Source of the DNA: a virus
Length of the DNA: 64,000 bases
Strand: one strand, 5' to 3'
Virus record (IMG/VR): IMGVR_UViG_3300035182_002586
Span: 1 to 64,000 of that record
The notes below the pieces were generated by a model. It was given only the letters and a program-made list of their open reading frames with translations. It searched no databases and was not told the origin of the DNA. Position numbers and translations under genes: made by a program. Of the stretch, positions 1 to 64,000 are shown in pieces. Position 1 is the first letter of the stretch. Each line of letters opens with the position of its first letter.

Positions 1-786
1 TCACTCCTGACGCTCCAGCGTGATGCTGGCGAACGGGCAGAGGGTCTTGCGGAGGAGGAGCAGGCACCAGTCCTGGATGACGCCGATGACGAGGACGAGG
101 AGCTGGATCGCGAATACGGCGTCGAGCCTGATGTGCTTGTCTTCGGTGAGCATCATCGCACCGAGCCCGCCCTCGAAGCGCACGAGACCCTCGACCATGG
201 TGAGCATCACCCACCCCATGGCAGCGTTCTGCCGGATGATGTCGAGCACGGCGTCCATGCGACCGAGGATCACGACCTCAACGACCGACCCCCACGGCCC
301 CATGCGCAGCGTCCGGGCGTGATCGAACTCCTCTTTCGGGATCGACTCCACCACGTCGTAGAGGGACGTGAGCATGAACGCCCCCATCCCGAAGACCAAG
401 AGGGCGACCTTGAGGCCGTGACCTCCGCCGAACGTGATCGTGAAGAGCACCACGATTCCCGTCAGGCCGAGGAAGCGGAGCTTGCTGAGCACCCGCACGA
501 GCGGCCGCATGATCGGCAGCACCGTGAGGTAAGCGATCGGGAGCGTGAGCAGACAGGTGATAGCGATGGCCTGGAGGCTCGTCGACAGGCTCATGTAGAG
601 CTGGTTGAAGAGCCCTTGCGACAGGAGCGCAGGGTAGGCCGCGAAGACCTCTGCCGGCCCGGGAAGGAAGGGGGGCCGGCACGCCCACGCGCCGAGGAGC
701 GCGATGGACGTGCCGACGGCCAGCAGAAGCCTCGCCCTAGGGGAGATGCGACCGTTCGGCCGCCACATATCACGGAACGTGGACAC
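1..786 (-). CDS. ABC transporter permease-like membrane protein
   Basis: A 261-aa polytopic membrane protein that looks like the permease of a nitrate/sulfonate/taurine-type ABC importer (SsuC/TauC, BPD_transp_1 family). It has about six hydrophobic segments (near residues 20-40, 65-90, 105-125, 128-145, 190-205 and 220-245). An EAA-like loop sits around residues 148-175, where ESIPKEEFDHARTLRMGPW resembles the ATPase-contacting loop. The start overlaps the upstream 66-aa gene by 17 nt, which suggests translational coupling, and it is the last visible gene of a membrane operon that also encodes a substrate-binding/OmpA fusion. No ATPase gene is visible; it could lie left of the window. An ABC permease is very unusual in a phage. 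The family call is inferred from the hydropathy pattern and loop. Confidence 0.75.
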   Translation of the reverse strand: MSTFRDMWRPNGRISPRARLLLAVGTSIALLGAWACRPPFLPGPAEVFAAYPALLSQGLFNQLYMSLSTSLQAIAITCLLTLPIAYLTVLPIMRPLVRVLSKLRFLGLTGIVVLFTITFGGGHGLKVALLVFGMGAFMLTSLYDVVESIPKEEFDHARTLRMGPWGSVVEVVILGRMDAVLDIIRQNAAMGWVMLTMVEGLVRFEGGLGAMMLTEDKHIRLDAVFAIQLLVLVIGVIQDWCLLLLRKTLCPFASITLERQE

Positions 787-970
787 TGGTTTCCTCCACC
801 ACAGCGTAGACGTTCACGATGTCAGAGGTCTCGGCGCCATTGCAGGGGCCGAAGTAGATCTCGGTGCAGCGATCGAGGCCCAACTCGTCGAGCCTACGGA
901 GGACATCCCCGTGGAGGTTACCGATCGGCATGGGACCCTCCACCGTGAGCACGTGTACGCGCTTCGTCAC
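770..970 (-). CDS. Small protein of the membrane operon (66 aa), unknown
   Basis: A soluble-looking 66-aa protein (starts [12 protein letters not shown]) between the OmpA-fusion gene and the permease gene. Its ATG overlaps the upstream stop (ATGA, 967-970) and its own end overlaps the permease start, so the three genes are translationally coupled. It has two cysteines, no membrane segment and no family I recognise. By position it may be an accessory subunit of the transporter-like complex. Confidence 0.7.
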
Positions 971-2763
971 GTGCCCGATCCCATGATGATCTCGACGCGA
1001 CGGTTCTTCGTACGGCCCGTGTCAGTGTCGTTCGTCGCGACGGGCTTGGTCTGGCCGAACGCTTTGACCGTGAAGCGGTCCGCCGGGAAGTTCGACGGCG
1101 ACTGCTTCATCAGCCACGACTTGACCGCTTCGGCGCGCGACTTCGAGAGGACCATGTTGCCCGCAGCGTCGCCCGTGTTGTCCGTGTGGCCGTCGATCTC
1201 GATGAGAAGGTCGGTGAGCACGAGGTCCTTCTCCAGCTCGCGGAGCGTCGCCTCGGTCTCCGGGGTGAAGCTCGCACTCCCCGACTGGAACGTGATGCTC
1301 CACGCGCGCTTGCTCACGACCTGCGCGATGGGCGCATCGGGCTTGTACTTGGGGAGGTCCGGGGCAGCCGTCTTGCCCGGGGCAGCCTTCTTGCCGAGGT
1401 TCGCCACGTAGGACGTGTCGAGGATGTCGTCGACCTTCGGGTAGGAGGGGACGAGCTTCGGGTACTGCTGGACGGCGATGTCGCCGAAGACCGTGTACGT
1501 AGCCGCGAACAGGTTCGAGCCACCCGGCGTGAGGCCGAAGACGTTCATCCCGTCCGCGAGGTTCAGCACGGCCGAGCCACCGAGGGTCACCTGGAGGCCC
1601 TGCTTGTCGGTCTCCGTGACGCCCTTGAAGTACTTCTCCCAGTAGTCCGCCGTCTCTTCCTTGTAGACCACCGCGCTGATCTCCGCAGCCTTACGACGGG
1701 CCTCGGGGAACGCGTTGATCTGATCCGCCGCCTCGAACGACGCCGAGAGCATCCCCTCGACCACATCGCGGTGGGCGCGGTCCCACTTCCGGATGCCGAT
1801 GATCGTCGTCGGCATCTGCGAGCGGTACTCCTTGGTGCTGACGATGCTGACGAGCCCGCCCTTCTCCTTGGCCACGTTCACATCGCCCGGCGTCCAGGTC
1901 ACCACGCCGTTGACGCAGACCTTCCGCGTCTCACCCGTCGGCTTGCCCGCATGCACGACCTTGCGGTCTTCGCAGGTGTTGAGGATGTACTTCTTCGAAG
2001 CGTCGAGGTACGTGTCCACGGCCACCCAGTTGAGCGCGTCCGGATCGTAGGTGGTCTCGTCGGGGTTGTTCGGGATGTTGTTGTCGCCGGCCCACTTCAT
2101 CGCGATGTTCCAGTCGCCGTCACGGAGCACGCCCGCGATGAGCCCGCCCTGCGCCGCCTTCGGGTTCGCCTTCCACTCGGGCGGACCCATGAACTTGTCT
2201 TCGCCGCGCGAGTAGCCGATCACGCCGACGACTTCCGCCGTACAGTCGGCGCAGATCTTCGCGAGGTCGGCGTTCACGCCCGCGAACCACGCGGGGGTGC
2301 CGTCGCCCATGAGGATCACGAAGTGCTGACCGTCCGTCGTGTCGGGGTTCTTCTGGATCCCCTTCGCGAACGCCATGAGCTGCGCCGCCATCTTGCTCGT
2401 GTCGTCCTCACGCGTGAAGTGCAGGTTGATGCCCTTCGCCGCCATGAGGGAGCCTTCGGTCGTGTCCTGGCCGCCGTTGGCGAACAAGATGCCGCTCTGC
2501 GCGTTCCAGGCCCACACCATCATGCGGACCGGCGTGCCCTTGCCCACCGGGTTCGCCCCCGGCAGAGCCGTCTTCGACACGGGGCCCGTCGGCGCCGCGT
2601 TGTCGGGCATGGTCGGCAACGCGGCTTGCTTCGGCACCTCGGCCGCCTTCTTGGGCGAGCCGATGATCCCGCTGGTCACGAGGTAGCGGAACGTCATGAA
2701 CAGGACGACGAAGATCGCGATGCCACCGAGGATCTTCGGGAGCGGTTTCACACGAGTAGCCAT
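967..2763 (-). CDS. Membrane-anchored substrate-binding domain fused to OmpA peptidoglycan-binding domain
   Basis: A 598-aa protein. Residues about 10-33 form one membrane anchor, followed by a Pro/Ala linker. Residues about 75-460 resemble a periplasmic ABC substrate-binding domain (phosphate/NMT1-like bilobal fold) with an internal pair of cysteines. After a second linker, residues about 485-598 are an OmpA C-terminal domain: [12 protein letters not shown], the [12 protein letters not shown] helix and [10 protein letters not shown] are the peptidoglycan-binding signatures. The protein would be anchored in the inner membrane and grip the cell wall. It lies 27 nt after the coiled-coil membrane protein gene and overlaps the next gene by 4 nt. 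NCBI uses the name phosphate ABC transporter substrate-binding/OmpA family protein for cellular proteins of this architecture; its presence here beside a permease is notable. Confidence 0.8.
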
Positions 2764-2790
2764 GGGTCAGCCTCTCTCTTCCTTCTGCAT

Positions 2791-3843
2791 CTAATACTGA
2801 CGGTTCTTGGCCTTGTCGGCCGGAGTCTGGAACAGGTCGTCGAACGCACTCACGCTGTGCGCGGGGAGGGCGTTGACGTGCGTGCCGGGGGGCGCTTCGA
2901 TGCGAAGACCGGGGGGCGCGGACGTGTTGGAGCCAAGGATGCTCGTGTTGCTCTGCTCCCACGCTTCGAGCTGCGCGAGGGCGTTGGCCTCGTAGATCCC
3001 GTTCTCCAGGTCCGCGGCACCGAGGACACCCTTCGAGGTCATCATGAAGGTCTCGATCTCGCCCATCTTCATGCCGTAGTCGTCGGCCAGGTGTTCGAGA
3101 GCCATGTCGAACATCTCCCGCTCGTCGCCACCGCCCTGCAAGATCTTCCGGGCGTTCGAGAACGCGCTGTAGCCCGCGAGGAGCGCCGCACGCTCCTTGG
3201 CACGCAGCTCGACCTCGTTGCTCATATCCTCGACCATCATCGCGGCCTTCGCACGAACGCGACGGAGCGTGTCGAAGAGCTTCTGGAAGTCGTTCATCGT
3301 CTTCTGGAGGGTCTTGTTCGACTCCGAGAGACGGTCGGCCTGTCTCGACTGTACGATGAAGGTATCCCGGTTCTCTTCGTTCGGCTGCTTTTTCGCCTGC
3401 TGCATCAGCGCGAGACAGTGCTGACGGGCTCGCTCGTTCTCCTCGATGTTCACGGCGAGCTTCTTGATCTGCCCACCGAGATTCGTGATCGAGGTGTCCA
3501 TCTCGTCACGGTGCGCTTCGAGCGTCTTGATGTACGTCTTGAGGACGCCGATGGGGTCGATCTCGATGAAGAAGCCCGTGAGGGTCCGCATCAGCGACTT
3601 GTACCCGTAGACCATCAGGTTGCGCCAACGCGGGTCGAAGAGAACGACGCCGATCACGGCGAGGATGCCTGCGAGCGCCACCGCCGTCAGCGTGTTCTCC
3701 AGCATCGTGACGACCCACGGGAGGATCGTCCCCCACATGTAGATCACGAGGCCCACGACGCATGCGCCAGCGCCCACCGTGAGCGCCGTACCGAACTTCC
3801 CCTCTGGCCGCGCGAGCCAGCTCTTCTGCTTTTCCACAGCCAT
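2791..3843 (-). CDS. Two-TM membrane protein with PspA-like coiled coil
   Basis: A 350-aa protein. Two hydrophobic helices (about residues 20-43 and 48-68) precede a long helical coiled-coil region (about 90-260) of PspA/TelA-like composition. The tail is proline-rich (APPGLRIEAPPGTHV) and ends KAKNRQY. It starts 3 nt after the preceding stop and shares an operon with a soluble coiled-coil protein, an OmpA fusion and a permease-like protein. It was probably made to sit in the host inner membrane. There are no catalytic motifs. The PspA resemblance rests on architecture only, not on a recognised signature. Confidence 0.75.
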   Translation of the reverse strand: MAVEKQKSWLARPEGKFGTALTVGAGACVVGLVIYMWGTILPWVVTMLENTLTAVALAGILAVIGVVLFDPRWRNLMVYGYKSLMRTLTGFFIEIDPIGVLKTYIKTLEAHRDEMDTSITNLGGQIKKLAVNIEENERARQHCLALMQQAKKQPNEENRDTFIVQSRQADRLSESNKTLQKTMNDFQKLFDTLRRVRAKAAMMVEDMSNEVELRAKERAALLAGYSAFSNARKILQGGGDEREMFDMALEHLADDYGMKMGEIETFMMTSKGVLGAADLENGIYEANALAQLEAWEQSNTSILGSNTSAPPGLRIEAPPGTHVNALPAHSVSAFDDLFQTPADKAKNRQY

Positions 3844-3846
3844 GAA

Positions 3847-4530
3847 TCACCCCTTCGCCAATGCGTCGATGTGGGACTTCTGATCGTTGAGGCGCCCGAC
3901 GACCTGCGCGTGCGCGGCCTCGAAGCCCATGCGGATGCTGTCGAGCCGGTGCTGCTCCTCCTGGAGGTGCGAGGTGTCCAGCGCGAGCTTCGACTTGAGC
4001 GAGACGATCTCGTCTTCGATCGCCCTGAGCTGGCTCTCCCTCGACTGGAGAAGGGATTCGGTCGACGCGATGGCTTCCTTCGCCGCACTTTCGACCTTGG
4101 AGGTCTGCGCCTGGAATCCGCGCAGGAACTCTTCCTGCGCCTTGTCCATGGTGTTGATGAGCTGATCGACGGCACCCGAGAGCTGCACGGGCGTCGCGTT
4201 GCTCGTCTTGAGCGCGGCCTTGAACCGCATGGACTCGTCGGGAATGACCTCGGCGAGCTGCGTGTACTTCTCCATCCACGTCGAGTAGACGGGAGGCAGC
4301 GCCGCCTGGAGCATCGCTTCGAGCTTCGCCATCGCCGCGGGGTCCGCCGCCACGGCCGCCTGGGCCGGGCGAGGGGCGACGGATGCGCTCCCCGGCGGAG
4401 GCATGGGCGCCTGGCTCTCCCTGGCCTTGGCAGCTTTGGGTTGTGCCTGCCCTTCGGGCACCTCTTCGACGAAGGCGCTCTTGATGAAGCCGAGGAACCC
4501 GCCGCCGCTCTTCTCGTTCTTGTCCGACAC
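3847..4530 (-). CDS. Soluble coiled-coil protein, first gene of the membrane operon
   Basis: A 227-aa protein with an Ala/Pro-rich N-terminal third (to about residue 65) and a helical coiled-coil C-terminal half rich in Gln, Glu and Lys. I place the start at the GTG at 4530 (reads M/V-SDKNEK) because it follows a Shine-Dalgarno-like AAAGGCGG, and because the GGTGTA promoter element at 4576-4581 lies inside the longer possible reading frame. It is 3 nt from the next gene. The function is unknown; the context suggests a partner of the PspA-like membrane protein. Confidence 0.75.
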   Translation of the reverse strand: MSDKNEKSGGGFLGFIKSAFVEEVPEGQAQPKAAKARESQAPMPPPGSASVAPRPAQAAVAADPAAMAKLEAMLQAALPPVYSTWMEKYTQLAEVIPDESMRFKAALKTSNATPVQLSGAVDQLINTMDKAQEEFLRGFQAQTSKVESAAKEAIASTESLLQSRESQLRAIEDEIVSLKSKLALDTSHLQEEQHRLDSIRMGFEAAHAQVVGRLNDQKSHIDALAKG

Positions 4531-4575
4531 GTCTACCGCCTTTCCACGGATGCTCCCGAGGGAGCTGCCCTTAGA

Positions 4576-4581
4576 TACACC
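4576..4581 (-). promoter_or_regulatory. GGTGTA promoter element of the membrane operon
   Basis: On the minus strand this reads CCGGTGTATC, about 46 nt before the GTG at 4530. Unlike most copies in this window it is followed by a leader containing a Shine-Dalgarno sequence and a small inverted repeat (GCTCCC...GGGAGC). Confidence 0.55.
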
Positions 4582-4645
4582 GGCCGGAGGGCTCGGTAGG
4601 ATCAACAGGCGTGGGAAGGCAAGAGACAGAACCCTCAGAACGGAA

Positions 4646-4852
4646 TCACTCGCTCTTGGGGCTCTTCTGGCAGTAGACTACCTGGGGTTCGCCCCCACTT
4701 CGCTGGAGGACACACCAGCCGAAGGTTAAGTCATAGGCGAGAGCACGGGAAGGGTCCTCTGCGGCCAAAGCGCGAACGTCCTCGGGGGCATGACCCCAAT
4801 CGGACGGAGGCAGGATCCGCTTTTCGATCTGGCGGGCGTCAGGTTGATTCAT
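4646..4852 (-). CDS. Small unknown protein (68 aa)
   Basis: Starts MNQPDARQIEKR. It has no Shine-Dalgarno sequence; the GTGTA element ends 10 nt before the ATG, so the mRNA is probably leaderless. It has two cysteines (FGWCVL and VVYCQK) and no recognised family. It is transcribed away from the next zinc-type genes, which lie upstream on the same strand. Confidence 0.7.
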   Translation of the reverse strand: MNQPDARQIEKRILPPSDWGHAPEDVRALAAEDPSRALAYDLTFGWCVLQRSGGEPQVVYCQKSPKSE

Positions 4853-4861
4853 GGCCCCACT

Positions 4862-5272
4862 CTACACTACTACTGCGAGGGCTGCCTTCGCCCCCACCAG
4901 CGCCACGAACTCTTTGGCGGCGTCTTCCACAGAGCCCTTGAATTTCAAGTCCTTCGAGGCTCCCGTGGACACGAACGCGTCCCCCTTGTTGACGTGAACG
5001 AACGCGAGGCTTCCGTCCGCGAGAGAAGCCGCAACCTCCCCGTCGTTGGTGATGTGCTCCAGGACGTGCTGTACGGCCTGGTCGTGCACACAGCACGGAC
5101 AGAGTACGTGCGTTTGCGCGTCCTCCGTCTCGGCCGTGGCCCACCCCTTCGGCAAGTCGACAGTGACGGTGAGCGGGGGCCCGAGGGAGAGAATCCGTAC
5201 CTGCTGCTCCGTTGCGATCGCCCGCTTCGAGCAAGCATCGCAAGACACCTGAGCCGGAATGACGATCGGCAT
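4862..5272 (-). CDS. Putative zinc-binding protein (136 aa)
   Basis: I chose the ATG at 5272 (MPIVIPAQVSCDAC) because GAGGGGG lies 6 nt upstream. A TTG further upstream overlaps the preceding gene. An N-terminal CxxC (CDAC) and a central CPCC suggest one zinc site made of two knuckles. The C-terminal half is Ala/Lys-rich. The preceding gene ends 12 nt upstream, so the two are probably co-transcribed. No family recognised. Confidence 0.75.
   Translation of the reverse strand: MPIVIPAQVSCDACSKRAIATEQQVRILSLGPPLTVTVDLPKGWATAETEDAQTHVLCPCCVHDQAVQHVLEHITNDGEVAASLADGSLAFVHVNKGDAFVSTGASKDLKFKGSVEDAAKEFVALVGAKAALAVVV
4863..4867 (-). promoter_or_regulatory. GTGTA leaderless promoter element
   Basis: Reads TAGTGTAGAGT on the minus strand, 10 nt before the ATG at 4852. 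Its TAG is also the stop codon of the upstream gene (4862-5272). Confidence 0.55.
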
Positions 5273-5283
5273 GACGGACCCCC

Positions 5284-5835
5284 TCAACGGTACTTACACG
5301 GCGCCCCTTCCATCCGGCACGCGCAGTTCGGCGGACACGGACGGTTCACACACGACCCTTTCACACGGCAGAAACAGTTCGGCGGGCACGGACAGGTCAT
5401 GGGGACCTCGTTTGCGTGCTCGCAGTACATCGCGTTGATCTCCTCTTCCCCCTCGTCCACCACAGGGGGCCCGGACCCGAGAGGGCGCGGTCCCGTCTCC
5501 GGTGTGCCGTCGACGAGGGTGTCCCACACCATGGCGGGGACCTTGAACGTGTGGAAGAGCGCCATGAGGCACGTCTCGCACATCGAGAAGCGGTAGGCCG
5601 TGAGGTGCTGGAGGATCTTGGACCCGTAACCGCCCTTCACTGTGAGGTTGACGATCCCCTCGGGGTAGCCGGCGCCTGCGGGGATGAGGTCCCCGCCGCA
5701 GGCATTGCACGGAGGGAGAGGCGGAGGCACTTCCTTGAGGCGCCGCGCTTGCAGATCCTTGAGGAGCCCCACCAGGGTCTCGTTCCCTGCCTGCTGAGCG
5801 TGCTCGATCTGCTGCTTCAGGGGGTCGTGCGCCAT
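5284..5835 (-). CDS. Cysteine-rich putative zinc-binding protein (183 aa)
   Basis: The start is the ATG at 5835 (MAHDPLKQQIEH), 11 nt after a GGTGTA element. An upstream in-frame ATG lies before that element and was rejected. It has an N-terminal amphipathic helix, then CNACGG and CETC knuckles, an acidic linker near residue 130, and a C-terminal tail with closely spaced cysteines in the repeated pattern CPCPPNCFC / CPPNCAC. Probably a multi-zinc protein, possibly nucleic-acid binding; the function is unknown. Confidence 0.8.
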   Translation of the reverse strand: MAHDPLKQQIEHAQQAGNETLVGLLKDLQARRLKEVPPPLPPCNACGGDLIPAGAGYPEGIVNLTVKGGYGSKILQHLTAYRFSMCETCLMALFHTFKVPAMVWDTLVDGTPETGPRPLGSGPPVVDEGEEEINAMYCEHANEVPMTCPCPPNCFCRVKGSCVNRPCPPNCACRMEGAPCKYR

Positions 5836-5846
5836 GGCCGGGTCCG

Positions 5847-5852
5847 TACACC
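5847..5852 (-). promoter_or_regulatory. GGTGTA leaderless promoter element
   Basis: CTGGTGTACGG on the minus strand, 11 nt before the ATG at 5835 and inside the 3' neighbourhood of the upstream gene. Confidence 0.6.
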
Positions 5853-5855
5853 AGA

Positions 5856-6287
5856 TCACTCGGTGTCGGTATCCCCGTCCTGATAGAGCTGATCCCGCAG
5901 GACATCTACGCGGGCCGCGCGCTGTGAAACGCGGGCGCTCTGCGCTGCAAGACTGGAAGCCCGCATTCGGACGCCGTACACGTCACGCTTCCGGGCACTC
6001 TCGACCACACCCCACGCCTGGTCGAGCGCAGCGAGGGCGTCGTCCAGAGCCGCTGCCAGCTCGTCATCGATCCGGGAGATGATCTTGGCCCTCGGTACGG
6101 AGTCGGCCGGGCCGTACGGCTTGGCGCCCTCGGGCAGGTCGGGAAGACGCGCGGCGTCCGAAGTCTCGATCGTACTGGCCAGCGCTTCGATGTCCTTGGT
6201 GCTTCGGAGGAGCTGAACCAGGGTCACCCTCTGGTAGTCCCCGAGGTGAAGGTCGTCGACGCTGACGGGTTCGGTGGAGGGCTTCAT
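5856..6287 (-). CDS. Unknown helical protein (143 aa)
   Basis: Starts MKPSTEPVSVDD. Predominantly helical, with an Ala/Arg-rich second half (about residues 70-130) that could form a coiled coil. No cysteines and no motif I recognise. The promoter element sits 12 nt before the ATG in a divergent arrangement with the plus-strand gene at 6323. Confidence 0.75.
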   Translation of the reverse strand: MKPSTEPVSVDDLHLGDYQRVTLVQLLRSTKDIEALASTIETSDAARLPDLPEGAKPYGPADSVPRAKIISRIDDELAAALDDALAALDQAWGVVESARKRDVYGVRMRASSLAAQSARVSQRAARVDVLRDQLYQDGDTDTE

Positions 6288-6299
6288 GGGACGCCACGG

Positions 6300-6312
6300 T
6301 ACACCAGGTGTA
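6300..6312. promoter_or_regulatory. Divergent palindromic pair of GGTGTA elements
   Basis: TACACC-A-GGTGTA is a perfect inverted repeat around one A. The minus-strand copy is 12 nt before the ATG at 6287 and the plus-strand copy is 10 nt before the ATG at 6323. Both genes lack a Shine-Dalgarno sequence. Confidence 0.65.
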
Positions 6313-6322
6313 CTAGAGCGTC

Positions 6323-6553
6323 ATGCGCTGGTTCGGGAAGTCGTGGGGCGCTCCGGCATGTAGCCCCGAAGAACACGAAAGCACTCCCGTGGGTCAGTCC
6401 TGTATGTTCTGCCCCACACCGATCGCAGAAGGGGACAGGGGGCTGATCATGCCCTTCGTGAAGGCCACCACGGAGCGGAAAGAAGCCTGCGTGCACATCC
6501 GCTGCTTCCTTCGGAACGTTGGGCACTCCAGGCAATACAACCCGGCGAACTAG
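6323..6553 (+). CDS. Small zinc-finger-like protein (76 aa)
   Basis: Starts MRWFGKSWGAPAC. It contains SCMFC followed by a Cys and a His-x-x-Cys near residues 56-60, consistent with one zinc site of the CxxC...HxxC type. Leaderless start 10 nt after GGTGTA. Its TAG stop overlaps the stop of the convergent gene (shared CTAG, 6550-6553). Confidence 0.75.
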   Translation: MRWFGKSWGAPACSPEEHESTPVGQSCMFCPTPIAEGDRGLIMPFVKATTERKEACVHIRCFLRNVGHSRQYNPAN

Positions 6554-6858
6554 CCCTCGTCACCCGCGAAGCCGCTGATCTGCTCCCATCCGGAGCCGCC
6601 GTGCGACGACGAGCTACCCGGACCGTAGTAACGGTCATGGTTCGAGGACGTGAAGCCGCGAACGCGCTTCGTCACCGGCCGCTCTTCCATGATCAGCCCG
6701 TACTCGCGGAGCCCACGGATCACCGGCGTCGGACACGAGAGCTTGAGCGCTTCCGCAAGCTCCTCAGCCTCGTGAAACGTGAAGGTCACGCGGTCGTCTT
6801 CGACGAGGTACTCCGCGAAGGCATCGATCGACGCAAGCTCGGGGGCGGGGGCGTCCAT
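6550..6858 (-). CDS. Unknown protein, possible winged helix (102 aa)
   Basis: The start is the ATG at 6858 (MDAPAPELASID), 8 nt after a TTGTA element. Residues about 25-70 (FHEAEELAEALKLS, then a basic segment after REYGLI) look like a helix-turn-helix or winged-helix fold. The tail is Ser/Gly-rich. A DNA-binding role is only inferred. Confidence 0.7.
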   Translation of the reverse strand: MDAPAPELASIDAFAEYLVEDDRVTFTFHEAEELAEALKLSCPTPVIRGLREYGLIMEERPVTKRVRGFTSSNHDRYYGPGSSSSHGGSGWEQISGFAGDEG

Positions 6859-6866
6859 GCCCCCAC

Positions 6867-6871
6867 TACAA
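6867..6871 (-). promoter_or_regulatory. TTGTA leaderless promoter element
   Basis: GTTGTAGTGGGGG on the minus strand, 8 nt before the ATG at 6858. The element before the gene at 8434 shares the following GTGGGGG string. Confidence 0.55.
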
Positions 6872-6892
6872 CGGGACGCCCCGGTCGATCCA

Positions 6893-8086
6893 TCACCCGA
6901 TGGGGCAATGCCCCACGAAACGGACGTTGAGCCCTTCTGGAGCGTGGACCTTCGCCACGAGCTTCTTGAGGGTCTCGACCAGGGCCTTGGCCGCACTCAG
7001 GGTCACCCACGTCGATCCACTCACGAGCGAGAAGCTACGGCCGTGCACTGCGTACTCGGCCGCCCGGTCTTCGGTGGTCGGCCAGTGCTTGCCGAAGCAA
7101 GTGGCCGTTTGCATGAACTCCGCAGCCACGTCAGCGGAGACCTTGACGGCCTCCCCGAGAACCGGCGGAACATCGAAGGTCGGTTCCTTACGTGCCCCGG
7201 TCTTGGACGGGAGCGTGAAGGGATCGAAGTCGAAACGAGCGGAGAACTGCGTCAAGTACGTCCCGTTCCGAGCTTCCGGGGCCACAGACAGAACGAACAC
7301 GAGCGAGTGCTTGAGAACCCTCGGTTCATCGACCCCGGTGTCCGGCTCCGTCGGGAAGAGGTAGGCCATCTGCTTGACCATCGAGGCCCGTTGCTTGCGG
7401 TAGTGGGCCTTCTGGTGCTCGTTGCCCCCTTCCGCTGCCAGCACGGTGTCGATCCGGGCCAGGGTGCCTTCCCACCGCTCTTTCGGGTAGTCCGTCGTCT
7501 CGGGGAGCCACCCCGTGTCTCCGCAGCCGTACACACAGTCGTTGCCGATCCCCGACCAGTGCCCCTTGTGCTCGGGACAGGGCCGCGTGCGGAGCTTCTC
7601 CCCGCTGTAGATCAGACGCGCGAGGAGGTTCGACTTGCTGATGTCGCGCAGCACATGGTCGAGAGCGTCCGCGTAGTCGGACCCCTGCTTGTTGTCGTCG
7701 TGCCCCCGGTAGACGTCGAGGAGGTAGCCAGGCTGATTCAGAGTCTTGATGCACTGCGCCCACGTGCGGATCGCGTCGCAGTAGCGGTTGATGGGCGAGA
7801 CGGGGGTGTTGTAGTGCCGCGAGAGGCGCTTGAGCATCGCCTCGGCCTCTTCGCGAGACAGGGGCTCGGGCTCCCCCTCACGCTTCGGTCGCTGGATCCC
7901 GAGGGTGCGCGCGGCGTCGAGAAGAGCCGCGTCCAGCGTGTCCCCGTGTCCAGTCAGAACCTCCGCGTCGCCGCGGGAAAAGGTGATCTTCACGCCTCCC
8001 CACACCTCGACCTTCATGGTGGGGTAGCCGCCCGTGTGCCCCGCCCTGTCGAGCAACGTGCTCGCGATCTGCGTGAAGAGGTCCAT
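6893..8086 (-). CDS. Unknown 397-aa protein with central Cys/His cluster
   Basis: Starts MDLFTQIASTLL. Its central region (about residues 170-195) holds CPEH...C..GCGD, a possible zinc site. The rest is mixed alpha/beta with no ATPase, nuclease or transferase motif that I can see. Leaderless start 10 nt after GGTGTA. It follows the 109-aa gene in the same direction after an 18-nt gap that contains the promoter element. No family recognised; it is the largest unknown of this accessory block. Confidence 0.8.
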   Translation of the reverse strand: MDLFTQIASTLLDRAGHTGGYPTMKVEVWGGVKITFSRGDAEVLTGHGDTLDAALLDAARTLGIQRPKREGEPEPLSREEAEAMLKRLSRHYNTPVSPINRYCDAIRTWAQCIKTLNQPGYLLDVYRGHDDNKQGSDYADALDHVLRDISKSNLLARLIYSGEKLRTRPCPEHKGHWSGIGNDCVYGCGDTGWLPETTDYPKERWEGTLARIDTVLAAEGGNEHQKAHYRKQRASMVKQMAYLFPTEPDTGVDEPRVLKHSLVFVLSVAPEARNGTYLTQFSARFDFDPFTLPSKTGARKEPTFDVPPVLGEAVKVSADVAAEFMQTATCFGKHWPTTEDRAAEYAVHGRSFSLVSGSTWVTLSAAKALVETLKKLVAKVHAPEGLNVRFVGHCPIG

Positions 8087-8096
8087 GCAGACCCCC

Positions 8097-8102
8097 TACA
8101 CC
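8097..8102 (-). promoter_or_regulatory. GGTGTA leaderless promoter element
   Basis: CCGGTGTAGGGGG on the minus strand, 10 nt before the ATG at 8086, squeezed between two genes 18 nt apart. Confidence 0.6.
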
Positions 8103-8104
8103 GG

Positions 8105-8434
8105 TCAGAGCGCGGGCTCCTCAGCCAAGTGGTCCCACGCGGTCTTCTGCGGCTCTTCGATCGTGGCTCGCCACCAGATCCGAGTCATCTCCGGTTCGAT
8201 GCCGTCGAGATCGAGGTTGTCCCCCTCGTCCGCGCTGAGCACGAACACGTCGGTGCCCACGGGGAAGGTGGAGATCGGAGCGATGTCATCGGGGTCGAGG
8301 TCCATCGTGATGAGACCCCCCTGCCCCTCATCGCACATCTTGTAGATACTCGCGGGGACCACTTCGGTCTCGGGGCCGAGGGTCGTCGGGCGGGTGTCGT
8401 TCGGGATGGAGCAAGCGTAGCGGACAACGGCCAT
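8105..8434 (-). CDS. Unknown protein with C-terminal Trp motif (109 aa)
   Basis: Starts MAVVRYACSIPND; mostly beta-rich. It ends PQKTAWDHLAEEPAL, one of six C-termini in this window that share P-x-S/T-x-W-D/E-H/R-L/I plus acidic residues. Leaderless start 8 nt after a TGTA element. Divergent from the gene at 8478. Confidence 0.8.
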   Translation of the reverse strand: MAVVRYACSIPNDTRPTTLGPETEVVPASIYKMCDEGQGGLITMDLDPDDIAPISTFPVGTDVFVLSADEGDNLDLDGIEPEMTRIWWRATIEEPQKTAWDHLAEEPAL

Positions 8435-8442
8435 ACCCCCAC

Positions 8443-8447
8443 TACAT
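8443..8447 (-). promoter_or_regulatory. ATGTA promoter element (weak variant)
   Basis: AATGTAGTGGGGG on the minus strand, 8 nt before the ATG at 8434. It differs from the consensus in the first two bases. Confidence 0.45.
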
Positions 8448-8477
8448 TGCGAGGGCTTTGATGATCCATCCTAAGAT

Positions 8478-8855
8478 ATGCCGCTTCGGGACTACGGGAG
8501 CGAGTACGCACGTGCCTGTGTGGTGTGGGCCGATGGTCGCGTAGGCGTCGGACCCTGGCGTGAGCCCCTCGACGCGAAAGCCGAGGTCGCCGTCCTGGCT
8601 CGCTCACCTCGAATCCGGCACGTGTGGCTGGAGAGCGAGTCGGACCTGGCAGCCGGTCAAGCCCGTGCCGAGCTGGAAGAAGACGGGTACGTGTCGGCCA
8701 AGGGCTTTCGGGGCCTCGTGCGGATCAGCACGAACCTCCGCTCTGAGGTGGATCTGCCGGACGACGTGTTCTCCCTGCAAGAAGAGCCCGAGTGGGACGA
8801 CGAGCACACGTGGGAGGAAGTCACCGACGACGGGATCGAACGCCCGGAGGAGTGA
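8478..8855 (+). CDS. Unknown acidic protein (125 aa)
   Basis: Starts MPLRDYGSEYAR and ends in a strongly acidic tail. No family recognised. No Shine-Dalgarno sequence and no clean GGTGTA element; TAAGAT lies directly before the ATG. First of three plus-strand genes (8478, 8876, 9292). Confidence 0.75.
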   Translation: MPLRDYGSEYARACVVWADGRVGVGPWREPLDAKAEVAVLARSPRIRHVWLESESDLAAGQARAELEEDGYVSAKGFRGLVRISTNLRSEVDLPDDVFSLQEEPEWDDEHTWEEVTDDGIERPEE

Positions 8856-8858
8856 CTT

Positions 8859-8864
8859 GGTGTA
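8859..8864 (+). promoter_or_regulatory. GGTGTA leaderless promoter element
   Basis: TTGGTGTAGAAG, 11 nt before the GTG at 8876 and immediately after the stop of the preceding gene. Confidence 0.6.
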
Positions 8865-8875
8865 GAAGCCCCGAC

Positions 8876-9295
8876 GTGGCGTTCAACACCTTGTGGCCGC
8901 AACCGGAGCCGGAACCTCCGCCTACCTTGTGGGCGCTGGTCCTCGAAGACCCTTTCGGCCCCCCACCGCCCCCGCTACCACCCCCACCCCCAGACCCTCG
9001 TTTCGGCGTGGCCGGCATCCGTGACCCCGACGCCCCCTGCCACATGTTCGACGACTCAGGATGGGGCCCGAAAAACGGGGACTGTGATACGGACGGACAC
9101 TACCTCTGCGATGAATGCTCCCACATGTCGTTGCGGACGTACCGAGAGCGCCACGAGAAGTGCACCCTCTGCGGGATCCCCCTGGTCTGTGCCCCCTGGA
9201 GTCGTGAGCCGAGCATGTGCCCCTTCTGCGATGAAGAGTGGCTCGCGAAAGAGAGTGCCCGTCACCAGCAGGCCCGTCTGAAGGTGGTCCGATGA
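8876..9295 (+). CDS. Proline-rich zinc-knuckle protein (139 aa)
   Basis: The start is the GTG at 8876 (reads M/V-AFNTLWPQ), placed by the GGTGTA element 11 nt upstream; a longer frame runs back into the previous gene. The N-terminal third is proline-rich with runs of five prolines. The C-terminal half has three CxxC knuckles (CDEC, CTLC, CPFC) with His residues between them, like a RING or double zinc ribbon. Possible protein- or nucleic-acid-binding adaptor. Confidence 0.8.
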   Translation: MAFNTLWPQPEPEPPPTLWALVLEDPFGPPPPPLPPPPPDPRFGVAGIRDPDAPCHMFDDSGWGPKNGDCDTDGHYLCDECSHMSLRTYRERHEKCTLCGIPLVCAPWSREPSMCPFCDEEWLAKESARHQQARLKVVR

Positions 9296-9603
9296 CGCCC
9301 TACATCCCGCCTGACGGTCAGACCACGATCCACGACAACAACGTGACGCAGACCTGCACCATCTCCCTCACAGCTACGGCCGCGACGACGAACCCCATCG
9401 TTCTCACGTACCCTGCGGACCCCATCGACCCTCCGTGGCCCCGCAACCGTAGCGACCGCCTCATCTTGAAGTCCCTCAAGGAAGCGGGCATCGTGGCCGC
9501 CGTCCGCCGGGCGGAATCTCTCTTCGGTCCCCGGAAGCTGGCTTCCGACCCCTCCGCCTGGAACGCCCGGTTCTGGTCGATGTTGCAGCGCCGTCGCCCC
9601 TGA
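9292..9603 (+). CDS. Unknown protein (103 aa)
   Basis: The ATG overlaps the upstream TGA (ATGA), so translation is coupled to the zinc-knuckle gene. The N-terminal half is Thr-rich and beta-like. The C-terminal half is basic (LFGPRKLASD, ending QRRRP). No family recognised. Confidence 0.7.
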   Translation: MTPYIPPDGQTTIHDNNVTQTCTISLTATAATTNPIVLTYPADPIDPPWPRNRSDRLILKSLKEAGIVAAVRRAESLFGPRKLASDPSAWNARFWSMLQRRRP

Positions 9604-9611
9604 CACAGAAT

Positions 9612-9773
9612 CTAGGGGTCGAAGTAGAGCCGCCCCAGCGGTCCACCCGTAAGGCTCCGGCGTCCAAGAGCGAACAACCCAGTAGCAGCACCGGACAACA
9701 CGTGGGGCCCCGTCTTGCCGGAGAGCGCGGGGCCTTCGACGCTAGCCCTTCTATCGAAATCCTCCTGGTGCAT
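9612..9773 (-). CDS. Possible small ORF (53 aa), doubtful
   Basis: An open frame (MHQEDFDRRAS...) that fills the otherwise empty 9604-9771 interval. Its ATG shares the palindromic CATG with the first possible topoisomerase start. No promoter element lies upstream and codon bias is unremarkable. If it is not a gene, this stretch holds nothing I recognise. Confidence 0.3.
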   Translation of the reverse strand: MHQEDFDRRASVEGPALSGKTGPHVLSGAATGLFALGRRSLTGGPLGRLYFDP

Positions 9774-10671
9774 GGCCCCCGGAATGGTTCTTCGAGTTGC
9801 TGCCCGGTTCCAGGTTGAAAACCAGGAGGGGCGGGTACGGCTTGCAGCTAAGTACAAGGGCAAGACAGTTTCCGAAGAAGGGAACGTCATCTACCAGTAC
9901 AGTGAACGGCAGATCGCACTCCGCAACAAGGCGAAGGCCGAGAAAATCGAGGGCCTGAAAAGGCACATCGGTGACCTTCGGGCGACCGTCAAGAAAGATC
10001 TCCGCTCGGAAGATCCCGAGACGATGTTGACAGCACTCGCGGTGGCCTTGATGGACCACACGTTCGAGAGAGTCGGCAACGAGGAGTCAGCCAAGGACGG
10101 GCACGTTGGAGTGACTGGCTGGGCAAAAAAGCACATCAGCTTCGGCAAAAAAGTCACCGTCAGGTACGTCGGAAAGTCCGGCGTGAAGCACACAAAAGAG
10201 ATTACAGACGCGGGCCTAAAGAAGGCGCTCCGTGACGCCTATGAAGCGGTCGATGGGGACAACGAAAGCATCTTCTCGTGGGACGGCGGAAAGGTAACGG
10301 CCGAGAAGGTCAACGCCTACTTGGAGGAGTTTGGCATCACTGCGAAGGACATCCGAGGCTTCCACGCGAATGACACGATGCACGAGGCCCTACGAGCTGC
10401 ACGCAAAGCAGGCGGAAAGCTCCCCGAGGACAAGAAAGCTAGGGAGAAGCAACTCAAGGAGGAGTTCAAGAAAGCTCTCGAAGAGACGGCGGATGTCGTC
10501 GGCCACGAGCCTGCGACCCTCCGTTCACAGTACTTGGTCCCGGGGCTAGAGTCGGACTACCTACGGGACGGTACGATAACGGACTCTTTCATCAAGTCCT
10601 CTTCCAGTCTTGCAGCACGCGTCGTCGACCGTTATCTTAGGGTGCATGAAGTGGGTGATCTACGTCCTTGA
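9772..10671 (+). CDS. DNA topoisomerase IB
   Basis: A type IB topoisomerase relaxes supercoils through a 3'-phosphotyrosine intermediate. From the ATG at 9772 (299 aa) the catalytic set can be placed by analogy with the poxvirus enzyme: Arg100 in FERVGNEE, Lys135 in VGKSG, Arg195 in IRGFHAND, His245 in VGHEPATLRSQY and nucleophile Tyr254. The His-to-Tyr spacing of nine is the same as in vaccinia. The N-terminus carries the VLRVAARF motif also seen in two other proteins here. An alternative ATG at 9784 would start exactly at that motif. The end overlaps the GIY-YIG gene by 26 nt. Confidence 0.88.
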   Translation: MAPGMVLRVAARFQVENQEGRVRLAAKYKGKTVSEEGNVIYQYSERQIALRNKAKAEKIEGLKRHIGDLRATVKKDLRSEDPETMLTALAVALMDHTFERVGNEESAKDGHVGVTGWAKKHISFGKKVTVRYVGKSGVKHTKEITDAGLKKALRDAYEAVDGDNESIFSWDGGKVTAEKVNAYLEEFGITAKDIRGFHANDTMHEALRAARKAGGKLPEDKKAREKQLKEEFKKALEETADVVGHEPATLRSQYLVPGLESDYLRDGTITDSFIKSSSSLAARVVDRYLRVHEVGDLRP

Positions 10672-11376
10672 GGATCCGCGTCCGGTACGTAGGAGTGACC
10701 CACCAAGAACCTAAGAAGCGGCTTCTCAATCATCTATCCCGAGCCCGAAAGGGTGCTCGTTACCATCTGTTCAACTGGATCCGAAAACTGCTAACGGAAG
10801 GCGTCGAGCCTACTTTGCGGGTAATCGAAACCGGGTCTGGGGACGGGTGGGGCGAGGCCGAGGCCAAGTGGATTACACGGCACCGCCTTCAAGGGTGTGC
10901 CCTCACGAACGCTACGGATGGAGGTGAGGGTTGCCCCGGGCATACGGTATCCGACGAAGCTCGCGCAAAGATCCGTGCTGCTCGTTTGGGGAAGCCTCTG
11001 ACAGAAGAACACAAGGCGAAGGTGGCTGCTGGTAACCGAGGGAAGAAGATGTCCCCGGAATCCATCGCTAGGGGCGTCGATAAGCGACGGGGGCTCAAGC
11101 ACACACCAGAAGCTAAAGCGAAGATCTCCGCCTCACGTAAAGGGGGGGAAAGGGTGGAAGCCTACCCCCGAGCAACTCGCTCAACGGGCCGAAGCTATCA
11201 AGACAGCCCTGGCGGCGAAACGTGCCTCCGGTTGGGTCAGACCCCCTGTGAGCAAGGAAGCGTGCGAAAAGATCAGTGCCTCTAAGAAAGGGTGGAAGCC
11301 TACCCCCGAGGCAAGAGCACGGATGTCTGCCGCGAGGCGACAACGGGACGCTTCACGCAAGACCGACCCGGTGTAG
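10646..11376 (+). pseudogene. GIY-YIG/NUMOD3-type homing endonuclease, broken by two frame breaks
   Basis: The gene begins at the ATG at 10646 (MKWVIYVLEDPR), a GIY-YIG N-terminus. The family then expects RYVGVT, which lies in the next frame, so a frame change is needed near 10680. The central part continues with NUMOD3-like repeats (ARAKIRAARLGKP, AKISASRKG). At a run of seven G (11142-11148) the frame breaks again, and dropping one G restores GKGWKPTPEQ and further repeats down to the TAG at 11374-11376. Each break needs one extra base removed (731 nt, minus 2, is 243 codons). The longest intact piece is 10668-11285. It sits directly after the topoisomerase gene, as expected for an inserted homing gene. 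Either a decayed gene or sequencing indels. Confidence 0.75.
11370..11375 (+). promoter_or_regulatory. GGTGTA promoter element overlapping a stop codon
   Basis: CCGGTGTAGATG, 10 nt before the ATG at 11386. Its TAG ends the GIY-YIG frame. GAGGGGG follows, so both leaderless and Shine-Dalgarno starts are possible. Confidence 0.55.
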
Positions 11377-11385
11377 ATGAGGGGG

Positions 11386-11961
11386 ATGCCCACCCCCCTC
11401 CAGATCGCCCCCAAGACCACCCTTCTCGTCACCGGTCGAGTCGGCGTGGGCAAGTCGCAGTTCCTCTACCACCTCGCGATCGACCATTCCCAGCGAGGGC
11501 AGAGGGTTCAGCTCTGGTCTCGTGACCTGGACCCCAACCGCCTCTCGGCACGTCTGCGATCGCACGGGGCAGGGCACGTGGAGGTCATCTCGGACCCCAT
11601 CACCGAGTCCCTGGCGGACGTCGCAATCAGGAAAGGGGTGGACCTCCTCTTGATCGACGACATCCACGAGATTCTCATGTCTGCGGACCCCTACGACCAA
11701 CCCGTAGGGTCGGGTGCCGCGGGGACCAAGATCATCGTCGACACAGCACGCGCCAAGGGTCTGCCTCTCGTTGCCACGATGGCACGGAGAGGCCCGAAGG
11801 ACGGGAAGGACCCAAACGTGGACGCGGGGGTCGGAGGGCTCTTCGACGAGTACTGGTGGTTCCGCACGACGCTGAACGTCGAGTGTCTGCGGGGCGCAGA
11901 TACGACACGGGCCTTCTACGTCGAACCCCTCGTCGACCGTCCTGTCCTGCACCACATCTGA
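11386..11961 (+). CDS. RecA-fold P-loop ATPase (191 aa)
   Basis: Walker A GRVGVGKS at residues 17-24 and Walker B LLLIDD near residue 88, followed by a Gly-rich stretch and a conserved-looking TMARRG segment. It resembles a single-domain DnaB/RadA/KaiC-type ATPase without an N-terminal partner domain. A role as a replicative helicase or as a loader (DnaC-like) cannot be separated by eye. I prefer the ATG at 11386 over 11377 because it gives the usual 10-nt spacing to GGTGTA. It is convergent with the DUF2325-like gene across a hairpin. Confidence 0.75.
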   Translation: MPTPLQIAPKTTLLVTGRVGVGKSQFLYHLAIDHSQRGQRVQLWSRDLDPNRLSARLRSHGAGHVEVISDPITESLADVAIRKGVDLLLIDDIHEILMSADPYDQPVGSGAAGTKIIVDTARAKGLPLVATMARRGPKDGKDPNVDAGVGGLFDEYWWFRTTLNVECLRGADTTRAFYVEPLVDRPVLHHI

Positions 11962-11965
11962 GAAG

Positions 11966-11994
11966 TCCCCGGTGAGCCCCCAACTCACCGGGGA
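11966..11994. terminator. Bidirectional terminator-like hairpin
   Basis: A perfect 11-bp stem (TCCCCGGTGAG / CTCACCGGGGA) with a 7-nt loop in the 40-nt gap between convergent genes ending at 11961 and 12002. There is no T-tract on either side, so it may be a hairpin that protects mRNA ends rather than an intrinsic terminator. Confidence 0.6.
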
Positions 11995-12001
11995 TCCAGA
12001 C

Positions 12002-13237
12002 CTACTGCGCGGCTGCGGCCGCGGGCTTCCCAGAGAGCTGCCGCTCGATGTCGTTGAGAGCATCCGCGATCGAGGCCACGCCCGCTTTGTCCGCCGCCGC
12101 GAAGGGGGTGTTCGTGGCCTTGCAGGCGGCCTGCACGTCATACCACGCATTGTGACTCGTGAGCCCCTCTAGGAAGACGATGGCTCCGATGCGCCCCGCG
12201 CGGACGCGCTTCACCACACCCTTGATGTCCTTCGACGAGCCATTGTCGATCGAGAACCACCCCGGCTCGATACCGAAGCGCTCTTTCACCAGCTCGATCT
12301 TCTCCTCCCGGCGAAGCCCACCGACGAGGTAGAGCCCTGCGTCCTCGATGCGCTTCCGGAGGTTGGGCAGCTCCGGCCAGTCGTACGTCACCGGGCTCTC
12401 GGCGCGTTCCTTCTCCTTGGCTGGACGAGAGACGCGCGGTCCAGCCGGGGCTTGCGCGGCATCCCGGTCGAAGCGTTGGAGCCGGCGACGGGCATCCTGT
12501 GCAAGGAGGTGCCAGTTGTCGCGGAACGTCGGCGAAAGCCCCTTGATGAACCCGATCTCTTCCGGTAGCCCGCGCACGAACCCGTCGATGCGCTGCATGA
12601 GGCGTTCGAGCCGCCGATGGACCGGGTGGTCCATCTCGATGTGCCCCATGATCTGTCGCGCCTCGGCCACGATCGCCTGGAGCATGGGCTGGAGACGCAA
12701 CGCGTGATCTTCGGCGTCGGCCTTCTCGAACTCGGCGAGAAGGGCCTCCGCCTTGGCGATCTCTGCGCGCGTTGGAACATGACGGACGATCACTTCCCGA
12801 ACGGTGTCCGCGTCGTTCGAGGGCACGGCTCGCAGAGCGGACTCACTCAGCTCCGCGGGTCGGGGTACGGCTCGCAGGATCACCGGAACTGCGGGAGCCT
12901 CTTGGGGAACCGGTTCCGGGACCACTGGCGCGTCCTGTGGGGGCTCGTCGGCAACAGCAGGGGCTTCCTCCGGTAGGTCTCCCAACAGGCTGAGGAGCGC
13001 CCGGAGAGAGCTGCGGAGGTGCAACGCCGAGGGGTCGTCCTCGGGCGGAGGTAGCGGGTCGTGACCAAGCACCGAGAACACTTCGGTATGCACGTCGTGC
13101 TCGGCCTTACGGCGAGCGTGGGTGAGGTACGGATCGAGCCATCGGCGGACATCCTCGACAGCACCCGCCACGGGGGTGGTCCGAATCTCCACGCGTTTTC
13201 GAACCGCCTCCAGCAGCTTCTCGTTCAAGCCTTCCAT
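12002..13237 (-). CDS. DUF2325-like C-terminal domain protein (411 aa)
   Basis: The start is the ATG at 13237, preceded by GAGAGG; an ATG at 13249 is also possible. Residues about 1-70 are helical, 95-150 are Pro/Ala-rich and 170-290 are helical again. The last ~105 residues (LYLVGGLRREEK, a region after KGVVKRVRAGR, HNAWYDVQAACK, final S-IADAL) match the layout of DUF2325: a Gly-rich strand first, a conserved His and Cys in the middle and a small Rossmann-like end. The function of that family is unknown. It is transcribed divergently from the gene at 13330. Confidence 0.75.
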   Translation of the reverse strand: MEGLNEKLLEAVRKRVEIRTTPVAGAVEDVRRWLDPYLTHARRKAEHDVHTEVFSVLGHDPLPPPEDDPSALHLRSSLRALLSLLGDLPEEAPAVADEPPQDAPVVPEPVPQEAPAVPVILRAVPRPAELSESALRAVPSNDADTVREVIVRHVPTRAEIAKAEALLAEFEKADAEDHALRLQPMLQAIVAEARQIMGHIEMDHPVHRRLERLMQRIDGFVRGLPEEIGFIKGLSPTFRDNWHLLAQDARRRLQRFDRDAAQAPAGPRVSRPAKEKERAESPVTYDWPELPNLRKRIEDAGLYLVGGLRREEKIELVKERFGIEPGWFSIDNGSSKDIKGVVKRVRAGRIGAIVFLEGLTSHNAWYDVQAACKATNTPFAAADKAGVASIADALNDIERQLSGKPAAAAAQ

Positions 13238-13295
13238 GGCGCCTCTCATAGGTGGGTCCCCGCGCCCCCTGTGGATGCGGCCACGTGATTCTGTG

Positions 13296-13317
13296 TACAC
13301 CGGGGCGAGCTGGTGTA
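13296..13317. promoter_or_regulatory. Divergent GGTGTA promoter pair
   Basis: A minus-strand GGTGTA at 13296-13301 serves the DUF2325-like gene (long leader, about 58 nt). A plus-strand GGTGTACCCT at 13312-13317 is 12 nt before the ATG at 13330 (leaderless spacing). GTGTACAC at the first site is itself palindromic. Confidence 0.6.
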
Positions 13318-13329
13318 CCCTCACCCACG

Positions 13330-13890
13330 ATGCTCACGAAGAACGCTGTCAAGGCTGTCCGCGCGTACGAGAAGGCAACCCCAGATCGGGATGTCGCCCG
13401 TGCCCGAGTCACCGAAGGACACGTGACGCCTGGCCCCTACCTGGCCCTACCTCTCATCGGATGGCTCGCGCAGGTGGGAGGAGCACGCTTCCTCAGCCTC
13501 GGAATGGCGCTCATCCGCATCTCGGACAACTCGCCCGTCGGAAGTCTCGGGTGGGCCATCCCGTTCGGACCGAGAACGGACGAGACCTGTGCAAACGTCC
13601 TCGCAGCTCTCGGGTGGGACGGCCGCATCTGGCCCACGAACCCCGGCTGGCCGACGGGCACCGACCGAGAGGAGGCGATCCGCACGATGCTCGACGAGGC
13701 CAACCTCGGCAACGCGATCGTCTTCCCTCCGGATGAGACGCGTGGCGCCCCGGCCGTGCGCATCAATGTCCTTGCGAGTTCGGGCCCCTTCACCCTGGAC
13801 CCGTCTTGCGTGGGGGCTGCCAACGTCCCGGAGAGCTGGAAGCAGCGCCTTTGGGCGCTCGTCTCCGACCCCGCTTGGTTCCAGCGCTAG
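13330..13890 (+). CDS. Unknown protein (186 aa)
   Basis: The start at 13330 (MLTKNAVKAVRAY) is set by the promoter spacing; a longer frame would run through the promoter. Mixed alpha/beta with a Trp/Pro-rich centre (WDGRIWPTNPGWP). No family recognised. Convergent with the next gene, sharing a CTAG stop overlap (13887-13890). Confidence 0.75.
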   Translation: MLTKNAVKAVRAYEKATPDRDVARARVTEGHVTPGPYLALPLIGWLAQVGGARFLSLGMALIRISDNSPVGSLGWAIPFGPRTDETCANVLAALGWDGRIWPTNPGWPTGTDREEAIRTMLDEANLGNAIVFPPDETRGAPAVRINVLASSGPFTLDPSCVGAANVPESWKQRLWALVSDPAWFQR

Positions 13891-14423
13891 AAGCCCTCTT
13901 CGAGGATCCGATCCCATAGGGTGGGTGGGAGTGTCTTCTCTTGCGGCTTCTCCTGCGGAGTCAACGTGAACCCCGTGAGGGGCACCGCGGTGAACGGCGC
14001 CACTTCCCGCTGCTCCGTGAAGAACGGTTCGGCAGGGACGAGAACCAACCGCACTTCGTCCCGCGGGCTGAGCACGTCTTGGATGTGGCGCACCTCGCGG
14101 ACGATGTGAAGCACAGGCTCGTCATCCCCGTTCAGACGAAGAGCCACGCCGTCCAGGGGCCGCAGGTTGAACAACCTGGGGATCATACGGCCATCGATGA
14201 TGATATCCCCACCACGGTCGGACATGCGAGACTCTACGGTGAGGACCCCCGCTGACCCGAAGGACACGTCCGGGGGAACCCCCGGTTCATCCTCTGCGCT
14301 GAGGCTGTCTTCCAGTGCGTTCGCGATCCGCACCGCTTCACCGTGCTGCGCGAAGTCAGCCTCACCTCGAAGTAGGTCGAGAAGGAACCGCGCCGTGTCC
14401 TCGGCCAGCGTGATCGTCGGCAC
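13887..14423 (-). CDS. Unknown protein with C-terminal Trp motif (178 aa)
   Basis: Starts with GTG (M/V-PTITLAEDTAR), 10 nt after a TTGTA element. Mostly beta-rich. It ends PPTLWDRILEEGF, a member of the shared C-terminal tryptophan set, preceded by a Pro/Gln/Lys-rich linker (EKPQEKT). Divergent from 14489, whose product carries the same kind of C-terminus. Confidence 0.8.
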   Translation of the reverse strand: MPTITLAEDTARFLLDLLRGEADFAQHGEAVRIANALEDSLSAEDEPGVPPDVSFGSAGVLTVESRMSDRGGDIIIDGRMIPRLFNLRPLDGVALRLNGDDEPVLHIVREVRHIQDVLSPRDEVRLVLVPAEPFFTEQREVAPFTAVPLTGFTLTPQEKPQEKTLPPTLWDRILEEGF

Positions 14424-14433
14424 ATGTCGATGC

Positions 14434-14476
14434 TACAACGCCAGAACCGCCCTCGCCAGAGGTTGCACTAGGTGTA
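14434..14476. promoter_or_regulatory. Divergent promoter pair
   Basis: A minus-strand TTGTAG at 14434-14438 is 10 nt before the GTG at 14423. A plus-strand GGTGTACCCT at 14471-14476 is 12 nt before the ATG at 14489. Neither gene has a Shine-Dalgarno sequence. Confidence 0.55.
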
Positions 14477-14488
14477 CCCTTCAAGCAG

Positions 14489-15139
14489 ATGGACGCAGCA
14501 TCCCTCGCACAGTTGTACGCCGAGCTGAGCCCACTTCTCCAGGAAGTGTCTCTTCGGATGCGGCCGTTCGAGGAGGCCGTCACGGTCCCTGACAGTGGGA
14601 CGGGGATGGCCGACAACTACAGCTACATCATGTCGGGGCCCGACGAGGTGTACCTCGGTGTCTACGAGATCCTCCACAAGGTCGCCCCGGCTGGCAGGAG
14701 TGCCCGAGGGAAGACGGCCGCCAAGTGGGAGAAGACGGGCCGACACGCCCTCTTCCTGTCTGCGCTGAACCTCCCCCGGAAGACCTATCACCAGCTCTCG
14801 GACGGCACATTCCCCCTCGAACGCGTCGTGACCGAAGCTCAACGGGTCATCCTCCGTCAGCGTAAGGATCGGGTCGAGGCCGAGCAGCGGCGGCGCCACA
14901 AGCAGAACTACACGGAGGTGGCTACCCGCTTGGCCAAACAGTTCCACCTCGACGACTCCGACGTGGATTGCCTCACCACTGGAAGGCCCGAAGGGGTCGA
15001 GCTGTCCTTCACGGGGCTCTCTGAGGATCGAGCACGACAGCTTCTCTCCCTGGCGCGTCAGGCGGGCTTCATCCAGAGACCACACGAACAGAAGACGCCC
15101 CTCCCCTCCATGTGGGACCACTTGCTGGACGAGAGCTGA
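14489..15139 (+). CDS. Unknown protein with C-terminal Trp motif (216 aa)
   Basis: Starts MDAASLAQLYAEL; helical, with a basic central segment (RQRKDRVEAEQRRRHK) that could bind nucleic acid. It ends PLPSMWDHLLDES, close to the end of the next gene product. The TGA overlaps the next ATG (TGATG). No family recognised. Confidence 0.8.
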   Translation: MDAASLAQLYAELSPLLQEVSLRMRPFEEAVTVPDSGTGMADNYSYIMSGPDEVYLGVYEILHKVAPAGRSARGKTAAKWEKTGRHALFLSALNLPRKTYHQLSDGTFPLERVVTEAQRVILRQRKDRVEAEQRRRHKQNYTEVATRLAKQFHLDDSDVDCLTTGRPEGVELSFTGLSEDRARQLLSLARQAGFIQRPHEQKTPLPSMWDHLLDES

Positions 15140-15576
15140 TGCCCCACAAGCTCAACCCAACGCAGCTCGATGTACTGTCCGTCTTGGACTGGCTGATGGA
15201 TCGATCCACGGACGCACGAGGTACGGGACGCACGTACGTCACAGCCATCGCTTGCATCCGCGCTGCGTGTCGGAACCCCTCGCAGTGGATCAGCGTGCAC
15301 GACTACCAGACGGCAGACCTACGCGCGCACCGACATCTCTTCGGCGTGATCATGGGGCTGATCCACGAGGACACCAACACGTATCACGGGCACCCCCTTG
15401 CGCGATGGGTGCGGGAGGAGGGGCACGGTCACATGTTCGTCCTTGACCTGCCTGCGCCCGTAGAGGACTGGTTGCCTGTGGGGGCGGTGGACATCTCCAT
15501 GATCCGGCTACCGCCCTCGGGACCGCCCCCATCCCCGACTGCGTGGGAGCACCTTCTCGACGAGGGTGCGATCTAG
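15139..15576 (+). CDS. Unknown protein with C-terminal Trp motif (145 aa)
   Basis: The start at 15139 (MPHKLNPTQLDV) overlaps the upstream stop. A helical N-terminus is followed by a His-rich middle. It ends PSPTAWEHLLDEGAI. Its TAG stop is shared within CTAG with the convergent Dam gene (15573-15576). Adjacent genes with the same C-terminal motif suggest a shared partner rather than gene duplication, since the bodies do not look alike. Confidence 0.8.
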   Translation: MPHKLNPTQLDVLSVLDWLMDRSTDARGTGRTYVTAIACIRAACRNPSQWISVHDYQTADLRAHRHLFGVIMGLIHEDTNTYHGHPLARWVREEGHGHMFVLDLPAPVEDWLPVGAVDISMIRLPPSGPPPSPTAWEHLLDEGAI

Positions 15577-16565
15577 GCAGGATCGTCGTCGATGTCGTAG
15601 GGCGGTCGCTCGACGACTGCGGCCAGAGCTTCGGGGAGAGCCGTGCTGTCCTCCTCGATCGCCTCTGTGTCCTCGACTTCGATGGGGGTAGAGATGGGTG
15701 GGATCGACTCCCCGCTGCGCCAGGTCGACGGTGACCGTCGACCGACAATAATCAGTTCGCTGATCGCCCCCCGGCCATTCGCCTTCGAGTTGATCGGGCG
15801 ACGCACCAGGACCGGGTGCAGCTCGAAGCCCTCATAAAGGGTCCGCACGATCTCCGTGTCAGAGTTCGATGCGACGACCGCTACCCCGCGCTCGACCAGA
15901 TCCTTGAAGAGCGCTGCGAGACGGTACTGCGCGTCGATGCCGAACCCGTTGGACGTGTACGACGTGAAGTCCGAGGTTGCGTTGACGGGGACGTAGGGAG
16001 GATCGAAGTACACAAGGTCGCCGTGTTTGGCGTCCGCACAGGCATCGGCGAAGTCCCCCTGCTTGATCGAGGCCCACCGATCCAGAATCGCCGAGCATGC
16101 ACGGAGGTTCACAGGGTCGCAGATGCGCGGGTTCTTATACTTGCCGAACGGGACGTTGAATTTGCCTGTCTTGTTCACGCGGTAGAGGCCGTTGAAGCAC
16201 GTGCGGTTGAGGAACAGCAGACGCGCCGCCCGGGTGATGGGGTCGAGGGATTCCGTGTGGAGAGCCCGCCACCACTCGAACGTCGAACGAGCATCCAGCT
16301 TGTACGCGTCGGTGATCTCCGAGAGCTTCGTGATCAGCTCCTCGGGGAAGTCTCGGATGGTGCGGTAGGCGGTGACCAGCTCGTCGTTCCAGTCGTTGAT
16401 GACTGCGCGCTCGAACCGGCCTTCGGCCGCAAGGGCGAAGAAGAGGGCACCGCCGCCGATGAACGGTTCGTAGTAGGTACGAACCCTCTTCGGGAAGAGG
16501 TCGAGGAGCGTGGGTAGGAGGGCCGTCTTCCCTCCCGCCCACTTCATGAAGGGGTGCGCTTGCAT
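15573..16565 (-). CDS. DNA adenine methyltransferase, Dam/D12 class
   Basis: A D12-class N6-adenine methyltransferase, which would modify phage or host DNA. FMKWAGGK near the N-terminus is the SAM-binding motif I of the family, NRTCFNGLYRVN is typical of Dam, and DPPY (in VYFDPPYVP) is the catalytic motif IV. The last ~60 residues are an acidic, Pro-rich extension not usual in Dam. The start at the ATG at 16565 is set by GGTGTA 10 nt upstream; a GTG inside that element is not a likely start. Length is 330 aa. Confidence 0.9.
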   Translation of the reverse strand: MQAHPFMKWAGGKTALLPTLLDLFPKRVRTYYEPFIGGGALFFALAAEGRFERAVINDWNDELVTAYRTIRDFPEELITKLSEITDAYKLDARSTFEWWRALHTESLDPITRAARLLFLNRTCFNGLYRVNKTGKFNVPFGKYKNPRICDPVNLRACSAILDRWASIKQGDFADACADAKHGDLVYFDPPYVPVNATSDFTSYTSNGFGIDAQYRLAALFKDLVERGVAVVASNSDTEIVRTLYEGFELHPVLVRRPINSKANGRGAISELIIVGRRSPSTWRSGESIPPISTPIEVEDTEAIEEDSTALPEALAAVVERPPYDIDDDPA

Positions 16566-16575
16566 AGCGGGCCGG

Positions 16576-16581
16576 TACACC
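16576..16581 (-). promoter_or_regulatory. GGTGTA leaderless promoter element
   Basis: CCGGTGTACCGG on the minus strand, 10 nt before the ATG at 16565. Confidence 0.6.
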
Positions 16582-16613
16582 GGGTCACCCCCTTGGGGCT
16601 CGGGGCACTTTCG

Positions 16614-17849
16614 TCATGTGTCTTCCTCGATGTCGAGCCAGGCTTCCTTGGGCATATCCGTGGTGTTTCGGACCCGTTGGATGCGCTGTGTGATGAGGTC
16701 CCGGTAGTCCCCGTTGACCTCGATCCCGAGATAGTCCCGGCCAAGGCTGAGGGCCTCTGCACCCGTCGTCCCACTCCCCATGAACGGATCGAGCACGAGG
16801 CACGGCACAGGGTCGCCAGCATCACACTTGCAGGTAGGCGCCCACCCGATCGTGACGGACAAGGGTTCGTCCCCCTCCTCAACCTCCAGGGGCCTTTCGA
16901 CAACACGCTTCCAGGGCGCTCGACACTTCGGGCACGCCCCCTTCTCGCTCGTTCCGGCACGGATGCATCGTGCCGGCAGCTCCGGGGGAAAGACCGCGAA
17001 GTGCGCCCCCTTGTACGGCTGAGAGAAGATCGTCCAGACCGAGCGACTGTTGCGGCCCAAGGGGTTCGGCCCGTGGGTCGCCCTGGACCCTTCGTGGGGG
17101 TGCTGTCCGGGAGGGTTGTACGACCCCCCTCGGGTCTGGTCGTGGTAGTTCTTCCCCCGGAACGACTCCCGAATGGCGTCCGCATCGTAGAAGTAGTGAC
17201 GGCTCTTCGCGAGAAGGAAGATCTGCTCGTGGGCCTTCGTCGGACGGTCGATGACGCTCTCCGGCATCGCGTTGGGCTTCTCCCAGATGATTTCCTGCCG
17301 CAGGTACCACCCGTCCTTGCGAAGCGCGAGAGCGAGCATCCAGGGGATCCCGAGGAGGTCCTTGGCCTTGAACTCCCTCTCGGCCGCCTGAGCCTTCTTC
17401 ATCGGCTGTACGGCGCTGTCCCCGATGTTGAGCCAGAAGGTCCCGTCCGCGCGGAGAACACGCCGCAGCTCCCGAAAGACCTCGACCATGTGCTCGACGT
17501 ACGCTTCCGGGGTTGGCTCCAGACCAAGCTGGCCGTACCAGGCGCCGCACTGGACGCACGTGAGAGTCGTGGCCGTCTGCCCCTTGCCGGCGGCCTGAGC
17601 CGTCTTCCACTTCGTCTGCTCGACCTGGCCGGGATGATGGGGCCCGTTCTCTTTGACCTCCCCGTGCTCACAATCGGGGTTGCCACCCCCGAACCAGTGT
17701 CGGGTCCCGTAGTCCCGCAGACCGTAGTAGGGAGGGCTTGTCACGCACGTCTGGACGTACTCGTCCGGAAGCATACGAAGCACGTCGAGGACGTCACCAA
17801 AGACAACGTGAACCTGATCGGGCTCGAACGTAGGGGCCGTTTTCGTCAC
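16614..17849 (-). CDS. DNA methyltransferase, SPPY class (N4-C or N6-A)
   Basis: A 411-aa methyltransferase of the circularly permuted beta type: catalytic TSPPYYGLRDYG lies near residue 38 and SAM-binding LDPFMGSGTTGAEA near residue 350. Between them is a long target-recognition region with two Cys pairs (CVQC and CPKC) and a CKCD, suggesting zinc. The SPPY motif is compatible with N4-cytosine or N6-adenine products. It starts with GTG 12 nt after GGTGTA. No restriction endonuclease gene is visible nearby, so it is probably a solitary protective methylase. Confidence 0.88.
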   Translation of the reverse strand: MTKTAPTFEPDQVHVVFGDVLDVLRMLPDEYVQTCVTSPPYYGLRDYGTRHWFGGGNPDCEHGEVKENGPHHPGQVEQTKWKTAQAAGKGQTATTLTCVQCGAWYGQLGLEPTPEAYVEHMVEVFRELRRVLRADGTFWLNIGDSAVQPMKKAQAAEREFKAKDLLGIPWMLALALRKDGWYLRQEIIWEKPNAMPESVIDRPTKAHEQIFLLAKSRHYFYDADAIRESFRGKNYHDQTRGGSYNPPGQHPHEGSRATHGPNPLGRNSRSVWTIFSQPYKGAHFAVFPPELPARCIRAGTSEKGACPKCRAPWKRVVERPLEVEEGDEPLSVTIGWAPTCKCDAGDPVPCLVLDPFMGSGTTGAEALSLGRDYLGIEVNGDYRDLITQRIQRVRNTTDMPKEAWLDIEEDT

Positions 17850-17861
17850 GGCGGCGACGCG

Positions 17862-17867
17862 TACACC
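17862..17867 (-). promoter_or_regulatory. GGTGTA leaderless promoter element
   Basis: TCGGTGTACGCG on the minus strand, 12 nt before the GTG at 17849, directly after the RNase HII stop. Confidence 0.6.
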
Positions 17868-17871
17868 GATT

Positions 17872-18561
17872 TCAGTCGTCCTCGGGAAGGCCCGCCCACG
17901 GTTCCCACCCTTGTGCGAGTGCAGGCTCTTCTTTCTTCACCAGAGCCGCGATCGGGGCGTAGCTCTTCCGGTGGATGAGACACGGACCGAGCTTCGCCAA
18001 GGCGACCTGGTGCACCTTCGTCCCGTACCCCACATGCCTCTCGAAGCCGTACCCGGGGTAGCGCACGGCGTTATCTGCCATCACCTCGTCCCGAGCGAGC
18101 TTCGCGAGGACCGACGCCATGGACACGGCTGGAACGAGCTTGTCCGCCTTGGGCAGGCCGATCGCCCCATCCACGCGAACGTTCCCGTCCGCGATGACGA
18201 GCGGGTGCTCTCCACCCGCTTGCACGCGCGCCCACGCCGCTGCCTCCCGTAGGGCCTTCTGGTGGAGCCCCGTCAGCGTCGGGCCCGCTCCGTCACGGTC
18301 GATGACGTCGGCTTCCGCCCACCAGATCCGCCAGTGCACGTCGGCTGCGTGACGGTTGATGAACTCCGCCCGGATCCGCTTCATCTGCGTGGTCGACAGC
18401 TCTTTCGAGTCGGTGAGCCCCACCGGGGGGACCCACTCCCGAGGCACGGCGACCGCGCAGACAGCGATGGGGCCCGCCCACGCGCCGAAGCCCACCTCGT
18501 CGGATCCGACAATGTAGGGGGCCTCAGAGTCGTCGATGAGGGAGTTCCCCGTGTTGAGCAT
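17872..18561 (-). CDS. rnhB: Ribonuclease HII
   Basis: Cleaves RNA of RNA-DNA hybrids, here probably to remove primers or misinserted ribonucleotides. The signature GSDEVGFGAWAGP (Asp21, Glu22) opens the protein, DSKELS follows, VIADG supplies Asp125, and KADKLVPAVSMASVLAK with a following Asp completes the active site. Length is 229 aa, normal for the family. The start at the ATG at 18561 is set by GGTGTA 10 nt upstream. Confidence 0.92.
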   Translation of the reverse strand: MLNTGNSLIDDSEAPYIVGSDEVGFGAWAGPIAVCAVAVPREWVPPVGLTDSKELSTTQMKRIRAEFINRHAADVHWRIWWAEADVIDRDGAGPTLTGLHQKALREAAAWARVQAGGEHPLVIADGNVRVDGAIGLPKADKLVPAVSMASVLAKLARDEVMADNAVRYPGYGFERHVGYGTKVHQVALAKLGPCLIHRKSYAPIAALVKKEEPALAQGWEPWAGLPEDD

Positions 18562-18571
18562 GAAGCTCGGG

Positions 18572-18577
18572 TACACC
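18572..18577 (-). promoter_or_regulatory. GGTGTA leaderless promoter element
   Basis: TCGGTGTACCCG on the minus strand, 10 nt before the ATG at 18561. Confidence 0.6.
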
Positions 18578-18580
18578 GAA

Positions 18581-18931
18581 CTACTTGGGGAGATCTCCCG
18601 CCAACGTCTGCATCACCACGGGGTGCAAGTCGACGGGGCACCCCTTTTGTGCGGAGGAGAGGAAGCCCCCCATCCCCGTCAGGGCGGTGCGCGCAGCCGT
18701 GTCCAGGCCGGGATGCTGCTCGACGAACTTGCCGTCGATGCGGAGCCACTCGCGACCGAGATCGGGAACCCACACCCTGACGATGTGATGCGGGTCCTTC
18801 TCGATGTCTTGGACCCGCATCTCGGCCTGGTACTCGTAGTCGACCCGAACGGACCCCGCATGCGTGGGTCCGTCGCGGCCGTGCTTCTCACCGGGAGCTG
18901 CGGGCGTGTTGTCGTGCAGGGTGATTTCCAT
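18581..18931 (-). CDS. Unknown protein (116 aa)
   Basis: Starts MEITLHDNTPAAP. The N-terminal two-thirds is a beta-rich domain (VDYEYQAEMRV, VRVWVPDLG) and the end is helical. No family recognised. Leaderless start 10 nt after GGTGTA. Confidence 0.75.
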   Translation of the reverse strand: MEITLHDNTPAAPGEKHGRDGPTHAGSVRVDYEYQAEMRVQDIEKDPHHIVRVWVPDLGREWLRIDGKFVEQHPGLDTAARTALTGMGGFLSSAQKGCPVDLHPVVMQTLAGDLPK

Positions 18932-18941
18932 GCGCGACTAC

Positions 18942-18947
18942 TACACC
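18942..18947 (-). promoter_or_regulatory. GGTGTA leaderless promoter element
   Basis: TTGGTGTAGTAG on the minus strand, 10 nt before the ATG at 18931, 5 nt upstream-side of the neighbouring stop. Confidence 0.6.
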
Positions 18948-18951
18948 AAGG

Positions 18952-19125
18952 TCACTTGACGACGGCGGAGCGAACGGTCCCCTTCCAAGGGAACACCTGG
19001 AGGAACGCCTTGATCGACTTGATGAGACCGACCGCATCCAAGACACACCCGTCTTCCGGGGCCTCGACTTCGAGGACGATGCGGAGCGTGAGGTTGGACT
19101 GCGCGGAGCGAGTGTTGTTCTTCAT
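18952..19125 (-). CDS. Small unknown protein (57 aa)
   Basis: A complete frame starting MKNNTRSAQSNLTLR and ending with a TGA at 18952. Codons are GC-rich at third positions. The ATG lies 11 nt after a TGTA element and there is no Shine-Dalgarno sequence, the same arrangement as its neighbours. It has a beta-alpha pattern (LRIVLEVEAPED, then a helix) and no known family. Confidence 0.7.
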   Translation of the reverse strand: MKNNTRSAQSNLTLRIVLEVEAPEDGCVLDAVGLIKSIKAFLQVFPWKGTVRSAVVK

Positions 19126-19136
19126 GCCGCCGACGC

Positions 19137-19141
19137 TACAT
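19137..19141 (-). promoter_or_regulatory. ATGTA promoter element (weak variant)
   Basis: CATGTAGCGT on the minus strand, 11 nt before the ATG at 19125. It keeps TGTAG but lacks the leading GG. Confidence 0.45.
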
Positions 19142-19164
19142 GGCGCCGGAGGAGCGGGCCAAAT

Positions 19165-19729
19165 TCAGTGCACCCGACGCGTGGGGAAGGACTTCGACAC
19201 GTCCGGGGCACTGACCCAAAGGCGCGTCAGCAGCTCCAGGTCCGCTACGGTGTGGCCCTCCTGTGCTGAGACCCGCTCGGGACCGGGCATGTTCTCGAAC
19301 AGGCTCCGGAGCGCCTCCAGCTCCCGTTCGATGTCCCGCTTGGGTCGCGGCTGTGTGGTCGGGGTGCGCGCCGGGGTAGCCTTCGGCTTCCCTGCCACAC
19401 GACGCAGCCACGCTGCGATGCCCTCGATGTGATCGGCCGCCTGCTCGACGGTCATGGGCTGGCTGTGCCTCTTGATGAACCGCCCCAACGCCGTAGCCGC
19501 GCTCTCCATGTCCACGTGGTACAGGGGGTAGAGCAGCGTGCCATCGTTCACGAGGGCACGGAACCAGCCTTCCTTCTGCGCGACCTCTCGCACGATGCGG
19601 AAGAACCCCGTGGCACCGACCCCGAAGGGTGGGGGGGTGCCAAGAAAAGTGCGGCCCGGTGCTCGGGGGCGGTCGTGGCGACGGTACGTGATGCACGCGG
19701 CCGACGACGACAGACTCTTGTAGTGACAT
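19165..19729 (-). CDS. Unknown protein, frame broken at a 7-C run
   Basis: The uninterrupted part, 19165-19593, starts only at an internal GTG (M/V-REVAQKEGWFRAL), yet coding character continues upstream. An ATG at 19729 (MSLQESVVVGRV) has a good Shine-Dalgarno sequence (AGAGGG, 6 nt away). Removing one base from the run of seven G/C at 19631-19637 joins it in frame to HPPPFGVGATGFFR and on into the rest (about 187 aa). The C-terminal half has a basic Pro-rich linker and a helix-rich end. No family recognised. Either a sequencing indel or a real frameshift. Confidence 0.6.
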
Positions 19730-19797
19730 ACGATTCCCTCTTTGATTTGGGGGTAACCCCCACGAAAAGGGAACGTAAGTACTGGAATTCAAGTCCG

Positions 19798-20313
19798 CTA
19801 GGTCGAGAGGATCTCGAAAGGCATGACCGCCACCAGCTCGGTCTTGAGGTCCACCCCATCCACACACGCTTGGGCGTAGGGATCACCCCACAAGAGAGTC
19901 GTGGGGTCTGCAAGGTCGAATATCTTCCGCCACGACTGCTTCTTGTCGACCCCGGGGAGGGGCTCTCCGTCGTCGTCGATGTCCAACGGAGTGTCGTTCA
20001 AGACCGCGTGCCACGCGTGGAACGACGACCGCAGAACCCTTTCGACGGGCACGTCCAGTATGAGAAGGACCATCCGCTCGCCGATGTTCCCCCACCCGCC
20101 AGCATGGCGAAGTCGACCCACCGGGGACTCGACCCACGCCCAGACCGGGTACTCTCCCGAGAACCCCGGCACACGCGCCGCCATCTCGTTCCGCATCCAG
20201 TCGTACGCAGGCTTCCACGCCGCGTCGATATGGTCGCCTGGTCCCCCCGTGAGTCGTCCTTGCTCTCGACACCGCAGCCAGTGCTGCTCCCCTTGCACAG
20301 TCCAGAGCCTCAT
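19798..20313 (-). CDS. DUF3841 family protein
   Basis: A 171-aa protein. MRLWTVQ at the start, AYDWMRNEMAAR, YPVWAW, and a middle segment VLLILDVPVERVLRSSF followed by WHAVLN match the DUF3841 family as I remember it (a domain of unknown function found in bacteria and phages). I prefer the ATG at 20313, preceded by GGGGGTG at 7 nt, to the ATG at 20343. A GGTGTA element at 20375-20380 lies upstream with a longer leader. Confidence 0.8.
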   Translation of the reverse strand: MRLWTVQGEQHWLRCREQGRLTGGPGDHIDAAWKPAYDWMRNEMAARVPGFSGEYPVWAWVESPVGRLRHAGGWGNIGERMVLLILDVPVERVLRSSFHAWHAVLNDTPLDIDDDGEPLPGVDKKQSWRKIFDLADPTTLLWGDPYAQACVDGVDLKTELVAVMPFEILST

Positions 20314-20374
20314 CTGCGGGCACCCCCAAACATGCGCGGTCAACCGACTGTGTGCGCCTTCGTTCGGTTACACG

Positions 20375-20380
20375 TACACC
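20375..20380 (-). promoter_or_regulatory. GGTGTA promoter element (long leader)
   Basis: CCGGTGTACGTG on the minus strand, between the stop at 20384 and the DUF3841 gene. The distance to the ATG at 20313 is about 60 nt, and a Shine-Dalgarno sequence is present, so this is one of the minority that are not leaderless. Confidence 0.5.
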
Positions 20381-20383
20381 GGA

Positions 20384-21046
20384 TCAGGTAGGAGGTCTCT
20401 TGATCTTTGCAGCCTCCCTCTTTTTCCGTAGGGAGACTTCCCGCACCACTTCGGAGTACGGGTTGAGCAGGTAGAGCCCACCTGGAGCAGTCACCTCGTA
20501 AACGAGGTTGGCCCGCCACCCGTTTGCGTCGAGTGCATCCCACACACGCCCCCGGGCTTCCCACTCGCGAGCACTGATGTTCCTCGGGCGGTCGGTGTTG
20601 TTCCAGTAGGCGAAGTCGACGACCCTTGGATCTCGACGTAGGAACGAGAAAACGTCCCCCCACATGGAATCCTTCCGCTTCACGCCGAAGGGCATCCCCC
20701 GATGCGGGATGATGTAGATCTCTTTCTTGTACTCGCGAAAGACGAGAGACGCAGAGAAGTCGAAGGGGTTGTTCTCAGCCGAACCGAGCTGACCCAGGTA
20801 CCCTTTGATCATCTTCATATCGGCGAACCCGAGGCGAGCCAGTTCCTCGTCTTTCTCTACGTAAGAAGACGTCTTGTACTTCTGGTACTCGTCACTCGAC
20901 GTGTCGATGTTCGACGCGAGGCCCACGAGCACCTTCTTGAGGATCGTCTTCGCCGCCAGCTCAGCCTTCTGCTGCACATCACGCACGAAGGGCCAGAGAT
21001 CCTTCGCGTTCACCATCTTGTAGGCTTCGTACACCTTCGTGCTCAC
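20384..21046 (-). CDS. Unknown protein (220 aa)
   Basis: Starts MSTKVYEAYKMVNA. Mixed fold with an aromatic, charged centre (REYKKEIYIIPHRG) and a basic end (RKKREAAKIKR). The ATG overlaps the stop of the upstream BtpA-like gene (ATGA, 21043-21046), so the two are translationally coupled and may work together. No family recognised. Confidence 0.8.
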   Translation of the reverse strand: MSTKVYEAYKMVNAKDLWPFVRDVQQKAELAAKTILKKVLVGLASNIDTSSDEYQKYKTSSYVEKDEELARLGFADMKMIKGYLGQLGSAENNPFDFSASLVFREYKKEIYIIPHRGMPFGVKRKDSMWGDVFSFLRRDPRVVDFAYWNNTDRPRNISAREWEARGRVWDALDANGWRANLVYEVTAPGGLYLLNPYSEVVREVSLRKKREAAKIKRPPT

Positions 21047-21768
21047 GGCGTACCTCTCAGGTCGATGTGCCGGCCGTACTTCTTGGCTCGGTGGATCTTG
21101 TCCGACAGGTCTCGTGTGAGACCTTCATCGAGAACTCCCAGAGACGATTCGATACCCGTTGCGACGAGGAACGCGTCCACGTGTTCCAAGTAGGGGTCGA
21201 CGTTCTTGGGCGTGATGCCGCTGGCCACAGCGAGAGGGTGCGTGTCCCCAAGAGCCTGACGGAACGTCCGAATTTTCTCTTCGGTCGGAGGGACCCCCGT
21301 GGCATCCCCGCTTGTCGTCACGACATCGACGAACGGGACAGCCTTCTTCACGATGTCCTTGATCTGATCGAGGGCGACGGGGGCCCGGTACTTGAACGCC
21401 ACGCCGCCAAAGTAGGCGCCCTGCCACCCACCCTGCTCGGCAATCTCCCTGGCCCGCATGAAGGCGACGGGGACCAGCGGGGACTCCAGCCCGGCGTCAT
21501 CGGACCAGAGCATCTGCGCACCCACGGACGCCAGCCTGCGTACGGTGATAGCCGCGGGAGACGAAAGAAGGTTGATCCCGACGGGGAGCGTGGGGTACTG
21601 CGCTCGCAGCTTCACAGCCAGAGCCAGCACCCCTTCGGCGCTCATCCCCTGGTCGATGAGGAACACCCCATCGGCACCGACACCCACAGCCACCCCCACG
21701 CTTCGGAGGGCTGCCTTGGTGTTGACGGGATGGATGACCGGGAAGAAAACGGGGCCGGGGAGGAGCAT
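21043..21768 (-). CDS. BtpA-like TIM-barrel protein
   Basis: A 241-aa (beta/alpha)8-type protein. The segments VDVVTTSGDATGVPP, VASGITPKNVDPYL and DAFLVATGIE follow the pattern of BtpA/SgcQ-family barrels (a TG-x-x-TG phosphate-binding turn followed by SGxTxxN). BtpA was described in photosystem I biogenesis; other members sit near nucleoside or phosphoribosyl enzymes. The role in a phage is unknown. It is coupled to the 220-aa unknown and is near pyrC, which allows a nucleotide-metabolism guess and nothing more. Confidence 0.65.
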   Translation of the reverse strand: MLLPGPVFFPVIHPVNTKAALRSVGVAVGVGADGVFLIDQGMSAEGVLALAVKLRAQYPTLPVGINLLSSPAAITVRRLASVGAQMLWSDDAGLESPLVPVAFMRAREIAEQGGWQGAYFGGVAFKYRAPVALDQIKDIVKKAVPFVDVVTTSGDATGVPPTEEKIRTFRQALGDTHPLAVASGITPKNVDPYLEHVDAFLVATGIESSLGVLDEGLTRDLSDKIHRAKKYGRHIDLRGTP

Positions 21769-21779
21769 CCCGCTCTCCC

Positions 21780-21968
21780 CTACACCGGGTTCAGCGGTGG
21801 AGTGTTCTTGCGTGCTGCCTCACGGCGACGGGCCAGAGCCTCCAGGATGCGCCCGAACAAGTTCTGAGGGATCCCGGCGCGGCGAACCATGTCGACGCGC
21901 TCTCTTGTCTGTGCTTCGGCGTCCGCGCCGTCAGCTTGCGCCCACCACGGGGTTTCCTCGGTTTTCAC
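21780..21968 (-). CDS. Small helical protein (62 aa)
   Basis: The start is the GTG at 21968 (M/V-KTEETPWWAQ), chosen because it gives the usual 10-nt spacing to GGTGTA; a TTG at 21974 is the longer alternative. The second half is a basic helix (RILEALARRREAARK). Function unknown. Confidence 0.65.
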   Translation of the reverse strand: MKTEETPWWAQADGADAEAQTRERVDMVRRAGIPQNLFGRILEALARRREAARKNTPPLNPV

Positions 21969-21978
21969 AGACAAGTTC

Positions 21979-21984
21979 TACACC
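21979..21984 (-). promoter_or_regulatory. GGTGTA leaderless promoter element
   Basis: GCCGGTGTAGAAC on the minus strand, 10 nt before the GTG at 21968. Confidence 0.6.
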
Positions 21985-22024
21985 GGCAGGGCCACCCGCC
22001 CGGGTCCGATCCTTCTTGTACGGG

Positions 22025-22030
22025 GGTATA
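22025..22030 (+). promoter_or_regulatory. GGTATA promoter element of pyrC
   Basis: GGGGGTATAGT, 10 nt before the ATG at 22041. TATAGT is close to a sigma70 -10 hexamer, and the position matches the GGTGTA elements elsewhere, which supports reading those as -10 elements. Confidence 0.55.
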
Positions 22031-22040
22031 GTCCGCCCCC

Positions 22041-23066
22041 ATGACGACGTTGCGCATTCGGCGTCCGGACGACTTCCACGTGCACCTGCGAGAAGGGGCG
22101 ATGCTCCAGCTCGTGTCCCCCTGGACGGCGCGGGATTTTGCACGAGCGCTGGTCATGCCGAACACGCAAAGTCCGATCCGAATCGCGGAGGAGGCCCTTG
22201 TCTACCGGCAAGCTGTCCTCGACGCTTGCCTCTGCTCCTCGTTCAACCCCCTCATGACGATCAAGATCGGCCCGTGGACAACCCCGGCGATCATCGAGGA
22301 AGCAAAGTCCGCCGGAATCGTTGCCGGCAAGGTCTACCCCGAGGGTGTCACCACGAACTCAGATGATGGGGCCCGGTCCGTAGACGACCTCTTCCCCGTG
22401 TTCGAGGCCATGGAGAAGCACGGCATGGTGCTCAGCCTCCACGGAGAAGATCCCGATGCGTTCTGCTTGGACCGCGAGGTTGCTTTCCTACCGACCTTGC
22501 GTCGTATCGCTGCCATCTTCCCACGCTTGAAGATTGTCCTAGAACACATCACGACACAGGCCGCCGTGACCGAGATCACGGCGTTGCCCGATACTGTCGC
22601 AGCGACGATCACCGTCCACCACCTGTTGCTCACTCTCGATGATGTCGTCGGACGGGAGATCGACCCACACCACTTCTGTAAGCCTCTTGCGAAGCGTCCC
22701 TCGGACAGGGATTCGTTGCGCGCTGCGGCACTGTCAGGATCTCCGAAGTTCTTTCTTGGCACGGACTCTGCACCCCACGCCCTCGACAAGAAAGAAGGCG
22801 CAAGCGGTTGCGCCGGGGTTTTCAGCGCTCCTACGGCCATACCCCTCCTCGCGGAATTCTTCGAGGAAGCTGGCTGTCTGCACCGACTGGAGGCGTTCAC
22901 GTCGGAGTTCGGCGCTCGATTCTACGACCTACCCCTGAACGAAGGGGTGATGCGTCTCACGAAGGTTACCCCACCGCGTGTCGGGTGTCCTACCGTAGGG
23001 GGGCCAGGCACACCCACGGTGAGAGTGTTTCGAGGAACACGTCCCGGTTTGTGGCGACGTACCTGA
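22041..23066 (+). CDS. pyrC: Dihydroorotase, class II (PyrC type)
   Basis: Converts carbamoyl-aspartate to dihydroorotate, the third step of de novo pyrimidine synthesis. The binuclear zinc site is complete: His13 and His15 in DDFHVHLREG, the carboxylated Lys97 in GKVYPEGVTTNSDDG, His134 in LHGE, His169 in LEHITT, and Asp242 in GTDSAPH. MPNT and the class II signature GCAGVFSAP are present. The 341-aa length is normal, although the C-terminal ~30 residues diverge. It stands alone on the plus strand behind its own promoter. A phage-borne pyrC is rare. Confidence 0.92.
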   Translation: MTTLRIRRPDDFHVHLREGAMLQLVSPWTARDFARALVMPNTQSPIRIAEEALVYRQAVLDACLCSSFNPLMTIKIGPWTTPAIIEEAKSAGIVAGKVYPEGVTTNSDDGARSVDDLFPVFEAMEKHGMVLSLHGEDPDAFCLDREVAFLPTLRRIAAIFPRLKIVLEHITTQAAVTEITALPDTVAATITVHHLLLTLDDVVGREIDPHHFCKPLAKRPSDRDSLRAAALSGSPKFFLGTDSAPHALDKKEGASGCAGVFSAPTAIPLLAEFFEEAGCLHRLEAFTSEFGARFYDLPLNEGVMRLTKVTPPRVGCPTVGGPGTPTVRVFRGTRPGLWRRT

Positions 23067-23108
23067 CACACCCCTATGACGAAAAGCCCCTGTACAGACG
23101 AGGGTTTA

Positions 23109-23114
23109 CGTGTA
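23109..23114 (+). promoter_or_regulatory. CGTGTA leaderless promoter element
   Basis: ACGTGTAGAGT, 12 nt before the ATG at 23127. Confidence 0.5.
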
Positions 23115-23126
23115 GAGTAAGGGGTA

Positions 23127-23366
23127 ATGGAGACCCCCAAGGAACCCAAGAAGAAGTCGAGGCGCGGCTTTGCCGCGATGGATCCGGACAAGCAGAAGGC
23201 GATCGCGAAGGCGGGGGGCCGAGCGGCGCACGCAAAGGGAACAGCACACACGTTCTCGCCCGACGAGGCTCGTGAAGCGGGCCGTAAGGGCGGGCAGAAG
23301 GCAGCCGAGAAGCGTCGTGAGAAAAGCGACGAGACTGCTGCCCCTGACAGTGGCCGCGCGGCCTAG
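23127..23366 (+). CDS. KGG-motif stress-type protein (79 aa)
   Basis: A small, very hydrophilic protein with the KGG/GsiB-type repeat pattern: RRGFAAMDPDKQKAIAKAGG, then AAHAKGTAHTFSPDEAR and EAGRKGGQKAAEKR. Such proteins are expected to be disordered and are linked to stress tolerance in bacteria; the molecular role is not known. The C-terminus is highly charged. Leaderless start. Confidence 0.75.
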   Translation: METPKEPKKKSRRGFAAMDPDKQKAIAKAGGRAAHAKGTAHTFSPDEAREAGRKGGQKAAEKRREKSDETAAPDSGRAA

Positions 23367-23444
23367 ACCACACGCGAGAAGCCCAGCAGCTCTTGGATGC
23401 TACGAACCGTACTCGGGAAGTGGCTCAAACTTGCGCATGAGATT

Positions 23445-24194
23445 CTACTCGATTCGAAGCTGTGCCGATGTCTCTTGAGAGAGATCCTCCGGTAGTAAGC
23501 CTCCGGCTCGACGGTACGAGCGCGTGGAACTCTCCCGGCGAAGCCGGTATCGCTCTCTCAGGAGGGCTTTCACTGCGGACGGATGATCGTTGAGCTGGAT
23601 CTCTTTGTCCTCGGAATGTCCGAGAAGACCCTGCCCTCCTACCACGTCCGCGTGACTCTTTCTGCCGCACGCGCGGCAGTGGAACTTAGTGCCCGAACGG
23701 TTCGCACGGGACACATACCAGCAGCTCGGGCACGTCTGGCTTGAATATGCTGGGTTGACGACCTCGCACGGGGCCTTCGTGACCAAGCTGTGATGCAACG
23801 CCCTGTAGGCGAACCTCTTGGTCCCCTTACATCCACGAAGGTCAAGATCCTCTATGACGAATACGGCACCTGGGTGGGCCACAACGAGCTTGTTTGCACA
23901 CTCGCCCGCCATCGTCTTGACCATGCCGGTGAGGCGGGACTCCAGGCGGTCTAGCCTCGGGCTGTTGTCCTTGAAGCCTTGGCGCTGACGGTTCGCTCGT
24001 AGGTCACGTACCTTGCTGTAGAGCGCGTTGAACTTGGGCTTGAGCGAGGCGCCGAAAAGCCGCCCTAACCGGAGGGCTTGCTCGGCAAGTCTCTCCGACT
24101 GGACACCCGTGTCCGTGGACAACTTCGCGTACAGCTCCTCTGCCGTCGTCAGGAACGGGGACAGGGAGCGCGAAGGTGGCCGGTACTCACTCAC
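23445..24194 (-). mobile_element. TnpB (IS200/IS605 OrfB)-like protein lacking the first RuvC segment
   Basis: A 249-aa protein matching the C-terminal part of TnpB: RuvC-II glutamate in VFVIEDLDL, NPAYSSQTCPSC...CRACG zinc ribbon, and RuvC-III aspartate in HADVVGGQGLL. The RuvC-I segment with its catalytic Asp and the N-terminal domain are absent; the start (GTG at 24194) lies 36 nt after the end of the next gene. No TnpA and no clear element ends are visible. It may be a decayed element or a domesticated, nuclease-deficient derivative. The 23367-23444 interval downstream, where a guide RNA would lie, shows no structure I can define. Confidence 0.8.
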
Positions 24195-24230
24195 ACCCTA
24201 AGGAGGGTATGAGAAGGTCCGCGGCCGAGG

Positions 24231-24404
24231 TTACTTGAGGTTCTCGGTGAAGAGCGCCGACAGGTCGATGTTCGCGGCTTTCAGCCCCTTCACCGCCTCT
24301 TCGTTGGAGACCCTGTGGTGCCGCAGCTCCACAACGATCTTCGCGACGGCCTCGTGAAGCCCATCACTGATGACCTCTCGCGCCCGATCGACCTTCTCGC
24401 TCAT
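24231..24404 (-). CDS. Small helical protein (57 aa)
   Basis: MSEKVDRAREVISDGL start with a Shine-Dalgarno GGAGAGGG; a long frame through this site is not coding further upstream. Entirely helical with an amphipathic pattern. Last gene of the repair operon, 22 nt after the 182-aa gene. Function unknown. Confidence 0.7.
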   Translation of the reverse strand: MSEKVDRAREVISDGLHEAVAKIVVELRHHRVSNEEAVKGLKAANIDLSALFTENLK

Positions 24405-24426
24405 GTGATCGCCCTCTCCTGTGATC

Positions 24427-24975
24427 CTACCTCGTCGTGGACGAGGGGAGCAACTTTTCAGGGTCGAACGGCGGTAGAGGCGCCGACACCTGGATGCGCA
24501 AGAGGCGGAACAAGACCTTTTTCCACCACGGCAGGCGGATGATGGGCTCCGAGGAGAGGACCCAGTACAAGGTGTGTACCTCAGGCAGGTTCTCCCTGAG
24601 CCACGCGTCATCTTGCATCTGGCTGGTGAACTCCACCCACAGATCTTCCTTCGAGGTCCGTGGGTGGAAGATCGGGCAGCGCTGTGCGTCGATAGGGTCT
24701 TCGCAGATCGTCCCCGGCCACTGCTCGATGCTTTCCGCGCCGAGCATGCACAACCCCATCGTCTGGAGCACGGGAAGCCCTCGCTCCCCTTCGCGTGTGA
24801 TGCGATTGTAGTTCTCGTTCGGCGCCCCCTCGACACCCTTCCGTGTGTCGAGGGGCTGCTGGTGGTTGTGCGTACACAGGCGCGGAAGGCGCTGGTGAGC
24901 CAACGCCACGCGGCGGTCCAGCTCCTCGACGAGGAGACCCCTGATACGGTCCTCGATCTCCTCTGTCGTTCTCAT
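24427..24975 (-). CDS. Unknown protein with hydrophobic segment (182 aa)
   Basis: The start is the ATG at 24975 (MRTTEEIEDRIRG), which overlaps the stop of the SbcC C-half gene (ATGA). It has several Cys (LCTH, LCML, ICED, RCPI) and a hydrophobic patch with Trp (IIRLPWWKKVLFRLL) near the end that could touch a membrane. No family recognised. Coupling to sbcC suggests a repair-related role, by position only. Confidence 0.75.
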   Translation of the reverse strand: MRTTEEIEDRIRGLLVEELDRRVALAHQRLPRLCTHNHQQPLDTRKGVEGAPNENYNRITREGERGLPVLQTMGLCMLGAESIEQWPGTICEDPIDAQRCPIFHPRTSKEDLWVEFTSQMQDDAWLRENLPEVHTLYWVLSSEPIIRLPWWKKVLFRLLRIQVSAPLPPFDPEKLLPSSTTR

Positions 24976-25670
24976 GCTGCCTTCCCTCGTATGTGACGGA
25001 GCCCCAAGCGCTTGTACCCACCGTCCAGGGCCTCCTCGTGCCCCATGTACGCGTGATCGGCGTGGTCGAGGAACTCCGGCTTGTGGGTCACCAGCAGTAC
25101 ATCTACACCCATCGAGGCGCACAGGCGTTGCAGGAAGCGACCCGTGGCCTCGACGTACTCCGCCGAGATGGCAGGGAGGGTCTCGTCTAGCAGTAAGAGG
25201 GGGGCCCGTCCGAGGCGACGGAGCGCGAAGACCCGCAGGAACAGCGAGACGATGGTGGACGGCCCCCCACCGAAAGCATCGAGGGGGTTGTCCTTGATGA
25301 CCAGCGCGTCCTTGCCCTGCTTGAGGAACAGGTCCATCTCGACGCGGTTGGCCCGCTGGACGACCTCAGCCTCGAACGAGAGTTCCTGGTCGTGGAAGAT
25401 GGCCTCCAGGCCCTCGGTGACCAGGCCCTCTACGATGGCCTTCTGCTTCTCGACGAGCTTGTCCATCAGCGAGCGAAACAGCTCGCTGACCATGGTGAGC
25501 TTGGTGGCCTTACTTTGAAGCGTGGCCACCTCTACACGACGGCTCTCGGTCTCTGTTTCCAGTCGGTCCCGAAGGGTGCGGTGGCGGGCAGCAGTCTCCC
25601 GCAACGCACGCACCCTCGGACCGAAGCTGGAAGTCAGTCCATCGACGGCGTGAACCGCGTCACCCGGCAT
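24972..25670 (-). CDS. SbcC/Rad50-like ATPase, C-terminal half
   Basis: A 232-aa protein carrying the second half of an ABC-type ATPase head: a helical lead-in (20-95), signature-like DAFGGGPSTIVSLF at residues 131-144, Walker B LLLLDET at 158-164 and the H-loop LVTHK near 193. There is no Walker A. The matching N-terminal half (Walker A and zinc hook) is encoded separately at 29230-30624. The two would have to assemble to form one ATP site. The ATG at 25670 is preceded by AGGGA and overlaps the end of the clamp gene by 37 nt. Confidence 0.85.
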   Translation of the reverse strand: MPGDAVHAVDGLTSSFGPRVRALRETAARHRTLRDRLETETESRRVEVATLQSKATKLTMVSELFRSLMDKLVEKQKAIVEGLVTEGLEAIFHDQELSFEAEVVQRANRVEMDLFLKQGKDALVIKDNPLDAFGGGPSTIVSLFLRVFALRRLGRAPLLLLDETLPAISAEYVEATGRFLQRLCASMGVDVLLVTHKPEFLDHADHAYMGHEEALDGGYKRLGLRHIRGKAA

Positions 25671-26956
25671 TCGTACGTCCCTTCGGGCTTCTTCTCCCCG
25701 CCCGCGCCCACGGCGAGGCGGTTGTCACTGTCGACGAGGTACGTGTCGATCGTGCGGAACATCGCGCGTTCCTTCGACTGCTTCTCGTCAGCCGGGCGAA
25801 CGTGGATGCGCAGCTCAACCTCCTCGGCCTTCGCGCCGTCGAAGAGCGAGATCATGTTGTCGATGTTGACGTTGAAGGCGAAGTCGCGCGGCTCCGAGAG
25901 GACGATCATGTTGTCGTCGATCTGGACCGGCCTCGTGCGCCCCTTGTCCTTGCTCTCGTTGACGTAGAAACGCAGCGACTTCTCCGCCGCCGACCAGCTC
26001 AGACGGATCTTCTTGGCGTCCTTGTTGAGCGTGGCCTTCGTGTACCGGAGCACGGCGAGGATCTTGTCGCGGTTGACGCGCAGAACCCACTGGTCGGTCT
26101 TGAGCCCGTAGTAGCTGAACTTGCCGTGCGTCTTGAGGTGGTGCGTCCACCCGATGACGTGCGTGCGTCCCGGGCGAGGCTCCGGAGGGGTCTCGCCCTC
26201 CTTGACCACGGGCGCGGGGGCCAGCTCCTCAGAGAGGGCGAAGATCTTGTTGCGGTTCGTCTTGAACGTGACCTTCCCCTTCACCTTCGAGAGGAAGTTC
26301 ATCAGGTGGCTGAGGTGCTTCCCGTGGACAGCCAGCCCCAAGTTCGCCGAGGCGAACGCGTCCGAGTAGAAGTAGAACGCCTGGCGGGCGTTCGAGGCGA
26401 AGAGAGTGCCCTTCCCCTTCTCCCACTCGGGCTTGCTCTCGTCGAAGATCTGGAGCGTCTTGAAGTTGTCCTCGGCCTTCTCGTCGTCGGCCTTCGCGAG
26501 GAAGTTCTTCGACAGGGCGATGGCGTCGCGGAGGATCTCGACGGAGAAGTCGCGGCCCTCTGCGGCCTCTTCCAGCTCCTTGTCGAGGGACGCCATCAGC
26601 TTCGGGTCGAACGCGATCATCTCGCGGTCGTCGCCGCTAGAGGTCGAGTAGGACACGACGTACTGTCCGTTGTCGTCCTTGGCGGTGAACGTGATCTCCT
26701 CCCCGTCGAGGTACTTGAACGGCTCGATCGACGCCGACGGGTAGATGAACGCACCCTCACCCTCGACCTCGATGAGGGCGACTTGGGCTCGGGTCGTGTG
26801 CATGCTGTCCTGTGAGTAGATGGAGAGCATCTCCCCACGCACGACGAACAGGTAGCCGGCGGCCCCCTGCGCGTTCACGGGACGCGGTTGGACGATAGAG
26901 ACGATTTCGAGGGCGTCCTTGAGCTTCGACGCGTCCAGCTTGAATCTGATGTTCAT
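25634..26956 (-). CDS. DnaN-like sliding clamp
   Basis: A 440-aa protein whose start (FKLDASKLKDALEIVSIV) and repeated beta-alpha-beta pattern resemble the bacterial beta clamp, which tethers polymerase to DNA. It is longer than the usual ~370 aa because of charged insertions (about 125-190 and 245-270). The C-terminal strand ECRVTRFTPSMD replaces the usual MPMRL-type ending. Context supports it: it lies between recombination nuclease genes. No DNA polymerase or clamp loader is in the window. The assignment is moderate. Confidence 0.6.
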   Translation of the reverse strand: MNIRFKLDASKLKDALEIVSIVQPRPVNAQGAAGYLFVVRGEMLSIYSQDSMHTTRAQVALIEVEGEGAFIYPSASIEPFKYLDGEEITFTAKDDNGQYVVSYSTSSGDDREMIAFDPKLMASLDKELEEAAEGRDFSVEILRDAIALSKNFLAKADDEKAEDNFKTLQIFDESKPEWEKGKGTLFASNARQAFYFYSDAFASANLGLAVHGKHLSHLMNFLSKVKGKVTFKTNRNKIFALSEELAPAPVVKEGETPPEPRPGRTHVIGWTHHLKTHGKFSYYGLKTDQWVLRVNRDKILAVLRYTKATLNKDAKKIRLSWSAAEKSLRFYVNESKDKGRTRPVQIDDNMIVLSEPRDFAFNVNIDNMISLFDGAKAEEVELRIHVRPADEKQSKERAMFRTIDTYLVDSDNRLAVGAGGEKKPEGTYECRVTRFTPSMD

Positions 26957-26966
26957 CCGTGCATCC

Positions 26967-27245
26967 TCACTTCTTGTTGAAGGCGTCGAGGGCTTTCTCG
27001 GCCTCGGCCAGGTCCTTTTCGTAGGTGGCGATCTCTGCGAGCAGCTCCTTTTCGAGCAGCTCCTTGTCCGCCGCGAGCGTCTGGGGGTTCCGACCGGCGG
27101 CCCGGATCTCCTTGATCAGCTCGACCAGCTCTTCTTTCTTGGCCTGGAGCTGCCCCTGGAGACCCGCCTTCTTCTTCTCGAAAGACTCCGACCTCTTCGT
27201 GAGGTCCGCGATCTTCTTCTGGATATCATCCGGCGTCGTCGTCAT
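26967..27245 (-). CDS. Coiled-coil protein (92 aa)
   Basis: Almost entirely heptad-like Lys/Glu/Leu helix (IQKKIADLTKRSESFEKKK...), so a coiled-coil dimer is likely. Shine-Dalgarno AGAGGAG precedes the ATG at 27245. It sits between the nuclease and clamp genes and may be an accessory subunit of the SbcCD-like complex; that is inferred from position only. Confidence 0.75.
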   Translation of the reverse strand: MTTTPDDIQKKIADLTKRSESFEKKKAGLQGQLQAKKEELVELIKEIRAAGRNPQTLAADKELLEKELLAEIATYEKDLAEAEKALDAFNKK

Positions 27246-27289
27246 CGCTCATCTCCTCTAGTTCCTGGGGTACACGAACGCCGCCAGGG

Positions 27290-28279
27290 TCATAGCCCCA
27301 CGTCCTCTACACCCGTTCCATCGGCGGGGACGGAGGAAACGGTCGACGGCAGCGTAGTCTTCTCGGACTCCTCCCAGACCTTGCCCGTCGGGCAAATCTG
27401 GAGGTATTTACACAACTTGCAGTGGGTGGGGCCGGGGTGGGGAGGGAACCACTCGTTCCCGAGGGCTTCCTTCGCTTCCGGGGTGGTTGCGAGGGACAGA
27501 CGAACACGGCCCGTCTCGATGGTCTCGACCACTTCCAGCAGGTGCGCGCGAAGACCGTCTACCTCTGCGGCTGACAGGGACACCCACGACATGGCCTTGT
27601 CTGGCTCTTTGCGCCAGAGGATGAAGCCCACCCGATCCGGCAGGCGCTTCGTCCTCTCTCGCCAGAGCATCGAGTACCAGACGAGCTGCGTCTCATCGAG
27701 GAACTTGTCCCCCCAACGGCTCCCCTTGCCGTCGAGGATGTGCCTCTCCTTGTTCTCGTGCGCGATCACGAAGTCGGCGCGACCTACGTAGGTGTGGTCA
27801 CCGATCTGCGCGTCGAGCTTCAACTCGGCGTAGGCCGCTGCCCCTGTGAGCCCGTGCTGGCGAACGATTTCGATGCCGCGAGGGATGGCGGTCTTGATGT
27901 CGTCCAAGAGCGCCTCACGGCTCACGTAGTTGGCCTTCGGATCCTGCCCCTCTCCGTTGCCCTTCCAGCGGATGGCGTTGCGGGCCCACTCCTCCGGGTC
28001 CGCCTTGATCTCCTCTGCCGTGTTCCGGGCGGCCGCCACCAGCTCGTTGAGTTCCCGGTCCAGGAGCTTCTCCCCGAGAGTCAGCATGAACTCTTCGTGG
28101 CCAGGGCGTTTCCAGAGCGTCTTCTCGAAGAAGATCTCGAACGTCTTGCCCACGATGGTCCCGAACAAGGCGTTGACCTTGTTCTCCGGCATCGGCAGCG
28201 CCGGCTTCGTCACGTACTGGTACATGTACGCGCGAGGGCACCCGTCATACAGCTTCCAGCCGGAGTAGGAGAGGAACAT
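27290..28279 (-). CDS. RecB/Cas4-like PD-(D/E)XK nuclease with Fe-S cysteines
   Basis: The nuclease motif is YVGRADFVIAHENKERHILDGKGS (Asp, then Asp-x-Lys on the next strand), in a 329-aa protein. One N-terminal cysteine (YDGCPRAY) and a C-terminal triad (CKLCKYLQICP) match the four-Cys iron-sulfur cluster of Cas4/AddB-type nucleases. The start is the ATG at 28279, one base after the sbcD stop. It probably acts in end processing with SbcCD and the RecD2-like helicase. Confidence 0.85.
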   Translation of the reverse strand: MFLSYSGWKLYDGCPRAYMYQYVTKPALPMPENKVNALFGTIVGKTFEIFFEKTLWKRPGHEEFMLTLGEKLLDRELNELVAAARNTAEEIKADPEEWARNAIRWKGNGEGQDPKANYVSREALLDDIKTAIPRGIEIVRQHGLTGAAAYAELKLDAQIGDHTYVGRADFVIAHENKERHILDGKGSRWGDKFLDETQLVWYSMLWRERTKRLPDRVGFILWRKEPDKAMSWVSLSAAEVDGLRAHLLEVVETIETGRVRLSLATTPEAKEALGNEWFPPHPGPTHCKLCKYLQICPTGKVWEESEKTTLPSTVSSVPADGTGVEDVGL

Positions 28280-28280
28280 C

Positions 28281-29255
28281 TCAGCCCACCTCGGCGCGTG
28301 CCCGCTGGAGGTACTCGCGCGCGAGGTCCTGGACATCGCGCGCATAGGACATGGACGCCAGCGTCTCCTCGATGGAGGCTGACGGGTCGATGTTCGCGTC
28401 GTTCTTGAGGCGCTCGACGAACTGCTCGATCTCCTTGCCCTCTTTCTCTTCCCGCTCCTTGCGATCGAGGTCGAATACGTCTGCGGGCGCAGCTACGACG
28501 AGGGGGATGGGCGTCACCCGGAACGACCCCTTCGTGAACTCGAAGTGGGCGACCTTCGGGGTGCGCTCCAGGTTCTCACGGATCAGCGCCCCCCGGCTCA
28601 CGGCCCCCAAGTTGACGAACTTGCGGCCACGCAGGTCCACGATCCCCTGGTCCTTGTGCCAGTGCCCGAACGCGAACACGTCGGGCCCGTCTTCGGTGAG
28701 CAGCTCTGCGTAGCGGAAGACAGGCTCTCCGAAGAAGTCCTCCACGGAGGCGGGAGGGTTCTCCGAGGCGAGCTGGTGGATGATCACGACGAGGAAGTCA
28801 TCCCCGGGCTTCTTCTGCACGGCACGGATCTCGTCCGCCGTCCGGTGAGGGCTGTACGGCATGCCTACGACACGCACGCGCACCCCATCCGAGTCGAAGA
28901 CCGTCTCTCGGAGCTGCTTGAAGACGCCTGCCGCGTAGAGCACGCCGAGGGGCTGCCTTTCGATGCTCGCGAGGTCGTTGTAGGCGATGTCGTGGTTGCC
29001 CTCCACGCAGTGGACCGGGCACGTGTAGTCCTGGTGCAACCGGGCCGTGTGCTCGACGAGCCCATGACTGTTGCGGCTCGCGGCCTTCACGTGGAAGTAG
29101 TCGCCCCCGTCAAGGATCGCAGAAGCCCCCCGCTCTCGCGCGAGGACCCCGATCTGGCGCACGTTCTCCCAGATCTCCGCCGGGTAGTCACCCTTCCACG
29201 AGATCGGACTGCGATCTGCGACGTGGGTGTCAGTCCGGTAGATGAACGACGGCAT
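28281..29255 (-). CDS. sbcD: SbcD/Mre11-like nuclease
   Basis: A calcineurin-type metallophosphoesterase of 324 aa: Asp9-x-His11 in YRTDTHVAD, LDGGDYFH, EGNHD, a His in VIIHQ, and FGHWHKD make the five metal-binding motifs. Partner nuclease of Rad50/SbcC in double-strand break and hairpin processing. The start at the ATG at 29255 overlaps the end of the SbcC N-half gene by 26 nt, so the two are coupled. The C-terminus is a charged helix. Confidence 0.9.
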   Translation of the reverse strand: MPSFIYRTDTHVADRSPISWKGDYPAEIWENVRQIGVLARERGASAILDGGDYFHVKAASRNSHGLVEHTARLHQDYTCPVHCVEGNHDIAYNDLASIERQPLGVLYAAGVFKQLRETVFDSDGVRVRVVGMPYSPHRTADEIRAVQKKPGDDFLVVIIHQLASENPPASVEDFFGEPVFRYAELLTEDGPDVFAFGHWHKDQGIVDLRGRKFVNLGAVSRGALIRENLERTPKVAHFEFTKGSFRVTPIPLVVAAPADVFDLDRKEREEKEGKEIEQFVERLKNDANIDPSASIEETLASMSYARDVQDLAREYLQRARAEVG

Positions 29256-30624
29256 GTTCGTGCCCCTTCCCCTGCGGTTGGTCCTGGTACGTCTGTGCGC
29301 AGGTCGGGCACACCCCGAGCGCTCGAAGTTCCGCCCGCGCCTCCTCCAGGAGCACGGTGGCCTCCTCGGCTTCCTTGGCGGCGGCTCGAATCTGCTCCTC
29401 CAGCAGATCGACCCCCCGCGTGAGGAAATCGAGCTTGCGGGCAAGGTCTGCGCACCCTGTCAGGGCCCGACCCTTTTCCACGAGGGGTCGAGAGTCGAGG
29501 GTGGGGAGCTGCTCGCCCTTCTGGATCTCAGCCTTCCAGACCCGCGCCGCCACGAGCTTGGCGATCCAAGTTCCCATCTGGCGGAGCGTCGTGACCGCCG
29601 ACGCATTGGGAAGGCTCGTGGGTGCATGTACCGACTCGACGCCGATGCAGGCTGCGATGGTCGCCTGACACTCGGCCTCGCGAATCTGCATGCTCACGAG
29701 CTGCTGGTACTCCGCAGCCTTCCGTACGAGGTTCGCGGGCGAGGGGGCTTCGACCTTCTCCACGCCTTGCAGCGCCTTGTACGGCGGCATGAGCGTCAGC
29801 CACTTGTCCGTGTACTCCACCGTCTTGCGGTACTCGTCTCCGCGTGCCACCAAGGAGGCGACCACAGGGGCCCGGACAGCATCCACACCCGAAAGAGAAT
29901 CGACGCGCTCTTTGGCGGCCTCAAGGGAAACGATGAACCCGTACACACGGGCCCCCTCAACCTCCATGGCTTGGAGCTTACCGAGCCGTGCCTCCACCTT
30001 CGCCGCACGGTCAAGTGCCGGGTCGAGGCCGCCATACTGATCGAGCTGCGCGTTCAGCTCTGCGAGGTCCTTCTCGCGTACCTTCCGCAGCGAGTTCGCC
30101 TCACGTCTGTCCTTCTCGACCATCTTGACCGCGACGTTGATCGCGTCGAGGCGGGCAACGTCCGAGAGAACGTTCGCAACCGTGGCCCCGGACTCGTCGA
30201 GGAGGAAGATGGGCTTGAGCTGGTCGCTCACCTGGATGAGGCGCGAGTCGTCACCGATGCGCACGGGCTCGAACCCGGATCCCTTGAGGAACTCCGGGAA
30301 GCCTCGGCCAGGGACCGTCAGCTCCACGCCGTTGAAGACGTAGCGGTTGATCGCGTCACCCTTCTCCCACAGGAGGTCGAACCCTTCCTTCTTGATGTGC
30401 ACGGATGCCTGGCACCGGCAGGTCTTCGCCCCCTTCAAGCGCCGAGCACAAGAGACCCCATGCCGAACGAACGACGCGCCCGAAGCCCCGGACAGAGCCG
30501 CCTTCACGGCTCGAACGATGGAACTCTTGCCGATGTTGGACCGCCCGGAGAGCGCGGTGAAGCCTTCGACACGCACCTTCACGTGCTCGATGCTCTGAAA
30601 CCCCCGGATCTCGATGTCGATCAT
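29230..30624 (-). CDS. SbcC/Rad50-like ATPase, N-terminal half ending at the zinc hook
   Basis: A 464-aa protein: Walker A GRSNIGKSS at residues 27-35, two Cys pairs in a small loop (CARR...CRCQ, near 63-74), then coiled coil to about residue 435, ending just after CPTC (439-442), the zinc-hook motif at the apex of Rad50/SbcC coiled coils. The returning coiled coil and the Walker B half are absent; they are supplied by 24972-25670. The protein therefore stops almost exactly at the hook. Confidence 0.88.
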   Translation of the reverse strand: MIDIEIRGFQSIEHVKVRVEGFTALSGRSNIGKSSIVRAVKAALSGASGASFVRHGVSCARRLKGAKTCRCQASVHIKKEGFDLLWEKGDAINRYVFNGVELTVPGRGFPEFLKGSGFEPVRIGDDSRLIQVSDQLKPIFLLDESGATVANVLSDVARLDAINVAVKMVEKDRREANSLRKVREKDLAELNAQLDQYGGLDPALDRAAKVEARLGKLQAMEVEGARVYGFIVSLEAAKERVDSLSGVDAVRAPVVASLVARGDEYRKTVEYTDKWLTLMPPYKALQGVEKVEAPSPANLVRKAAEYQQLVSMQIREAECQATIAACIGVESVHAPTSLPNASAVTTLRQMGTWIAKLVAARVWKAEIQKGEQLPTLDSRPLVEKGRALTGCADLARKLDFLTRGVDLLEEQIRAAAKEAEEATVLLEEARAELRALGVCPTCAQTYQDQPQGKGHEHAVVHLPD

Positions 30625-30638
30625 GTGGGAGACCCTCC

Positions 30639-30675
30639 GGAGAGGGTGGGTGCACGAACGGCCCCCACCCTCTCC
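30639..30675 (-). terminator. Hairpin between recA and the sbcC N-half gene
   Basis: A perfect 12-bp stem (GGAGAGGGTGGG / CCCACCCTCTCC) with a 13-nt loop in the 60-nt gap after recA. There is no T-tract. It may attenuate read-through or stabilise the recA mRNA end. Confidence 0.55.
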
Positions 30676-30684
30676 TTACGTCGA

Positions 30685-32040
30685 TCAGGACGCAGGGTTC
30701 TCTACACCACCCGTCTCGCTCACGAGGATCTCAGCAGCCTCGGCAGCGAGATCCTTCTCGTCCTCGTCGTCATCCCCAGTGGCGGTGGCCGCGTTGTACT
30801 CGGCCATCAGACGATCTTCCTCGGACAGCTCCTCGTCGGGGATCGTGTCCGCCGTCGCGAGTACTGCGGACGTAACCCTTGAGGTAAGCTCCGCGAAGAG
30901 CTTGGGGTCGTTCTTGAGATGGTCGCGCCACTTGTCGCGACCCTGGAGGCGCAGGCCGTTGTAGGTGAGCCAGGCCCCGTCCTTCTTCATGATGTTCTGC
31001 GCGCACGCCGTCTGGATCACGGAGTAGTAGTTGTCGATCCCATCGCCGTAGCGGATGAAGATCTCCACCTCGTGGCCCTGCTTCGCGTCGCACTTCGACT
31101 TGACGCACTTCACCTTCGTCTGGTTGCCGTAGGGGTAGCGCTTGTCCTTGCCGGTGAGCGGGTCCTTGCGCTGGATGAACTCCGACCCGATGCGCGTGAG
31201 CTGGAGGCGCACATAGGCGAAGAACTTGAGCGCCTTGCCGCCCGTCGTGTTCGTGTTGTCCGGAGCACCACCGCCACCACCGCCACTCGTCTGGATCAGC
31301 GAGCGCGTCTGGTTGATGAACACGAGGGCCGAACCCTTCGCGCCCGGGAGGGGTTTGCCCGACTCTTTGTCCTGTGGGTACTTCGTCAGCCAGAGCATGA
31401 ACTTCGGGAGAAGCTCGCTCATCGGCTTAGCGACCCCGCCGACCTTCGCCGCGTCTCCGATGTCCTTCTCCAGCTCGGCTGCCGGGACCATCGCGGCCAC
31501 CGAGTCGACGATGATGAGATCGATCCCCGCCATGATGCCCGCGAGCATCATCTGGAACCCCTCCTCCATCGTGTCCGGCTGCCACCAGCCGAACGAGTCG
31601 TCGAACTTGACGCCGATGCTCTCGGCGTACCCCTTGTGGAGCGCGTGCTCGAAGTCGAGGAACATCACGTTCCCGCCCTCACGCTGGCACTTGGCGGCCG
31701 ATGCGAGGGTGAGGGTCGTCTTGCCCGACGACTCACCACCGAACACCTCGGTGAGACGACGACGAGGGAAGCCGGGGCAGACCGGGCCCTTGCCATCCTT
31801 CGCGGGCGTCCCGCCGATCAGGTAGTCGACGATCACCGAACCCGTCGAGGTCGCGGCCATCGTCGAGACGCCACCCGCGATCGGCTTCTGGCCCGTCTTC
31901 TTGAAGATCATGGCCTTGGTGAGGTCCATGACCGACATCTTGCCCGGCGCCTTCTTCGTGACGGTGCTCGCCTTGGCGGCGGCTTGTGCCTTGGGGGCAG
32001 CCTTCGTGTCAGCCTTCGTGTCCTTCTTCGGGTCTACCAT
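30685..32040 (-). CDS. RecA/UvsX recombinase
   Basis: Strand-exchange recombinase. A Lys/Ala-rich N-terminal extension of ~35 residues precedes the core. Walker A GGESSGKTT is at residues 101-109, Walker B IDLIIVDS at 173-180, and FINQTR lies just before a Gly-rich loop (the L2 region). The acidic C-terminus (GDDDEDEKD) is typical of RecA tails. At 451 aa it is longer than bacterial RecA. It overlaps the RuvC-like gene by 32 nt. Confidence 0.93.
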   Translation of the reverse strand: MVDPKKDTKADTKAAPKAQAAAKASTVTKKAPGKMSVMDLTKAMIFKKTGQKPIAGGVSTMAATSTGSVIVDYLIGGTPAKDGKGPVCPGFPRRRLTEVFGGESSGKTTLTLASAAKCQREGGNVMFLDFEHALHKGYAESIGVKFDDSFGWWQPDTMEEGFQMMLAGIMAGIDLIIVDSVAAMVPAAELEKDIGDAAKVGGVAKPMSELLPKFMLWLTKYPQDKESGKPLPGAKGSALVFINQTRSLIQTSGGGGGGAPDNTNTTGGKALKFFAYVRLQLTRIGSEFIQRKDPLTGKDKRYPYGNQTKVKCVKSKCDAKQGHEVEIFIRYGDGIDNYYSVIQTACAQNIMKKDGAWLTYNGLRLQGRDKWRDHLKNDPKLFAELTSRVTSAVLATADTIPDEELSEEDRLMAEYNAATATGDDDEDEKDLAAEAAEILVSETGGVENPAS

Positions 32041-32728
32041 GACGGGGGATCTCCAGTACGCGTTCGAGTTGATCGTCCGAGTCCGGTCCGAGGCGGGAGA
32101 AACGGTAGAACCGCTTACCCTCCTTGAAGGCCGCCCCTTGGTAGAGGGTCTCGCCCGCGCGCTTACCTTTGGTGAAGGTGTGCACGAGAGCGAAAGCCCT
32201 CTTCTCCGCGGGTGTCAGCTCCTCCACACCGACTCTCTCGTCTATGAAGTCGAAGAATCGGGCTGCGAACCGTGCGATGTGGTAGGCGTCCGCTTCATTG
32301 TGGTTGAAGCGGCCTGTGACACCGGTGTCCGCCTTGGCGGCGTCCACCATGTCTTGCTTGAACATCTTGCCCTTGCGGACGCTCGGATCTCCCTTGGTCA
32401 GCATCTTCACGCTGCCAGGATCGAAGTACACGACGTCCTTGCGACGCGTGTAGATCGCCTCGTTGACGTACAGGAAGAGCCCGTATAGCCCTTCGCTGAA
32501 CTGTTCACCGAATGGAGGGGACTCGACCCCAATCGCCTGGATCGACGGGAACTTGTCGATCAGACGCTCTATGTCTGCCCTGAGGGCGCGGTAGCGAGTG
32601 ACGAAGATGGACTTCGCCGACGTCACAAACCGCCCCCTCGCTACAACCCGAGCAGGCCCTACGGCTTCTGAGTTGTGGACACACCAGCCGAAGCCGGTCA
32701 GAGAAGGGTCGAGTCCGAGCGAGATCAT
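32009..32728 (-). CDS. RuvC-like Holliday junction resolvase
   Basis: RNase H-fold resolvase of 239 aa: Asp7 in LGLDPSLTGFGW, Glu69 in IGVESPPFG, and Asp147 in HNEADAYHIA match the RuvC catalytic set. The long basic C-terminal extension (AGETLYQGAAFKEGKRF) is unusual. I use the ATG at 32728; a GTG two codons upstream is possible. It overlaps recA by 32 nt, so junction resolution and strand exchange are co-expressed. Confidence 0.85.
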   Translation of the reverse strand: MISLGLDPSLTGFGWCVHNSEAVGPARVVARGRFVTSAKSIFVTRYRALRADIERLIDKFPSIQAIGVESPPFGEQFSEGLYGLFLYVNEAIYTRRKDVVYFDPGSVKMLTKGDPSVRKGKMFKQDMVDAAKADTGVTGRFNHNEADAYHIARFAARFFDFIDERVGVEELTPAEKRAFALVHTFTKGKRAGETLYQGAAFKEGKRFYRFSRLGPDSDDQLERVLEIPRHGRPEEGHEG

Positions 32729-32741
32729 GGGCACGTGGACG

Positions 32742-32761
32742 GGGGGCGACTACTCGCCCCC
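32742..32761 (-). terminator. Short hairpin between the SSB and ruvC genes
   Basis: A perfect 8-bp stem GGGGGCGA / TCGCCCCC with a 4-nt loop, in the gap between the SSB stop (32770) and the resolvase start (32728). No T-tract. Possible attenuator or mRNA end that would lower resolvase expression relative to SSB. Confidence 0.5.
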
Positions 32762-32769
32762 GTGCCCAC

Positions 32770-33684
32770 TCAGACGTTGCTCAGGATGTCGTCGAAGTTG
32801 GTGGCATCACCACCACCCGCATCGAGCGCCGGAGCCGACCCACCGCCGCCGCTCGTGAGAGCGCCGGCCGAGGAGGAGGAGGAGGAGGACGTGCTCGAAC
32901 CGCCGCCGAGCTTCTGACGGAGCTGCTCCGTCGTCATGTCGCGGAACGGCGAGAGCTTGTCGTAGAACGGGAGAGCCTTGCTGAGGACGAGCTGCGCGAA
33001 GTCTTCCTTCGATGCCCAGATCGCCTTGCCCGCCGCCGTGACCGTGAACTTCTGGTACGTCGGGTCTTTGCAGTCGAGGAGGAAGTCCTGCCCTGCGACG
33101 GGGATGTTGTTCGTCATCAGGGTGTTCTTGGTCTTCTCGAACTCCTGGTACGACGGCTCCGAGAGGCGCCACGGTCTGACCTGGAGGCCCGCCTGGAACG
33201 CTTCCTTGTCGCGGATGATCTGCCCCTTGTTGTCCGTGAGGTAGAAGACCATCAGCGTGACGTAGTAGACGCGCGGCTCGGGGAGCTGACGCCACACCTT
33301 GTCTGCGTCCGACCCCTCCAGACCCAGGCGTGAGGTCACGAAGCCGAGACCCTCCTGGAAGTGGGCCCGGATCTTCTTGAACTTCGCCGTGCCGCGATCG
33401 AGCTTGTCGATGTCGGTCAGGTCGTCGACGCTCTTGCCGAGCTGGTCAGCGCGAGCCTTGAGCGCCTTCGCGCCGATGGCCATCTGCTCGTCGCGGGAGA
33501 GGCGCGGGTTGTCACGCTTCGCCGCGAGGACCGCGTTCACGTCGACGCGGTGGAAGTAGACCGGCGAGGCGCGCTCGATCTTCCCCTTGATGCCCTTGTA
33601 CCAGGCATCGCGGTCATTGGTCGTCGTGTGGGTTTCGAGATCGATGTCGCCCGCGAAATCGTCGTAGTCGAACGGAGTGCTCAT
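32770..33684 (-). CDS. Single-stranded DNA-binding protein-like
   Basis: A 304-aa protein. It has a charged N-terminus (FDYDDFAGDIDLE), a mixed alpha/beta core with RVYYVTLMVFYLTDNKG and an OB-like region, then a long Gly/Ser linker with a run of serines and the acidic tip NFDDILSNV. That layout (core, flexible linker, acidic tip) is that of phage gp32-type and bacterial SSBs. Position beside recA and ruvC supports it. The start follows AGAGGAG. The homology itself is inferred. Confidence 0.6.
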   Translation of the reverse strand: MSTPFDYDDFAGDIDLETHTTTNDRDAWYKGIKGKIERASPVYFHRVDVNAVLAAKRDNPRLSRDEQMAIGAKALKARADQLGKSVDDLTDIDKLDRGTAKFKKIRAHFQEGLGFVTSRLGLEGSDADKVWRQLPEPRVYYVTLMVFYLTDNKGQIIRDKEAFQAGLQVRPWRLSEPSYQEFEKTKNTLMTNNIPVAGQDFLLDCKDPTYQKFTVTAAGKAIWASKEDFAQLVLSKALPFYDKLSPFRDMTTEQLRQKLGGGSSTSSSSSSSAGALTSGGGGSAPALDAGGGDATNFDDILSNV

Positions 33685-33807
33685 GGTCGTCTCCTCTTGC
33701 GGACCGTCCCGTGCAAACGGTGCCTTGTAGGCGGGTAGCCGGGGCAGTCAGGTTGGTGTTCGTGAGTGCCTATCCAGAGGGAGGGTCCCCCCGAACAGGC
33801 GCGCCGG

Positions 33808-33813
33808 TACACC
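33808..33813 (-). promoter_or_regulatory. GGTGTA promoter element upstream of the SSB gene
   Basis: CTGGTGTACCGG on the minus strand, about 120 nt before the ATG at 33684. The leader between holds no convincing gene, and a Shine-Dalgarno sequence is present. It probably gives the SSB-RuvC-RecA genes their own transcript. Confidence 0.5.
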
Positions 33814-33838
33814 AGACGATGCGAGGTCGCACCGCCTA

Positions 33839-34909
33839 TCACGAGAGGAGGAACGAAAGATCCTCGTCAGACACGTCAACAGGCGGCGGCGTGGGCTTTC
33901 CAGCGAGAAACGCCTTGGTTTCGTCATCCATCACGGCCGGCTGGAGGAGACTTTGAATCCGGTCTTCGTCCGGGAGAGCCTCTTTCGAGACTGATGCGCC
34001 CGGGGTCGACGTTGTAGCGTCCAGGCTCGCCAGGATATCTTCGACGCTCGGAGGGGGCGGCGTGGGCCCGGACTTGGGCTTGGGTGCCTCCACGGGCGCT
34101 TCTGAGGGCCCGGAAGTCGGAGCCGTGGCCGGTGAAGGGCCCGTACTTGCGGGGACCGTCAGAGAGCCTTCGAGAGCCATCCGCACGATCTCATCAGAGG
34201 GTGTCTCGGGCGCCTTCGGCGTGGGCACCACTTCCGGGGTCACTTCCGGGGTCACTTCCGGGGTCACTTCCGGGGTCACTTCCGGGGTCACTTCCGGGGT
34301 CACTTCCGGGGTCGCCTTGTCGTCACCGTTCATCCCCGAGGTGTCGAGGATCTCCCGCAGCTCCTCTTCGTCGATGTCTTCGTCAGGCAGGATGGGCTCG
34401 ACGTAGGATGAGCTTCCCTTCGAGGGCCGCTCGTCACCGTACATGGCACCCGTGTCGATCTCGGCACGAATGAGAGCACGCTGCTCACGGACCTCGGTGA
34501 TGGTGTCTCGGATCTCTCGATGCCTGTGACGGATGGCCTTCTCGACGTGCGTGAGGTCTGCGATCTCTCGCTTCTTCGTGTGGATCTCGCGGAGCTGCTC
34601 ACGCAGGATCGTCTTGATCGCAGCCTCGCGGTCCTTGATATTCGCACGTGAGGTGACGCGCTCATCTCCCGCCAGCAGCTCTGAGCAGTCGATCTCGTAG
34701 GCACCCTCAAGGGCGTTCAACTCGCTTGTGAGCTGCGAGCGCTCCTGGTGGATCTCCATGAGGATCAAGGAGACCCTGTTGGTCCAGTTGCGGAGCGTGG
34801 CGATGCAATCCTGGAGGTACTTGGGCCCGAGAGAAACGGGGTCCCTTGCCAGGGTCATCTGGAACTGGTTCAGCTCGTCGTAGATCTTCGCAGCGCGCTC
34901 CGGTGTCAT
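33839..34909 (-). CDS. Coiled-coil protein with TPEV repeat linker (356 aa)
   Basis: The start is the ATG at 34909 (overlapping the upstream TGA as ATGA). Residues about 1-165 form a helical coiled-coil domain (RHREIRDTITEVREQRAL), followed by an acidic stretch, seven TPEV repeats (about 205-232), a Pro/Ala/Thr-rich region and three short hydrophobic-acidic modules (SVEDILASLDA, EDRIQSLLQ, DEDLSFLLS). The modules look like peptide binding sites on a disordered arm. It could be a scaffold for the replication proteins around it; no family recognised. Confidence 0.75.
   Translation of the reverse strand: MTPERAAKIYDELNQFQMTLARDPVSLGPKYLQDCIATLRNWTNRVSLILMEIHQERSQLTSELNALEGAYEIDCSELLAGDERVTSRANIKDREAAIKTILREQLREIHTKKREIADLTHVEKAIRHRHREIRDTITEVREQRALIRAEIDTGAMYGDERPSKGSSSYVEPILPDEDIDEEELREILDTSGMNGDDKATPEVTPEVTPEVTPEVTPEVTPEVTPEVVPTPKAPETPSDEIVRMALEGSLTVPASTGPSPATAPTSGPSEAPVEAPKPKSGPTPPPPSVEDILASLDATTSTPGASVSKEALPDEDRIQSLLQPAVMDDETKAFLAGKPTPPPVDVSDEDLSFLLS
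34230..34313 (-). repeat. Seven tandem 12-bp repeats encoding TPEV
   Basis: Seven identical copies of ACTTCCGGGGTC on the plus strand (84 bp), in frame in the 356-aa gene. Copies are identical at DNA level, which points to recent expansion by slippage and probable length variation between isolates. Confidence 0.9.
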
Positions 34910-35331
34910 CGTTTGCCTCCGCCCCCGTTGCCGAGGAGACGAGCGATCTGCTTGTCGTACGCTCCTAGGACCCGTCGAACCTCTTCTTCCGCCGAGTGGG
35001 GCAGAAGAATGCCTCGCCGAGCGGCATCCCCGTACACCGCAGCGACCACCTGCTGTGAAAGCAGGGCGTGCACGACCTTCGCCTCGCTCACATCCCAACC
35101 GGCGGACTCTGCACCCTGATCGTGCTGACGTGAGGCGGTGAGGCTGTAAAACGCACTCTTCCGGACCCCGTTCAGGTCCCTCCCCTCGATGGAGAAGGAC
35201 ACCATCAGCTTCTCGTTGCAGATCTCCGATCGGATCTTGTCGAGGCGTGCACGTTGCTCTGCCGTCAGGCCGGTGAAGTCGTCTCCCTCAGCCTGCGTTT
35301 GCAGGGACTCCTGTGTCGGAGGTGCGCTCAT
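34906..35331 (-). CDS. Unknown protein (141 aa)
   Basis: The start is the ATG at 35331 (MSAPPTQESLQ), inside the 3' end of the RecD2-like gene and downstream of a GGTGTA element and a 15-bp palindrome. A beta-rich centre (LMVSFSIEGRDL) is followed by a helical end with a Gly-rich tail (GNGGGGKR). Coupled to the TPEV-repeat protein. No family recognised. Confidence 0.75.
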   Translation of the reverse strand: MSAPPTQESLQTQAEGDDFTGLTAEQRARLDKIRSEICNEKLMVSFSIEGRDLNGVRKSAFYSLTASRQHDQGAESAGWDVSEAKVVHALLSQQVVAAVYGDAARRGILLPHSAEEEVRRVLGAYDKQIARLLGNGGGGKR

Positions 35332-37573
35332 TGTCAACTTGACAACGTACACCGCCCGCAGCCGCCACGACCGCCGCCTGTGCCTCAGCGATGGCACGCG
35401 CAAGCATCGTATTTCTCTGCACCACCATGTCATTCGCGATGGCACGACCCACCGCATCGGCGTGCCCGATCAGCCAGAGCTTCTTCTTGGCCCGGGTCAC
35501 GGCCGTGTAGAGGAGGTTCCGCTGGAGCATGCGACGCTGCGTACGGGCGATGGGGAGGATGACCGTTTCCCACTCCGACCCCTGGCTCTTGTGCACCGTG
35601 ACGGCGTAGGCGAGGCACAGCTTGTAGGGCGCCTCGCTCTTCGGGACACGGACGTAGGTGTCCACATCCATCGGCCCGATCCCGTGGATCTTGATCACCA
35701 CGTCTTCACGGGAGAATGAGTTCACCTTCGCCATGTCCCCGTTGTAGATCCCGAGCTGGTAGTCGTTCTTGACCACCATCACACGATCGCCCTCTCGAAG
35801 AGAGAAGTCGCCCGCCGCCCACTCCGGCTGACCCACGGCAGGGTTCAGCTTGTCCCGCATCTGCGTGTTGAGGGCGTCCACTCCGACCGACCCCTCATAC
35901 TTGGGCGAGAGCACTTGGAAGTTGGCGTCACGGGCCTTGAGCTTCGCCGCCATCTCGACGATCAGGTGGGCTGCCTTCTCCTCGTTCTCCAGGGGGATGA
36001 AGCGGAACTCGCTTGTAGGATCCTTCTCGTCGAGGTCGAGGCTCTCTCCTCCGTTGATCCGGTGGGAGTTCGTGACGATGCCGCCCTTGGCGGATTGACG
36101 GAAGATCTGCGTCAGTCGGACGTTCGGGATCGCCGGACACGCGAGAAGCTCACGCAGCACGTTACCGGGCCCAACCGATGGGAGCTGCGCGTCGTCCCCC
36201 ACGAACACGAGGATCGTCGAGGGGTGTAGAGCGTCGAGGATGCGGAAGAACAGCTCGATGTCGACCATCGACATCTCGTCGATGATCACGGCGTCGATCG
36301 TGTACTTGTTCGCCCGGTTGAAGGCCCACGTCTCCCCGTCGTACCCGAAGGTGCGGTGGATGGTCGCAGACTCTTTGCCCGTGACGCTGGCCATCCTCTT
36401 GGCTGCGATGCCCGTCGGGGCCATCTGCCGAAAGCTCAGCCCCGCAGCCTGAAAGAGGTTCACGAAGGTCTTCACCACCGTGGTCTTGCCCGTGCCCGGG
36501 AGCCCCGTGAGGACCAACACCCGGCTCGTCAGCAGCTTCTCTACGGCCTCTTTCTGCGCGTTCGACAGGTCGATGCGGTGAGACCTCTCGTACTCATCGA
36601 GGAACGCGAGGGGTTCGACTTCGAGCTGCACGGGGGTCAGGAACTCGGCCAGCATGGTGGCCGCTTCTCGTTCGTAGCGGAAGTACTCGGGGAGGTAGAC
36701 GGCTTCCCCATCCACCACAACAGCGCCCTCCGCCGCCAAGCCTTCGACGGCCGTGTTGACCCGTGAGGGTCTCGTGGGGAACGCCGACACCCGGGCATCC
36801 CGAGCCACATCCGGGAACAGCATGGGGAAGTCCCCCTGCTTCACGAATACGTGACCTTCCGTAGTGGCGGCACGCAAGGTGGCGAGAACCGCCCCCTGCG
36901 TACGGCGAGGGTCTTCAAGGTCGAGACCCATGCGCGCAGCGATACGATCAGCTTGCTGCATGGAGAACCCACGGATCTCCAGGAGCCGGTATGGGTTCTT
37001 GGACACGATGTCCTTCGCATCATGCCCAAACCGCACGAACACGTCCTTGATCACCTGCGCGGTGAGCCCCTGGTCCTGGAGGACACCCAACAGCTCGTAC
37101 GTCGTCCGGAGCCGGTCCCACGCGACCAGTGCACGGCTCATCGAGCTGTGCTTGATCTGCCCCGGCATCGCGAGGTGGTCTGGTTCGGCCAACGCCAGAA
37201 CGGCCTTAGGGTTTTCGGCCAGAGCTGCGAACGTCCCCTCCTCGAAGTGATCGCAGATCGTCCGCGTCAGGTTGTAGTCGAGGAAGCCGTCCACACACTC
37301 GTGAAGGAAGCGCAGAGCGCTTTCCCCGTCGGGAGCCCACGGCGCCCAACAGTGGATTGCGAACTGCCTCCCGTACTTCGGGTGCATGACCCACTCCCCA
37401 TTGAGCTGGAGAGTGATGCCCCCGGAGACCCCAAGGAGCCCGCTCAGGTGGCCTCGTGCCTTGCAGAGCACTTCGGACACAGGAGGGTTCGCTGACGCAA
37501 CCTGTAGGGACAGGATGTAGAAGTCCTTGCTCGCGTGCACCACACTGTGTACGCGAGCGCGAATCGTAGCCAT
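35288..37573 (-). CDS. RecD2-like SF1B helicase
   Basis: A 761-aa helicase: an N-terminal OB-like and helix-hairpin-helix region (about 1-330), Walker A LTGLPGTGKTT at residues 355-365, QMAPTGIAAKR, Walker B VIIDEMSMVD, FVGDDAQLPSVGPG, a C-terminal domain with YAVTVHKSQGSEW and YTAVTRAKKKLWLIG (motifs V and VI). These are the SF1B RecD2 set, 5'-3' polarity in characterised relatives. The architecture follows RecD2 rather than RecD of RecBCD. It starts 3 nt after ligA ends. Confidence 0.92.
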   Translation of the reverse strand: MATIRARVHSVVHASKDFYILSLQVASANPPVSEVLCKARGHLSGLLGVSGGITLQLNGEWVMHPKYGRQFAIHCWAPWAPDGESALRFLHECVDGFLDYNLTRTICDHFEEGTFAALAENPKAVLALAEPDHLAMPGQIKHSSMSRALVAWDRLRTTYELLGVLQDQGLTAQVIKDVFVRFGHDAKDIVSKNPYRLLEIRGFSMQQADRIAARMGLDLEDPRRTQGAVLATLRAATTEGHVFVKQGDFPMLFPDVARDARVSAFPTRPSRVNTAVEGLAAEGAVVVDGEAVYLPEYFRYEREAATMLAEFLTPVQLEVEPLAFLDEYERSHRIDLSNAQKEAVEKLLTSRVLVLTGLPGTGKTTVVKTFVNLFQAAGLSFRQMAPTGIAAKRMASVTGKESATIHRTFGYDGETWAFNRANKYTIDAVIIDEMSMVDIELFFRILDALHPSTILVFVGDDAQLPSVGPGNVLRELLACPAIPNVRLTQIFRQSAKGGIVTNSHRINGGESLDLDEKDPTSEFRFIPLENEEKAAHLIVEMAAKLKARDANFQVLSPKYEGSVGVDALNTQMRDKLNPAVGQPEWAAGDFSLREGDRVMVVKNDYQLGIYNGDMAKVNSFSREDVVIKIHGIGPMDVDTYVRVPKSEAPYKLCLAYAVTVHKSQGSEWETVILPIARTQRRMLQRNLLYTAVTRAKKKLWLIGHADAVGRAIANDMVVQRNTMLARAIAEAQAAVVAAAGGVRCQVDNERTSDTGVPANAG
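35331..35345. promoter_or_regulatory. 15-bp operator-like palindrome at a start codon
   Basis: TTGTCAA-C-TTGACAA, two perfect 7-bp arms around one base. It overlaps the ATG at 35331 and lies 2 nt from the GGTGTA element at 35348-35353, so a dimeric protein bound here would block both transcription and translation start. It is AT-rich relative to its surroundings. Confidence 0.55.
35348..35353 (-). promoter_or_regulatory. GGTGTA promoter element inside the recD2 3' end
   Basis: GCGGTGTACGTT on the minus strand, 16 nt before the ATG at 35331; the intervening bases are the palindrome. Confidence 0.55.
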
Positions 37574-37576
37574 AGG

Positions 37577-39619
37577 TCAGACCTCATCCACAATCGAGAT
37601 GTCCGTGAGTGCGTCGAGGTCGGGATCTACCTCCTCGGCGGGGGTCTCCGAACCGGTGCCGGGGTCAGCATCCGGATCGATACCCGCCATCCGAAGGAAG
37701 TCTTCCTCCGAGATGGTCTTCGTCCCGTTCTTGCGGGCAGCCTGAGCTTTCGTCGTCGTGGAGTTCGCGTCAGCCATCACGAGATAGCTGAGGTTCTTCA
37801 CGACGGAGGACTTCACGACGCCCCCGCACGCGACGACGATCTCTTGCAGCTCCGGGCGGGGACGCTTCGACGATCCCGTGAAGCAGAACGTCATCCCGCT
37901 CAGGGTGCCTTTCACCTTCTGCTTGATCTGCACGCCGGCCCCGAGAAGCTCGACGACGATTCCGGAGCTTTCTCGGAGCCACTTGTGGAGGGCCTCGGCC
38001 TTTACGGGCCCAAGACCCGGGACTGCCTGGAGTTGCTCTTTGGACGCGGCGAGCAGGGCATCGAACGTGTCGATACCCGTGGAGGTGACCATCTCGATGG
38101 TCGAGGCAGCGCAGAGGGGGATGGATAGAGCCCCGAGCAGTTGCTCGATCGGAATGGGGTTGCGCGCCCACAGGGACTTGAGGACGGCGGCCGCGCTCCT
38201 CTTGCCCATGCGCTCGATGCTGGCGATCTGGTCGGCCGTCAGGCGGTAGAGGTCCGGGATCCCCTTCACGAGGCCCGACGAGAGAAGACGCTCGACCAGG
38301 GTTTCACCCCACTCCTTGATGTCGAGGGCCTGCACGTAGCGCTTGATCCGGCCTGCCGACTGTGCGGGGCAGCTCCCGATGTGAGGGCAGACGTAGTACT
38401 CCCCCTCGACGACCACGGCCCCGCCGCACGACTCGCAGTGCGTCGGCTCGGGGTACGTCGTCCCCGTCCCCTTGGACACGGACACCACACGGGGAATCAC
38501 ATCGTTTGAGCGGGTCACGAGGATCATGGCCCCCACGTCGAACCCGATCTCGCGGATGTACTTCCAGTTATAGAGGCTCGCCTGCGTCACTTCGGCCCCG
38601 AGCAGGTGCACGGGGTCGAACACTGCGACGGGGGTGATGCGGCCAGAGGGGCCCGTCTGCTTGAGGCACCCCGTCGCACGCGTCTCGCGGGCAGGGCTCT
38701 TGAACTTGAACGCGACGGCGCCGTTCGGGCAGTTGTCCGTCTCTCCAAGGGAGATCTGGCGTGCGAGCTGGTTGATGCGAACGACGAGCCCGTCGATGTC
38801 GTAGTCGAGGGTCGCTCGCTTTGACTGCTGGTACTCGACCCAGATGTCCTGCGGCGTCCGAATCCCGGGCACCATCGCCGTGACGTACCAGTTGGGCACG
38901 AAGAAGCCGAGAGAGGAGAGCCACTCGAACTGCTCCATCTCCGTCGTGAACTCTTTGCCGTCGAGCACCTGGTAGAAGTAGACGGTCAGGTGCTCGCACC
39001 CCACGCCGTCATGACGGTGGGAGACGCCCCCTGCCGTGTTCCGGGTGTTCGCATTGTCGGGGAAGTACGTCGAGAGACGGCTCTTGTGGAGGACGATCTC
39101 GCCTCGCAGTGAGCCCGTGAAGCGTTCCGGGATGTTCGTCGGAACGCCTTCCATCTTGGCGACGTTGCGGGTGATGTCCTCCCCTGTGACCCCATCCCCA
39201 CGAGTGATCGCCTGGACGAGTCTCCCCCGCTTGTACTTGACGTGGATCGAGATCCCGTCGAGCTTCTCGGTCACGAGCAGCTCATCGAACTGCGGCGTCC
39301 CATCCAGGTCGTTCGGCGTGCGGCTGACGATCCAGGAGGTCATCTCCTCCATCGTCTTGACCTTGTGCAGAGACCCCATGGGCAGTCCGTGCAGGGCCTT
39401 AGTCCAACCTGAGTCCTCGGGGACCTTGGCGCCGACGGAGATGACCTCGGGGCTTCGGGCCTTCAGTTCCGCCAGCTCATCCTGGAGGGCATCGTACACG
39501 TCGTCGGTCATGATCGGCTGACCGTTGTGGTAGGTGTGACGGGCCTTCGCGAGCCGCTCCTCCAGCTCGCGTACGCGGTCCCCCTCAACTGCCTTCATCA
39601 GCTCTTCAAACTCGCTCAT
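37577..39619 (-). CDS. ligA: NAD+-dependent DNA ligase
   Basis: A full-length 680-aa LigA. Adenylation lysine Lys119 in TEKLDGIS, an OB fold, a four-Cys zinc finger (CESC ... CPHIGSCPAQ), a helix-hairpin-helix region ending VPGLGPVKAEALHKW, and a C-terminal BRCT domain (LSGMTFCFTGSSKRPR ... ISEEDFLRMAG). It joins nicks and Okazaki fragments. NAD+-type ligases are bacterial-like and less common in phages than ATP-dependent ones. The final ~25 residues are acidic. Confidence 0.95.
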   Translation of the reverse strand: MSEFEELMKAVEGDRVRELEERLAKARHTYHNGQPIMTDDVYDALQDELAELKARSPEVISVGAKVPEDSGWTKALHGLPMGSLHKVKTMEEMTSWIVSRTPNDLDGTPQFDELLVTEKLDGISIHVKYKRGRLVQAITRGDGVTGEDITRNVAKMEGVPTNIPERFTGSLRGEIVLHKSRLSTYFPDNANTRNTAGGVSHRHDGVGCEHLTVYFYQVLDGKEFTTEMEQFEWLSSLGFFVPNWYVTAMVPGIRTPQDIWVEYQQSKRATLDYDIDGLVVRINQLARQISLGETDNCPNGAVAFKFKSPARETRATGCLKQTGPSGRITPVAVFDPVHLLGAEVTQASLYNWKYIREIGFDVGAMILVTRSNDVIPRVVSVSKGTGTTYPEPTHCESCGGAVVVEGEYYVCPHIGSCPAQSAGRIKRYVQALDIKEWGETLVERLLSSGLVKGIPDLYRLTADQIASIERMGKRSAAAVLKSLWARNPIPIEQLLGALSIPLCAASTIEMVTSTGIDTFDALLAASKEQLQAVPGLGPVKAEALHKWLRESSGIVVELLGAGVQIKQKVKGTLSGMTFCFTGSSKRPRPELQEIVVACGGVVKSSVVKNLSYLVMADANSTTTKAQAARKNGTKTISEEDFLRMAGIDPDADPGTGSETPAEEVDPDLDALTDISIVDEV

Positions 39620-39632
39620 CGTACGGTTCCCA

Positions 39633-40028
39633 TCACGTGAGGTTGACTGTCATCCGGAGATTCACGGTGTCCCCGGGAAGGACATGCTTGGTCACCATCA
39701 GGCGGGACTCGTATACGAGGTTTCCGCCTTCCTGTGCTGTCCAGATCAGCGCTTTTTCGATCTTGCCCGTGTGGTGCATCGGGAAGGACGTTGGAGCGAA
39801 GACCAGGGTTGAACCCTCTACGGTCACAGTGGAGCTAACCCTGGGCGTGGCCTCGCACAGCCCGTCCGACAGGGACACCCACCACACACCCGTGGGTCCC
39901 ACCGAGAAGAGTGTCGCCAGCAGTTGGGGCACGACCTGTGGACCCCTCTCATCCCCGTGCTCGGAGAGAGGAGGTTCGGGGCCTCGTACGAGCGGCCACC
40001 AGGATTCGATGTCGTCTTCGACTTCCAC
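39633..40028 (-). CDS. Unknown protein (131 aa)
   Basis: GTG start (M/V-EVEDDIESWWPL) 12 nt after GGTGTA. Beta-rich through most of its length (VWWVSLSDG, LVFAPTSFP). First gene of the transcript that continues into ligA and recD2, so its promoter may drive the replication operon. No family recognised. Confidence 0.75.
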   Translation of the reverse strand: MEVEDDIESWWPLVRGPEPPLSEHGDERGPQVVPQLLATLFSVGPTGVWWVSLSDGLCEATPRVSSTVTVEGSTLVFAPTSFPMHHTGKIEKALIWTAQEGGNLVYESRLMVTKHVLPGDTVNLRMTVNLT

Positions 40029-40040
40029 GGGGGACGCCCG

Positions 40041-40054
40041 TACACCACGTGTTA
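40041..40054. promoter_or_regulatory. Divergent promoter pair upstream of the ligA transcript
   Basis: A minus-strand GGTGTACGGG at 40041-40046 is 12 nt before the GTG at 40028. A plus-strand GTGTTAGACT at 40049-40054 is 12 nt before the ATG at 40067. The two elements are separated by only two bases. Confidence 0.6.
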
Positions 40055-40066
40055 GACTTCGGCGCG

Positions 40067-40420
40067 ATGTACGTGATCCTCGAACGCGAAGAGAGCGGCC
40101 GGCTGCGGGAAATTGAGAAGGCGGAAGATGCCGTTGGGGCGAGCCGCAAAATCGCCGAATGGCTCTGCATGACCGGAGCCGAGCTGCCGAACGGCAGCCG
40201 GGTCAAGGACACCGATCACGTGCTCCTCCGCGCTCTCCCCGTCCCTTCCTCCGACCTGCCCGTTGGTACGCGATCTGCTTTCGCCGCCTACCTGCTTCGG
40301 GATGGCAACGTCGTCGACGTGGGGGCCGTGCTGATCGAGAAGTGGGCGTTGATCACGCGAGGGTCGACCGTAAGCTCTGCCTCAAACGTCAGAACGCCGC
40401 GACGTCGCGACCGGAAGTAG
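40067..40420 (+). CDS. Unknown protein (117 aa)
   Basis: Starts MYVILEREESGRLRE at the promoter-set ATG. Helical middle with one Cys (EWLCMTG), then a basic tail (RTPRRRDRK). Divergent from the ligA transcript. No family recognised. Confidence 0.7.
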   Translation: MYVILEREESGRLREIEKAEDAVGASRKIAEWLCMTGAELPNGSRVKDTDHVLLRALPVPSSDLPVGTRSAFAAYLLRDGNVVDVGAVLIEKWALITRGSTVSSASNVRTPRRRDRK

Positions 40421-40435
40421 AGGGTCGGTGTGCGG

Positions 40436-40579
40436 ATGCTACGTCCCACAGAGGTGGTGTGCCCACACCGAGTGTACACCATCGTGCGGGCTCTGCACGT
40501 CCCACGGAAGCGCATCGAAAGAAGTGCGAATGCTGCATTCTTCCTATGCCGTGGGATCATCAAGAGACCACGATGCTGA
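40436..40579 (+). CDS. Possible small ORF (47 aa), doubtful
   Basis: An open frame starting MLRPTEVVCPHRVY and ending with a TGA that overlaps the next ATG (40573). The overlap is typical of real genes here, but codon bias is weak and there is no promoter element. The same interval contains an outward GGTGTA copy and a GAATG-CTG-CATTC palindrome near 40527. Confidence 0.25.
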   Translation: MLRPTEVVCPHRVYTIVRALHVPRKRIERSANAAFFLCRGIIKRPRC

Positions 40580-41040
40580 TCGACCTGACGAGAAGGATCC
40601 CAACGATCCTCTACGACGTGGAACCCACCCTCGTCGTCGTTCGCGTCCTCTCGATCGACGAGAGCCCTGCATGGGTCCGAGAGACCGGTGACGGAGTTGT
40701 CGACGGGCTCCTGACGCCCACCCTCTGGTCTTCCGGCAAGGGCAAGTCAACTTGGGCGCACCACGTCGTGCCTGCTCCCGGAAACCGAGATGAGCTGCTG
40801 ACCTACGAATGCACGACCATGCGGTTCGAGGTTGAACCCCCTCCCCAAGACGGCCCGATGATGCCCTGGGACGGGTTCGTGTCCATAGAGATGCTGACCA
40901 CCGAGTTCCACCGGGTGATCATCACGGGCCCCGATGGACTTGAGTGTCAGTGCCGCGTGAAGAATCTCTCGACGTTGGCCTCCGACGACAACGAGCCCCG
41001 CATGTCACTGTGGGAAAGACTAGGTAATTCAGACGCTTGA
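40573..41040 (+). CDS. Unknown protein with C-terminal Trp motif (155 aa)
   Basis: The start at 40573 (MLIDLTRRIPTIL) is the first in-frame ATG with a coding body behind it. Beta-rich domain (TLVVVRVLSIDES, TMRFEVEPPPQDG). It ends PRMSLWERLGNSDA, a member of the C-terminal tryptophan set. No family recognised. Confidence 0.75.
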   Translation: MLIDLTRRIPTILYDVEPTLVVVRVLSIDESPAWVRETGDGVVDGLLTPTLWSSGKGKSTWAHHVVPAPGNRDELLTYECTTMRFEVEPPPQDGPMMPWDGFVSIEMLTTEFHRVIITGPDGLECQCRVKNLSTLASDDNEPRMSLWERLGNSDA

Positions 41041-41102
41041 GGTGCGGACTCGACGACCGACTGAGCCGTGTCTAGCTTGGCGTCGAACCTCGGAGGACCC
41101 GC

Positions 41103-41831
41103 ATGTACGCAACTACTACTCGCCAGAGCGCAACGCCGATCCTCTACCTTCGCCGGGTCTACGCCTGGCTCCTCGCCGGCATCGCGCTGTCGGGTCTCGG
41201 CGGGTACGCCGCGCTCAATGTGGGGTCGCCGGTCCACACGACCATCGACAGACACGACGTTCTCGTCGCCCCCGTCGTCGCGATGATGAGTGCGCACCCC
41301 ATCCTCTCGGGGTTCCTCCTCATCGCCATGACCTTCCTCACGATGGCCGTACGGAAGGCTGAGGGCATGAACGCCGTCGCCTTCTTCATGCTCACGCTGT
41401 TCGCAGGCGCGTTCGTCGCCCCGCTCATCGTCTTCGCGCAGGCAAAGGCGGCCGCGGGGACCTCCCTGACCTCCCACCCCGTACGTGACGCGTTCATGCT
41501 CACGTCGGCCGCGTTCGTCGGGCTCACGTCCTACACGATGGTGACGAAGAGGGACTTCTCGTATCTTCGTGCCGGGCTCGTGGCCGGATTGTGGGTGCTC
41601 CTCGTCGCCCTGATCATCGGGATGCTCCTCGGGTCCAGCGTGTACAGCCTCGCTGTGTCGTCGATGGCCGTCCTGCTCTTCTGCGGGTTCATCATCCTGG
41701 ACACGAGCAAGGTCTTGCGGTCGTCGGACCGCGATGATCCGGTCGGTGACGCCCTCAATCTGTATCTCGACGTTCTGAACATCTTCGTGCACCTGCTCTC
41801 GATCTTCGCAGGCGGCTCGAACCGTGACTGA
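41103..41831 (+). CDS. Bax inhibitor-1/YccA family membrane protein
   Basis: A 242-aa protein with about seven hydrophobic segments and the family ending LNLYLDVLNIFVHLLSIF. BI-1 (UPF0005) proteins are membrane calcium/proton-leak channels or FtsH modulators in bacteria (YccA, YbhL). GGAGGACCC precedes the ATG at 41103. In a phage it could tune host membrane proteolysis or lysis timing; that is inference. It stands alone on the plus strand with a convergent hairpin behind it. Confidence 0.85.
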   Translation: MYATTTRQSATPILYLRRVYAWLLAGIALSGLGGYAALNVGSPVHTTIDRHDVLVAPVVAMMSAHPILSGFLLIAMTFLTMAVRKAEGMNAVAFFMLTLFAGAFVAPLIVFAQAKAAAGTSLTSHPVRDAFMLTSAAFVGLTSYTMVTKRDFSYLRAGLVAGLWVLLVALIIGMLLGSSVYSLAVSSMAVLLFCGFIILDTSKVLRSSDRDDPVGDALNLYLDVLNIFVHLLSIFAGGSNRD

Positions 41832-41837
41832 ACAACG

Positions 41838-42029
41838 TCACGCCTCCGGGGGTAGAAACCCCCGGGTGACGAGAACGGCACCGTCCGGAGAGAAGACCCG
41901 GGCTTTGCCCTTCGTGCTGAGGAAGTAGCGGAGCATCTTCTCGGGGTCGTCGAACGTCCTGTCCGCCTCTCCTGGCTGACGAACGAGGTACCCCTGGAGA
42001 ACCCTACTCGGGGGTTCCGACGTGCTCAC
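41838..42029 (-). CDS. Small unknown protein (63 aa)
   Basis: GTG start at 42029 (M/V-STSEPPSRVLQG), overlapping the end of the DHH gene by 26 nt with GAGG upstream. A helix (DDPEKMLRYFLSTKG) is followed by two strands. Function unknown. Confidence 0.65.
   Translation of the reverse strand: MSTSEPPSRVLQGYLVRQPGEADRTFDDPEKMLRYFLSTKGKARVFSPDGAVLVTRGFLPPEA
41846..41865. terminator. Hairpin between convergent genes
   Basis: A perfect 8-bp stem CCGGGGGT / ACCCCCGG with an AGAA loop, 15 nt after the BI-1 gene stop and inside the last codons of the minus-strand gene. No T-tract. Confidence 0.55.
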
Positions 42030-42957
42030 GTCCAGCCTCGTACGCGAAGAGCAGGTGCTCGAACATCGAGTAGGGGTTGGGGTCACCCTCGGAGAGACGG
42101 AGAGAGAACCCGGCGGCCTTCGTGTGGCCTCCGCCACCGTGGGACCGTGCGAACGAAGAGCAGTCGAAGTTCGTGTGTGATCGCGTGGAGAAGACCAGAA
42201 TCCGCTTCCCGTCCTCCACGCGATAGGAGAACCCGACCACGAGGTCGGCCTCTTGGTCCAGGGTCTCTGCGGCGAAGGACGAGTGGGACAACCCCTCGAA
42301 GAGGACGACCCTCGTACCGTTCGTCGTCGTCGTGAAGCGATGCGCCTCCGCGATGGACTTCGAGGTCCTCTTGTCCTGGCTCGCGATCTTGGCCTCGCCC
42401 ACCCACTTGAACCGGGTGTCCCACGAAGCCGCGATCTCGGAGAACGGGAGCTGGAGCCAGAAGCTCTGCGTCGGGAAGGTGAGGATGGCCTGCTGCACGC
42501 GCGCAGCCTCCCACTCGGGGCTCTGGCGCTGCCACGTGTCGAAGACGCCTGCGAGCATCGCGAACCGCTCGGCGAAAGCACTCTGCTTCCCCATGGGCTT
42601 GCAGATGTGCTCGTAGACGAGACTTGCCCCGCAGACACCGGGCTGCGTCTTCTCGTCGCCGAAGCGACCGTTCTCCCCGAAGGACTCGACCAGGGCTTTC
42701 GCGGTCTTGTGGTGATCGAGAACGATCGAGCCGGCTTCTACGAAGTACCTTGCCCGATCAGGGTGCGGTGAGAAGTCGGCGAACAGGATGCCGGCCTCCG
42801 CCTTCATGAGCTTGTGAGCGTCCGTCGAGTACTGGACGAACTCCACCGTCGCCCACGGAAGAGCCTCGTGCGCGAGGATGGCGCTGGCCGTCCCGTCCGC
42901 GCAATTGTCGTGAACCACGATCTTCGTGACGGCCTTGAGCTTTTCGAGATCGAACAT
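42004..42957 (-). CDS. DHH/DHHA1 phosphoesterase
   Basis: A 317-aa DHH-superfamily protein: VVHDNCADG at residues 13-21, FADFSP, VLDHHKT, and the C-terminal DHHA1 motif HGGGGHTKAAGF. Relatives include NrnA-type oligoribonucleases and RecJ. The size and arrangement fit a NrnA-like enzyme that degrades short RNA or cyclic-dinucleotide products (substrate not determinable here). Leaderless start 11 nt after GGTGTA. Confidence 0.87.
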   Translation of the reverse strand: MFDLEKLKAVTKIVVHDNCADGTASAILAHEALPWATVEFVQYSTDAHKLMKAEAGILFADFSPHPDRARYFVEAGSIVLDHHKTAKALVESFGENGRFGDEKTQPGVCGASLVYEHICKPMGKQSAFAERFAMLAGVFDTWQRQSPEWEAARVQQAILTFPTQSFWLQLPFSEIAASWDTRFKWVGEAKIASQDKRTSKSIAEAHRFTTTTNGTRVVLFEGLSHSSFAAETLDQEADLVVGFSYRVEDGKRILVFSTRSHTNFDCSSFARSHGGGGHTKAAGFSLRLSEGDPNPYSMFEHLLFAYEAGREHVGTPE

Positions 42958-42968
42958 GGGTGCGCCCG

Positions 42969-42974
42969 TACACC
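42969..42974 (-). promoter_or_regulatory. GGTGTA leaderless promoter element
   Basis: CTGGTGTACGGG on the minus strand, 11 nt before the ATG at 42957. Confidence 0.6.
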
Positions 42975-43002
42975 AGGCACACCCATGTTCGGCCCTTCTA
43001 GA

Positions 43003-43287
43003 TCAGGTCGTCGTAGAAGACGTCCCGCCGACGCTGGCTTCGATCGCGACGGCCTTCGGCGAGGGCTCCTCGAACTTGGTCTCCGACTTCGAGGTGAGGG
43101 TGGCGCCGTTCGGAAGCACGACCTCCAGCTTCAAGCACCACGACACGGGCTTCTCCGAGACCTTCTCGGCCTCCTGCATGACTTCCGCCCACGCGTCTTG
43201 CAGGTTCTTGTGGATGTCTACCTGACGCGCCTCCAGGTGCTCGGCGGTCGTCATCTTCAACGGCTCATTTTGTGCGGTCATGCCCAT
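43003..43287 (-). CDS. Unknown protein (94 aa)
   Basis: Starts MGMTAQNEPLKMTT. A helical first half (ARQVDIHKNLQDAWAEVMQ) and a beta pair in the middle, ending in a Ser/Thr-rich tail. The ATG abuts a small hairpin that contains the Shine-Dalgarno sequence. No family recognised. Confidence 0.75.
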   Translation of the reverse strand: MGMTAQNEPLKMTTAEHLEARQVDIHKNLQDAWAEVMQEAEKVSEKPVSWCLKLEVVLPNGATLTSKSETKFEEPSPKAVAIEASVGGTSSTTT

Positions 43288-43315
43288 GGTGGAACCTCCA
43301 CCCTAGGTCTACACC
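43288..43315 (-). promoter_or_regulatory. Promoter element plus Shine-Dalgarno-sequestering hairpin
   Basis: GGTGTAG at 43310-43315 lies 22 nt before the ATG at 43287, and its TAG ends the upstream gene. The leader then folds into GGTGGA-GGT-TCCACC (43288-43302), a 6-bp hairpin that contains the GGAGG-like sequence and touches the ATG, so translation may be structure-controlled. Confidence 0.5.
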
Positions 43316-43719
43316 GACTCGACCGTACGACGCTGACCCTTCGAGTCGATGATCTCGACGGGGACCCCCGCAGCCAAGCAGCGCTTCACCATATCCCGTG
43401 TCCCCTTGCTGTTCACGATGTCATCGGTGAACGCGAGACACAGATCGAAGGGAAGGCCGTCCGGGCCAGGATGCTCCTTTTCGAGCATCCGCGCGTTTCG
43501 ACGCGGGCCCGCACCACGCCCCTCCCCCTCCCAATCTGCCGGGTAGGAACGTACGGTGAACCCTAGCTCCCGGGCTGCGAAGTCCGCCATGGTGTCCGCA
43601 CCACGCGCATCCCCATGGATGATGATGGACCCCTCGGGCAGCTCCGATAGACGCCCCTTCACGACGGAGCGGAAGGTGAACGTGCGAGAACCACAACAGA
43701 GGACCTTCAGAGCTTTCAC
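43309..43719 (-). CDS. SLOG-domain protein (DUF2493/YspA-like)
   Basis: A 136-aa Rossmann-like protein: VLCCGSRTFT, IIHGDARGADTMAD and the later GRGAGPRRNARMLE are the conserved parts of DUF2493, a SLOG-superfamily member thought to bind nucleotide-type ligands. GTG start at 43719 overlaps the upstream TGA. It is coupled to a DUF3037 gene. Confidence 0.85.
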   Translation of the reverse strand: MKALKVLCCGSRTFTFRSVVKGRLSELPEGSIIIHGDARGADTMADFAARELGFTVRSYPADWEGEGRGAGPRRNARMLEKEHPGPDGLPFDLCLAFTDDIVNSKGTRDMVKRCLAAGVPVEIIDSKGQRRTVESV

Positions 43720-44102
43720 GGCTCGGGCTCGACGAGGAAGAACTTGGCGACATCCACAGCGCACTCGGCTGCGGTCTCCGTGGAAGCACGAGGTCCCGTG
43801 AAATGGAAGGGCGTGTACGGGCCGGTACCCTCGATCGCGGCCTCGTACTCACCGAAGGTCCGGATCGCCCGAAGCCGCTCCGACACGATCTCTTTGATGG
43901 CTTCCCCACCCCACTTCGGGAACGCACGGAAAACCCTCGACCAGTCCTTCAACAGGTGGAGGTAGACAGGTGCGTCCGAAGCGGGCTTCAGGTCAGGGCT
44001 AGCGTTCGACCCAGGGGGCAAGTCCCACGTGAGAACGGCGACGTTCATGACCTCCCCGCGGTTCAGGTCGCCGAACTGTGCGACGATGTACCGGCAGGTC
44101 AC
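43716..44102 (-). CDS. DUF3037 family protein
   Basis: Its start, RYIVAQFGDLNRGEVMNVAVL, fits DUF3037 (typically RY-x-PD-x-x-RGE-x-x-NVGVVL). Length 128 aa. GTG start at 44102 overlaps the stop of the 239-aa gene. The function of the family is unknown. Confidence 0.75.
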   Translation of the reverse strand: MTCRYIVAQFGDLNRGEVMNVAVLTWDLPPGSNASPDLKPASDAPVYLHLLKDWSRVFRAFPKWGGEAIKEIVSERLRAIRTFGEYEAAIEGTGPYTPFHFTGPRASTETAAECAVDVAKFFLVEPEP

Positions 44103-44821
44103 TACCGAGCCTCAAGGGCAAGCTTCTTCGCCCGGATGGCGTCGACCAGTGTGTTGCGGAGTGTCTGGCTCACCACGCTGTCGATGTCCTTCTTGCTCTG
44201 CTGGTACCACAGAGCGAGCGTATCCAAGCCGTCCACCGTCTCCAGCTCCATCAGAAGGCGCCGCTGCACGTCGTACTCCCCGAACTGCGCCGGGGGCTTC
44301 TTGAACTCCTCCGCCCCCTTCCCCGAAGCAGCCTCCGGGACCTCCTCCAGACGGCGGGTGATGTCCGTGGCGAGCCGGAGAGCTTCGATCCCCTGGTTGA
44401 GGGCAGCCTGAGCCTGCGTGGCAGCTTCCTTGTTCCCCTCGAAGATCGAGTTGGCGAGGGCGCGCAACGCGTCGAACGTCGCCATGAACGCCGTGAACTG
44501 CGCCTGCGTCTTGAGCCCTGGCATCGACATCCGAAGGGCCTCGACCATCATCTGGTTCGGGTCCGGAGCCGGCTGTGCCGGGGCCTCCACCGGGGTGGGT
44601 TCCGGTTCCGGCTTCGCTGCTGCGACCTCGGCTTCGATCTCGCTCAGAACCTCTTCCCCGAGGAAGGACGTGAAGATCTTCCGTGCGAGTTGCACCCCTC
44701 CGGGCCCTTGCCGGATGAACTCGCGCGCATAGTTGCGTGAAGCCGCCATGAACGCGTCCTCCCCCTTGGCTTGACGGAGGCGTTCAAGTTCACGCAGCAA
44801 TGAGTCCATGTGGTCGGCCAT
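44102..44821 (-). CDS. Unknown helical protein (239 aa)
   Basis: The start is the ATG at 44821 (MADHMDSLLRELERL). Mostly helical; residues about 80-100 form a Pro/Glu-rich linker (EPEPTPVEAPAQPAP). The second half is long helices ending DAIRAKKLALEAR. No catalytic motif and no family recognised. Its stop overlaps the DUF3037 start. Confidence 0.75.
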   Translation of the reverse strand: MADHMDSLLRELERLRQAKGEDAFMAASRNYAREFIRQGPGGVQLARKIFTSFLGEEVLSEIEAEVAAAKPEPEPTPVEAPAQPAPDPNQMMVEALRMSMPGLKTQAQFTAFMATFDALRALANSIFEGNKEAATQAQAALNQGIEALRLATDITRRLEEVPEAASGKGAEEFKKPPAQFGEYDVQRRLLMELETVDGLDTLALWYQQSKKDIDSVVSQTLRNTLVDAIRAKKLALEAR

Positions 44822-44835
44822 CGAGCCCTCGTTCC

Positions 44836-45132
44836 CTAGGAGAGTCGTTTCCCGCTCTTCTCGATGAAGAGCCTGTACACCTGGTCGGCAGCGGCCTCCG
44901 GGTCTCGGTGGCCTTGGGCCCGGAAGTTCGCCACGGCGAACCCCCGCATCAGCCTCGCCCCTGCTTCTCTGTCTCCGAGGATACGCCAGCACGGCTTGCA
45001 GTAGATGTACTCGTCACGTGGGGTCTGCCCGAGCTTTCGAACGGCTTCCCGCTCGGCCTCGTTGAGCACGATGACCTCGCACTCTTGACGAGGCTTGTCA
45101 CGACCACACACGCTGCACTTGAGGAGGGACAT
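44836..45132 (-). CDS. Small zinc-ribbon-like protein (98 aa)
   Basis: CSVCGRDKPRQEC near the start and YCKPCW about 45 residues in make a four-Cys zinc ribbon; the rest is helical. Its ATG directly follows the TAG of the upstream gene (TAGATG), so translation is coupled to the YkgJ-type gene. Confidence 0.75.
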   Translation of the reverse strand: MSLLKCSVCGRDKPRQECEVIVLNEAEREAVRKLGQTPRDEYIYCKPCWRILGDREAGARLMRGFAVANFRAQGHRDPEAAADQVYRLFIEKSGKRLS

Positions 45133-45774
45133 CTAGATCTCCCCTCCGTACCCCTTTGCAATGGTCTTGTCGACGTCACCAACTTCGACTTCCCCCTCCT
45201 CCACCTTTTCCGCGAGGAGAAGGGCGTAGGGAAGAGGTGTCAGCAACCGGTGCACCCCAAGACGACGAAGCACCTCCGTCTCCGCGGCCTCGAAGTCCCG
45301 GAGAGGTTCTTGACGAGGGAGGATGTCCGTACTCGATGCGATGTGGTGCGGATGACACTTTTCTGCATCACCGATCGAGAAGACCGTCCGACACGACACC
45401 GGGCGAACGTCGTACGCACTGCACAGACCCGTCGGAGTCAGGAGTACACAAGGAAGTGCTGCGAGCATCCACACCTCGAAGCTCAGCCCGGCAGACTTCT
45501 GTGCGGCTGCCTGACACGCCGCGCGTAGCTTCGGGGTCCACATCCCGCGTGAGACCAGGTGACGATAGAGGAGGAGACCCTCCATTACACTCACGGCCAC
45601 CGGGTGCAGACAGCAGTTGTGACACCCCTTACGACACGACAGAGGGGGGCCTGACTCCTCCTCCATCGTCATACCGAAAAGTGTCTGCTCGAACTCCGAC
45701 CCGATACGCCCCTGTGCCTCTCTCACCTCGGCAAGAGCGCGTTCGACGAGCAGGGGTAGGCGACGGCGGATCAC
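45133..45774 (-). CDS. YkgJ-type CxxCxxCC cluster protein
   Basis: CRKGCHNCC near residue 50 is the CxxCxxCC signature of the YkgJ/PF03692 family, a putative zinc or iron chelating domain. Downstream CSAYDVRPVSCR and a further Cys/His pair (KCHPHH) match the rest of the family. 213 aa, GTG start at 45774. Role in a phage unknown. Confidence 0.82.
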   Translation of the reverse strand: MIRRRLPLLVERALAEVREAQGRIGSEFEQTLFGMTMEEESGPPLSCRKGCHNCCLHPVAVSVMEGLLLYRHLVSRGMWTPKLRAACQAAAQKSAGLSFEVWMLAALPCVLLTPTGLCSAYDVRPVSCRTVFSIGDAEKCHPHHIASSTDILPRQEPLRDFEAAETEVLRRLGVHRLLTPLPYALLLAEKVEEGEVEVGDVDKTIAKGYGGEI

Positions 45775-45789
45775 GAGGCCCCCCGGTGT

Positions 45790-46314
45790 CTAGTCGTCGT
45801 CTTCTTCTGCATCGCCTTCATCCTCCAGTATCCGGTCGATCTGCTCGTAGGGGTCTGTGATCGGAGCGGGGCGTTGCCGCGCTTCCTCCGCCCTCTTCGT
45901 GATCTCACCCACGGTCACCAGGGGACGACGTACATCGACTCGTACAAGACCTCGCGCGAACTGGCCCGCGAGCACTTCACCGACGGAGAGCCTGAGGTCG
46001 GGGTTGACGAATACCGCCGAGGTCCGCCCCCCGATCGTCGTCGGAACGAAGTCGTACAGGGGGCGAAGTGGCTCCCCCTCGCGGAGAAGCGTGACGAAGG
46101 CCCCGTGCTTGATCTTTGAGGTCAAGTGCAAGATGGGCCAGTCTGCGGGGAGGTCCGCGACGATAGCGCACAGGTCGGGGTTGCGATCCGAATTCGACCT
46201 GATCTCGACGTAGCCCTGTACCGTCTCTACGGAGGCCACCCCCGTTCGACGATCGACGTGGCGGACAACCCCGCGCCGACCCTCGAAGTCGATGAGTTCC
46301 CCCGCTTTCAGCAT
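45790..46314 (-). CDS. Unknown protein (174 aa)
   Basis: Beta-rich: starts MLKAGELIDFEGRRGVVRHV, an SH3/KOW-like barrel pattern. The end is acidic (YEQIDRILEDEGD...), a loose echo of the tryptophan C-terminal motif without the Trp. The start overlaps the upstream gene by 7 nt. Confidence 0.75.
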   Translation of the reverse strand: MLKAGELIDFEGRRGVVRHVDRRTGVASVETVQGYVEIRSNSDRNPDLCAIVADLPADWPILHLTSKIKHGAFVTLLREGEPLRPLYDFVPTTIGGRTSAVFVNPDLRLSVGEVLAGQFARGLVRVDVRRPLVTVGEITKRAEEARQRPAPITDPYEQIDRILEDEGDAEEDDD

Positions 46315-46682
46315 GGGAGAGCCTGCGGGCCCAAGAGGGTGGATGCCCGGAACGAGAGGATGAAGTCCGAGACGAGCTGCTGGAGCTGCTCAGCCTCGAT
46401 GCGCTCACCGAGGCTCTCGACCACTCCGCTACATGCTGCATACAGGGCTTCCCCGACCACACGTACGAGAGTGTCGTCGTCCGGCTTGTTGGCCTCGCAT
46501 TCAGCCACCCAAGAGGCTTGTGCCTCGCTCTGGATGGCCTCCTCCAACGTCAACATGCTCCACCAGACTCGCTCGTTCGCTCCGCCCTCCGTGAGCTTAG
46601 CGGCGAAGGTGTGGCGGCGCAGACGGCTCTTGAGGAGCTGCCGCGCCGCCATCATCAGCGAGGTCTCGTTCATGTCTTCCAT
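46308..46682 (-). CDS. Unknown helical protein (124 aa)
   Basis: Starts MEDMNETSLMMAARQ. Almost entirely helical with two Cys; no motif recognised. Its last codons overlap the next start, so the genes are coupled. Confidence 0.75.
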   Translation of the reverse strand: MEDMNETSLMMAARQLLKSRLRRHTFAAKLTEGGANERVWWSMLTLEEAIQSEAQASWVAECEANKPDDDTLVRVVGEALYAACSGVVESLGERIEAEQLQQLVSDFILSFRASTLLGPQALPC

Positions 46683-46716
46683 AGGACACCGGAAGGTGGT
46701 CCCGAGGAGAGACTGA

Positions 46717-47685
46717 TCAGCTCTGCGTGCCGGTGACGGCCGGCTTGTCGCCGCCGATACCCACGCCCGCGAGGATCTCGTCCACCGAGGCGCTGCCGTT
46801 CGCCTTGGTCTCCGCCTTCGGGGCCGCCTTGGTCTCGGTCTCCGCCTTCGCGGGGGCCGCCTTGGCCGTCTTCTTCGCGGGGGCCGCCTTGGCCTTCGGG
46901 GCCGCCTTGGCCGCCTTGGCCGCCTTCTTCGCGGGAGCCGCCTTCGGAGCCGCCTTGGCCTTCGCGGGAGCCGTCTTGGCCGCCTTCTTCGCGGGAGCCG
47001 CCTTGGCCTTGATCGGCTTCGGCGACTTCGCAGGCGCCTTGCCGGCCGCCTTGGCCTTGAACTCCTCGTACGCCTTGGCGACGTCGGCGACGACGTTGGG
47101 CTTCACGCGGTAGAAGCCGCGCCCCTTGCCCTCGACGCGCTCGAAGGTCTCCTTGTTCTGCGAGAGCATGTAGCCGATGTACGTCTTCTGATCCGACGTG
47201 TCGGCCTGCCAGCCCTTCTGCTCCAGGAGCGGGACGATCTCGGCCGCGTTCATGGTCTTCTCGCCCATGACCGTCGCGATCGCGACCCGGATGGTCGGAC
47301 GCAGCCCTTCCGCGACCGCCCTGCGACCCGCGGTCGCCCTGCGGTTCAAGGTCTTCGCAGGGGCCGCCTTGGCCTTCGCAGGGGCCGCCTTGGCCGCCTT
47401 CTTCGCCGGGGTCTTGGCCGCCTTCTTCGCCGGGACCGCCGCCTTGGCCTCCACCTTCACGGGAGCCGCCGCCTTGGTCTCGCCCTTCTTGATGCCCATG
47501 TCCACGCCGTAGACGGCATCGAACTTGGCCAGACGATCCTGCGCCGTCTTGGAGACCGTCTTGGCCTCGTTGTACTGCGGGACGAGCTTCTCGATGCGGG
47601 TCTTGAGATCCGCCTCGACTTTGGCCGCCTGCTGCACTTCCTTCACGTGGTCGGCGCGCAGCTTCTTGAGCGTATTTGCATCCAT
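46717..47685 (-). CDS. Histone H1-like protein with central winged-helix-like domain
   Basis: A 322-aa basic protein. Residues about 1-70 are a coiled-coil-like helix region. Two Lys/Ala/Pro-rich arms with AKKAAK and APAK repeats (about 75-115 and 210-300) flank a globular segment (about 118-190: IRVAIATVMGEKTMNAAEIV ... SQNKETFERVEG) that looks like a winged helix. The layout matches bacterial H1-like (HctB/HC1-type) and TIGR-type wHTH proteins that compact DNA. The start at 47685 follows AGAGGAGAG; a leaderless ATG at 47709 (9 nt after TTGTA) is possible. Confidence 0.8.
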   Translation of the reverse strand: MDANTLKKLRADHVKEVQQAAKVEADLKTRIEKLVPQYNEAKTVSKTAQDRLAKFDAVYGVDMGIKKGETKAAAPVKVEAKAAVPAKKAAKTPAKKAAKAAPAKAKAAPAKTLNRRATAGRRAVAEGLRPTIRVAIATVMGEKTMNAAEIVPLLEQKGWQADTSDQKTYIGYMLSQNKETFERVEGKGRGFYRVKPNVVADVAKAYEEFKAKAAGKAPAKSPKPIKAKAAPAKKAAKTAPAKAKAAPKAAPAKKAAKAAKAAPKAKAAPAKKTAKAAPAKAETETKAAPKAETKANGSASVDEILAGVGIGGDKPAVTGTQS

Positions 47686-47718
47686 CTTGATCTCTCCTCT
47701 GTTCTGCATCTGTGACCC

Positions 47719-47795
47719 TACAAGGGCCCGAGACTAGTCTAGTACCGAAATTCGTGCAACGACCCCAATGAAGTCTTCCTCACTGGGGGTGTCAA
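47719..47795 (-). promoter_or_regulatory. Promoter region of the histone-like gene
   Basis: Two candidate promoters on the minus strand: TTGTAGGGT at 47719-47723 next to the gene, and sigma70-like elements further upstream (TTGCAC then TAGACT/TAGTCT, and TTGACA at 47790-47795). An imperfect stem (CCCCA..TGA / TCA..TGGGG, about 47762-47788) overlaps and could terminate transcription of the upstream gene or regulate this one. The 128-nt interval 47686-47813 holds no gene. Confidence 0.45.
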
Positions 47796-47813
47796 GTACC
47801 CAAAGAGGGTTTT

Positions 47814-48101
47814 CTAGTCCCCCCCGAGAACACGCAGGATCCTGGACACCCTAGGATCCGTCGAACCCTCCTTGAAGTTGTCGTAGTGGCACTGCTTCAT
47901 CTGGTAGCACGTGGCCACCACCCCGGGCCCTGCTTTGAGCCCCTCGCAAGACTCACACTGAGAAGTCCCGAAGTTCACCCGATACCGGAGTTGAGCTGCC
48001 TCGAACGCCAGCTCGCGGTGCGAGGCAGCAAGACCTACGGACGCCTGGTAGGCCGCTGCGGGGTCTCCTGCCTCGAAGGCGTGTAGAAGAGCCTCGATCA
48101 G
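47814..48101 (-). CDS. Small Cys-rich protein with probable CTG start (95 aa)
   Basis: The coding frame (IEALLHAFEAGDPAAAYQ...) has no ATG, GTG or TTG near its beginning. A CTG at 48101, preceded by GGGGAG at a short distance, overlaps the upstream TGA as CTGA, mirroring the ATGA overlaps elsewhere. Cysteines CESC, a later C and QCHYD suggest a zinc site. Weakly supported start; gene itself likely. Confidence 0.6.
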   Translation of the reverse strand: MIEALLHAFEAGDPAAAYQASVGLAASHRELAFEAAQLRYRVNFGTSQCESCEGLKAGPGVVATCYQMKQCHYDNFKEGSTDPRVSRILRVLGGD

Positions 48102-48346
48102 CCGCTCCCCGTCGGCTCCGGGAATTCGCGAAGCAGGTCGGCTTCGCAAATGATGCCCATGGCCCTCAGATGTGCCTCCGACCTCCCGTCGGCCTTCGCT
48201 TTCTGCAAGCCAGTGAGCCTCCGGTCCCCCTTCTCGACCGCCCTCTCGATCGCCCGATCGATGAGCGCCGTCCACCCCCCGGCGGTCTGCGGGTGACGTT
48301 GCCTCGGAGCCTGCGGCCCCGTGTTGAAGACCCTCGACTTTGCCAT
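48098..48346 (-). CDS. Unknown basic protein (82 aa)
   Basis: MAKSRVFNTGPQAPRQ start with GGAGGTGTCCC upstream. Basic helix in the middle (DRAIERAVEKGDRRLTGLQK). Coupled to the Cys-rich downstream gene. No family recognised. Confidence 0.75.
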   Translation of the reverse strand: MAKSRVFNTGPQAPRQRHPQTAGGWTALIDRAIERAVEKGDRRLTGLQKAKADGRSEAHLRAMGIICEADLLREFPEPTGSG

Positions 48347-48361
48347 GGGACACCTCCAGCC

Positions 48362-48778
48362 TCACGCCGATGTAGTGGTCTCACCAGCGCTCAGGGCAGG
48401 CGCCGGGGGTTCGACCATCGCCCCCACATCCGGGAGCGGGTTCTCCGCGTCCCACGAGGCTGCGATCTCTTCGTAGAGTTCCTGCACGGCTTCCGGCTGG
48501 AGCTTCGCCACGTGGGCGATGACCCCGAGGATCGCAGCGCTATCGCGGTGGACCTTGCGTTCGAGGTCAGCCTTCTCCTGGATCAGCCCCGCGCACGCCT
48601 GCTGTACCTCGACGAGCCGAGGCATGATCTCCTGCACAAGGCCGAGCAGGTCGTTGAGCTGCTTCACCTTGTCCAGGTTCGAGAGTGCCTTCACGGCATC
48701 CCCGAGCGCGGCCAGGTTCGGCACGCCGGCCATTGCCTTGCGCGCCTGGTTGCGCGCGATCTTCCGTCCGATGCTCAT
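48362..48778 (-). CDS. Unknown helical protein (138 aa)
   Basis: Starts MSIGRKIARNQARK. Helical throughout with a Pro/Ala-rich tail. No family recognised. Confidence 0.75.
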   Translation of the reverse strand: MSIGRKIARNQARKAMAGVPNLAALGDAVKALSNLDKVKQLNDLLGLVQEIMPRLVEVQQACAGLIQEKADLERKVHRDSAAILGVIAHVAKLQPEAVQELYEEIAASWDAENPLPDVGAMVEPPAPALSAGETTTSA

Positions 48779-48799
48779 TTGATCCTCATCTAGGTAGGT

Positions 48800-49165
48800 C
48801 TACTGCGAGAAGGGAGGTTGCCCCCTGAAGATCGCGTAGAAGGGGATCGACGCTGCCGTGTTGTTCCGGTTCACGTCGTTCTGAATCTCGTCGTCCTGTT
48901 CCGTTACCGGCAGCCGAGGCGTCGTCTCTGCGATCTCTCGGAGTCGGGGGTCCGTCGTGACACGCAAGAGGTCGGCTCGCGCGACATCGTTGCGTTCGAC
49001 GGAGAAGATCACCTGCGCCTCCGTCAGCGTGTCGAGGAGACAGATGCCGATCCGACCCTCTTCGGCTCGCTCCACCCACAGGTTGTCGGTGGTGTCCCCG
49101 TCACACAGAGTCCCTGCCGTAGGGGGCGGACAGGGAGGGGCATTCGGCGGGCGCTGGTTCGACAT
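48800..49165 (-). CDS. Unknown protein (121 aa)
   Basis: A Pro/Cys-rich N-terminus (PPNAPPCPPPTAG) precedes an alpha/beta domain with IGICLLDTLTEAQVIF. No family recognised. Confidence 0.7.
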   Translation of the reverse strand: MSNQRPPNAPPCPPPTAGTLCDGDTTDNLWVERAEEGRIGICLLDTLTEAQVIFSVERNDVARADLLRVTTDPRLREIAETTPRLPVTEQDDEIQNDVNRNNTAASIPFYAIFRGQPPFSQ

Positions 49166-49208
49166 GTCGGTGGCCTCTGATCTCTAGGGGTCGGAAAGGA
49201 AGACTATC

Positions 49209-49502
49209 CTATCCGACCCCCAAGGGCTGCACCCAATCCGCTCGTAGAACCACCCTCTGGTCGTGCCCGCCTTCACAGGCCAGACGTACACGCCAGTAGA
49301 GGTAGGGCTTGCGCCTCCGGAGAGCGTAGGCAGTGGGGGTCGCCCGTAGCGAACACCCCGGCGTGGAGCACGTGACCCTGCCGAGGAACTCAGCGATCGC
49401 TTCGGGTGCGGGCATAGCCACAGCCGAAGCGATCTCCTCGTCCGAGAGGTCCTCGGAGTCCTCGTGAAGAGAGACTCCGGCTTCCTCAGGTCGCAGGGCC
49501 AT
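49209..49502 (-). CDS. Unknown protein with zinc-like cysteines (97 aa)
   Basis: ATG at 49502 (MALRPEEAGVSLH), overlapping the upstream TGA (TGATG). The acidic helical first half leads to TCSTPGCSL and a later ACEGGH, a possible zinc site. No family recognised. Confidence 0.7.
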   Translation of the reverse strand: MALRPEEAGVSLHEDSEDLSDEEIASAVAMPAPEAIAEFLGRVTCSTPGCSLRATPTAYALRRRKPYLYWRVRLACEGGHDQRVVLRADWVQPLGVG

Positions 49503-49813
49503 CAGTCGTCCCACGAGTCGCGACGACGACCCCCGCCACCCCCGCCCTTCTTCCGGCCCCCGCCACCCCCGCCCTTGCGGTACTCCTCGTAGGCGGGCGC
49601 CGCCTGCTGCACGACGACCGGAGCGGGGACGCCACCCCCATCCCGCGCTTCCTTCTCGGCCTTACGTCGCTGACGACAGGGCTTGCAGCGGGTCGGGGGC
49701 GTGAACTGACGCTCAGCGAAGAACGCCTGCTCCCCCGCGGTGAAGGTGAACTGGTTCGGGCAGTCGCGGCACTGGATGACTTGATCGGCGGAGTTCGGAG
49801 TTTCGTTGTTCAT
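49502..49813 (-). CDS. zf-trcl-type zinc-ribbon protein with Gly/Arg tail
   Basis: Residues 12-50 match the probable zinc-ribbon family zf-trcl: QCRDCPNQFTFTAGEQAFF followed by PTRCKPCRQRRK. The C-terminal third is low-complexity Gly with Arg/Lys (GGGGGGRKK..., GGGGGGRRR), an RGG-like RNA-binding tail. 103 aa. Likely RNA- or DNA-binding. Confidence 0.8.
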   Translation of the reverse strand: MNNETPNSADQVIQCRDCPNQFTFTAGEQAFFAERQFTPPTRCKPCRQRRKAEKEARDGGGVPAPVVVQQAAPAYEEYRKGGGGGGRKKGGGGGGRRRDSWDD

Positions 49814-49882
49814 GGGAGGTTTCTGCCTTGTTCCTTATGTCGAGATGCGCTCTCGGCCGGCGCCTCGGAAGTCGAGGTCGAT

Positions 49883-50719
49883 TCAGCGAAGGACGGGAAG
49901 CGAGCGGGTCGTGTTCCGCTTCTTGCCCGAAAGCTCTTGATCTGCGGCGTAACAGTAGGAGCAACCGAAGACGCAGCTCTCGTTGATGGTGAACGGGTCC
50001 ACCATCAGAACACAACCGCAACCCTCGGAAGATGCACGGGGACGGTCAGGCAACGAGAAGTCGTCGGGAGGTGCACACACGACCGACGCCAAATTCGCCA
50101 CCGAGGTAGCCCCCACGAGAGTCCTGTCCTCATTACAGAGCCCGACCGCCACCCCGACGTCGGCTGCCGCTTGGGCGAGCTTCGTCAGAAGGGCAACCTT
50201 AGCCTCCGTACCACGCGTCTCCGCCATCCGGTCGTTGGTCTGGAGGAACGACAGGACAGAGCTGTGGATGCCCATACCCGCCGCTGCGGTGGCGATCTTC
50301 ATGAATCGGTCGACCACGACCTCATCAGGAAGCAGGGGGATCGGGCTGAACCGCCAACGCACGCGATCCACACCGAAGGCTTGGACGACCTGCCGGAGAA
50401 GCTCTACTCCCTGGTCCAGGGTCGGGGCGCCCTTCTCGACTTCCTCCCACCCGGTGAGAGTCATGTGGATGCGCACGTCGTAGGGGCGAAGCATCTGCCG
50501 GTCGCGCACGAGGTTCGTGGGGTCCCTGGTCCAGAAGACCAGGCCGAGCACGTCCTTGGGCTTGAGCGACCACCGGTCCGGCAGGTACTCGTTCTGCGCG
50601 AACGCCGTCATCCACCCCTGCGTGAGCTGAGCCTGGAACCACAACCACTTGGCTGCCGGCACGTCCGTCCAGCGGGAAAGGCTGTACGGCAGATTTGCGT
50701 CCCGACCCGTCTTCACCAT
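49883..50719 (-). CDS. DUF1848-like (radical-SAM-type Fe-S) protein
   Basis: A 278-aa protein. YSLSRWTDVPA near the start, LVFWTRDP, VRWRFSPIP and the C-terminal cysteine cluster ESCVFGCSYCYA fit DUF1848, a family with radical-SAM relatives and an Fe-S cluster site at the C-terminus. The ATG at 50719 is chosen because it sits 10 nt after GGTGTA; a longer start would lie inside the element. Confidence 0.75.
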   Translation of the reverse strand: MVKTGRDANLPYSLSRWTDVPAAKWLWFQAQLTQGWMTAFAQNEYLPDRWSLKPKDVLGLVFWTRDPTNLVRDRQMLRPYDVRIHMTLTGWEEVEKGAPTLDQGVELLRQVVQAFGVDRVRWRFSPIPLLPDEVVVDRFMKIATAAAGMGIHSSVLSFLQTNDRMAETRGTEAKVALLTKLAQAAADVGVAVGLCNEDRTLVGATSVANLASVVCAPPDDFSLPDRPRASSEGCGCVLMVDPFTINESCVFGCSYCYAADQELSGKKRNTTRSLPVLR

Positions 50720-50729
50720 GAACAGCATA

Positions 50730-50735
50730 TACACC
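50730..50735 (-). promoter_or_regulatory. GGTGTA leaderless promoter element
   Basis: CTGGTGTATATG on the minus strand, 10 nt before the ATG at 50719. Confidence 0.6.
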
Positions 50736-50763
50736 AGATCTACGACCCTCAGGACGAGAAACC

Positions 50764-51399
50764 CTACCGCATGAGGGCGGTGGGCTCACGATCCACACGG
50801 GGCCCGAGCACAGCCGACTGGAAGGCGTCGGCAACCCTCATGGCGGTGACCGACACGGTTTCCAAGGGGTGCTCCTCCCCCTTACCGCAAGAACCGCTGC
50901 ACTGGCCACCGCAAGAACCGCTGCACTGGCCACCACAAGTACCCGTACACGACCCCCCGCAAGTGCAACCACCCTCACAGGCGTGCAGGTACCTCGCAAG
51001 CACCCGGTGAGCTGTCTTCGACTCACTCTTGTACTGCACGGGTGTAGAGGCGGGAGCCATGGCTTCCTCCCCACCCTCGACGGAAGGGTCGCGGGTATCG
51101 TACGTGTGGTAGCGGTCTCCTTGGTAGTCGAGCAAGGGGACGGTCCGTGCGAGCGCCTCTCCCAACCAACGGGCGATGTCACTCGTCCCGAGGGGGAAAG
51201 ATCCGTCGACCATCGCACTCATGTGGGAGAACGAGTACTCGAACCGGTAGGACCTCGACACGGGCTCCAGCGTCGGCAAGTTCATCAGCGTAGCAGGGTC
51301 CCAAACCATCGCCTCCTCGACAATACGAAGAGTCAGCCCCCCGTTCCCCGTGTGGAAGTAGGACTCTTCGAGGACGCGTCGGGTGCGTTCAGTGCCCAT
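50764..51399 (-). CDS. Protein with central Gly/Cys repeat (211 aa)
   Basis: Starts MGTERTRRVLEES. Residues about 140-172 are a Cys/Gly/Ser-rich insert (CTCGGSC, then CGGQCSGSC twice), likely a metal-binding segment. The first half is alpha/beta. It is downstream of the terminase paralog (8-nt gap), so it belongs to the packaging/virion transcript by position. Function unknown. Confidence 0.75.
   Translation of the reverse strand: MGTERTRRVLEESYFHTGNGGLTLRIVEEAMVWDPATLMNLPTLEPVSRSYRFEYSFSHMSAMVDGSFPLGTSDIARWLGEALARTVPLLDYQGDRYHTYDTRDPSVEGGEEAMAPASTPVQYKSESKTAHRVLARYLHACEGGCTCGGSCTGTCGGQCSGSCGGQCSGSCGKGEEHPLETVSVTAMRVADAFQSAVLGPRVDREPTALMR
50885..50932. repeat. Two 24-bp direct repeats in the Cys-rich gene
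   Basis: Two perfect tandem copies of a 24-bp unit, in frame, encoding the repeat of Cys-Gly-Gly-Gln-Cys-Ser-Gly-Ser. Further, diverged copies follow. Expansion by slippage is likely. Confidence 0.85.
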
Positions 51400-51406
51400 G
51401 GGTCCC

Positions 51407-52297
51407 TCAGGCCGCTACGGCGCGTTTGGAGACGGGCAGGAACTCTGACCCGTACTCGTTCATGAAGCGGAGCAGCCCACCCTGGTCGAGGATGTCCTGG
51501 TAGAACGTGCCCGGGACCGTGGGGTTCATCTCCCACGTGCAAAGGCGCACCGAAGTGGAGATACGGTCCAGCTTCTCGTTGAAGAATCGGTAGAACTGCC
51601 CCTGCTTCTCCCCAGCGCTGGACAGGGCGACCATCGAGGGGCCGGGAAGGCTTGACCCCACCACCGAAGGAAGCACAGCCTGGTAGAGGTCGGTACCACC
51701 ATCGTCGTGGTAGTACGCCATCTCGTCGAAGAGGACGAAGCTGTGCCGCACCCCGCAGAGACCCTTGAACCCGGCTGAACGCACCGTGATTCTCACGGAC
51801 GAGTTGTGGGTCTTGCAACCGCACACACAGTGGTTGGGGCTCGGGATCTGGATGGAGGAGGTCGTCTCCTGCGAGGGGGTGACGTGGCCCTCACGGACCG
51901 CCTTGCGGACCCCTTTCATCATGGTCTGAGCCATGGCGCGGTCGATCGTGAACCCGGCCACCGTCATCGCGCCGGGGTCCCGCTCCGCCTGCGCGAGTGC
52001 CGCCATCGCACGCTGGTAGAGCAGACGTGCCCCGAGGTAGGACTTGCCCGACCGGCGACCCGCTGCGAGGGCAACGAGTTGCTCCTCCGAGTTCACCTCA
52101 CGGGTGTTGGAGCGCCCCTCGTCGTAGAGGTAGACGAGGAAGTCCTTCTCCGTGAACAACCGCACGCGTCCGGTCAGGGGATGGGTGAACTCGACCCGAT
52201 CCGTATCTGACAGAGGAACCCCGTCCAGTACTTTCAAGGCGAATCGCTGACCGGGGTAGAGAGGGTACGCCCTCTCCGCGTGCTCGATGGTGTTCAT
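51407..52297 (-). CDS. Terminase large subunit paralog, ATPase domain only
   Basis: A 296-aa protein starting MNTIEHAERAYPLYPGQRF. It matches the N-terminal half of TerL (61177-63204) in order: YLYDEGRSNTRE, Walker A AAGRRSGKS at residues 78-86, Walker B FVLFDEMAYY (Asp191, Glu192), and the coupling segment GEKQGQFYRFFNEK followed by a TWEMNP stretch. The RNase H-like nuclease domain is entirely missing and the protein ends normally soon after. It also has an extra Cys cluster (CVCGCKTH, ~157-163) that TerL lacks. Probably a duplicated motor domain with a new role. Confidence 0.85.
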   Translation of the reverse strand: MNTIEHAERAYPLYPGQRFALKVLDGVPLSDTDRVEFTHPLTGRVRLFTEKDFLVYLYDEGRSNTREVNSEEQLVALAAGRRSGKSYLGARLLYQRAMAALAQAERDPGAMTVAGFTIDRAMAQTMMKGVRKAVREGHVTPSQETTSSIQIPSPNHCVCGCKTHNSSVRITVRSAGFKGLCGVRHSFVLFDEMAYYHDDGGTDLYQAVLPSVVGSSLPGPSMVALSSAGEKQGQFYRFFNEKLDRISTSVRLCTWEMNPTVPGTFYQDILDQGGLLRFMNEYGSEFLPVSKRAVAA

Positions 52298-52307
52298 GCA
52301 GAAGGTC

Positions 52308-53165
52308 TCAGTGCCAGACGGAGTGGTGAACGTCGTAGTCCACCTTGTTGCTCTTGAGCCAATCACTGAACTTGGCCCAGGCGATCGACTTGAGGGCGCC
52401 CGGGTTCTCCTTGAGGAGCTTGTAGAGCTTGCGAGCGCTCGTCGGCTTGCCCTCGTAGAGCGTGTAGTGAGGGTCACCGCTGTGGCCCATGTCGGAGTCC
52501 GGCGAGTAAGCGGACCACTTCGTCCACTCGATGTGGACCGTGAAGTCCTTGCCCTCGGCGTTGAACGGGTCGACGTTCTCCGGAGTCACCTCCAGGAAGT
52601 AGACCTGCTGCTCCCACCAAGAGGTGCGACGAAGGAAGTCCCACGACCCAGGCTTGACGCCCTGGATCGCGTCGGCCTTCTTGATCACCTCGTCGGCAGC
52701 GTCCGCCATCCCCTGGCTGACCTTTTCCTTCACCTGGTCGTAGGTATCCGACGCGGAGATGTGCTGCCTCCGGATGATGTTGTCCGGAATGAAGGCGTCG
52801 AAGTTACCGTGCTGGCTGAAGTGCAGGTTGGTCTGCACCGTCGCGACACGGAGCTTGCGCTTGCCCTTCATCGGCAGCTCTTCCAGCTTCCACTGGTCGT
52901 GCGTCCACGAGAGGCGGAAGTCCTTGCCGACGAGCTTGCCGTCCCACGAGCCCTGGAGGAACTTCGCTGCGACGCGGACCGCTGCCCCACCGTTCGTGAG
53001 CCCCGACGCTTGCTTCGTCAGGTACTCGTCCTGGTGGCAGGAGTCCGAGCCCGGGTTGACGTTCTTGCAGTAGATCGACCATGCGGTCGCCCATGCCTGC
53101 TCGTCCGAGTAGGACGGGTTGCCTTCCTTCACTTCCTTGAAGTAGTCGTCGACAGGCTTCGGCAT
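52308..53165 (-). CDS. Putative virion protein (285 aa)
   Basis: MPKPVDDYFKEVKEGN start; the N-terminal domain with two conserved-looking cysteines (IYCKN, DSCHQD) recalls a small domain found at the N-terminus of several phage structural proteins. An internal VRVAAKFLQG resembles the RVAARF motif of neighbours. The C-terminal part has a helix-rich segment (ARKLYKLLKEN). Virion assignment is by position and resemblance. Confidence 0.65.
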   Translation of the reverse strand: MPKPVDDYFKEVKEGNPSYSDEQAWATAWSIYCKNVNPGSDSCHQDEYLTKQASGLTNGGAAVRVAAKFLQGSWDGKLVGKDFRLSWTHDQWKLEELPMKGKRKLRVATVQTNLHFSQHGNFDAFIPDNIIRRQHISASDTYDQVKEKVSQGMADAADEVIKKADAIQGVKPGSWDFLRRTSWWEQQVYFLEVTPENVDPFNAEGKDFTVHIEWTKWSAYSPDSDMGHSGDPHYTLYEGKPTSARKLYKLLKENPGALKSIAWAKFSDWLKSNKVDYDVHHSVWH

Positions 53166-53205
53166 GGTGTGGGCTCCTATGGGGCACCCGCGATAAACAC
53201 TTCCG

Positions 53206-53865
53206 TTAGTGCAAATGACGCCCCCAGCTCGGGGCCGAGGTCGGATCGAAGGCCGTATCCTGCATGTCCACGAAGTTCGGCCAGTCGACGCCAGGCACGA
53301 CAAGCGCGATCTGGTAGCGCCAACGCTTGACCCCGTGCTCGTGGCCGGGCCCTAGGCGCTCCGCCACGTACCCGAACACATAGGACACGGAATCCTCGTG
53401 GTAGGGCTTCCGCAGCCGAACCCACGCACCCTCAGGAAGCTGCGGCTTCTCTGGCTCAACCTTCCGTCTTGCACCGGGCACCTCGACCCACTTGTGCACG
53501 AGGGCGGGCACGGTCGTGAACCCACTCTCAAGGGAGGCGTTCGTCCTGTGGATCCCGTCGTCGATGTGCAGTCTCCCCTCGTGCTCTGTGAGCTGTACGG
53601 GGGGCAGAGCCACACCGGCTGCGATCGCTGCCCGGACCTTCTCAATCCGGTCCTTGTGCCACACAGGGGGCACGCTGATGTGCGAGAGGGGCACCAGCTC
53701 GAACCGATACTCGTTGTGCCCTCCGAACTCCGCGTCCGACTCGGCCCTGGCCTCAGGGTTGTTGAGGGTGTGGAGCTGCGCGTGTACGACGCCTTCGTCG
53801 TAGCGGTAGTGCGTCGTCGACGCGACGAACCGCGCGGCAACCCGGAGGGCCAGCGGGGGCATCAC
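53206..53865 (-). CDS. ParB/sulfiredoxin-like domain protein with RVAARF start
   Basis: A 219-aa protein. N-terminus MMPPLALRVAARF carries the short recurring motif. Residues about 60-125 match the ParB-like fold: LSHISVPPVWHKDRIEKV, AAGVALPPVQLT, and IDDGIHRTNASLESGF (the DG-x-HR motif). ParB-like proteins bind nucleotides and some are nucleases or kinases. Downstream is a long beta domain. The two neighbours upstream carry a related N-terminus. Confidence 0.75.
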   Translation of the reverse strand: MMPPLALRVAARFVASTTHYRYDEGVVHAQLHTLNNPEARAESDAEFGGHNEYRFELVPLSHISVPPVWHKDRIEKVRAAIAAGVALPPVQLTEHEGRLHIDDGIHRTNASLESGFTTVPALVHKWVEVPGARRKVEPEKPQLPEGAWVRLRKPYHEDSVSYVFGYVAERLGPGHEHGVKRWRYQIALVVPGVDWPNFVDMQDTAFDPTSAPSWGRHLH

Positions 53866-54131
53866 ACGTCGTCGGAGCGGAGGAGGTATTCGAGGCCCTC
53901 CTTGATGGACTTCACGAGCGCTTCGACACCCTCGTGGGTCGACTCCACCTGGTCGATCATCCAGTCGAGGGACTGCTCGGTGTGGAGCGTACGCGCGTGC
54001 TGGAGCGCCTTGTGGAGCGCAGCGTCAGCCACACGCAGCTCGGCGAGCATCGCCTTGGCGTTCCCCTCGATGTGAGGGTCCATCTGACGGCGGGCGTAGC
54101 GGTTGGCGACCTTCGAGGCGAGGGGGTCCAT
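53862..54131 (-). CDS. Helical protein with KVANRY start (89 aa)
   Basis: MDPLASKVANRYARRQ opens with a variant of the RVAARF motif; the rest is two long helices. Overlaps the ParB-like gene by 4 nt. Shares operon position with ClpX and the portal. No family recognised. Confidence 0.75.
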   Translation of the reverse strand: MDPLASKVANRYARRQMDPHIEGNAKAMLAELRVADAALHKALQHARTLHTEQSLDWMIDQVESTHEGVEALVKSIKEGLEYLLRSDDV

Positions 54132-54164
54132 ACCCCGAAGCCCCTGATAAAAGGATCGGGCGCG

Positions 54165-54380
54165 CTAGAGGTCTTCTTCTCCGAGCCGTTCCCATGCGGA
54201 AGGGGCTGAAACGGACTCGACGGAAGGCTCGGGAGGGGAGGCCGCCAAGAGAGCTTCGGCAGCCTCACGCTGACGGTTGGCCTCCGTGATCAGGTCGTTG
54301 GCCAGCTCGTCTGCCGCTTGGACCACTTCCGGCCGCACGAACGACAGGTCCCCGTAGCCAGAAGTGTTGTACCCGAGCAT
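54165..54380 (-). CDS. Possible second part of a split protein, C-terminal Trp motif (71 aa)
   Basis: Starts MLGYNTSGYGDLSFV, which resembles the interior of a larger phage protein family ending in -QLIGYSLSGYGELSYV-type sequence. The ATG follows directly in frame after TGA-TAG at the end of the 55-aa gene. It ends APSAWERLGEEDL, a member of the C-terminal tryptophan set. Probably expressed by termination-reinitiation, or by read-through to make a 128-residue product. Confidence 0.7.
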   Translation of the reverse strand: MLGYNTSGYGDLSFVRPEVVQAADELANDLITEANRQREAAEALLAASPPEPSVESVSAPSAWERLGEEDL

Positions 54381-54383
54381 CTA

Positions 54384-54551
54384 TCAGAACTGCTCGCGAT
54401 CCTCCACGGGGATGTCCCGCCAGGCAGCGATCGTGTTCAGGTCGATGATCCTCTCTTGGAACAGACGGCCGATGATCCTATTCTCCCGGAACCGGACGAC
54501 CCCCTCACCATCCAGGTAGATCGGCTGCATCGGAGGCGGAGGAGGGGGCAT
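54384..54551 (-). CDS. Possible first part of a split protein (55 aa)
   Basis: Starts MPPPPPPMQPIYLDG and ends VEDREQF with TGA (54384-54386) followed in frame by TAG (54381-54383) and the next gene. VVRFRENRIIGRL and the WRDIPVEDREQF end match a phage protein family in which the sequence continues straight into the next gene's start. It is 3 nt from the ClpX stop. Resemblance is from memory. Confidence 0.65.
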   Translation of the reverse strand: MPPPPPPMQPIYLDGEGVVRFRENRIIGRLFQERIIDLNTIAAWRDIPVEDREQF

Positions 54552-54554
54552 GGC

Positions 54555-55877
54555 TCAACCCGTCGCTTCGGCCGGCGTAACGACGATGAGAGGGCGACGC
54601 GTGACCTCCGCCGCCTTCTCGCCTTTCACGACATCCGCCGTAACGGTGATCGAAGCGATCGTCGCGTCGCTAGGGGCATCGAACGAGTAGGGGCGAAGCA
54701 GGTCCTCGACGATCGACCGGAGGGCTCGGGCACCCGTCGGACGCGACTTCGCGAGGCGGCCGATCTCCAAGAGTGCGTCGTCCGTGAACACGAGGTCGAT
54801 GTTGTCGTAGGCAAAGAGGGCTCGGAACTGCTTGATGATCGAGTGCTTCGGCTCCGTGAGGACGCGCACCATGTCCGTGTCCGTCAGCGGGAGCGTCGAC
54901 GTGCGGACCGGGAGGCGGCCGAGCAGCTCGGGGATGATCCCGAAGTCCAGGATGTCCTCCTCCGTGATCGCCGAGTACACGTCGGTGAGGTCGAGCTTGC
55001 GCTTCGTACTCTCGTTGGCCCCGAAGCCCAAACGGGAACTCTTGTTGATGCGACGGTCGACCGTCTCCTGGATACCGTCGAACGACCCCGCGCAGACGAA
55101 CAGCACGTTGGTGGTGTCCAGCATGTCGAGGCTCGGTTTGGCCGTCCCGTCCGCGCCGATCGTGATGACAGTGCCGCCCTTCCCCATGCCGCGAGGCACC
55201 GGGACCATCGAGCCCTCGATGAGCTTGAGGAGGGACTGCTGCACGCCCTCTCCGCTCACGTCTCGGTAGCCGGAGGCGCCGCGCCCCGACTTGCGCGCGA
55301 GCTTGTCGAACTCGTCGATGAAAATGATGCCCCACTGCGCCTTCTCCGGGTCGCCGTTGGCCGCCTGGAGGAGCCCCTGGAGCATGCTCTCCACGTCGTC
55401 CCCCACGTATCCCGCCTGCGTCAGGCGGGTCGCATCGGCCACGTAGAAGGGCACCTTGAGCATCCGGGCGATGGCCCGGAACAGCTCGGTCTTGCCCGTA
55501 CCGGAGGGCCCGAGGAGCATGATGTTGCTCTTCTGGATCTCGACCCCTTCGGCCTTCTCGATCTTCGCGGCACGAGCACGGTCTCGCCGCTTGAAGTGGT
55601 TGTAGACCGCGACGGCCACGTCCTGCTTCGCTCGCTCTTGGGCGATGACGTGCTGGTCGAGAAACGCCTTGATCTCCCGGGGCTTGCGGAGCGGCTCTTC
55701 CTTGACCGTGGCCTTCTGACGGTGACGGTTCTCCGCCTCCATCGCCTCAGCGATCTCCCCGTTGCAACGGTCGCAGATCAGGACTTCGCCGCCCTGCTTG
55801 AGCGGTGCCGCGATGAGGTTGCGCACCTCGTTGCTGGCACGGTGGCAGACGTTACAGCGAAGGATCTCGTTGGCCAT
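54555..55877 (-). CDS. clpX: ClpX-type AAA+ unfoldase
   Basis: A complete 440-aa ClpX: N-terminal zinc-binding domain (Cys8, Cys11, Cys35, Cys38), Walker A GPSGTGKT (123-130), pore loop GYVG (156-159), Walker B IIFIDEFD (184-191), RKSGRG, and a sensor region. The ClpP-binding loop reads LGF (residues 283-285), compared with IGF in most bacterial ClpX, so it could dock on ClpP. The phage may direct host proteolysis or unfold virion proteins. It is between virion-type genes and a promoter lies upstream. Confidence 0.92.
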   Translation of the reverse strand: MANEILRCNVCHRASNEVRNLIAAPLKQGGEVLICDRCNGEIAEAMEAENRHRQKATVKEEPLRKPREIKAFLDQHVIAQERAKQDVAVAVYNHFKRRDRARAAKIEKAEGVEIQKSNIMLLGPSGTGKTELFRAIARMLKVPFYVADATRLTQAGYVGDDVESMLQGLLQAANGDPEKAQWGIIFIDEFDKLARKSGRGASGYRDVSGEGVQQSLLKLIEGSMVPVPRGMGKGGTVITIGADGTAKPSLDMLDTTNVLFVCAGSFDGIQETVDRRINKSSRLGFGANESTKRKLDLTDVYSAITEEDILDFGIIPELLGRLPVRTSTLPLTDTDMVRVLTEPKHSIIKQFRALFAYDNIDLVFTDDALLEIGRLAKSRPTGARALRSIVEDLLRPYSFDAPSDATIASITVTADVVKGEKAAEVTRRPLIVVTPAEATG

Positions 55878-55886
55878 GGGGGATCT

Positions 55887-55892
55887 TACACC
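55887..55892 (-). promoter_or_regulatory. GGTGTA leaderless promoter element of clpX
   Basis: CCGGTGTAAGATC on the minus strand, 9 nt before the ATG at 55877. Confidence 0.6.
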
Positions 55893-55898
55893 GGGGGT

Positions 55899-56495
55899 TC
55901 AGGCAGCAGCGTAAGGCTTGGGGTCGTACTTGCACAGGAGCATGGGCGTGCTTTCGAGCCCCTGCGGAAAGTGCTGCAACACCCTCTGTTGATAGTCGTT
56001 CGGCTCCCACTCGGGGTTGGCCGCCTTGTACTTGAGCAGAAACTCCGCCTCGTATGCACGAGCCCGGATCTGCACCTTGCCAGGGGGACTGATGCGCCCG
56101 TTCCAGTAGTCCACGGCCTGGCTGCCGAGGAAGATGAGCGCCCCCGTCTGCATGACAGGATCCTCCTCGATTCTCCTGACCCACTCGACGGGCAAGAGAA
56201 TCAGGGCCCGGGTTGCGTCCCCCGCCCGCACGACGGTGAAAGAAGGGGTTGCCACGGGGCCGAGAGCCGACTCGACAACCCGGTGCTTCACCAGGTCCCA
56301 CACGATCGACATGAGACGGCGGATGTTCGGGTCGGGGAACTGCGACCGGAGGAGGTGCACGGACGCCGTGAAGAGGCTTTCCACAGTCTTCACGTTGGCA
56401 TACTCCGCAGAATCGTGCGGCATTTCCTCGACGTTTTTCGACTGGCGGAGGATCTCCGCGAACCGTTCCGCCCAGCTCGGTGCGCCCGTAGTCAT
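55899..56495 (-). CDS. Unknown protein (198 aa)
   Basis: ATG at 56495 (MTTGAPSWAERFAEIL), 11 nt after the palindromic GGTGTACACC. Mixed alpha/beta with Trp-rich parts (LIFLGSQAVDYWNG). Adjacent to clpX on the same strand with a 21-nt gap holding the clpX promoter. No family recognised. Confidence 0.75.
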   Translation of the reverse strand: MTTGAPSWAERFAEILRQSKNVEEMPHDSAEYANVKTVESLFTASVHLLRSQFPDPNIRRLMSIVWDLVKHRVVESALGPVATPSFTVVRAGDATRALILLPVEWVRRIEEDPVMQTGALIFLGSQAVDYWNGRISPPGKVQIRARAYEAEFLLKYKAANPEWEPNDYQQRVLQHFPQGLESTPMLLCKYDPKPYAAA

Positions 56496-56502
56496 CGATC
56501 TA

Positions 56503-56512
56503 GGTGTACACC
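56503..56512. promoter_or_regulatory. Palindromic GGTGTACACC bidirectional promoter
   Basis: The 10-bp palindrome supplies a leaderless element in both directions: 11 nt before the minus-strand ATG at 56495 and 11 nt before the plus-strand ATG at 56520. Confidence 0.65.
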
Positions 56513-56519
56513 GGGGAGC

Positions 56520-56857
56520 ATGACGGCCCCCGTCTGCTCGACGAACCTCTCTTGGTCGCGTCAGGTCAGGGGATCCAAAGGCGACCTCTACAACGTGACG
56601 TTCGGGGAGAGGTACGACAGCACCGTCGGGTGGTCCTGTACCTGCCCCGACTACCGGCTCCGCCGCCAAGCCAAGGGTGAGGTCTGCAAGCACATCCGGG
56701 TCGCGAGTAGCTGGCGGTGCTGCTGGAACGCCGAGCTGGACCCTACCAGAACCCTACCAGAACCGTCCCCGCAGACGGGCTCTGCCCTCTTTGTCGGGCG
56801 AAGATCGTGTGGGCCGAAGCGCTACCTGATCAATTTCGTTCTATCACAGGTGGGTGA
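56520..56857 (+). pseudogene. SWIM zinc-finger gene, frame-broken by an 11-bp duplication
   Basis: The N-terminal frame (MTAPVCSTNLSWSR) contains a SWIM-type zinc finger: CTCPDY then C-x-H in GEVCKHI. At 56741-56762 the 11-bp unit CCCTACCAGAA is present twice. Removing one copy restores a frame that continues through a CPLC zinc knuckle to a TGA at 56855-56857 (108 codons). As it stands, the frame runs on into the next gene at 56859 without a stop. Confidence 0.75.
56741..56762 (+). repeat. 11-bp tandem duplication
   Basis: Two adjacent perfect copies of CCCTACCAGAA. The length is not a multiple of three and it lies exactly where the SWIM gene frame changes. Confidence 0.9.
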
Positions 56858-56858
56858 T

Positions 56859-57254
56859 ATGGATCCGAGCCACCCCGCCTGGAAGGCCAAGTCCGCCTCG
56901 ATGTTCGACGACTCGCTCTGGATCGCCATCCAGAACGCCTTCCACGGATGGGCCGACCACGTGTTTCTCCCCATCCTCTCGAAAGACCTCAAGGGAGCGT
57001 GGAGTATCGACAGTAGCCATCCGGCGGCGCTGAACCAGATGCAGGTCTCCTGCGCCCTGTCAGCGGCGGACGGGTCGAAGCTCAACGTCTACCTCGGCCT
57101 CGACGGGTCGCTGCACATCAGCATCTTCGCCGCGTACTACGCCCCCGGCGCGCGTGACGTGACCGAGCGATACAAGGGCAAGATCGACTCGTTCTCGGGG
57201 TCGCACGCGGCATCCAGTGTTGCCCACGAGATGAACGCCGCGTTCAAGATCTAG
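56859..57254 (+). CDS. Unknown protein (131 aa)
   Basis: ATG at 56859 (MDPSHPAWKAKSASMF), 1 nt after the restored SWIM stop (TGATATG). A helical start and a beta-rich middle (LNVYLGLDGSLHISIF) suggest a compact domain. Its TAG stop is shared in CTAG with the convergent 59-aa gene. In the current sequence it is in frame with the SWIM N-terminus, so a fused product may be made. Confidence 0.7.
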   Translation: MDPSHPAWKAKSASMFDDSLWIAIQNAFHGWADHVFLPILSKDLKGAWSIDSSHPAALNQMQVSCALSAADGSKLNVYLGLDGSLHISIFAAYYAPGARDVTERYKGKIDSFSGSHAASSVAHEMNAAFKI

Positions 57255-57430
57255 TTCTTCGCGTCTCCAGCACACAAGACAGCACAGAGGTCCTCGATCA
57301 TTTCGAGGACCTCTGCGTCTTTCGTGGCGTCCAAAGGCGGAGGAAGACGGCCGACGTACTTCGGCTCCCCTTGGATGTAGATCGTCCCACCGGGGAGCTT
57401 GGTCACCGTGTGCTTGCTCTTGACGCTCAC
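57251..57430 (-). CDS. Small unknown protein (59 aa)
   Basis: GTG start at 57430 (M/V-SV-KSKHTVTKL), 10 nt after GGTGTA; ends with TAG inside the CTAG shared with the plus-strand gene. A 13-bp hairpin lies within its 3' half. Two cysteines near the end (DLCAVLCAG). Function unknown. Confidence 0.7.
   Translation of the reverse strand: MSVKSKHTVTKLPGGTIYIQGEPKYVGRLPPPLDATKDAEVLEMIEDLCAVLCAGDAKN
57285..57315. terminator. 13-bp hairpin near the convergent gene ends
   Basis: A perfect stem CAGAGGTCCTCGA / TCGAGGACCTCTG with a 5-nt loop, 31 nt after the plus-strand stop at 57254 and inside the last part of the minus-strand gene. Likely terminates the plus-strand transcript, or protects both ends. 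No T-tract. Confidence 0.6.
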
Positions 57431-57440
57431 GGTGAACCCC

Positions 57441-57446
57441 TACACC
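57441..57446 (-). promoter_or_regulatory. GGTGTA leaderless promoter element
   Basis: TCCGGTGTAGGGG on the minus strand, 10 nt before the GTG at 57430. Confidence 0.6.
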
Positions 57447-57452
57447 GGACGG

Positions 57453-59369
57453 TCAGAAGCGGTTGTCTTCTCCGCCCCCACCCTCACCCTCAGGCTTCTT
57501 CTTCATCTTGAGCTTGAGATAGTGGGCGATGCGTTCGGCGATGTCCGTCTCCTCGGCGAGCTTACCCGCGACGCCCGTGGAGATACCACGGATGACCTCG
57601 TTGAACGTGGAGTCGTTCACCGTGAACATGTCTTCTTCGAGCTTCTTCTTCGTGTCCACCGGATCGATGTTGAACATCTCCAGGATGACGTCGATCGGCA
57701 CTGACCCCTTGATGTAGAGGTTGTTGAGGGCGTCGAACGTGTCCTGCGAGTCGCGCAGCGGCAGACGCGTGAACGTGAGCTTCGGGTAGAGGACGATCTC
57801 CTCCCCCCACTTGTCCTTCTCCACGAACCCCTTGCGCCGTGCGACGGGCTTGAAGAGATACTCTTCCACGTACTCCTGGAGCACGTCGCGGAGGAACATG
57901 TAGCGCGAGTTGATGACTTCGAGCTTGAGACGGTCGCCCGAGAAGAGGGTCTCGCCACTCATCAGCGACTCGGTGACGCCGAGCCCCGTGATGAGGTGCT
58001 TGTCCGTGATCTCGTACTCACCTGAGAGGTCGAGGAGGCGGTCCTTGCTGCCCATCTCCTCCCAGTGAACCTCGTAGTTCGCGACGATCGAGTAGTCCGG
58101 GTCCACGAGTGCAAGGTCAACCTGCTCGCGAAGCTGGTCGGTGTCGGACTCTGAGATACGGTCTCCCCAGACGATGCGCTTCGGGGTCATCGCACGGCTG
58201 GCGATCTGCGTCTGCGCCTGGCGGAGCTTCTCCTTGTAATAGAGGTCGCGGAGGCAGCGGTCGAGGATGGACTGGCCGAGTTCGTCCGTCGCACCACGAC
58301 GACCGGCGAGGTGGTAGACGAACGAGCCCTCGTCGGGGTCCGTACCAAGCGGGATCAAGCGTCCGCGCTCGATGTGCTCGCGCACCTCTTCGGGGATCTC
58401 TTGGGCCATCTGCTCGGCGATGGGGTCGCCGCCCATGCGCGCCTGCTCGATGAGCCCACGGTCTCGGTCGGAGGGGATCAGCTCGATGCGAACCTTGTCC
58501 GTGAAGCTGTACGTGGTGACCTTCACCTGGTCGAGGGGCATGATGATCAGGCGATCCCACCCCTTGTACTGCTTCCGGTAGTGGTTCAGCTCCTCTTCCT
58601 GACGGTTGGCCTTCTCGACCCACTCCGTCGACTCCTCCTCCATCGTCTCGCCGTCATCGGAAAGAACATCCCTCTTGACGACTCTCTGCTCGTAACCGAT
58701 CTCCGGAGGGAGCGGCACCTCTGAGTCTTCGGCGAAGATGAATGCGTTGCCGTCGAGCCAGTAGTGGTGAACTGCGGTGATCAAGCGCTGGAAGAGCTTG
58801 ATCCGCTTGCACATGCGATCGAAGAAGTTGAAGATGTACTTGCCGTAGTCGTCCGGCGAATCGAAGCCCTTCGGGCATGTACGCGGCTTCGGGGCCGCGA
58901 GTCTGACCTTCGAGAGCGGCAGCTCCGTGTGCAGGTCGATGGCCTGCCCGACCAGGGGGTCAGAGTTGTAGAAGTGTCGGTAGATCTCCCGCTTCTCGCG
59001 GAGGCTCTGCGGCAGCTCCAGGAAGTCGGTCGAGAGCTGCGGGGAGAAGAAGTTCGAGCCCGTGGAGATGGAGGTGTTCATCCCCATCCCGCCACCAGCC
59101 ATGGCCATGTCGAGGGCCGCGCCACGCTGGTTGAAGTTCGGGCCTCCCCCTGAGGGTCGGTTGAAAGTCCCCGTTCCCGTCCCAGCCGTTCGGCTGAACA
59201 CGTTGGGGCGGCTCACCATCCGGGCCTGACGGCGAGCCTCTCGCTCCTTGTCGGTGAGAGGCATCGTGTGGTGTCCCCCGCTCGACGTGTAACCGCCAAT
59301 GCGCGAGGAGACCGTCGGGACGACGACCTGCCGCTGAGGCGAAACGTTCGTGAAGCTACCGGGAGGCAT
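57453..59369 (-). CDS. Portal protein
   Basis: A 638-aa protein with the portal layout. A Gly/Met-rich N-terminal linker is followed by a large alpha/beta domain with FFSPQLSTDFLELPQ, YNSDPLVGQAIDLHT and LDGNAFIFAED, a middle stem/crown region with long helices, then an acidic Lys/Glu tail (KLKMKKKPEGEGGG). Size, position directly after TerL-side genes and domain texture fit the DNA-entry vertex dodecamer. The start at the ATG at 59369 (GGAG 9 nt upstream) overlaps the previous gene by 14 nt. Confidence 0.75.
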   Translation of the reverse strand: MPPGSFTNVSPQRQVVVPTVSSRIGGYTSSGGHHTMPLTDKEREARRQARMVSRPNVFSRTAGTGTGTFNRPSGGGPNFNQRGAALDMAMAGGGMGMNTSISTGSNFFSPQLSTDFLELPQSLREKREIYRHFYNSDPLVGQAIDLHTELPLSKVRLAAPKPRTCPKGFDSPDDYGKYIFNFFDRMCKRIKLFQRLITAVHHYWLDGNAFIFAEDSEVPLPPEIGYEQRVVKRDVLSDDGETMEEESTEWVEKANRQEEELNHYRKQYKGWDRLIIMPLDQVKVTTYSFTDKVRIELIPSDRDRGLIEQARMGGDPIAEQMAQEIPEEVREHIERGRLIPLGTDPDEGSFVYHLAGRRGATDELGQSILDRCLRDLYYKEKLRQAQTQIASRAMTPKRIVWGDRISESDTDQLREQVDLALVDPDYSIVANYEVHWEEMGSKDRLLDLSGEYEITDKHLITGLGVTESLMSGETLFSGDRLKLEVINSRYMFLRDVLQEYVEEYLFKPVARRKGFVEKDKWGEEIVLYPKLTFTRLPLRDSQDTFDALNNLYIKGSVPIDVILEMFNIDPVDTKKKLEEDMFTVNDSTFNEVIRGISTGVAGKLAEETDIAERIAHYLKLKMKKKPEGEGGGGEDNRF

Positions 59370-59829
59370 CGTCAACCAGCTCCTTGCCGTACAGTTCAAT
59401 CAAATCATCCATCGGCTCCCCCTCCGAACCCGACGGGCGAGTGACCGCAGAGGGGCTCATCGCCTCCTGCCGGGCCTCACGGGCCCGCCTCTGCTCGGTA
59501 GCCTCCCGGCGCCTCCGTTCCTGCTCTTCCCGCTGTTTCTCCTCCGCAAGGCTCCGGTGGCCCTCGTCGAGCATCCGGTCCGCCATCTCGGTGCGACGCA
59601 CAGCCTGTTGGACAAGGCCGGCAACACGTGCCCAGGCGTTGGCGTAGACCACGTGCATGGCCGCAACAGGGTCCGCCGAAGCGCGGCGGCCGTCACGTCT
59701 GGACCGCTCCAGAAGCGCCTTACACAGCTCCCCCATCCGCGCGGTCCCGCGCGTGATCCCTCCGTGGATCGCCCGGATTTCCGTGACGATCTCCGCGTAG
59801 GACATCTGTTGAGGGTTGTTGGAAGGCAT
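59356..59829 (-). CDS. Helical protein between TerL module and portal (157 aa)
   Basis: Starts MPSNNPQQMSYAEI. A strongly helical, Glu/Arg-rich coiled-coil centre (EEQERRRREATEQRRARE). Coupled to the portal gene. Possible minor head protein; no family recognised. Confidence 0.75.
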   Translation of the reverse strand: MPSNNPQQMSYAEIVTEIRAIHGGITRGTARMGELCKALLERSRRDGRRASADPVAAMHVVYANAWARVAGLVQQAVRRTEMADRMLDEGHRSLAEEKQREEQERRRREATEQRRAREARQEAMSPSAVTRPSGSEGEPMDDLIELYGKELVDDASR

Positions 59830-59835
59830 AAGGTC

Positions 59836-60354
59836 CTAGATGATGGTCTGAATCCCGAGGAACTGCCGGTTAATGGTGCTTGGAACCTGCGCTACGAACC
59901 CAACAGGGAGGGCCGGCGCCCTTGGATCTGCGGTGAGAGACAGCTCGTCTTCTTTGGTGAAGAGGCCGCGAAGGCTAAAGTAAAGCTCCTCCTGCGATCC
60001 GTAAAGGAGGGGAACGAGCGGACCCCCTCCAATCCTCGATGCGTACGTGTAGCGCTCGTACGAAGACGTGGAAATCAGGCTCGATCCCGAGACCATGACT
60101 CCGTACTTGTACGTGGGAAACTGGCGCGTCGACGCGATGTACTGGTCCGCCGGCTCGTCGCTCCCCCACAGGAGAAAGCCCCCAAAGCGCCCGGAAGAGT
60201 AGGTCACTACCCGGTCGTCCACCGACACGTCGACCCACTCGACGCCCTGACCCCCCGGCCACCCGTTGTTCACCATCGCCTGCGAGACCGTGACGGCGTA
60301 GATGTCCCCCCTCACGAGGAGCACACAGTCACGGGAACGAAGGATCTCGGGCAT
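59836..60354 (-). CDS. Unknown virion-region protein (172 aa), paralog of the next gene
   Basis: Shares the body of the next gene: both open MxExxRSRDxxxLxRG, have a GGFLLWGSDE / AGFMIWGSNE segment, ERYTYASRIGGGPLVPL, a GLF/GLW-T segment and end with IQT. The shared body points to tandem duplication. Beta-rich; a head, tail or fiber-associated role is plausible but unproven. Confidence 0.8.
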   Translation of the reverse strand: MPEILRSRDCVLLVRGDIYAVTVSQAMVNNGWPGGQGVEWVDVSVDDRVVTYSSGRFGGFLLWGSDEPADQYIASTRQFPTYKYGVMVSGSSLISTSSYERYTYASRIGGGPLVPLLYGSQEELYFSLRGLFTKEDELSLTADPRAPALPVGFVAQVPSTINRQFLGIQTII

Positions 60355-60363
60355 CGGTAGTCC

Positions 60364-60885
60364 TCAGAACGAGGTTTGAATCGTGATGTAGTTGGAGGTA
60401 ACCCCTGTGGGGGACTGCGAGACGAACCCCACGATGTTCTCGTTCGGGGCTCGAATGTCCCCCGACAGTGCCCACTCGTCCTCCACTGTCCAGAGGCCCC
60501 GGAGGCTGAACCTGAGGTGGTCACTGGCCGTGTAGGTGAGCGGAACCAGAGGGCCGCCACCCGTACGTGAGGCGTACGTGTAGCGCTCGAACGCCACGGT
60601 CATGATGAGCCAGCGTCCGAAGGCCATCGTACCCGCACGGTACGTGGGCTGGTTCATTGTCATCGACGTGAACTGGTCGGCCGACTCGTTCGACCCCCAG
60701 ATCATGAAGCCCGCCACCTCCCCATCGGAGAGTTCGACCTCGAAGTCGTCCTTCGTGGACCCTGCCCACCGAACCCCGGTCCCACCTACCCACCCGGCAG
60801 TGGACATGGAGCTGGACAAGGTGGGCGTGATCGAGCGTCCCCGGGAGAGGATGATCAGATCACGGGATCGCGGGTTCTCGGACAT
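60364..60885 (-). CDS. Unknown virion-region protein (173 aa), paralog of the previous gene
   Basis: Same architecture as the 59836-60354 product, with which it aligns nearly end to end by eye (ERYTYASRTGGGPLVPL here). It precedes its paralog by 9 nt on the transcript. Coupled to the upstream 85-aa gene by a 1-nt overlap. Confidence 0.8.
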   Translation of the reverse strand: MSENPRSRDLIILSRGRSITPTLSSSMSTAGWVGGTGVRWAGSTKDDFEVELSDGEVAGFMIWGSNESADQFTSMTMNQPTYRAGTMAFGRWLIMTVAFERYTYASRTGGGPLVPLTYTASDHLRFSLRGLWTVEDEWALSGDIRAPNENIVGFVSQSPTGVTSNYITIQTSF

Positions 60886-61142
60886 CAGACCACCACGTCA
60901 GAGTCCTTGACTCGTCCAGGCATCTTCCCCCACGCCAACACCACATCCTTGAGCAGCTCCAGGTGGTGGATGTCCCCCTGCTCGATCATGCTCCACTGGC
61001 CGCCGAGCTTCCGAAACACCACACGCATGGCGATGTAGTCCCACGGGTGGACTGTCATGTCCGGCGCCAGCATGTGCGAGATGAACTGCCGGATCACATG
61101 GTTGGCGAAGACCAACGGCGGCGGAAGCGGATCATCGTACAT
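60885..61142 (-). CDS. Unknown protein (85 aa)
   Basis: Starts MYDDPLPPPLVFANH. Helical; HPWDYIAMRVVF is the most distinctive segment. Part of the TerL-to-portal run. Confidence 0.75.
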   Translation of the reverse strand: MYDDPLPPPLVFANHVIRQFISHMLAPDMTVHPWDYIAMRVVFRKLGGQWSMIEQGDIHHLELLKDVVLAWGKMPGRVKDSDVVV

Positions 61143-61176
61143 AGGCTGCCCTCAAGAGGGCTTTGAGAGAAGAGGT

Positions 61177-63204
61177 TTACCGGCGGAACCGGAGACCGAG
61201 GCTCTTCGGGACGGCCCGCTCCGAGAAACCCCCGTGCATACGGGCTCGGGAGAGCTGATAGGCCCCCGTTCCCGCCGCCCGCGAGATGGTCGGTGTGGCT
61301 GTTGCTCCGTAAAGCGCGCGCCCTTGACCGAGCCTCTCCACAGAGAGCCAGACCGAACGTACAAGGGCGTCGCTCATGTCGTCGTGCTTGCCCTTCGGGG
61401 CCTCGACTTCGACGATGTTCTTGCTCACCTGCTCGGCTTGGAGAGTCATCAGCTCTGTGATGAGCGGGGAGTGCTTCAAGTTGTCCCCCACGCCTGCCGG
61501 GGGCGGCCAGTCGTAGAGACGAAGCTTGCGGTCGTACATGAGCAGCTTCGTCGCCTGGAACATCTGCGACGTGTCCATCTTCTGGAAACGCTCAGACCGG
61601 AACTGCTTGAGGCCGCGCTTGTGGAGGTTCTGCTCCAGTGAGAGCCCCTCCCACCGGTCGAAGATGACGTCGGTGATGTAGAAGCGCCTGCACATCACCT
61701 CCATCCAGTTGGCGATCTCGTCGAAGTCGAGGCGCTCCACGTCCCGGAGCGTGCGTGCGTACGGCGTCGTGAACTCGGTCAGGTGGGGGTTGGACTCCCG
61801 CCAGTCCGTACCCGCGTACCAGACCTCGTGATAGTCGATGACGATCACGTCGTCTTCCACGTGGGAAAGCACGAAGGCCGTACCGTCGCCGACAGCCGCG
61901 ACGTCGAGACCGCCCTGGTGCGGTGCCCGGGGGATGCCCTGGAGCCTCGGGCGATGCTCGGGGTCAATACAGGCGAGGAGGTCCTCGGGGCGTTCGATCC
62001 ACCCGCGCATACGGTCGGAGAAGCGCGCCCCGTGCTCCACCATGAAGCTGTTCGGGTCCGCGTGGAACCGCTGCCGGTAGTAGCTGATGGGGACCGACGG
62101 GTTGATCTCCCACGTCGGCATCTGGAGAGCGAGCATGTTCTCGGACCCCTCTCCCCTCGACATCGCGAGGTTGAAGAGGTCGAAGAACTGTCCCTGCTTG
62201 TTCAGGGGGGACGAGATGCAGATGATGCGGCTCTCGACCGGGTAGTCCGTCCCGTCGGGGTGCTTGAGCACCATCCCGTCCGGACCCTTCGGAGAGAAGG
62301 TCGCTGCGGAGGGCTGGACCGCCTTGTATATCTCCTCGGCCGAGGACCCACCTTCGTCGATGAAGTGAGCCATCTCGTCGAGGATGATGACGATGTTGCC
62401 CATACCACGGAGGCCCTTCGCGATACAGGGGCGGAACGTGACCCTGATCGAGGACTTGCCGTTGTAGCTGACGAACTTCCCGTCGGCGTGGCGGTTGTAC
62501 GTGCCGAAGGTGTCGAGGTCGAACGGTGTCTGGAGGTCTACGAACGTCTTGTTGTCGGAGAGCTTGTACGGGTGGAAGTACTCGCACCGCGCCATGTGAT
62601 TCGAGACTTCGCGGAAGAGAATCGCCGCCTGCTCCTTATCGGTAGCGACGCTGACGATCTGGATGGTGTTACCGTCCGGGAGACCGTAGTACTCCTGGGG
62701 GTTGTACATATTCAAGAGGCGGTAGACCTCGTACGAGGCGAAGATCGACGAGAGCATGGTCTTGCCCCCGCGACGCCCGATGGCGAGCACCAGCTCGCGT
62801 CGTTCGTGGTCCTGCTCTCGGATGTTGCAGCGTCCCTCGTCATAGAGGTGCCGCAGGTACTCCACCTCCGTGAAACGCCCTACGAGGTTCTCACGGAACA
62901 TGTCCCAGATCTCGATCGTCTTCTCCTTGTCATCGAGAGGGATGTGGTAGTAGAGCTTCACAATGAAGCGCTGGACTGGATAGAGCTTCCGATCCAGACC
63001 CCACTTGGACTCGATGTAGTCGATGACTGAGAAGATCTTGGGCTTCTTCGGCTGCGCCTGTCCTGTTGGGACGGGCATCATGGACGCGAGGTAGTCGTCG
63101 ACCTGAGGATCCTCGGTCCCGGTCCTCTCTGCTTCGACTTTGGCTTCTTGTGCGGCTTGGCGGAATAGCCCCGCCATCCCGCTGCCGCGTTTCGTGGCTG
63201 CCAT
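61177..63204 (-). CDS. Terminase large subunit (DNA packaging motor)
   Basis: A 675-aa TerL. ATPase domain: Walker A AIGRRGGKT (141-149), Walker B IVIILDEMAH (Asp276, Glu277), coupling segment LNKQGQFFDLF followed by a TWEINP stretch. Nuclease domain (RNase H fold): GLDVAAVGDG near residue 427, VIFDRWEG, and the C-terminal KHDDMSDALVRSV. The motor cuts and pumps DNA into proheads. The gene precedes the portal region as usual in tailed phages. It has an ATPase-only paralog at 51407-52297. Confidence 0.95.
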   Translation of the reverse strand: MAATKRGSGMAGLFRQAAQEAKVEAERTGTEDPQVDDYLASMMPVPTGQAQPKKPKIFSVIDYIESKWGLDRKLYPVQRFIVKLYYHIPLDDKEKTIEIWDMFRENLVGRFTEVEYLRHLYDEGRCNIREQDHERRELVLAIGRRGGKTMLSSIFASYEVYRLLNMYNPQEYYGLPDGNTIQIVSVATDKEQAAILFREVSNHMARCEYFHPYKLSDNKTFVDLQTPFDLDTFGTYNRHADGKFVSYNGKSSIRVTFRPCIAKGLRGMGNIVIILDEMAHFIDEGGSSAEEIYKAVQPSAATFSPKGPDGMVLKHPDGTDYPVESRIICISSPLNKQGQFFDLFNLAMSRGEGSENMLALQMPTWEINPSVPISYYRQRFHADPNSFMVEHGARFSDRMRGWIERPEDLLACIDPEHRPRLQGIPRAPHQGGLDVAAVGDGTAFVLSHVEDDVIVIDYHEVWYAGTDWRESNPHLTEFTTPYARTLRDVERLDFDEIANWMEVMCRRFYITDVIFDRWEGLSLEQNLHKRGLKQFRSERFQKMDTSQMFQATKLLMYDRKLRLYDWPPPAGVGDNLKHSPLITELMTLQAEQVSKNIVEVEAPKGKHDDMSDALVRSVWLSVERLGQGRALYGATATPTISRAAGTGAYQLSRARMHGGFSERAVPKSLGLRFRR

Positions 63205-63215
63205 TCAGGATCCGA

Positions 63216-63923
63216 TCAGCGCTTCGCGAGTTGCACCGAGGCGCGTTCCTCCCACCCCTCCAGCTTCGTCATGAGACGGTTGGTGAGGAGGTCGAGTTCT
63301 TCGGTCTTGAGGACTTCGCCTGCGACGGCCAGGACTGACTGCACCCACAGCTTGAAGACCGCCTGGAACTTCTCGCTGTGCAGGTCGAGAAGGTCACCAC
63401 CGAGCTTCTTGATCTCCAGCTCGATGTTCGCGATCTTCGTCAGGGCGTCGATGCGGCGCGTCGAGATCTGCGCGGTGTCCTTGCCGAGCTTCTCGTTCTC
63501 GATGCGCTGGAACTGGAGAGCCGCCGACTCCTTGGCGACTTCTGCCTTCACGAGATGCAGGATCTCCGCTGAGTCCGCCTTGCCGAGGGCAGCCCGCAGG
63601 ATCGGGTCGTTCTGAACGAACTTCTGCTTCTCGTTCGACATCTCCGCGTGGTATTCGAGGTCCGATGTCGTCGGCATCCTCTCGACCTTGCGCGGCCGCC
63701 CACGCTGGCGCGTCACCTTGAGGTCGTTCTTCCCCGTTCGCGGCGCTGCGTGCACCGGAAGAAGACGAAGCACGTTGCCCTCACGGTCATCCGAACCGCC
63801 TTCGGCCTCCCCGGACTCGCCGATCGGGTCTGCGTCGTCGACATCTTGCCCCTCGCCTTCATCGGCGGTGGCCTCGTCGATCACTCGCTCCAGCTCGTCG
63901 TCATGTTCCGCAGACATGCTCAT
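63216..63923 (-). CDS. Possible small terminase subunit (233-235 aa)
   Basis: Sits directly before TerL. A strongly acidic first third, then a RGRPRK AT-hook-like motif (about residues 74-79), then a helical region (EILHLVKAEVAKESAALQFQ) ending in a coiled coil. An AT-hook plus oligomerising helices fits a DNA-recognising TerS, but no family signature was recognised. ATG at 63923 overlaps the previous TGA; the ATG at 63917 has better spacing to GGAG. Confidence 0.6.
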   Translation of the reverse strand: MSMSAEHDDELERVIDEATADEGEGQDVDDADPIGESGEAEGGSDDREGNVLRLLPVHAAPRTGKNDLKVTRQRGRPRKVERMPTTSDLEYHAEMSNEKQKFVQNDPILRAALGKADSAEILHLVKAEVAKESAALQFQRIENEKLGKDTAQISTRRIDALTKIANIELEIKKLGGDLLDLHSEKFQAVFKLWVQSVLAVAGEVLKTEELDLLTNRLMTKLEGWEERASVQLAKR

Positions 63924-64000
63924 TTCTCCTTGACGCCGACTGCTTTGGCGCCACCCCCACCCTGCGTCTCGATGAGATACTGAGAGAGGTTGCTCACAGC
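63920..64000 (-). CDS. Partial gene at the window edge
   Basis: The C-terminal 26 codons of a protein that continues beyond the window (ends YLIETQGGGGAKAVGVKEK). Its TGA overlaps the ATG at 63923. Too little to classify. Confidence 0.6.
   Translation of the reverse strand, partial: AVSNLSQYLIETQGGGGAKAVGVKEK

Follow-up and report, generated by a model that had tools for sequence, protein, structure and literature searches.

Among the systems closest to the locus reported here is a bacterial one. PspA/Snf7 operons containing an ABC ATPase, a permease and a PBP-OmpA protein (e.g., OGG56892.1) were observed by Ravi et al. (2024; PMC11237479), described in bacteria and together with an AAA+ ATPase; term searches of the main text of that study gave no mention of viruses or bacteriophages, and no description of a phage copy was found in the main texts of the other papers searched. 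A first-pass annotation of the locus had proposed an undescribed system. Since such bacterial operons had been noted in the main text of PMC11237479, the module is not wholly undescribed: the bacterial kind of operon is already known, and what appears new is the phage-borne version without the AAA+ ATPase.

The DNA analyzed (here called the window) covers positions 1 to 64,000 of phage record IMGVR_UViG_3300035182_002586, which totals 529 kb and carries phage genes for a portal protein (57453 to 59399) and a large terminase (61177 to 63204). Within the first 4.6 kb of the window lie five open reading frames (ORFs), all on the minus strand, with a third-position GC content of 0.81 to 0.93. Their tight spacing (gaps of 3 and 27 nt, overlaps of 4 and 17 nt) at positions 1 to 4581 is as the first-pass annotation had described it. 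The features are as follows:

1..786, minus strand: PERM, 261 aa, permease of a NitT/TauT-type ABC importer (from profile and relatives)
770..970, minus strand: 66-aa ORF between SBP-OmpA and PERM, outside the module
967..2763, minus strand: SBP-OmpA, 598 aa, substrate-binding domain plus OmpA domain (from Pfam, structure model and Foldseek)
2791..3843, minus strand: PSP, 350 aa, PspA/Vipp1 protein of the ESCRT-III superfamily (from profile, fold and hydropathy)
3847..4530, minus strand: CC, 227 aa, soluble coiled coil, likely GTG start

On the basis of sequence comparison and structure models, the window carries four-fifths of a five-gene phage module predicted to encode a single envelope machine, and we are highly confident of the identity of its parts. 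The 66-aa ORF, previously counted among the members, was rejected as a subunit, being not conserved among relatives; it gave no match in Pfam or PHROG and was not a common family in the neighbor analysis.

In SBP-OmpA, a transmembrane anchor (aa 4 to 36) is followed by a substrate-binding domain of the TauA/NrtA type (SBP domain; about aa 77 to 440, window positions 1444 to 2535) and an OmpA peptidoglycan-binding domain (about aa 479 to 597, window positions 973 to 1329; Pfam E value, 4e-20). The SBP domain of the window protein alone had no Pfam match; NMT1 matches were found in the SBPs of the phage G, Lak and 735-kb phage versions. In the structure model (pLDDT, 89.5), the domain has the TauA/SsuA/NrtA fold (TM-score to TauA, 0.72 to 0.75), with TauA, CmpA, NrtA and SsuA among its Foldseek matches, and the OmpA domain matched 3td5, a structure solved with a wall peptide. 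Residues S185, D189 and P292 of the SBP are invariant in 87 of 87 proteins and G187 is found in 85 of the 87; the pocket is not the same in the type I and type II versions of the module, making one common substrate doubtful. An Asp/Arg pair has a role in wall binding by OmpA-like domains. This pair (D528/R543, in the motif TD...LSxxRA) is invariant in type I; of 20 Bacillota-type proteins, 14 have Asn, Ala or a gap in place of the Asp.

Taken alone, the PERM protein of the window gave a subthreshold Pfam match to BPD_transp_1 (20.3 of the required 26.4 bits), and the SaoP and TauC models likewise matched below their cutoffs. A PERM profile, by comparison, matched CmpB (E value, 1.2e-16) and NrtB (E value, 4.4e-16), which places the protein among the BPD_transp_1/TauC-NrtB-CmpB permeases. 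Because relatives and structure prediction support both, we regard the identity of PERM and the SBP as settled: the earlier reading of the parts as an ABC permease, an SBP-OmpA fusion and a PspA-like coiled coil was correct, and the family support on which it had been made to depend exists, in the CmpB/NrtB profile matches and the TauA-type fold. As read from the sequences, the EAA loop of PERM in the window clade has an Arg where a Gly is usual and lacks the trailing Pro.

The first-pass annotation had also predicted a missing ATPase. A cognate ABC ATPase is indeed present in nearly all relatives, and here its gene would lie beyond the end of the record. The record opens with the PERM stop codon (positions 1 to 3), and it is probably because of this exact starting point that the ATPase gene is absent; no ABC ATPase scored over the cutoff elsewhere in the 529-kb record, and a profile search found no module genes in its last 20 kb. 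Each end of the record coincides exactly with a codon boundary in a minus-strand gene, circular joining giving TGA-ATG. The record looks like one cut at gene boundaries; alternatively, it may be a rotated circle that has lost the ATPase. Should the gene be truly missing, a host ATPase might serve the permease, in the way described for multitask ATPases (PMC7658222). At the related loci L079 and L080, an ATPase of about 275 aa lies within about 1 kb. Of 80 distinct ATPases from relatives, 75 retain the Walker A motif, 74 the signature, all 80 Walker B and 75 the H-loop. Three loci (L007, L123 and L124) contain the permease and no ABC ATPase over the family cutoff anywhere in their contigs.

The two remaining proteins differ in their relation to the membrane. 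For CC, the longest ORF extends to 4605; the GTG start (3847 to 4530) was chosen because homologues indicate it. In this protein, a short N-terminal motif common to relatives is followed by a Pro-rich linker, and the C-terminal part is helical; hydropathy revealed no transmembrane segment. PSP, according to hydropathy, has transmembrane helices at about aa 16 to 73 (window positions 3625 to 3798), followed at about aa 96 to 276 (3016 to 3558) by a PspA-like helical hairpin and the next helices. Its predicted model (hairpin at aa 97 to 152 and 156 to 232, then helices at 240 to 276 and 283 to 303) has the ESCRT-III topology. When a PSP profile was searched against the PDB (177,635 sequences), the nine best matches were all Vipp1 or PspA, the best (E value, 2.8e-7, to 6zvr) covering the alpha1-alpha3 hairpin and beyond, and a CC profile used as a coiled-coil control did not match Vipp1. 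The six best matches in the fold search were likewise Vipp1/PspA, with Vipp1 first, although the scores taken by themselves are weak (best E value, 5e-3; TMt, about 0.5). From profile and model, PSP is assigned to the PspA/Vipp1/ESCRT-III superfamily, with polymerization and remodeling as predicted properties; a membrane-stabilizing role is the reading that we moderately favor.

The gene order that the first-pass annotation proposed to look for in other phages and bacteria was found there, either as CC-PSP-SBP-PERM-ATP or in the cyclic permutation PERM-ATP-CC-PSP-SBP, and in no other order; 81 of the 99 other loci (20 bacterial plus 61 viral or other) have all five genes on a single strand. 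The module is carried, among others, by Bacillus phage G, by Lak phages, by the 462- and 735-kb phages and, sporadically, on Bacteroidota chromosomes. Flavihumibacter petaseus and Terrimonas pollutisoli are two bacteria that have the operon. Host contamination, which had been considered for the window, was rejected, as the module occurs in the isolated phage G, in many other phages and on many viral contigs. In the annotated phage collection searched, all full-length carrier records are at least 462 kb; a strict size class is weakened by viral contigs of 120 to 170 kb with the Bacillota type, which may be fragments. The module is not a universal feature of phages above 450 kb either: LR756502, LR756504 and Atu_ph07 (642, 636 and 490 kb) gave no match, within the limited sensitivity of the search. 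A plasmid search gave no match for a Chitinophagaceae relative of the window type and only weak, generic SBP matches for the Bacillota type. Since flanking genes are almost never shared between loci, the module is kept as a unit and moves alone; no sixth conserved gene was detected around it in the neighbor analysis, and with it no AAA+ ATPase.

The tree suggests that the module has been exchanged between phages and bacteria. Together with the sporadic bacterial distribution, the envelope location and the self-contained nature of a cassette without metabolic partners, this exchange would suit a complex that blocks or senses the entry of competing phages, be it into bacteria or into cells that a large phage has infected. 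We consider this improbable: no toxic or nuclease effector is encoded, the bacterial copies lie among ordinary genes, and the ligand-pocket residues are preserved. A known anti-phage defense system was rejected, since the PADLOC matches went no further than generic similarity to OmpA (ZorB), coiled coils and ATPases and included no system-specific components. Superinfection exclusion, lysis timing and membrane protection, which the first-pass annotation had put forward, are at present conjectures.

The reading that we prefer starts from a NitT/TauT-type (type I) ABC importer, predicted to consist of PERM and the ATPase known from relatives and probably cut off here. By sequence and prediction, the SBP is held by its N-terminal helix in the inner membrane and by its OmpA domain in the cell wall, and PSP is held in the membrane by its transmembrane helices, with the cytoplasmic CC encoded next to it. 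The wall-tethered SBP domain would catch a small solute and pass it through PERM-ATP; PSP with CC might polymerize around the transporter on the inner face of the membrane, and the polymer could stabilize or shape the membrane patch and keep importer and wall in register. For a phage whose genome is very large, the module may serve to feed the infected cell and to prevent its membrane from leaking while a long infection runs. That the module really imports a solute is slightly favored; that it is a wall-tethered working importer coupled to a membrane-maintaining scaffold we hold to be an even call, and that the phage benefits through import and envelope upkeep together falls just short of that. 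Points for the importer reading are the conserved ATPase motifs and SBP residues, the two permuted orders, the retention as a unit, the permease profile matches, the SBP fold, the profile and fold matches of PSP with the negative CC control, and the OmpA pair kept in type I; points against it are the missing catabolic partners, the differing SBP pocket, the divergent EAA loop, the OmpA Asp loss in the Bacillota type, the three loci without an ATPase and the weak PSP fold scores. In the neighbor analysis, no catabolic enzymes or regulator traveled with the bacterial copies, although nutrient importers usually have such company.

That last observation, the divergent EAA loop of the window clade and the retention of PSP and CC in almost every copy would fit a substrate-gated membrane remodeler, in which import has ceased to be the main task of the ABC part: SBP-OmpA would sense a solute or the wall status, the ATPase cycle would respond, and the PSP polymer would assemble or disassemble, the ABC ATPase replacing a Vps4-type AAA+ motor. 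Such a remodeler could repair the envelope, seal it once DNA has entered or shape the membrane during infection. Also in its favor, a search limited to MIT domains found none in any of 18 carrier genomes, whereas the operons in the main text of PMC11237479 have an AAA+ ATPase. Against it, transport too requires the ATPase and SBP residues that are conserved, and PSP is kept in the three loci without a detectable ATPase. To our knowledge, no ABC importer drives an ESCRT-III polymer, which also counts against it. We consider this reading unlikely, and somewhat less likely still its full form, a wall-anchored phage ESCRT-III machine whose solute-gated ABC core replaces the Vps4-type motor and remodels the host inner membrane when very large phages infect.

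As a further rival reading, the module might import NAD precursors or a related vitamin, used with NAD-salvage enzymes of the phage. SBPs of the TauA/NrtA-type fold bind several vitamins, and a thiamin-bound SBP was among the Foldseek matches of the SBP domain. A gene of the NAPRTase/NAMPT family is present in 15 of 28 carrier records, in 6 of these 15 records within 10 kb of the module versus 1.5 expected (nominal P of 0.002, with test and distance cutoff chosen after the neighbors had been seen and with related, nonindependent contigs), and at locus L105, genes for NAD synthase, NAMPT and nicotinamidase-like and Prs-like proteins lie immediately upstream. However, besides the post hoc test on related contigs, neither an NAPRTase nor an isochorismatase match was obtained in the record of the window itself, NAD-salvage genes do not recur at the bacterial copies, and the pocket differs between the SBP types. 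We therefore think this substrate very improbable and treat the NAD-salvage link as a lead only.

Most of what the largest phages encode still lacks an explanation. Within this gene content, the module is a compact, recognizable five-gene envelope set, found alike in some of the largest known phages and in scattered bacteria and common to phages of Gram-positive and Gram-negative hosts. It unites solute import, cell-wall tethering and ESCRT-III-type membrane care, which are usually studied separately. As it is carried by a long-studied isolate, Bacillus phage G, which has B. megaterium as its laboratory host, direct testing is possible. There, gp243-gp250 form a type II version in the order PERM-ATP-CC-PSP-SBP, with two tandem SBP-OmpA genes (gp249 encodes an SBP) and the OmpA Asp changed to Asn; the existing annotations name its genes one by one as permease, ABC transporter and OmpA/MotB proteins.

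Compared with PspA/Vipp1 (IM30), the PSP profile match is collinear, from the DP motif through the helical hairpin, and the hairpin topology recurs in the PSP model; PSP has N-terminal transmembrane helices where PspA/Vipp1 has an amphipathic helix, and it always adjoins an ABC importer and is found without PspF, PspBC or Lia partners. With the NitT/TauT importers (TauABC, SsuABC, NrtABCD and CmpABCD), the module shares the permease family, the ATPase family (as seen in relatives) and the SBP fold, whereas its binding protein is membrane anchored and carries a fused OmpA domain that binds the wall, PSP and CC are added, catabolic genes are missing and the EAA loop is altered in the window clade. 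Finally, the operons in the main text of PMC11237479 have the same transmembrane-bearing PspA-superfamily protein, permease, PBP-OmpA and ABC ATPase (the latter seen here in relatives, not in the window record), while the module reported here has no AAA+ neighbor, is phage-borne and consists of five genes, including one for a second coiled coil.

Judged from its gene content, the window is the DNA of a tailed phage, the whole virus record having 528,957 bases, of which the window is positions 1-64000. Its portal and terminase genes lie as follows:

57453-59399, portal
61177-63204, large terminase

Further phage-type genes encode a UvsX-like recombinase and an NAD-dependent ligase. A type IB (eukaryote/poxvirus-like) DNA topoisomerase I catalytic core (9715-10671, plus strand; Pfam PF01028, E 1e-28) is followed directly 3' by a NUMOD3 motif protein (10668-11285, plus strand), probably a homing endonuclease.

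Five genes, all on the minus strand, occupy the first 4.6 kb and encode in order a coiled-coil protein (CC), a PspA/Vipp1-like protein (PSP), a substrate-binding domain fused to OmpA (SBP), a 66-aa ORF and a permease (PERM); their third-position GC is 0.81-0.93. The record opens exactly on the PERM stop codon (tca at 1-3), and its final three bases (cat, up to 528957) are exactly the start codon of a different minus-strand gene; lying thus at gene boundaries, the ends of the record look like cuts. No ABC ATPase above the family cut-off was found in this record, nor any match with a close relative's ATPase as query. The two nearest relatives (L079 and L080) carry the ATPase gene (ATP) within ~220 bp after the permease. 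For the window, the simplest reading is that the gene lies just past the record end. In LR756500, Lak-A1 and L105, the module ATPase is the sole ABC ATPase above the cut-off in each record, and three contigs with a permease (L007, L123 and L124) have none above it across their entire length. In Lak-B5 (L006, 12696-15134), a full divergent ATPase gene precedes homing endonuclease-like ORFs and a C-terminal fragment similar to the Lak-A1 ATPase, an arrangement suggestive of ATPase replacement.

By tblastn, permease and SBP were found in Bacillus phage G, in 15 of the 15 Lak-phage records listed, in LR756500 (462 kb) and in LR756501/503 (735 kb); the annotation of phage G names gp243 as an ABC-like permease, gp245 as an ABC transporter, and both gp249 and gp250 as OmpA/MotB proteins. 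Many more loci came from scanning viral contigs and bacterial genomes. Module genes lay on one strand in 100/100 loci, and family profiles found the complete five-family set on one strand in 20/23 bacterial loci and 61/77 viral or other loci, the latter including the window, scored as incomplete; some incomplete loci are truncated by a contig edge, and IMG/VR viral contigs are often fragments, some short ones possibly bacterial. Two gene orders occur: CC-PSP-SBP-PERM-ATP (type I) and its cyclic permutation PERM-ATP-CC-PSP-SBP (type II), the latter in phage G and further contigs of Bacillota type.

SBP is anchored by a single TM helix (aa 4-36). With its AlphaFold2 model (mean pLDDT 89.5, pTM 0.85), Foldseek matched the N-terminal domain to TauA (TM-score 0.72-0.75, target-length normalised), CmpA, NrtA and SsuA, and its C-terminal domain to many OmpA domains, one solved with a wall peptide. 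Across 87 aligned SBPs, S185, D189, P292 and the OmpA residue R543 are invariant, as is D528 save in most Bacillota-type copies, and G187 is found in 85. SBP-OmpA is single-copy in nearly all loci other than phage G (L003, 13866-17071), where gp249 and gp250 are tandem paralogues with 45% identity in the binding domain. The window's PERM matches Pfam BPD_transp_1 below the cut-off, and a seven-sequence PERM profile matches CmpB and NrtB, the bicarbonate and nitrate importer permeases, at E 1e-16.

In PSP, TM helices precede a PspA-like region; with its profile, Vipp1/PspA took the first nine places among PDB matches (E 2.8e-7 to 9e-6), ahead of the next coiled coil at 2.4e-4. The alignment is collinear from the DP motif on, and Foldseek ranked Vipp1 first for the predicted model, with weak E-values. 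CC is a soluble coiled coil that has a short conserved motif near its N-terminus; its profile, run as a control, gave no Vipp1 match. In one bacterial genome (L074, 12667-14610), the ORF after the operon resembles, by eye, a flotillin/band-7 (SPFH) protein; proteins of this kind are known to partner PspA.

As read from homology and structure prediction, the ATPase motifs conserved in module relatives, together with the SBP residues and the permease, lead us to lean slightly toward a functional solute importer. A rather unlikely alternative, that the ABC core acts as a remodeller, with room also for a sensor role, would suit the lack of catabolic neighbours and the altered EAA loop of PERM in the window clade. 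The tethering of SBP to the wall and the presence of a PspA-type partner argue for an importer that would be built into an envelope scaffold.

Close relatives have the module in common and almost entirely different neighbours, and the flanks compared revealed no recurrent sixth gene across lineages or in bacteria. Thirteen viral loci (L035, L042-L047, L050, L052, L053, L055, L103 and L106) share a related flanking gene, WGR-domain-like by eye. A NAPRTase/NAMPT gene lies ≤10 kb from the module in 6 of the 15 records bearing one (1.5 expected; nominal P 0.002, from a post hoc test on non-independent contigs), a loose association that we treat as a lead only. NAD-salvage genes (nicotinamidase-like, Prs-like, NAMPT and NAD synthase) occur near the module in L105 (647-4175), and such genes also do in viral contigs L084, L090, L040 and L106. 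The bacterial operon is sporadic: it occurs in 23 of 200 genomes from the Chitinophagaceae-type family, and 396 genomes of the phylum gave 8 clear matches. In the permease and SBP tree, bacterial copies form separate groups inside mostly viral diversity, and L040, a 416-kb viral contig, for instance adjoins a bacterial clade with support 1.0. With low support at some deeper nodes and a narrow sampling of bacteria, the tree suggests exchange between phages and bacteria but does not fix the direction or number of transfers.

This kind of operon is already known in outline from bacteria, as operons in which PspA/Snf7-type proteins occur together with an AAA+ ATPase, an ABC ATPase, a permease and a protein carrying both PBP and OmpA domains (Ravi et al., 2024, PMC11237479); term searches of that paper returned no mention of viruses or bacteriophages. 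Unlike those operons, with their AAA+ ATPase, the present loci have no conserved AAA+ neighbour. The main texts of the huge-, Lak- and Jug-phage papers do not mention the module set, that of the Jug-phage paper noting a pspA-like gene beside terD. Therefore, as far as the main texts searched show, what appears to be new is the phage module, together with its definition as five genes and the extent of its spread.

Follow-up and report, generated by a model that had tools for sequence, protein, structure and literature searches.

A tryptophan-centred tag shared by unrelated small proteins of a giant phage, and its possible role as a docking peptide

Many unrelated small proteins of a giant phage end with the same short tryptophan-centred tag, and tags of this kind, in a dialect peculiar to each phage, mark other proteins in related, uncultivated giant phages. 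The window analysed here, a stretch of 64,000 nucleotides, belongs to a phage record of 528,957 bp (IMGVR_UViG_3300035182_002586, hereafter G000), about half of which was read for tags. From the sequence comparisons described below, we consider it probable, at roughly 0.75, that the tag serves as a portable docking peptide for one co-evolving and probably phage-encoded partner. The initial annotation had described six C-terminal tags in the window, and all six are present where it placed them (Table 1). All six tagged frames are also chosen by a simple codon-usage gene caller, which prefers 14558 as the start of 14489-15139. The product of 6550-6858 (GWEQISGFAGDEG) fits the loose pattern as well; it was left out of the tagged set because the stretch is retained in the G008 relative, where His stands in place of the Trp. 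The ending IDRILEDEGD of the 45790-46314 product, proposed earlier as a weaker echo, does exist and is, as a single Trp-less case, a possible member of the set.

Table 1. Tags, Trp-less echo and ClpX gene of the window
Feature	Positions	Strand	Description
Tag and stop codon	8105..8146	-	109-aa product of 8105-8434, KTAWDHLAEEPAL
Tag and stop codon	13887..13928	-	178-aa product of 13887-14423, PPTLWDRILEEGF
Tag and stop codon	15101..15139	+	product of 14489-15139, 216 aa (193 aa from start 14558), LPSMWDHLLDES
Tag and stop codon	15532..15576	+	145-aa product of 15139-15576, SPTAWEHLLDEGAI
Tag and stop codon	40999..41040	+	155-aa product of 40573-41040, RMSLWERLGNSDA
Trp-less echo product	45790..46314	-	174 aa, ends IDRILEDEGDAEEDDD
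Tag and stop codon	54165..54206	-	71-aa product of 54165-54380, APSAWERLGEEDL
Phage ClpX	54555..55877	-	C4 zinc finger, AAA domain and D2-small domain (Pfam); candidate partner

The tag consists of a Pro-rich lead followed by [S/T/D/N]-[L/A/V]-W-[D/E]-[H/R]-[L/V/I] and, usually, an acidic tail, as in KKTSLWDRLLGDEDL of G000 and KNKTLWDHLRET of G018. In a logo of 91 ends, position -2 has Thr (38), Ser (25), Asp (6) and Asn (6) among its residues, and position +1 is Asp (52) or Glu (39). The Ser or Thr before the Trp was considered as a phosphorylation site; the occurrence of Asp and Asn at this position speaks rather for a helix cap. Dialects found in related giant phages include W-[DE]-H-[LM], L-W-D-H-L, R-L-M-x-D-D-E-Y and A-W-E-A-L. 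The tag is conserved at the protein and not at the DNA level: the resemblance among its codons is close to that expected from codon usage (observed and expected identities of 0.428 and 0.417 in G000, 0.447 and 0.402 in G018, 0.299 and 0.281 in G012, and 0.483 and 0.420 in G001), and the likeness is therefore kept as protein rather than as copied DNA. Two AlphaFold models were poor (mean pLDDT 56.7 and 50.0), with the tag as a coil in one and as a short, low-confidence helix in the other, and the two solved structures that matched the tag (dihydroorotase, E 0.13; EAF1, E 1.5) were judged to do so by chance. Literature searches for the motif letters, for such a system and for the nearest known systems returned no report of the tag.

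Within the window, W[DE][RH][LIVM] occurs six times in the last 16 residues of the 86 genes and twice in 17,657 other positions (Fisher 3e-6, a p-value flattered by a pattern drawn from the same data). The enrichment at C-termini over internal positions, on which the initial annotation had made its proposal depend, extends to related phages: across 11 partly sampled genomes the strict motif has 34 occurrences within 20 residues of the C-terminus and two elsewhere (126-fold), and a relaxed motif is found at 34 C-terminal and two internal places in eight tag-bearing genomes (212,882 residues) against one and none in six other genomes (183,929 residues), counts that are inflated because stretches of the tag-bearing genomes were partly picked around matches. 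Two further tests are less exposed to the circularity of a pattern taken from its own data. In the first, W[DE][HR]Lx[DE][DE] was searched for at the DNA level and matched 42 times, in 12 of 30 related records, against two matches for the backwards control, a count that includes the near-copies G018/G030 and G007/G008 and does not demand an end position; a looser pattern without the H/R matched 125 times in 31 records, against 37 in the control. The whole-record DNA pattern alone is not enriched (41 rows against 34 control rows), and what speaks for the tag there is only the share of matches in frame with a stop. In the second test, gapped residue triples were counted, in an untargeted manner, in the last 16 residues of the proteins of 14 genomes. 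The tag ranks first in G000, G001, G005, G012 and G018, and is clear in these five of the 14; it is strongest in G018, where LWxH stands at 22 of 156 C-termini and at two internal places (p 1e-35). The signal is weaker in G002 (p 1e-7), and the triples of G008 (p 1e-6 to 4e-5) do not rise above the best chance triples of tag-free genomes (p 8e-7 in G009).

The bodies that precede the tag are unrelated, as had been claimed for the six window proteins: blastp at 1e-4 gives no mutual match, and the alternative of a single family is not borne out. The same holds for the 20 proteins in the half of G000 read that end in [WY]-[DET]-[RHK]-[LIV] and mostly acids, no pair of which matches at that threshold. 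Nearly all tagged proteins are orphans in Pfam and PHROG scans, which covered 95 tagged or tag-like proteins: the 39 of set A1 (E 0.01) gave three PHROG and six Pfam families, each with a single member (zinc-finger models account for three of the Pfam families), and the 56 of set A3 (E 0.001) gave two PHROG families and no Pfam family. The search for defence families among the 39 returned one weak match, to Cas4c, and, besides the kinase discussed below, no tagged family of known function indicates a cellular location. Relatives of tagged proteins appear to keep the tag in the form of their own phage, as is shown by one example: the body of the 15139-15576 product matches two G012 proteins over residues 5-114, a match that excludes the tag, and both relatives are tagged, with KTLWERLEED (also given as TLWERLEED) and KTVWERLQEDIPED / TVWERLQEDIPED. 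Promoter likeness was compared between tagged and other genes in five genomes and did not differ clearly (lowest p 0.05, in G012, with tagged genes lower).

A kinase family carries tag-like inserts away from the C-terminus, in one of three places: the N-terminus, the beta2-beta3 turn and the activation segment. They are present in 10 of 12 loci (eight of 10 distinct proteins), having been first spotted by eye and counted with a search pattern that was written to admit the A and F forms and that picks up one further stretch, RPNSAWDLVEE, in the conserved body of L195. At locus L194, the kinase contains GGFFEQLEADD and the preceding gene ends in GGFFDHLTAES, both in the same dialect. N-terminal tags are limited to the kinases of G008 and G016 and, possibly, a G012 protein (L114:18678-19418). 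When viral contigs were scanned for the F-variant tag, 47 stretches came up, two of them on contigs already in the kinase scan. Because the tag stands at the N-terminus or in loops in this family, it does not act purely as a C-terminal signal, and that part of the original proposal changes; its other part, a short linear motif for a shared partner, is well supported at the sequence level by the enrichment, the unrelated bodies, the dialects and the three sites in the kinase family.

Five relatives of the same clade, with 68-184 C-termini sampled in each, have next to no tags: no strict tag was found in G009, G010, G011 or G014, G009 has one F-variant (PTAFERLTED), and G015 has one clear tag (PKTLWELLDEDDE). 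The system is therefore thin or absent in these phages, and the partner could differ between phages. On the terminase tree, the tag label shows no clear clustering (79 of 500 shuffles were as low). The partner is probably single and encoded by the phage, because dialects differ even between G001 and G002, which are sisters with full support on this tree. Two families were rejected as the common partner: a GHKL-ATPase plus HExxH family, found in 14 of 26 records, including the tag-poor G009 and G015, and absent from the tag-bearing G001; and the kinase itself (phrog_3043), found in six of 26 records and absent from the tag-bearing G000, G001, G002, G005 and G006. Among the families that recur near tags in these partial genomes, a few occur only in tag-bearing genomes. 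One of these, at 20384-21046 of the window, has relatives in G001 and G012 and lies near a tag in three of three cases, tag-poor genomes being partly sampled.

As to the nature of the partner, our leading guess, a tentative one, is a component of the prohead core, which the tag would bind to load dozens of small host-takeover proteins, and a kinase in some phages, into the head for injection, as happens with T4 internal proteins. The T4 capsid targeting sequence offers an analogy: it too is a short peptide that can be transplanted, and its carriers, the internal proteins IPI, IPII and IPIII, are small, divergent and accessory (PMC9026906). Giant phages are described as ejecting many head proteins (PMC5694885). 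Tagged proteins are likewise small (median 119 aa against 137) and nearly all orphan, with one peptide on unrelated bodies, and a tagged gene of the same family lies within a tRNA array in both G018 and G005 (L107:7999-8358, L113:8943-9341). However, the T4 sequence is N-terminal, is removed by the prohead protease and belongs to few proteins, whereas the tag is mostly C-terminal or internal and is found on at least 20 proteins. T4-type prohead proteases recognise [LI]-x-E as their cleavage signal. No such signal is constant here: it directly follows the core in seven of 20 G000 tags, or nine of 20 if shifted by one, although this T4 motif may not be that of the present phage. Furthermore, no clear tag was found in the 22-kb terminase surroundings read in relatives; in G000, one tagged gene (54165-54380) lies about 3 kb from the portal gene. 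A partner that is none of the three candidates considered (the prohead core, a DNA-bound hub such as the clamp, and ClpX) seems as likely as the prohead core. Selective nuclear import in chimalliviruses (PicA/Imp1) resembles the dialects in that cargo specificity differs by phage species, and differs in that cargo is recognised through a folded surface and not a terminal signal (PMC12908238).

Docking on the sliding clamp, which had been proposed earlier, or on another DNA-bound hub seems unlikely. The C-termini of T4 gp43, gp55 and gp33 are comparable in character, as they are described as short, hydrophobic and acidic, interchangeable, set behind a variable linker and functional internally (PMC2988020). 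Yet those peptides sit on the polymerase and on transcription factors, while the tag sits on small orphans: the family A DNA polymerase ends untagged in eight of eight genomes (its ends only were inspected), as do the NAD ligase, RecD-like helicase, UvsX-like recombinase and exonuclease of the window and a DnaB-like helicase. DNA polymerases of family C (0 of 10 records) and family B (0 of 8) were not found, and the clamp candidate (25634-26956) has a weak PHROG match (E 9e-4) and matches nothing in Pfam or NCBIfam. The C-terminal tip of SSB is an acidic tail ending in Pro-Phe, an ending found in one of 20 G000 tags; an SSB-like DDDIPF end occurs on an untagged protein (328129-328374). Similarly improbable is a role as a signal for the phage ClpX, whether to have tagged proteins degraded at a set time or to bind the ClpX zinc domain in the manner of an adaptor tail. 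ClpX is present in all eight records scored as tag-bearing (15 of the 26 overall), 54165-54380 follows it as the second gene, and two tag-bearing relatives also carry tmRNA, but four of the five records scored as tag-poor have ClpX too, so its distribution decides neither for nor against this earlier suggestion. The ssrA-type C-degrons have fixed terminal residues at a free carboxyl end. The tag resembles them, and ClpX adaptor tails, in being a short C-terminal peptide in a phage with its own ClpX; its tail after the Trp, however, varies in length and in last residue, and internal copies exist, which weakens the reading as a free C-terminal degradation signal. It is very hard to credit that a mobile 3' DNA cassette has multiplied across the genome and left the tag as its by-product: copies do abound in neighbouring small genes (one 20-kb stretch of G018 has 23 frames with the tag at the end), and codon identity slightly exceeds its expected value, by 0.01 to 0.06, but this excess is small, and the inserts lie at different places within the kinase family.

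A docking peptide of the kind favoured here would form a short helix with a cap behind its Pro-rich lead, and would recruit a large number of unrelated, small, accessory proteins, along with a protein kinase in some phages, to a single shared partner. The tags may even amount to a proteome-wide address code, to which we give somewhat less than even odds: one phage-made receptor would accept dozens of unrelated clients through the same plug-in helix, placed at any tolerant exposed site and written in a phage-private dialect. Owing to this dialect, the proteins of a rival phage would not be accepted. New orphan genes could enter the system once a tag has evolved at their 3' end.

In giant phages, the majority of genes are orphans to which no role has been assigned. 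The plug-in motif would link at least 20 of them here, and over 20 in the portion of G018 that was sampled, to a single place or partner, and finding the single receptor would explain many orphan genes at once. The tag allows member proteins to be recognised by sequence, allows co-evolution of motif and receptor to be tested across phages, and is a possible tool for directing proteins into a phage compartment or head.

All six C-termini from which the initial annotation had proposed a common Trp tag are present in the window at the coordinates given, and the bodies that carry it are dissimilar, no pair among the 20 tagged proteins of the window's own phage (G000) matching at 1e-4. This set was obtained after dropping poor fits and adding by eye three variants: LWTRLLDDDDVL (856-aa protein), VYDRLIGDEDL and AWTRLLEEEA. 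A scan of the whole G000 record for a DNA pattern encoding W[DE][HQR][LIVMF] and then a stop-like triplet returned 41 rows against 34 in a backwards control, so the pattern as such shows no enrichment. The 41 rows represent 35 distinct sites; in 20 of these the match includes an in-frame stop (about one-third expected), and 14 of these 20 are tag-like by eye. Genes were called by codon usage in 11 stretches of G000, nine around pattern matches and two without. The strict motif W[DE][RHKQ][LIVM] lies near the end in 20 cases and elsewhere in 7 among 349 complete G000 genes, a ratio inflated by the choice of nine stretches around matches, and it is absent from the two control stretches (L011 and L012).

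The window covers positions 1-64,000 of a 528,957-bp virus record and has a G+C content of 64%. Its genes, including those for a large terminase, portal, NAD ligase, RecD-like helicase, UvsX-like recombinase and ClpX, identify by their content what is evidently a giant tailed phage. Its terminase shares 42% identity with the terminase of an uncultured 485-kb phage and 29% with that of Tunturiibacter phage Tunturi_5. No tRNA genes were found in the 64-kb window.

The form of the tag was drawn from 91 C-termini matching W[DE]x[LIVM] in seven genomes; a few of these C-termini probably match by chance. Upstream of the Trp are Pro at -5/-4, Lys or Pro at -3, Thr (38), Ser (25), Asp (6) or Asn (6) at -2, and Leu (44) at -1; downstream come Asp (52) or Glu (39), then His (44) or Arg (24), then Leu (59), Val (16) or Ile (14), and then mostly acids. 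The residues at -2 can be read as helix-capping residues, and the acid at +1 as that of a capping box. Predicted models show a low-confidence helix over the tag of the 15139-15576 product and coil over a kinase insert, and they would support a helical tag only weakly. CxxC is somewhat commoner in the bodies of tagged proteins (20/91 vs 101/888 others, p 0.007).

Terminase alignment in IMG/VR found 180 relatives, and the 80 best were retained. When 30 of their records were scanned for DNA encoding W[DE][HR]Lx[DE][DE], 12 of the 30 yielded matches, 42 in total against 2 in the control; dropping H/R from the pattern gave 125 matches against 37 in the control over 31 records. Stretches sampled from ten relatives (G001, G002, G005, G006, G008, G011, G012, G013, G015 and G018) show that phages have their own forms of the tag, and in one 20-kb stretch of G018, with 47 called genes, 23 reading frames end in it. 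An untargeted count of residue triples recovers these forms clearly in G000, G001, G005, G012 and G018 and more weakly in G002; in G008 it does no better than chance triples elsewhere, so that the case there rests on the tags themselves. A single tag in 34 ends was the basis for scoring G006 as tag-bearing; G009, G010, G011, G014 and G015 were scored as tag-poor (68-184 C-termini each). A recount of these five turned up a single clear tag, PKTLWELLDEDDE in G015, a single F-variant, PTAFERLTED in G009, and no strict-form tags among the sampled C-termini of G010, G011 and G014; matches of the looser DNA pattern within sampled stretches and genes of G009 are internal. On the terminase tree, the labels as scored before the recount (G009 and G015 as tag-poor) need at least three changes, a number as low in 79 of 500 shuffles, and show no clear clustering. 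This tree pairs G001 and G002 as sisters, yet their dialects differ.

Where tags share a residue at a given position, their codons agree about as often as expected from codon usage (observed vs expected: G000, 0.428 vs 0.417; G018, 0.447 vs 0.402; G012, 0.299 vs 0.281; G001, 0.483 vs 0.420), and the likeness is thus one of protein, not of DNA. A few tagged paralogues occur within genomes other than G000, and some tagged relatives in different genomes keep the tag in its local form. The 15139-15576 product matches two G012 proteins over residues 5-114, i.e., outside the tag, while a weaker match (31% over 84 residues, tag included) joins a G000 protein ending in YDRLIGDEDL to a G002 protein ending in HRRLMGDDEY. 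For two tagged proteins of G018, part of the sequence matches proteins that lack a tag; therefore, tags have also been gained or lost.

Phage-specific forms of the tag and tag-like inserts in kinases
Source	Place	Form
G001	dialect	K-[ST]-[VIL]-W-[DE]-H-[LM]
G002	dialect	[AW]-x-R-L-M-x-D-D-E-Y and variants
G005, G018	dialect	T-L-W-[DE]-H-[LIV]
G012	dialect	T-[AVL]-W-[DE]-R-[LI]
G008	dialect	T-A-W-E-A-L and variants
G008, its copy, G016	kinase, N-terminal	ATNAWEALMADDDG
G012	kinase, beta2-beta3 turn	RPTVWDRLLDEG
L194	kinase, beta2-beta3 turn	GGFFEQLEADD
L196, L197	kinase, beta2-beta3 turn	TRFDHILEDDD
G018	kinase, activation segment	PTLYDYLTDD
L192	kinase, activation segment	RSLYDLLDADD
L193	kinase, activation segment	RPTAWARLMDEDD

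The initial annotation had suggested a shared partner, such as the phage ClpX or clamp; no common partner was found among the candidates examined. ClpX occurs in 15 of 26 records, including 8/8 scored as tag-bearing and 4/5 scored as tag-poor, and the giant phages G018 and G012 have both ClpX and their own tmRNA. Family A DNA polymerase has no tag at its end in 8/8 genomes, no polymerase of family B or C turned up in the records searched, and none of the replication proteins of the window ends in a tag. The distribution among records contradicts both the kinase and a GHKL-peptidase family as a hub of tagged proteins; the latter, whose members begin like a sacsin/GHKL-type ATPase (ELxQNAxD) and have a peptidase-like HExxH C-terminus, occurs in 14 of 26 records. 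The 219-220-aa family of the window has a tagged gene nearby in 3/3 cases, and no member appeared in those portions of the tag-poor genomes that were sampled.

Coordinates of individual features (L handles are stretches or loci read from records)
Source	Coordinates	Feature
Window	967-2763	598-aa product with C-terminal OmpA domain (Pfam 4e-20)
Window	20384-21046	219-220-aa family; relatives in G001 and G012; no NCBIfam match
G000, L004	138000-157999	43 tRNA-like genes within 20 kb
G000	154970-155311	tagged gene adjoining the tRNA array
G000, L006	328129-328374	81-aa product; C-terminus DEDDDIPF resembles bacterial SSB tip
L028	10522-13332	936-aa DNA methyltransferase relative; matches confined to three separate pieces; large inserts, perhaps inteins
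G018, L107	3027-3406	tmRNA gene, ANDNAAPLAIAA
G012, L117	9879-10262	tmRNA gene, ANDNAIADQAIAA
L116; L119; L003	12558-12715; 17162-17234; 5255-5329	ARAGORN tRNA calls with stop anticodons (two cta, one tca, one tta); candidate suppressors or artefacts
L011; L118; L111	2949-4397; 9951-11279; 2692-4188	GHKL/HExxH family members

Head packaging is the guess placed first, because the nearest known precedent is the capsid targeting sequence (CTS) of T4, in which one peptide (PMC9026906) is found on many divergent small proteins; by its position, the tag falls outside the CTS family. In character, the tag is closest to the clamp epitopes of T4 (PMC2988020). Head packaging and clamp docking are both candidate readings here. 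No literature on the motif or on such a tag system was found in a search that did not extend to bioRxiv preprints or to the majority of subscription papers.

Rare internal copies of the tag pointed to the protein kinase family phrog_3043. A tag-like insert, first spotted by eye and scored with a pattern that admits A and F forms, is present in 10 of the 12 loci that viral contigs gave for this family, or in 8 of 10 distinct kinases once copies of >90% identity are collapsed; the kinases L198 and L199 are without it. The two loops concerned are named from the alignment and from kinase landmarks rather than from a reliable structural model. At L194, the gene directly preceding the kinase ends in GGFFDHLTAES, and at L192 a gene near the kinase ends in GLWAALEDEDDL. 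A DnaJ-like (HPD) N-terminus was judged by eye in the kinases L192, L198 and L174, and a PurA-like gene (GDEGKG), which could be a phage PurZ, immediately precedes the kinase gene in G018, G012, G008 and G016 (L170, L171, L172 and L173). The tag is thus C-terminal in most copies, as originally described, but not strictly so, given its N-terminal and loop positions in these kinases. That the motif is retained in the kinase family while its position shifts fits a docking peptide rather than a signal that needs a free C-terminus.
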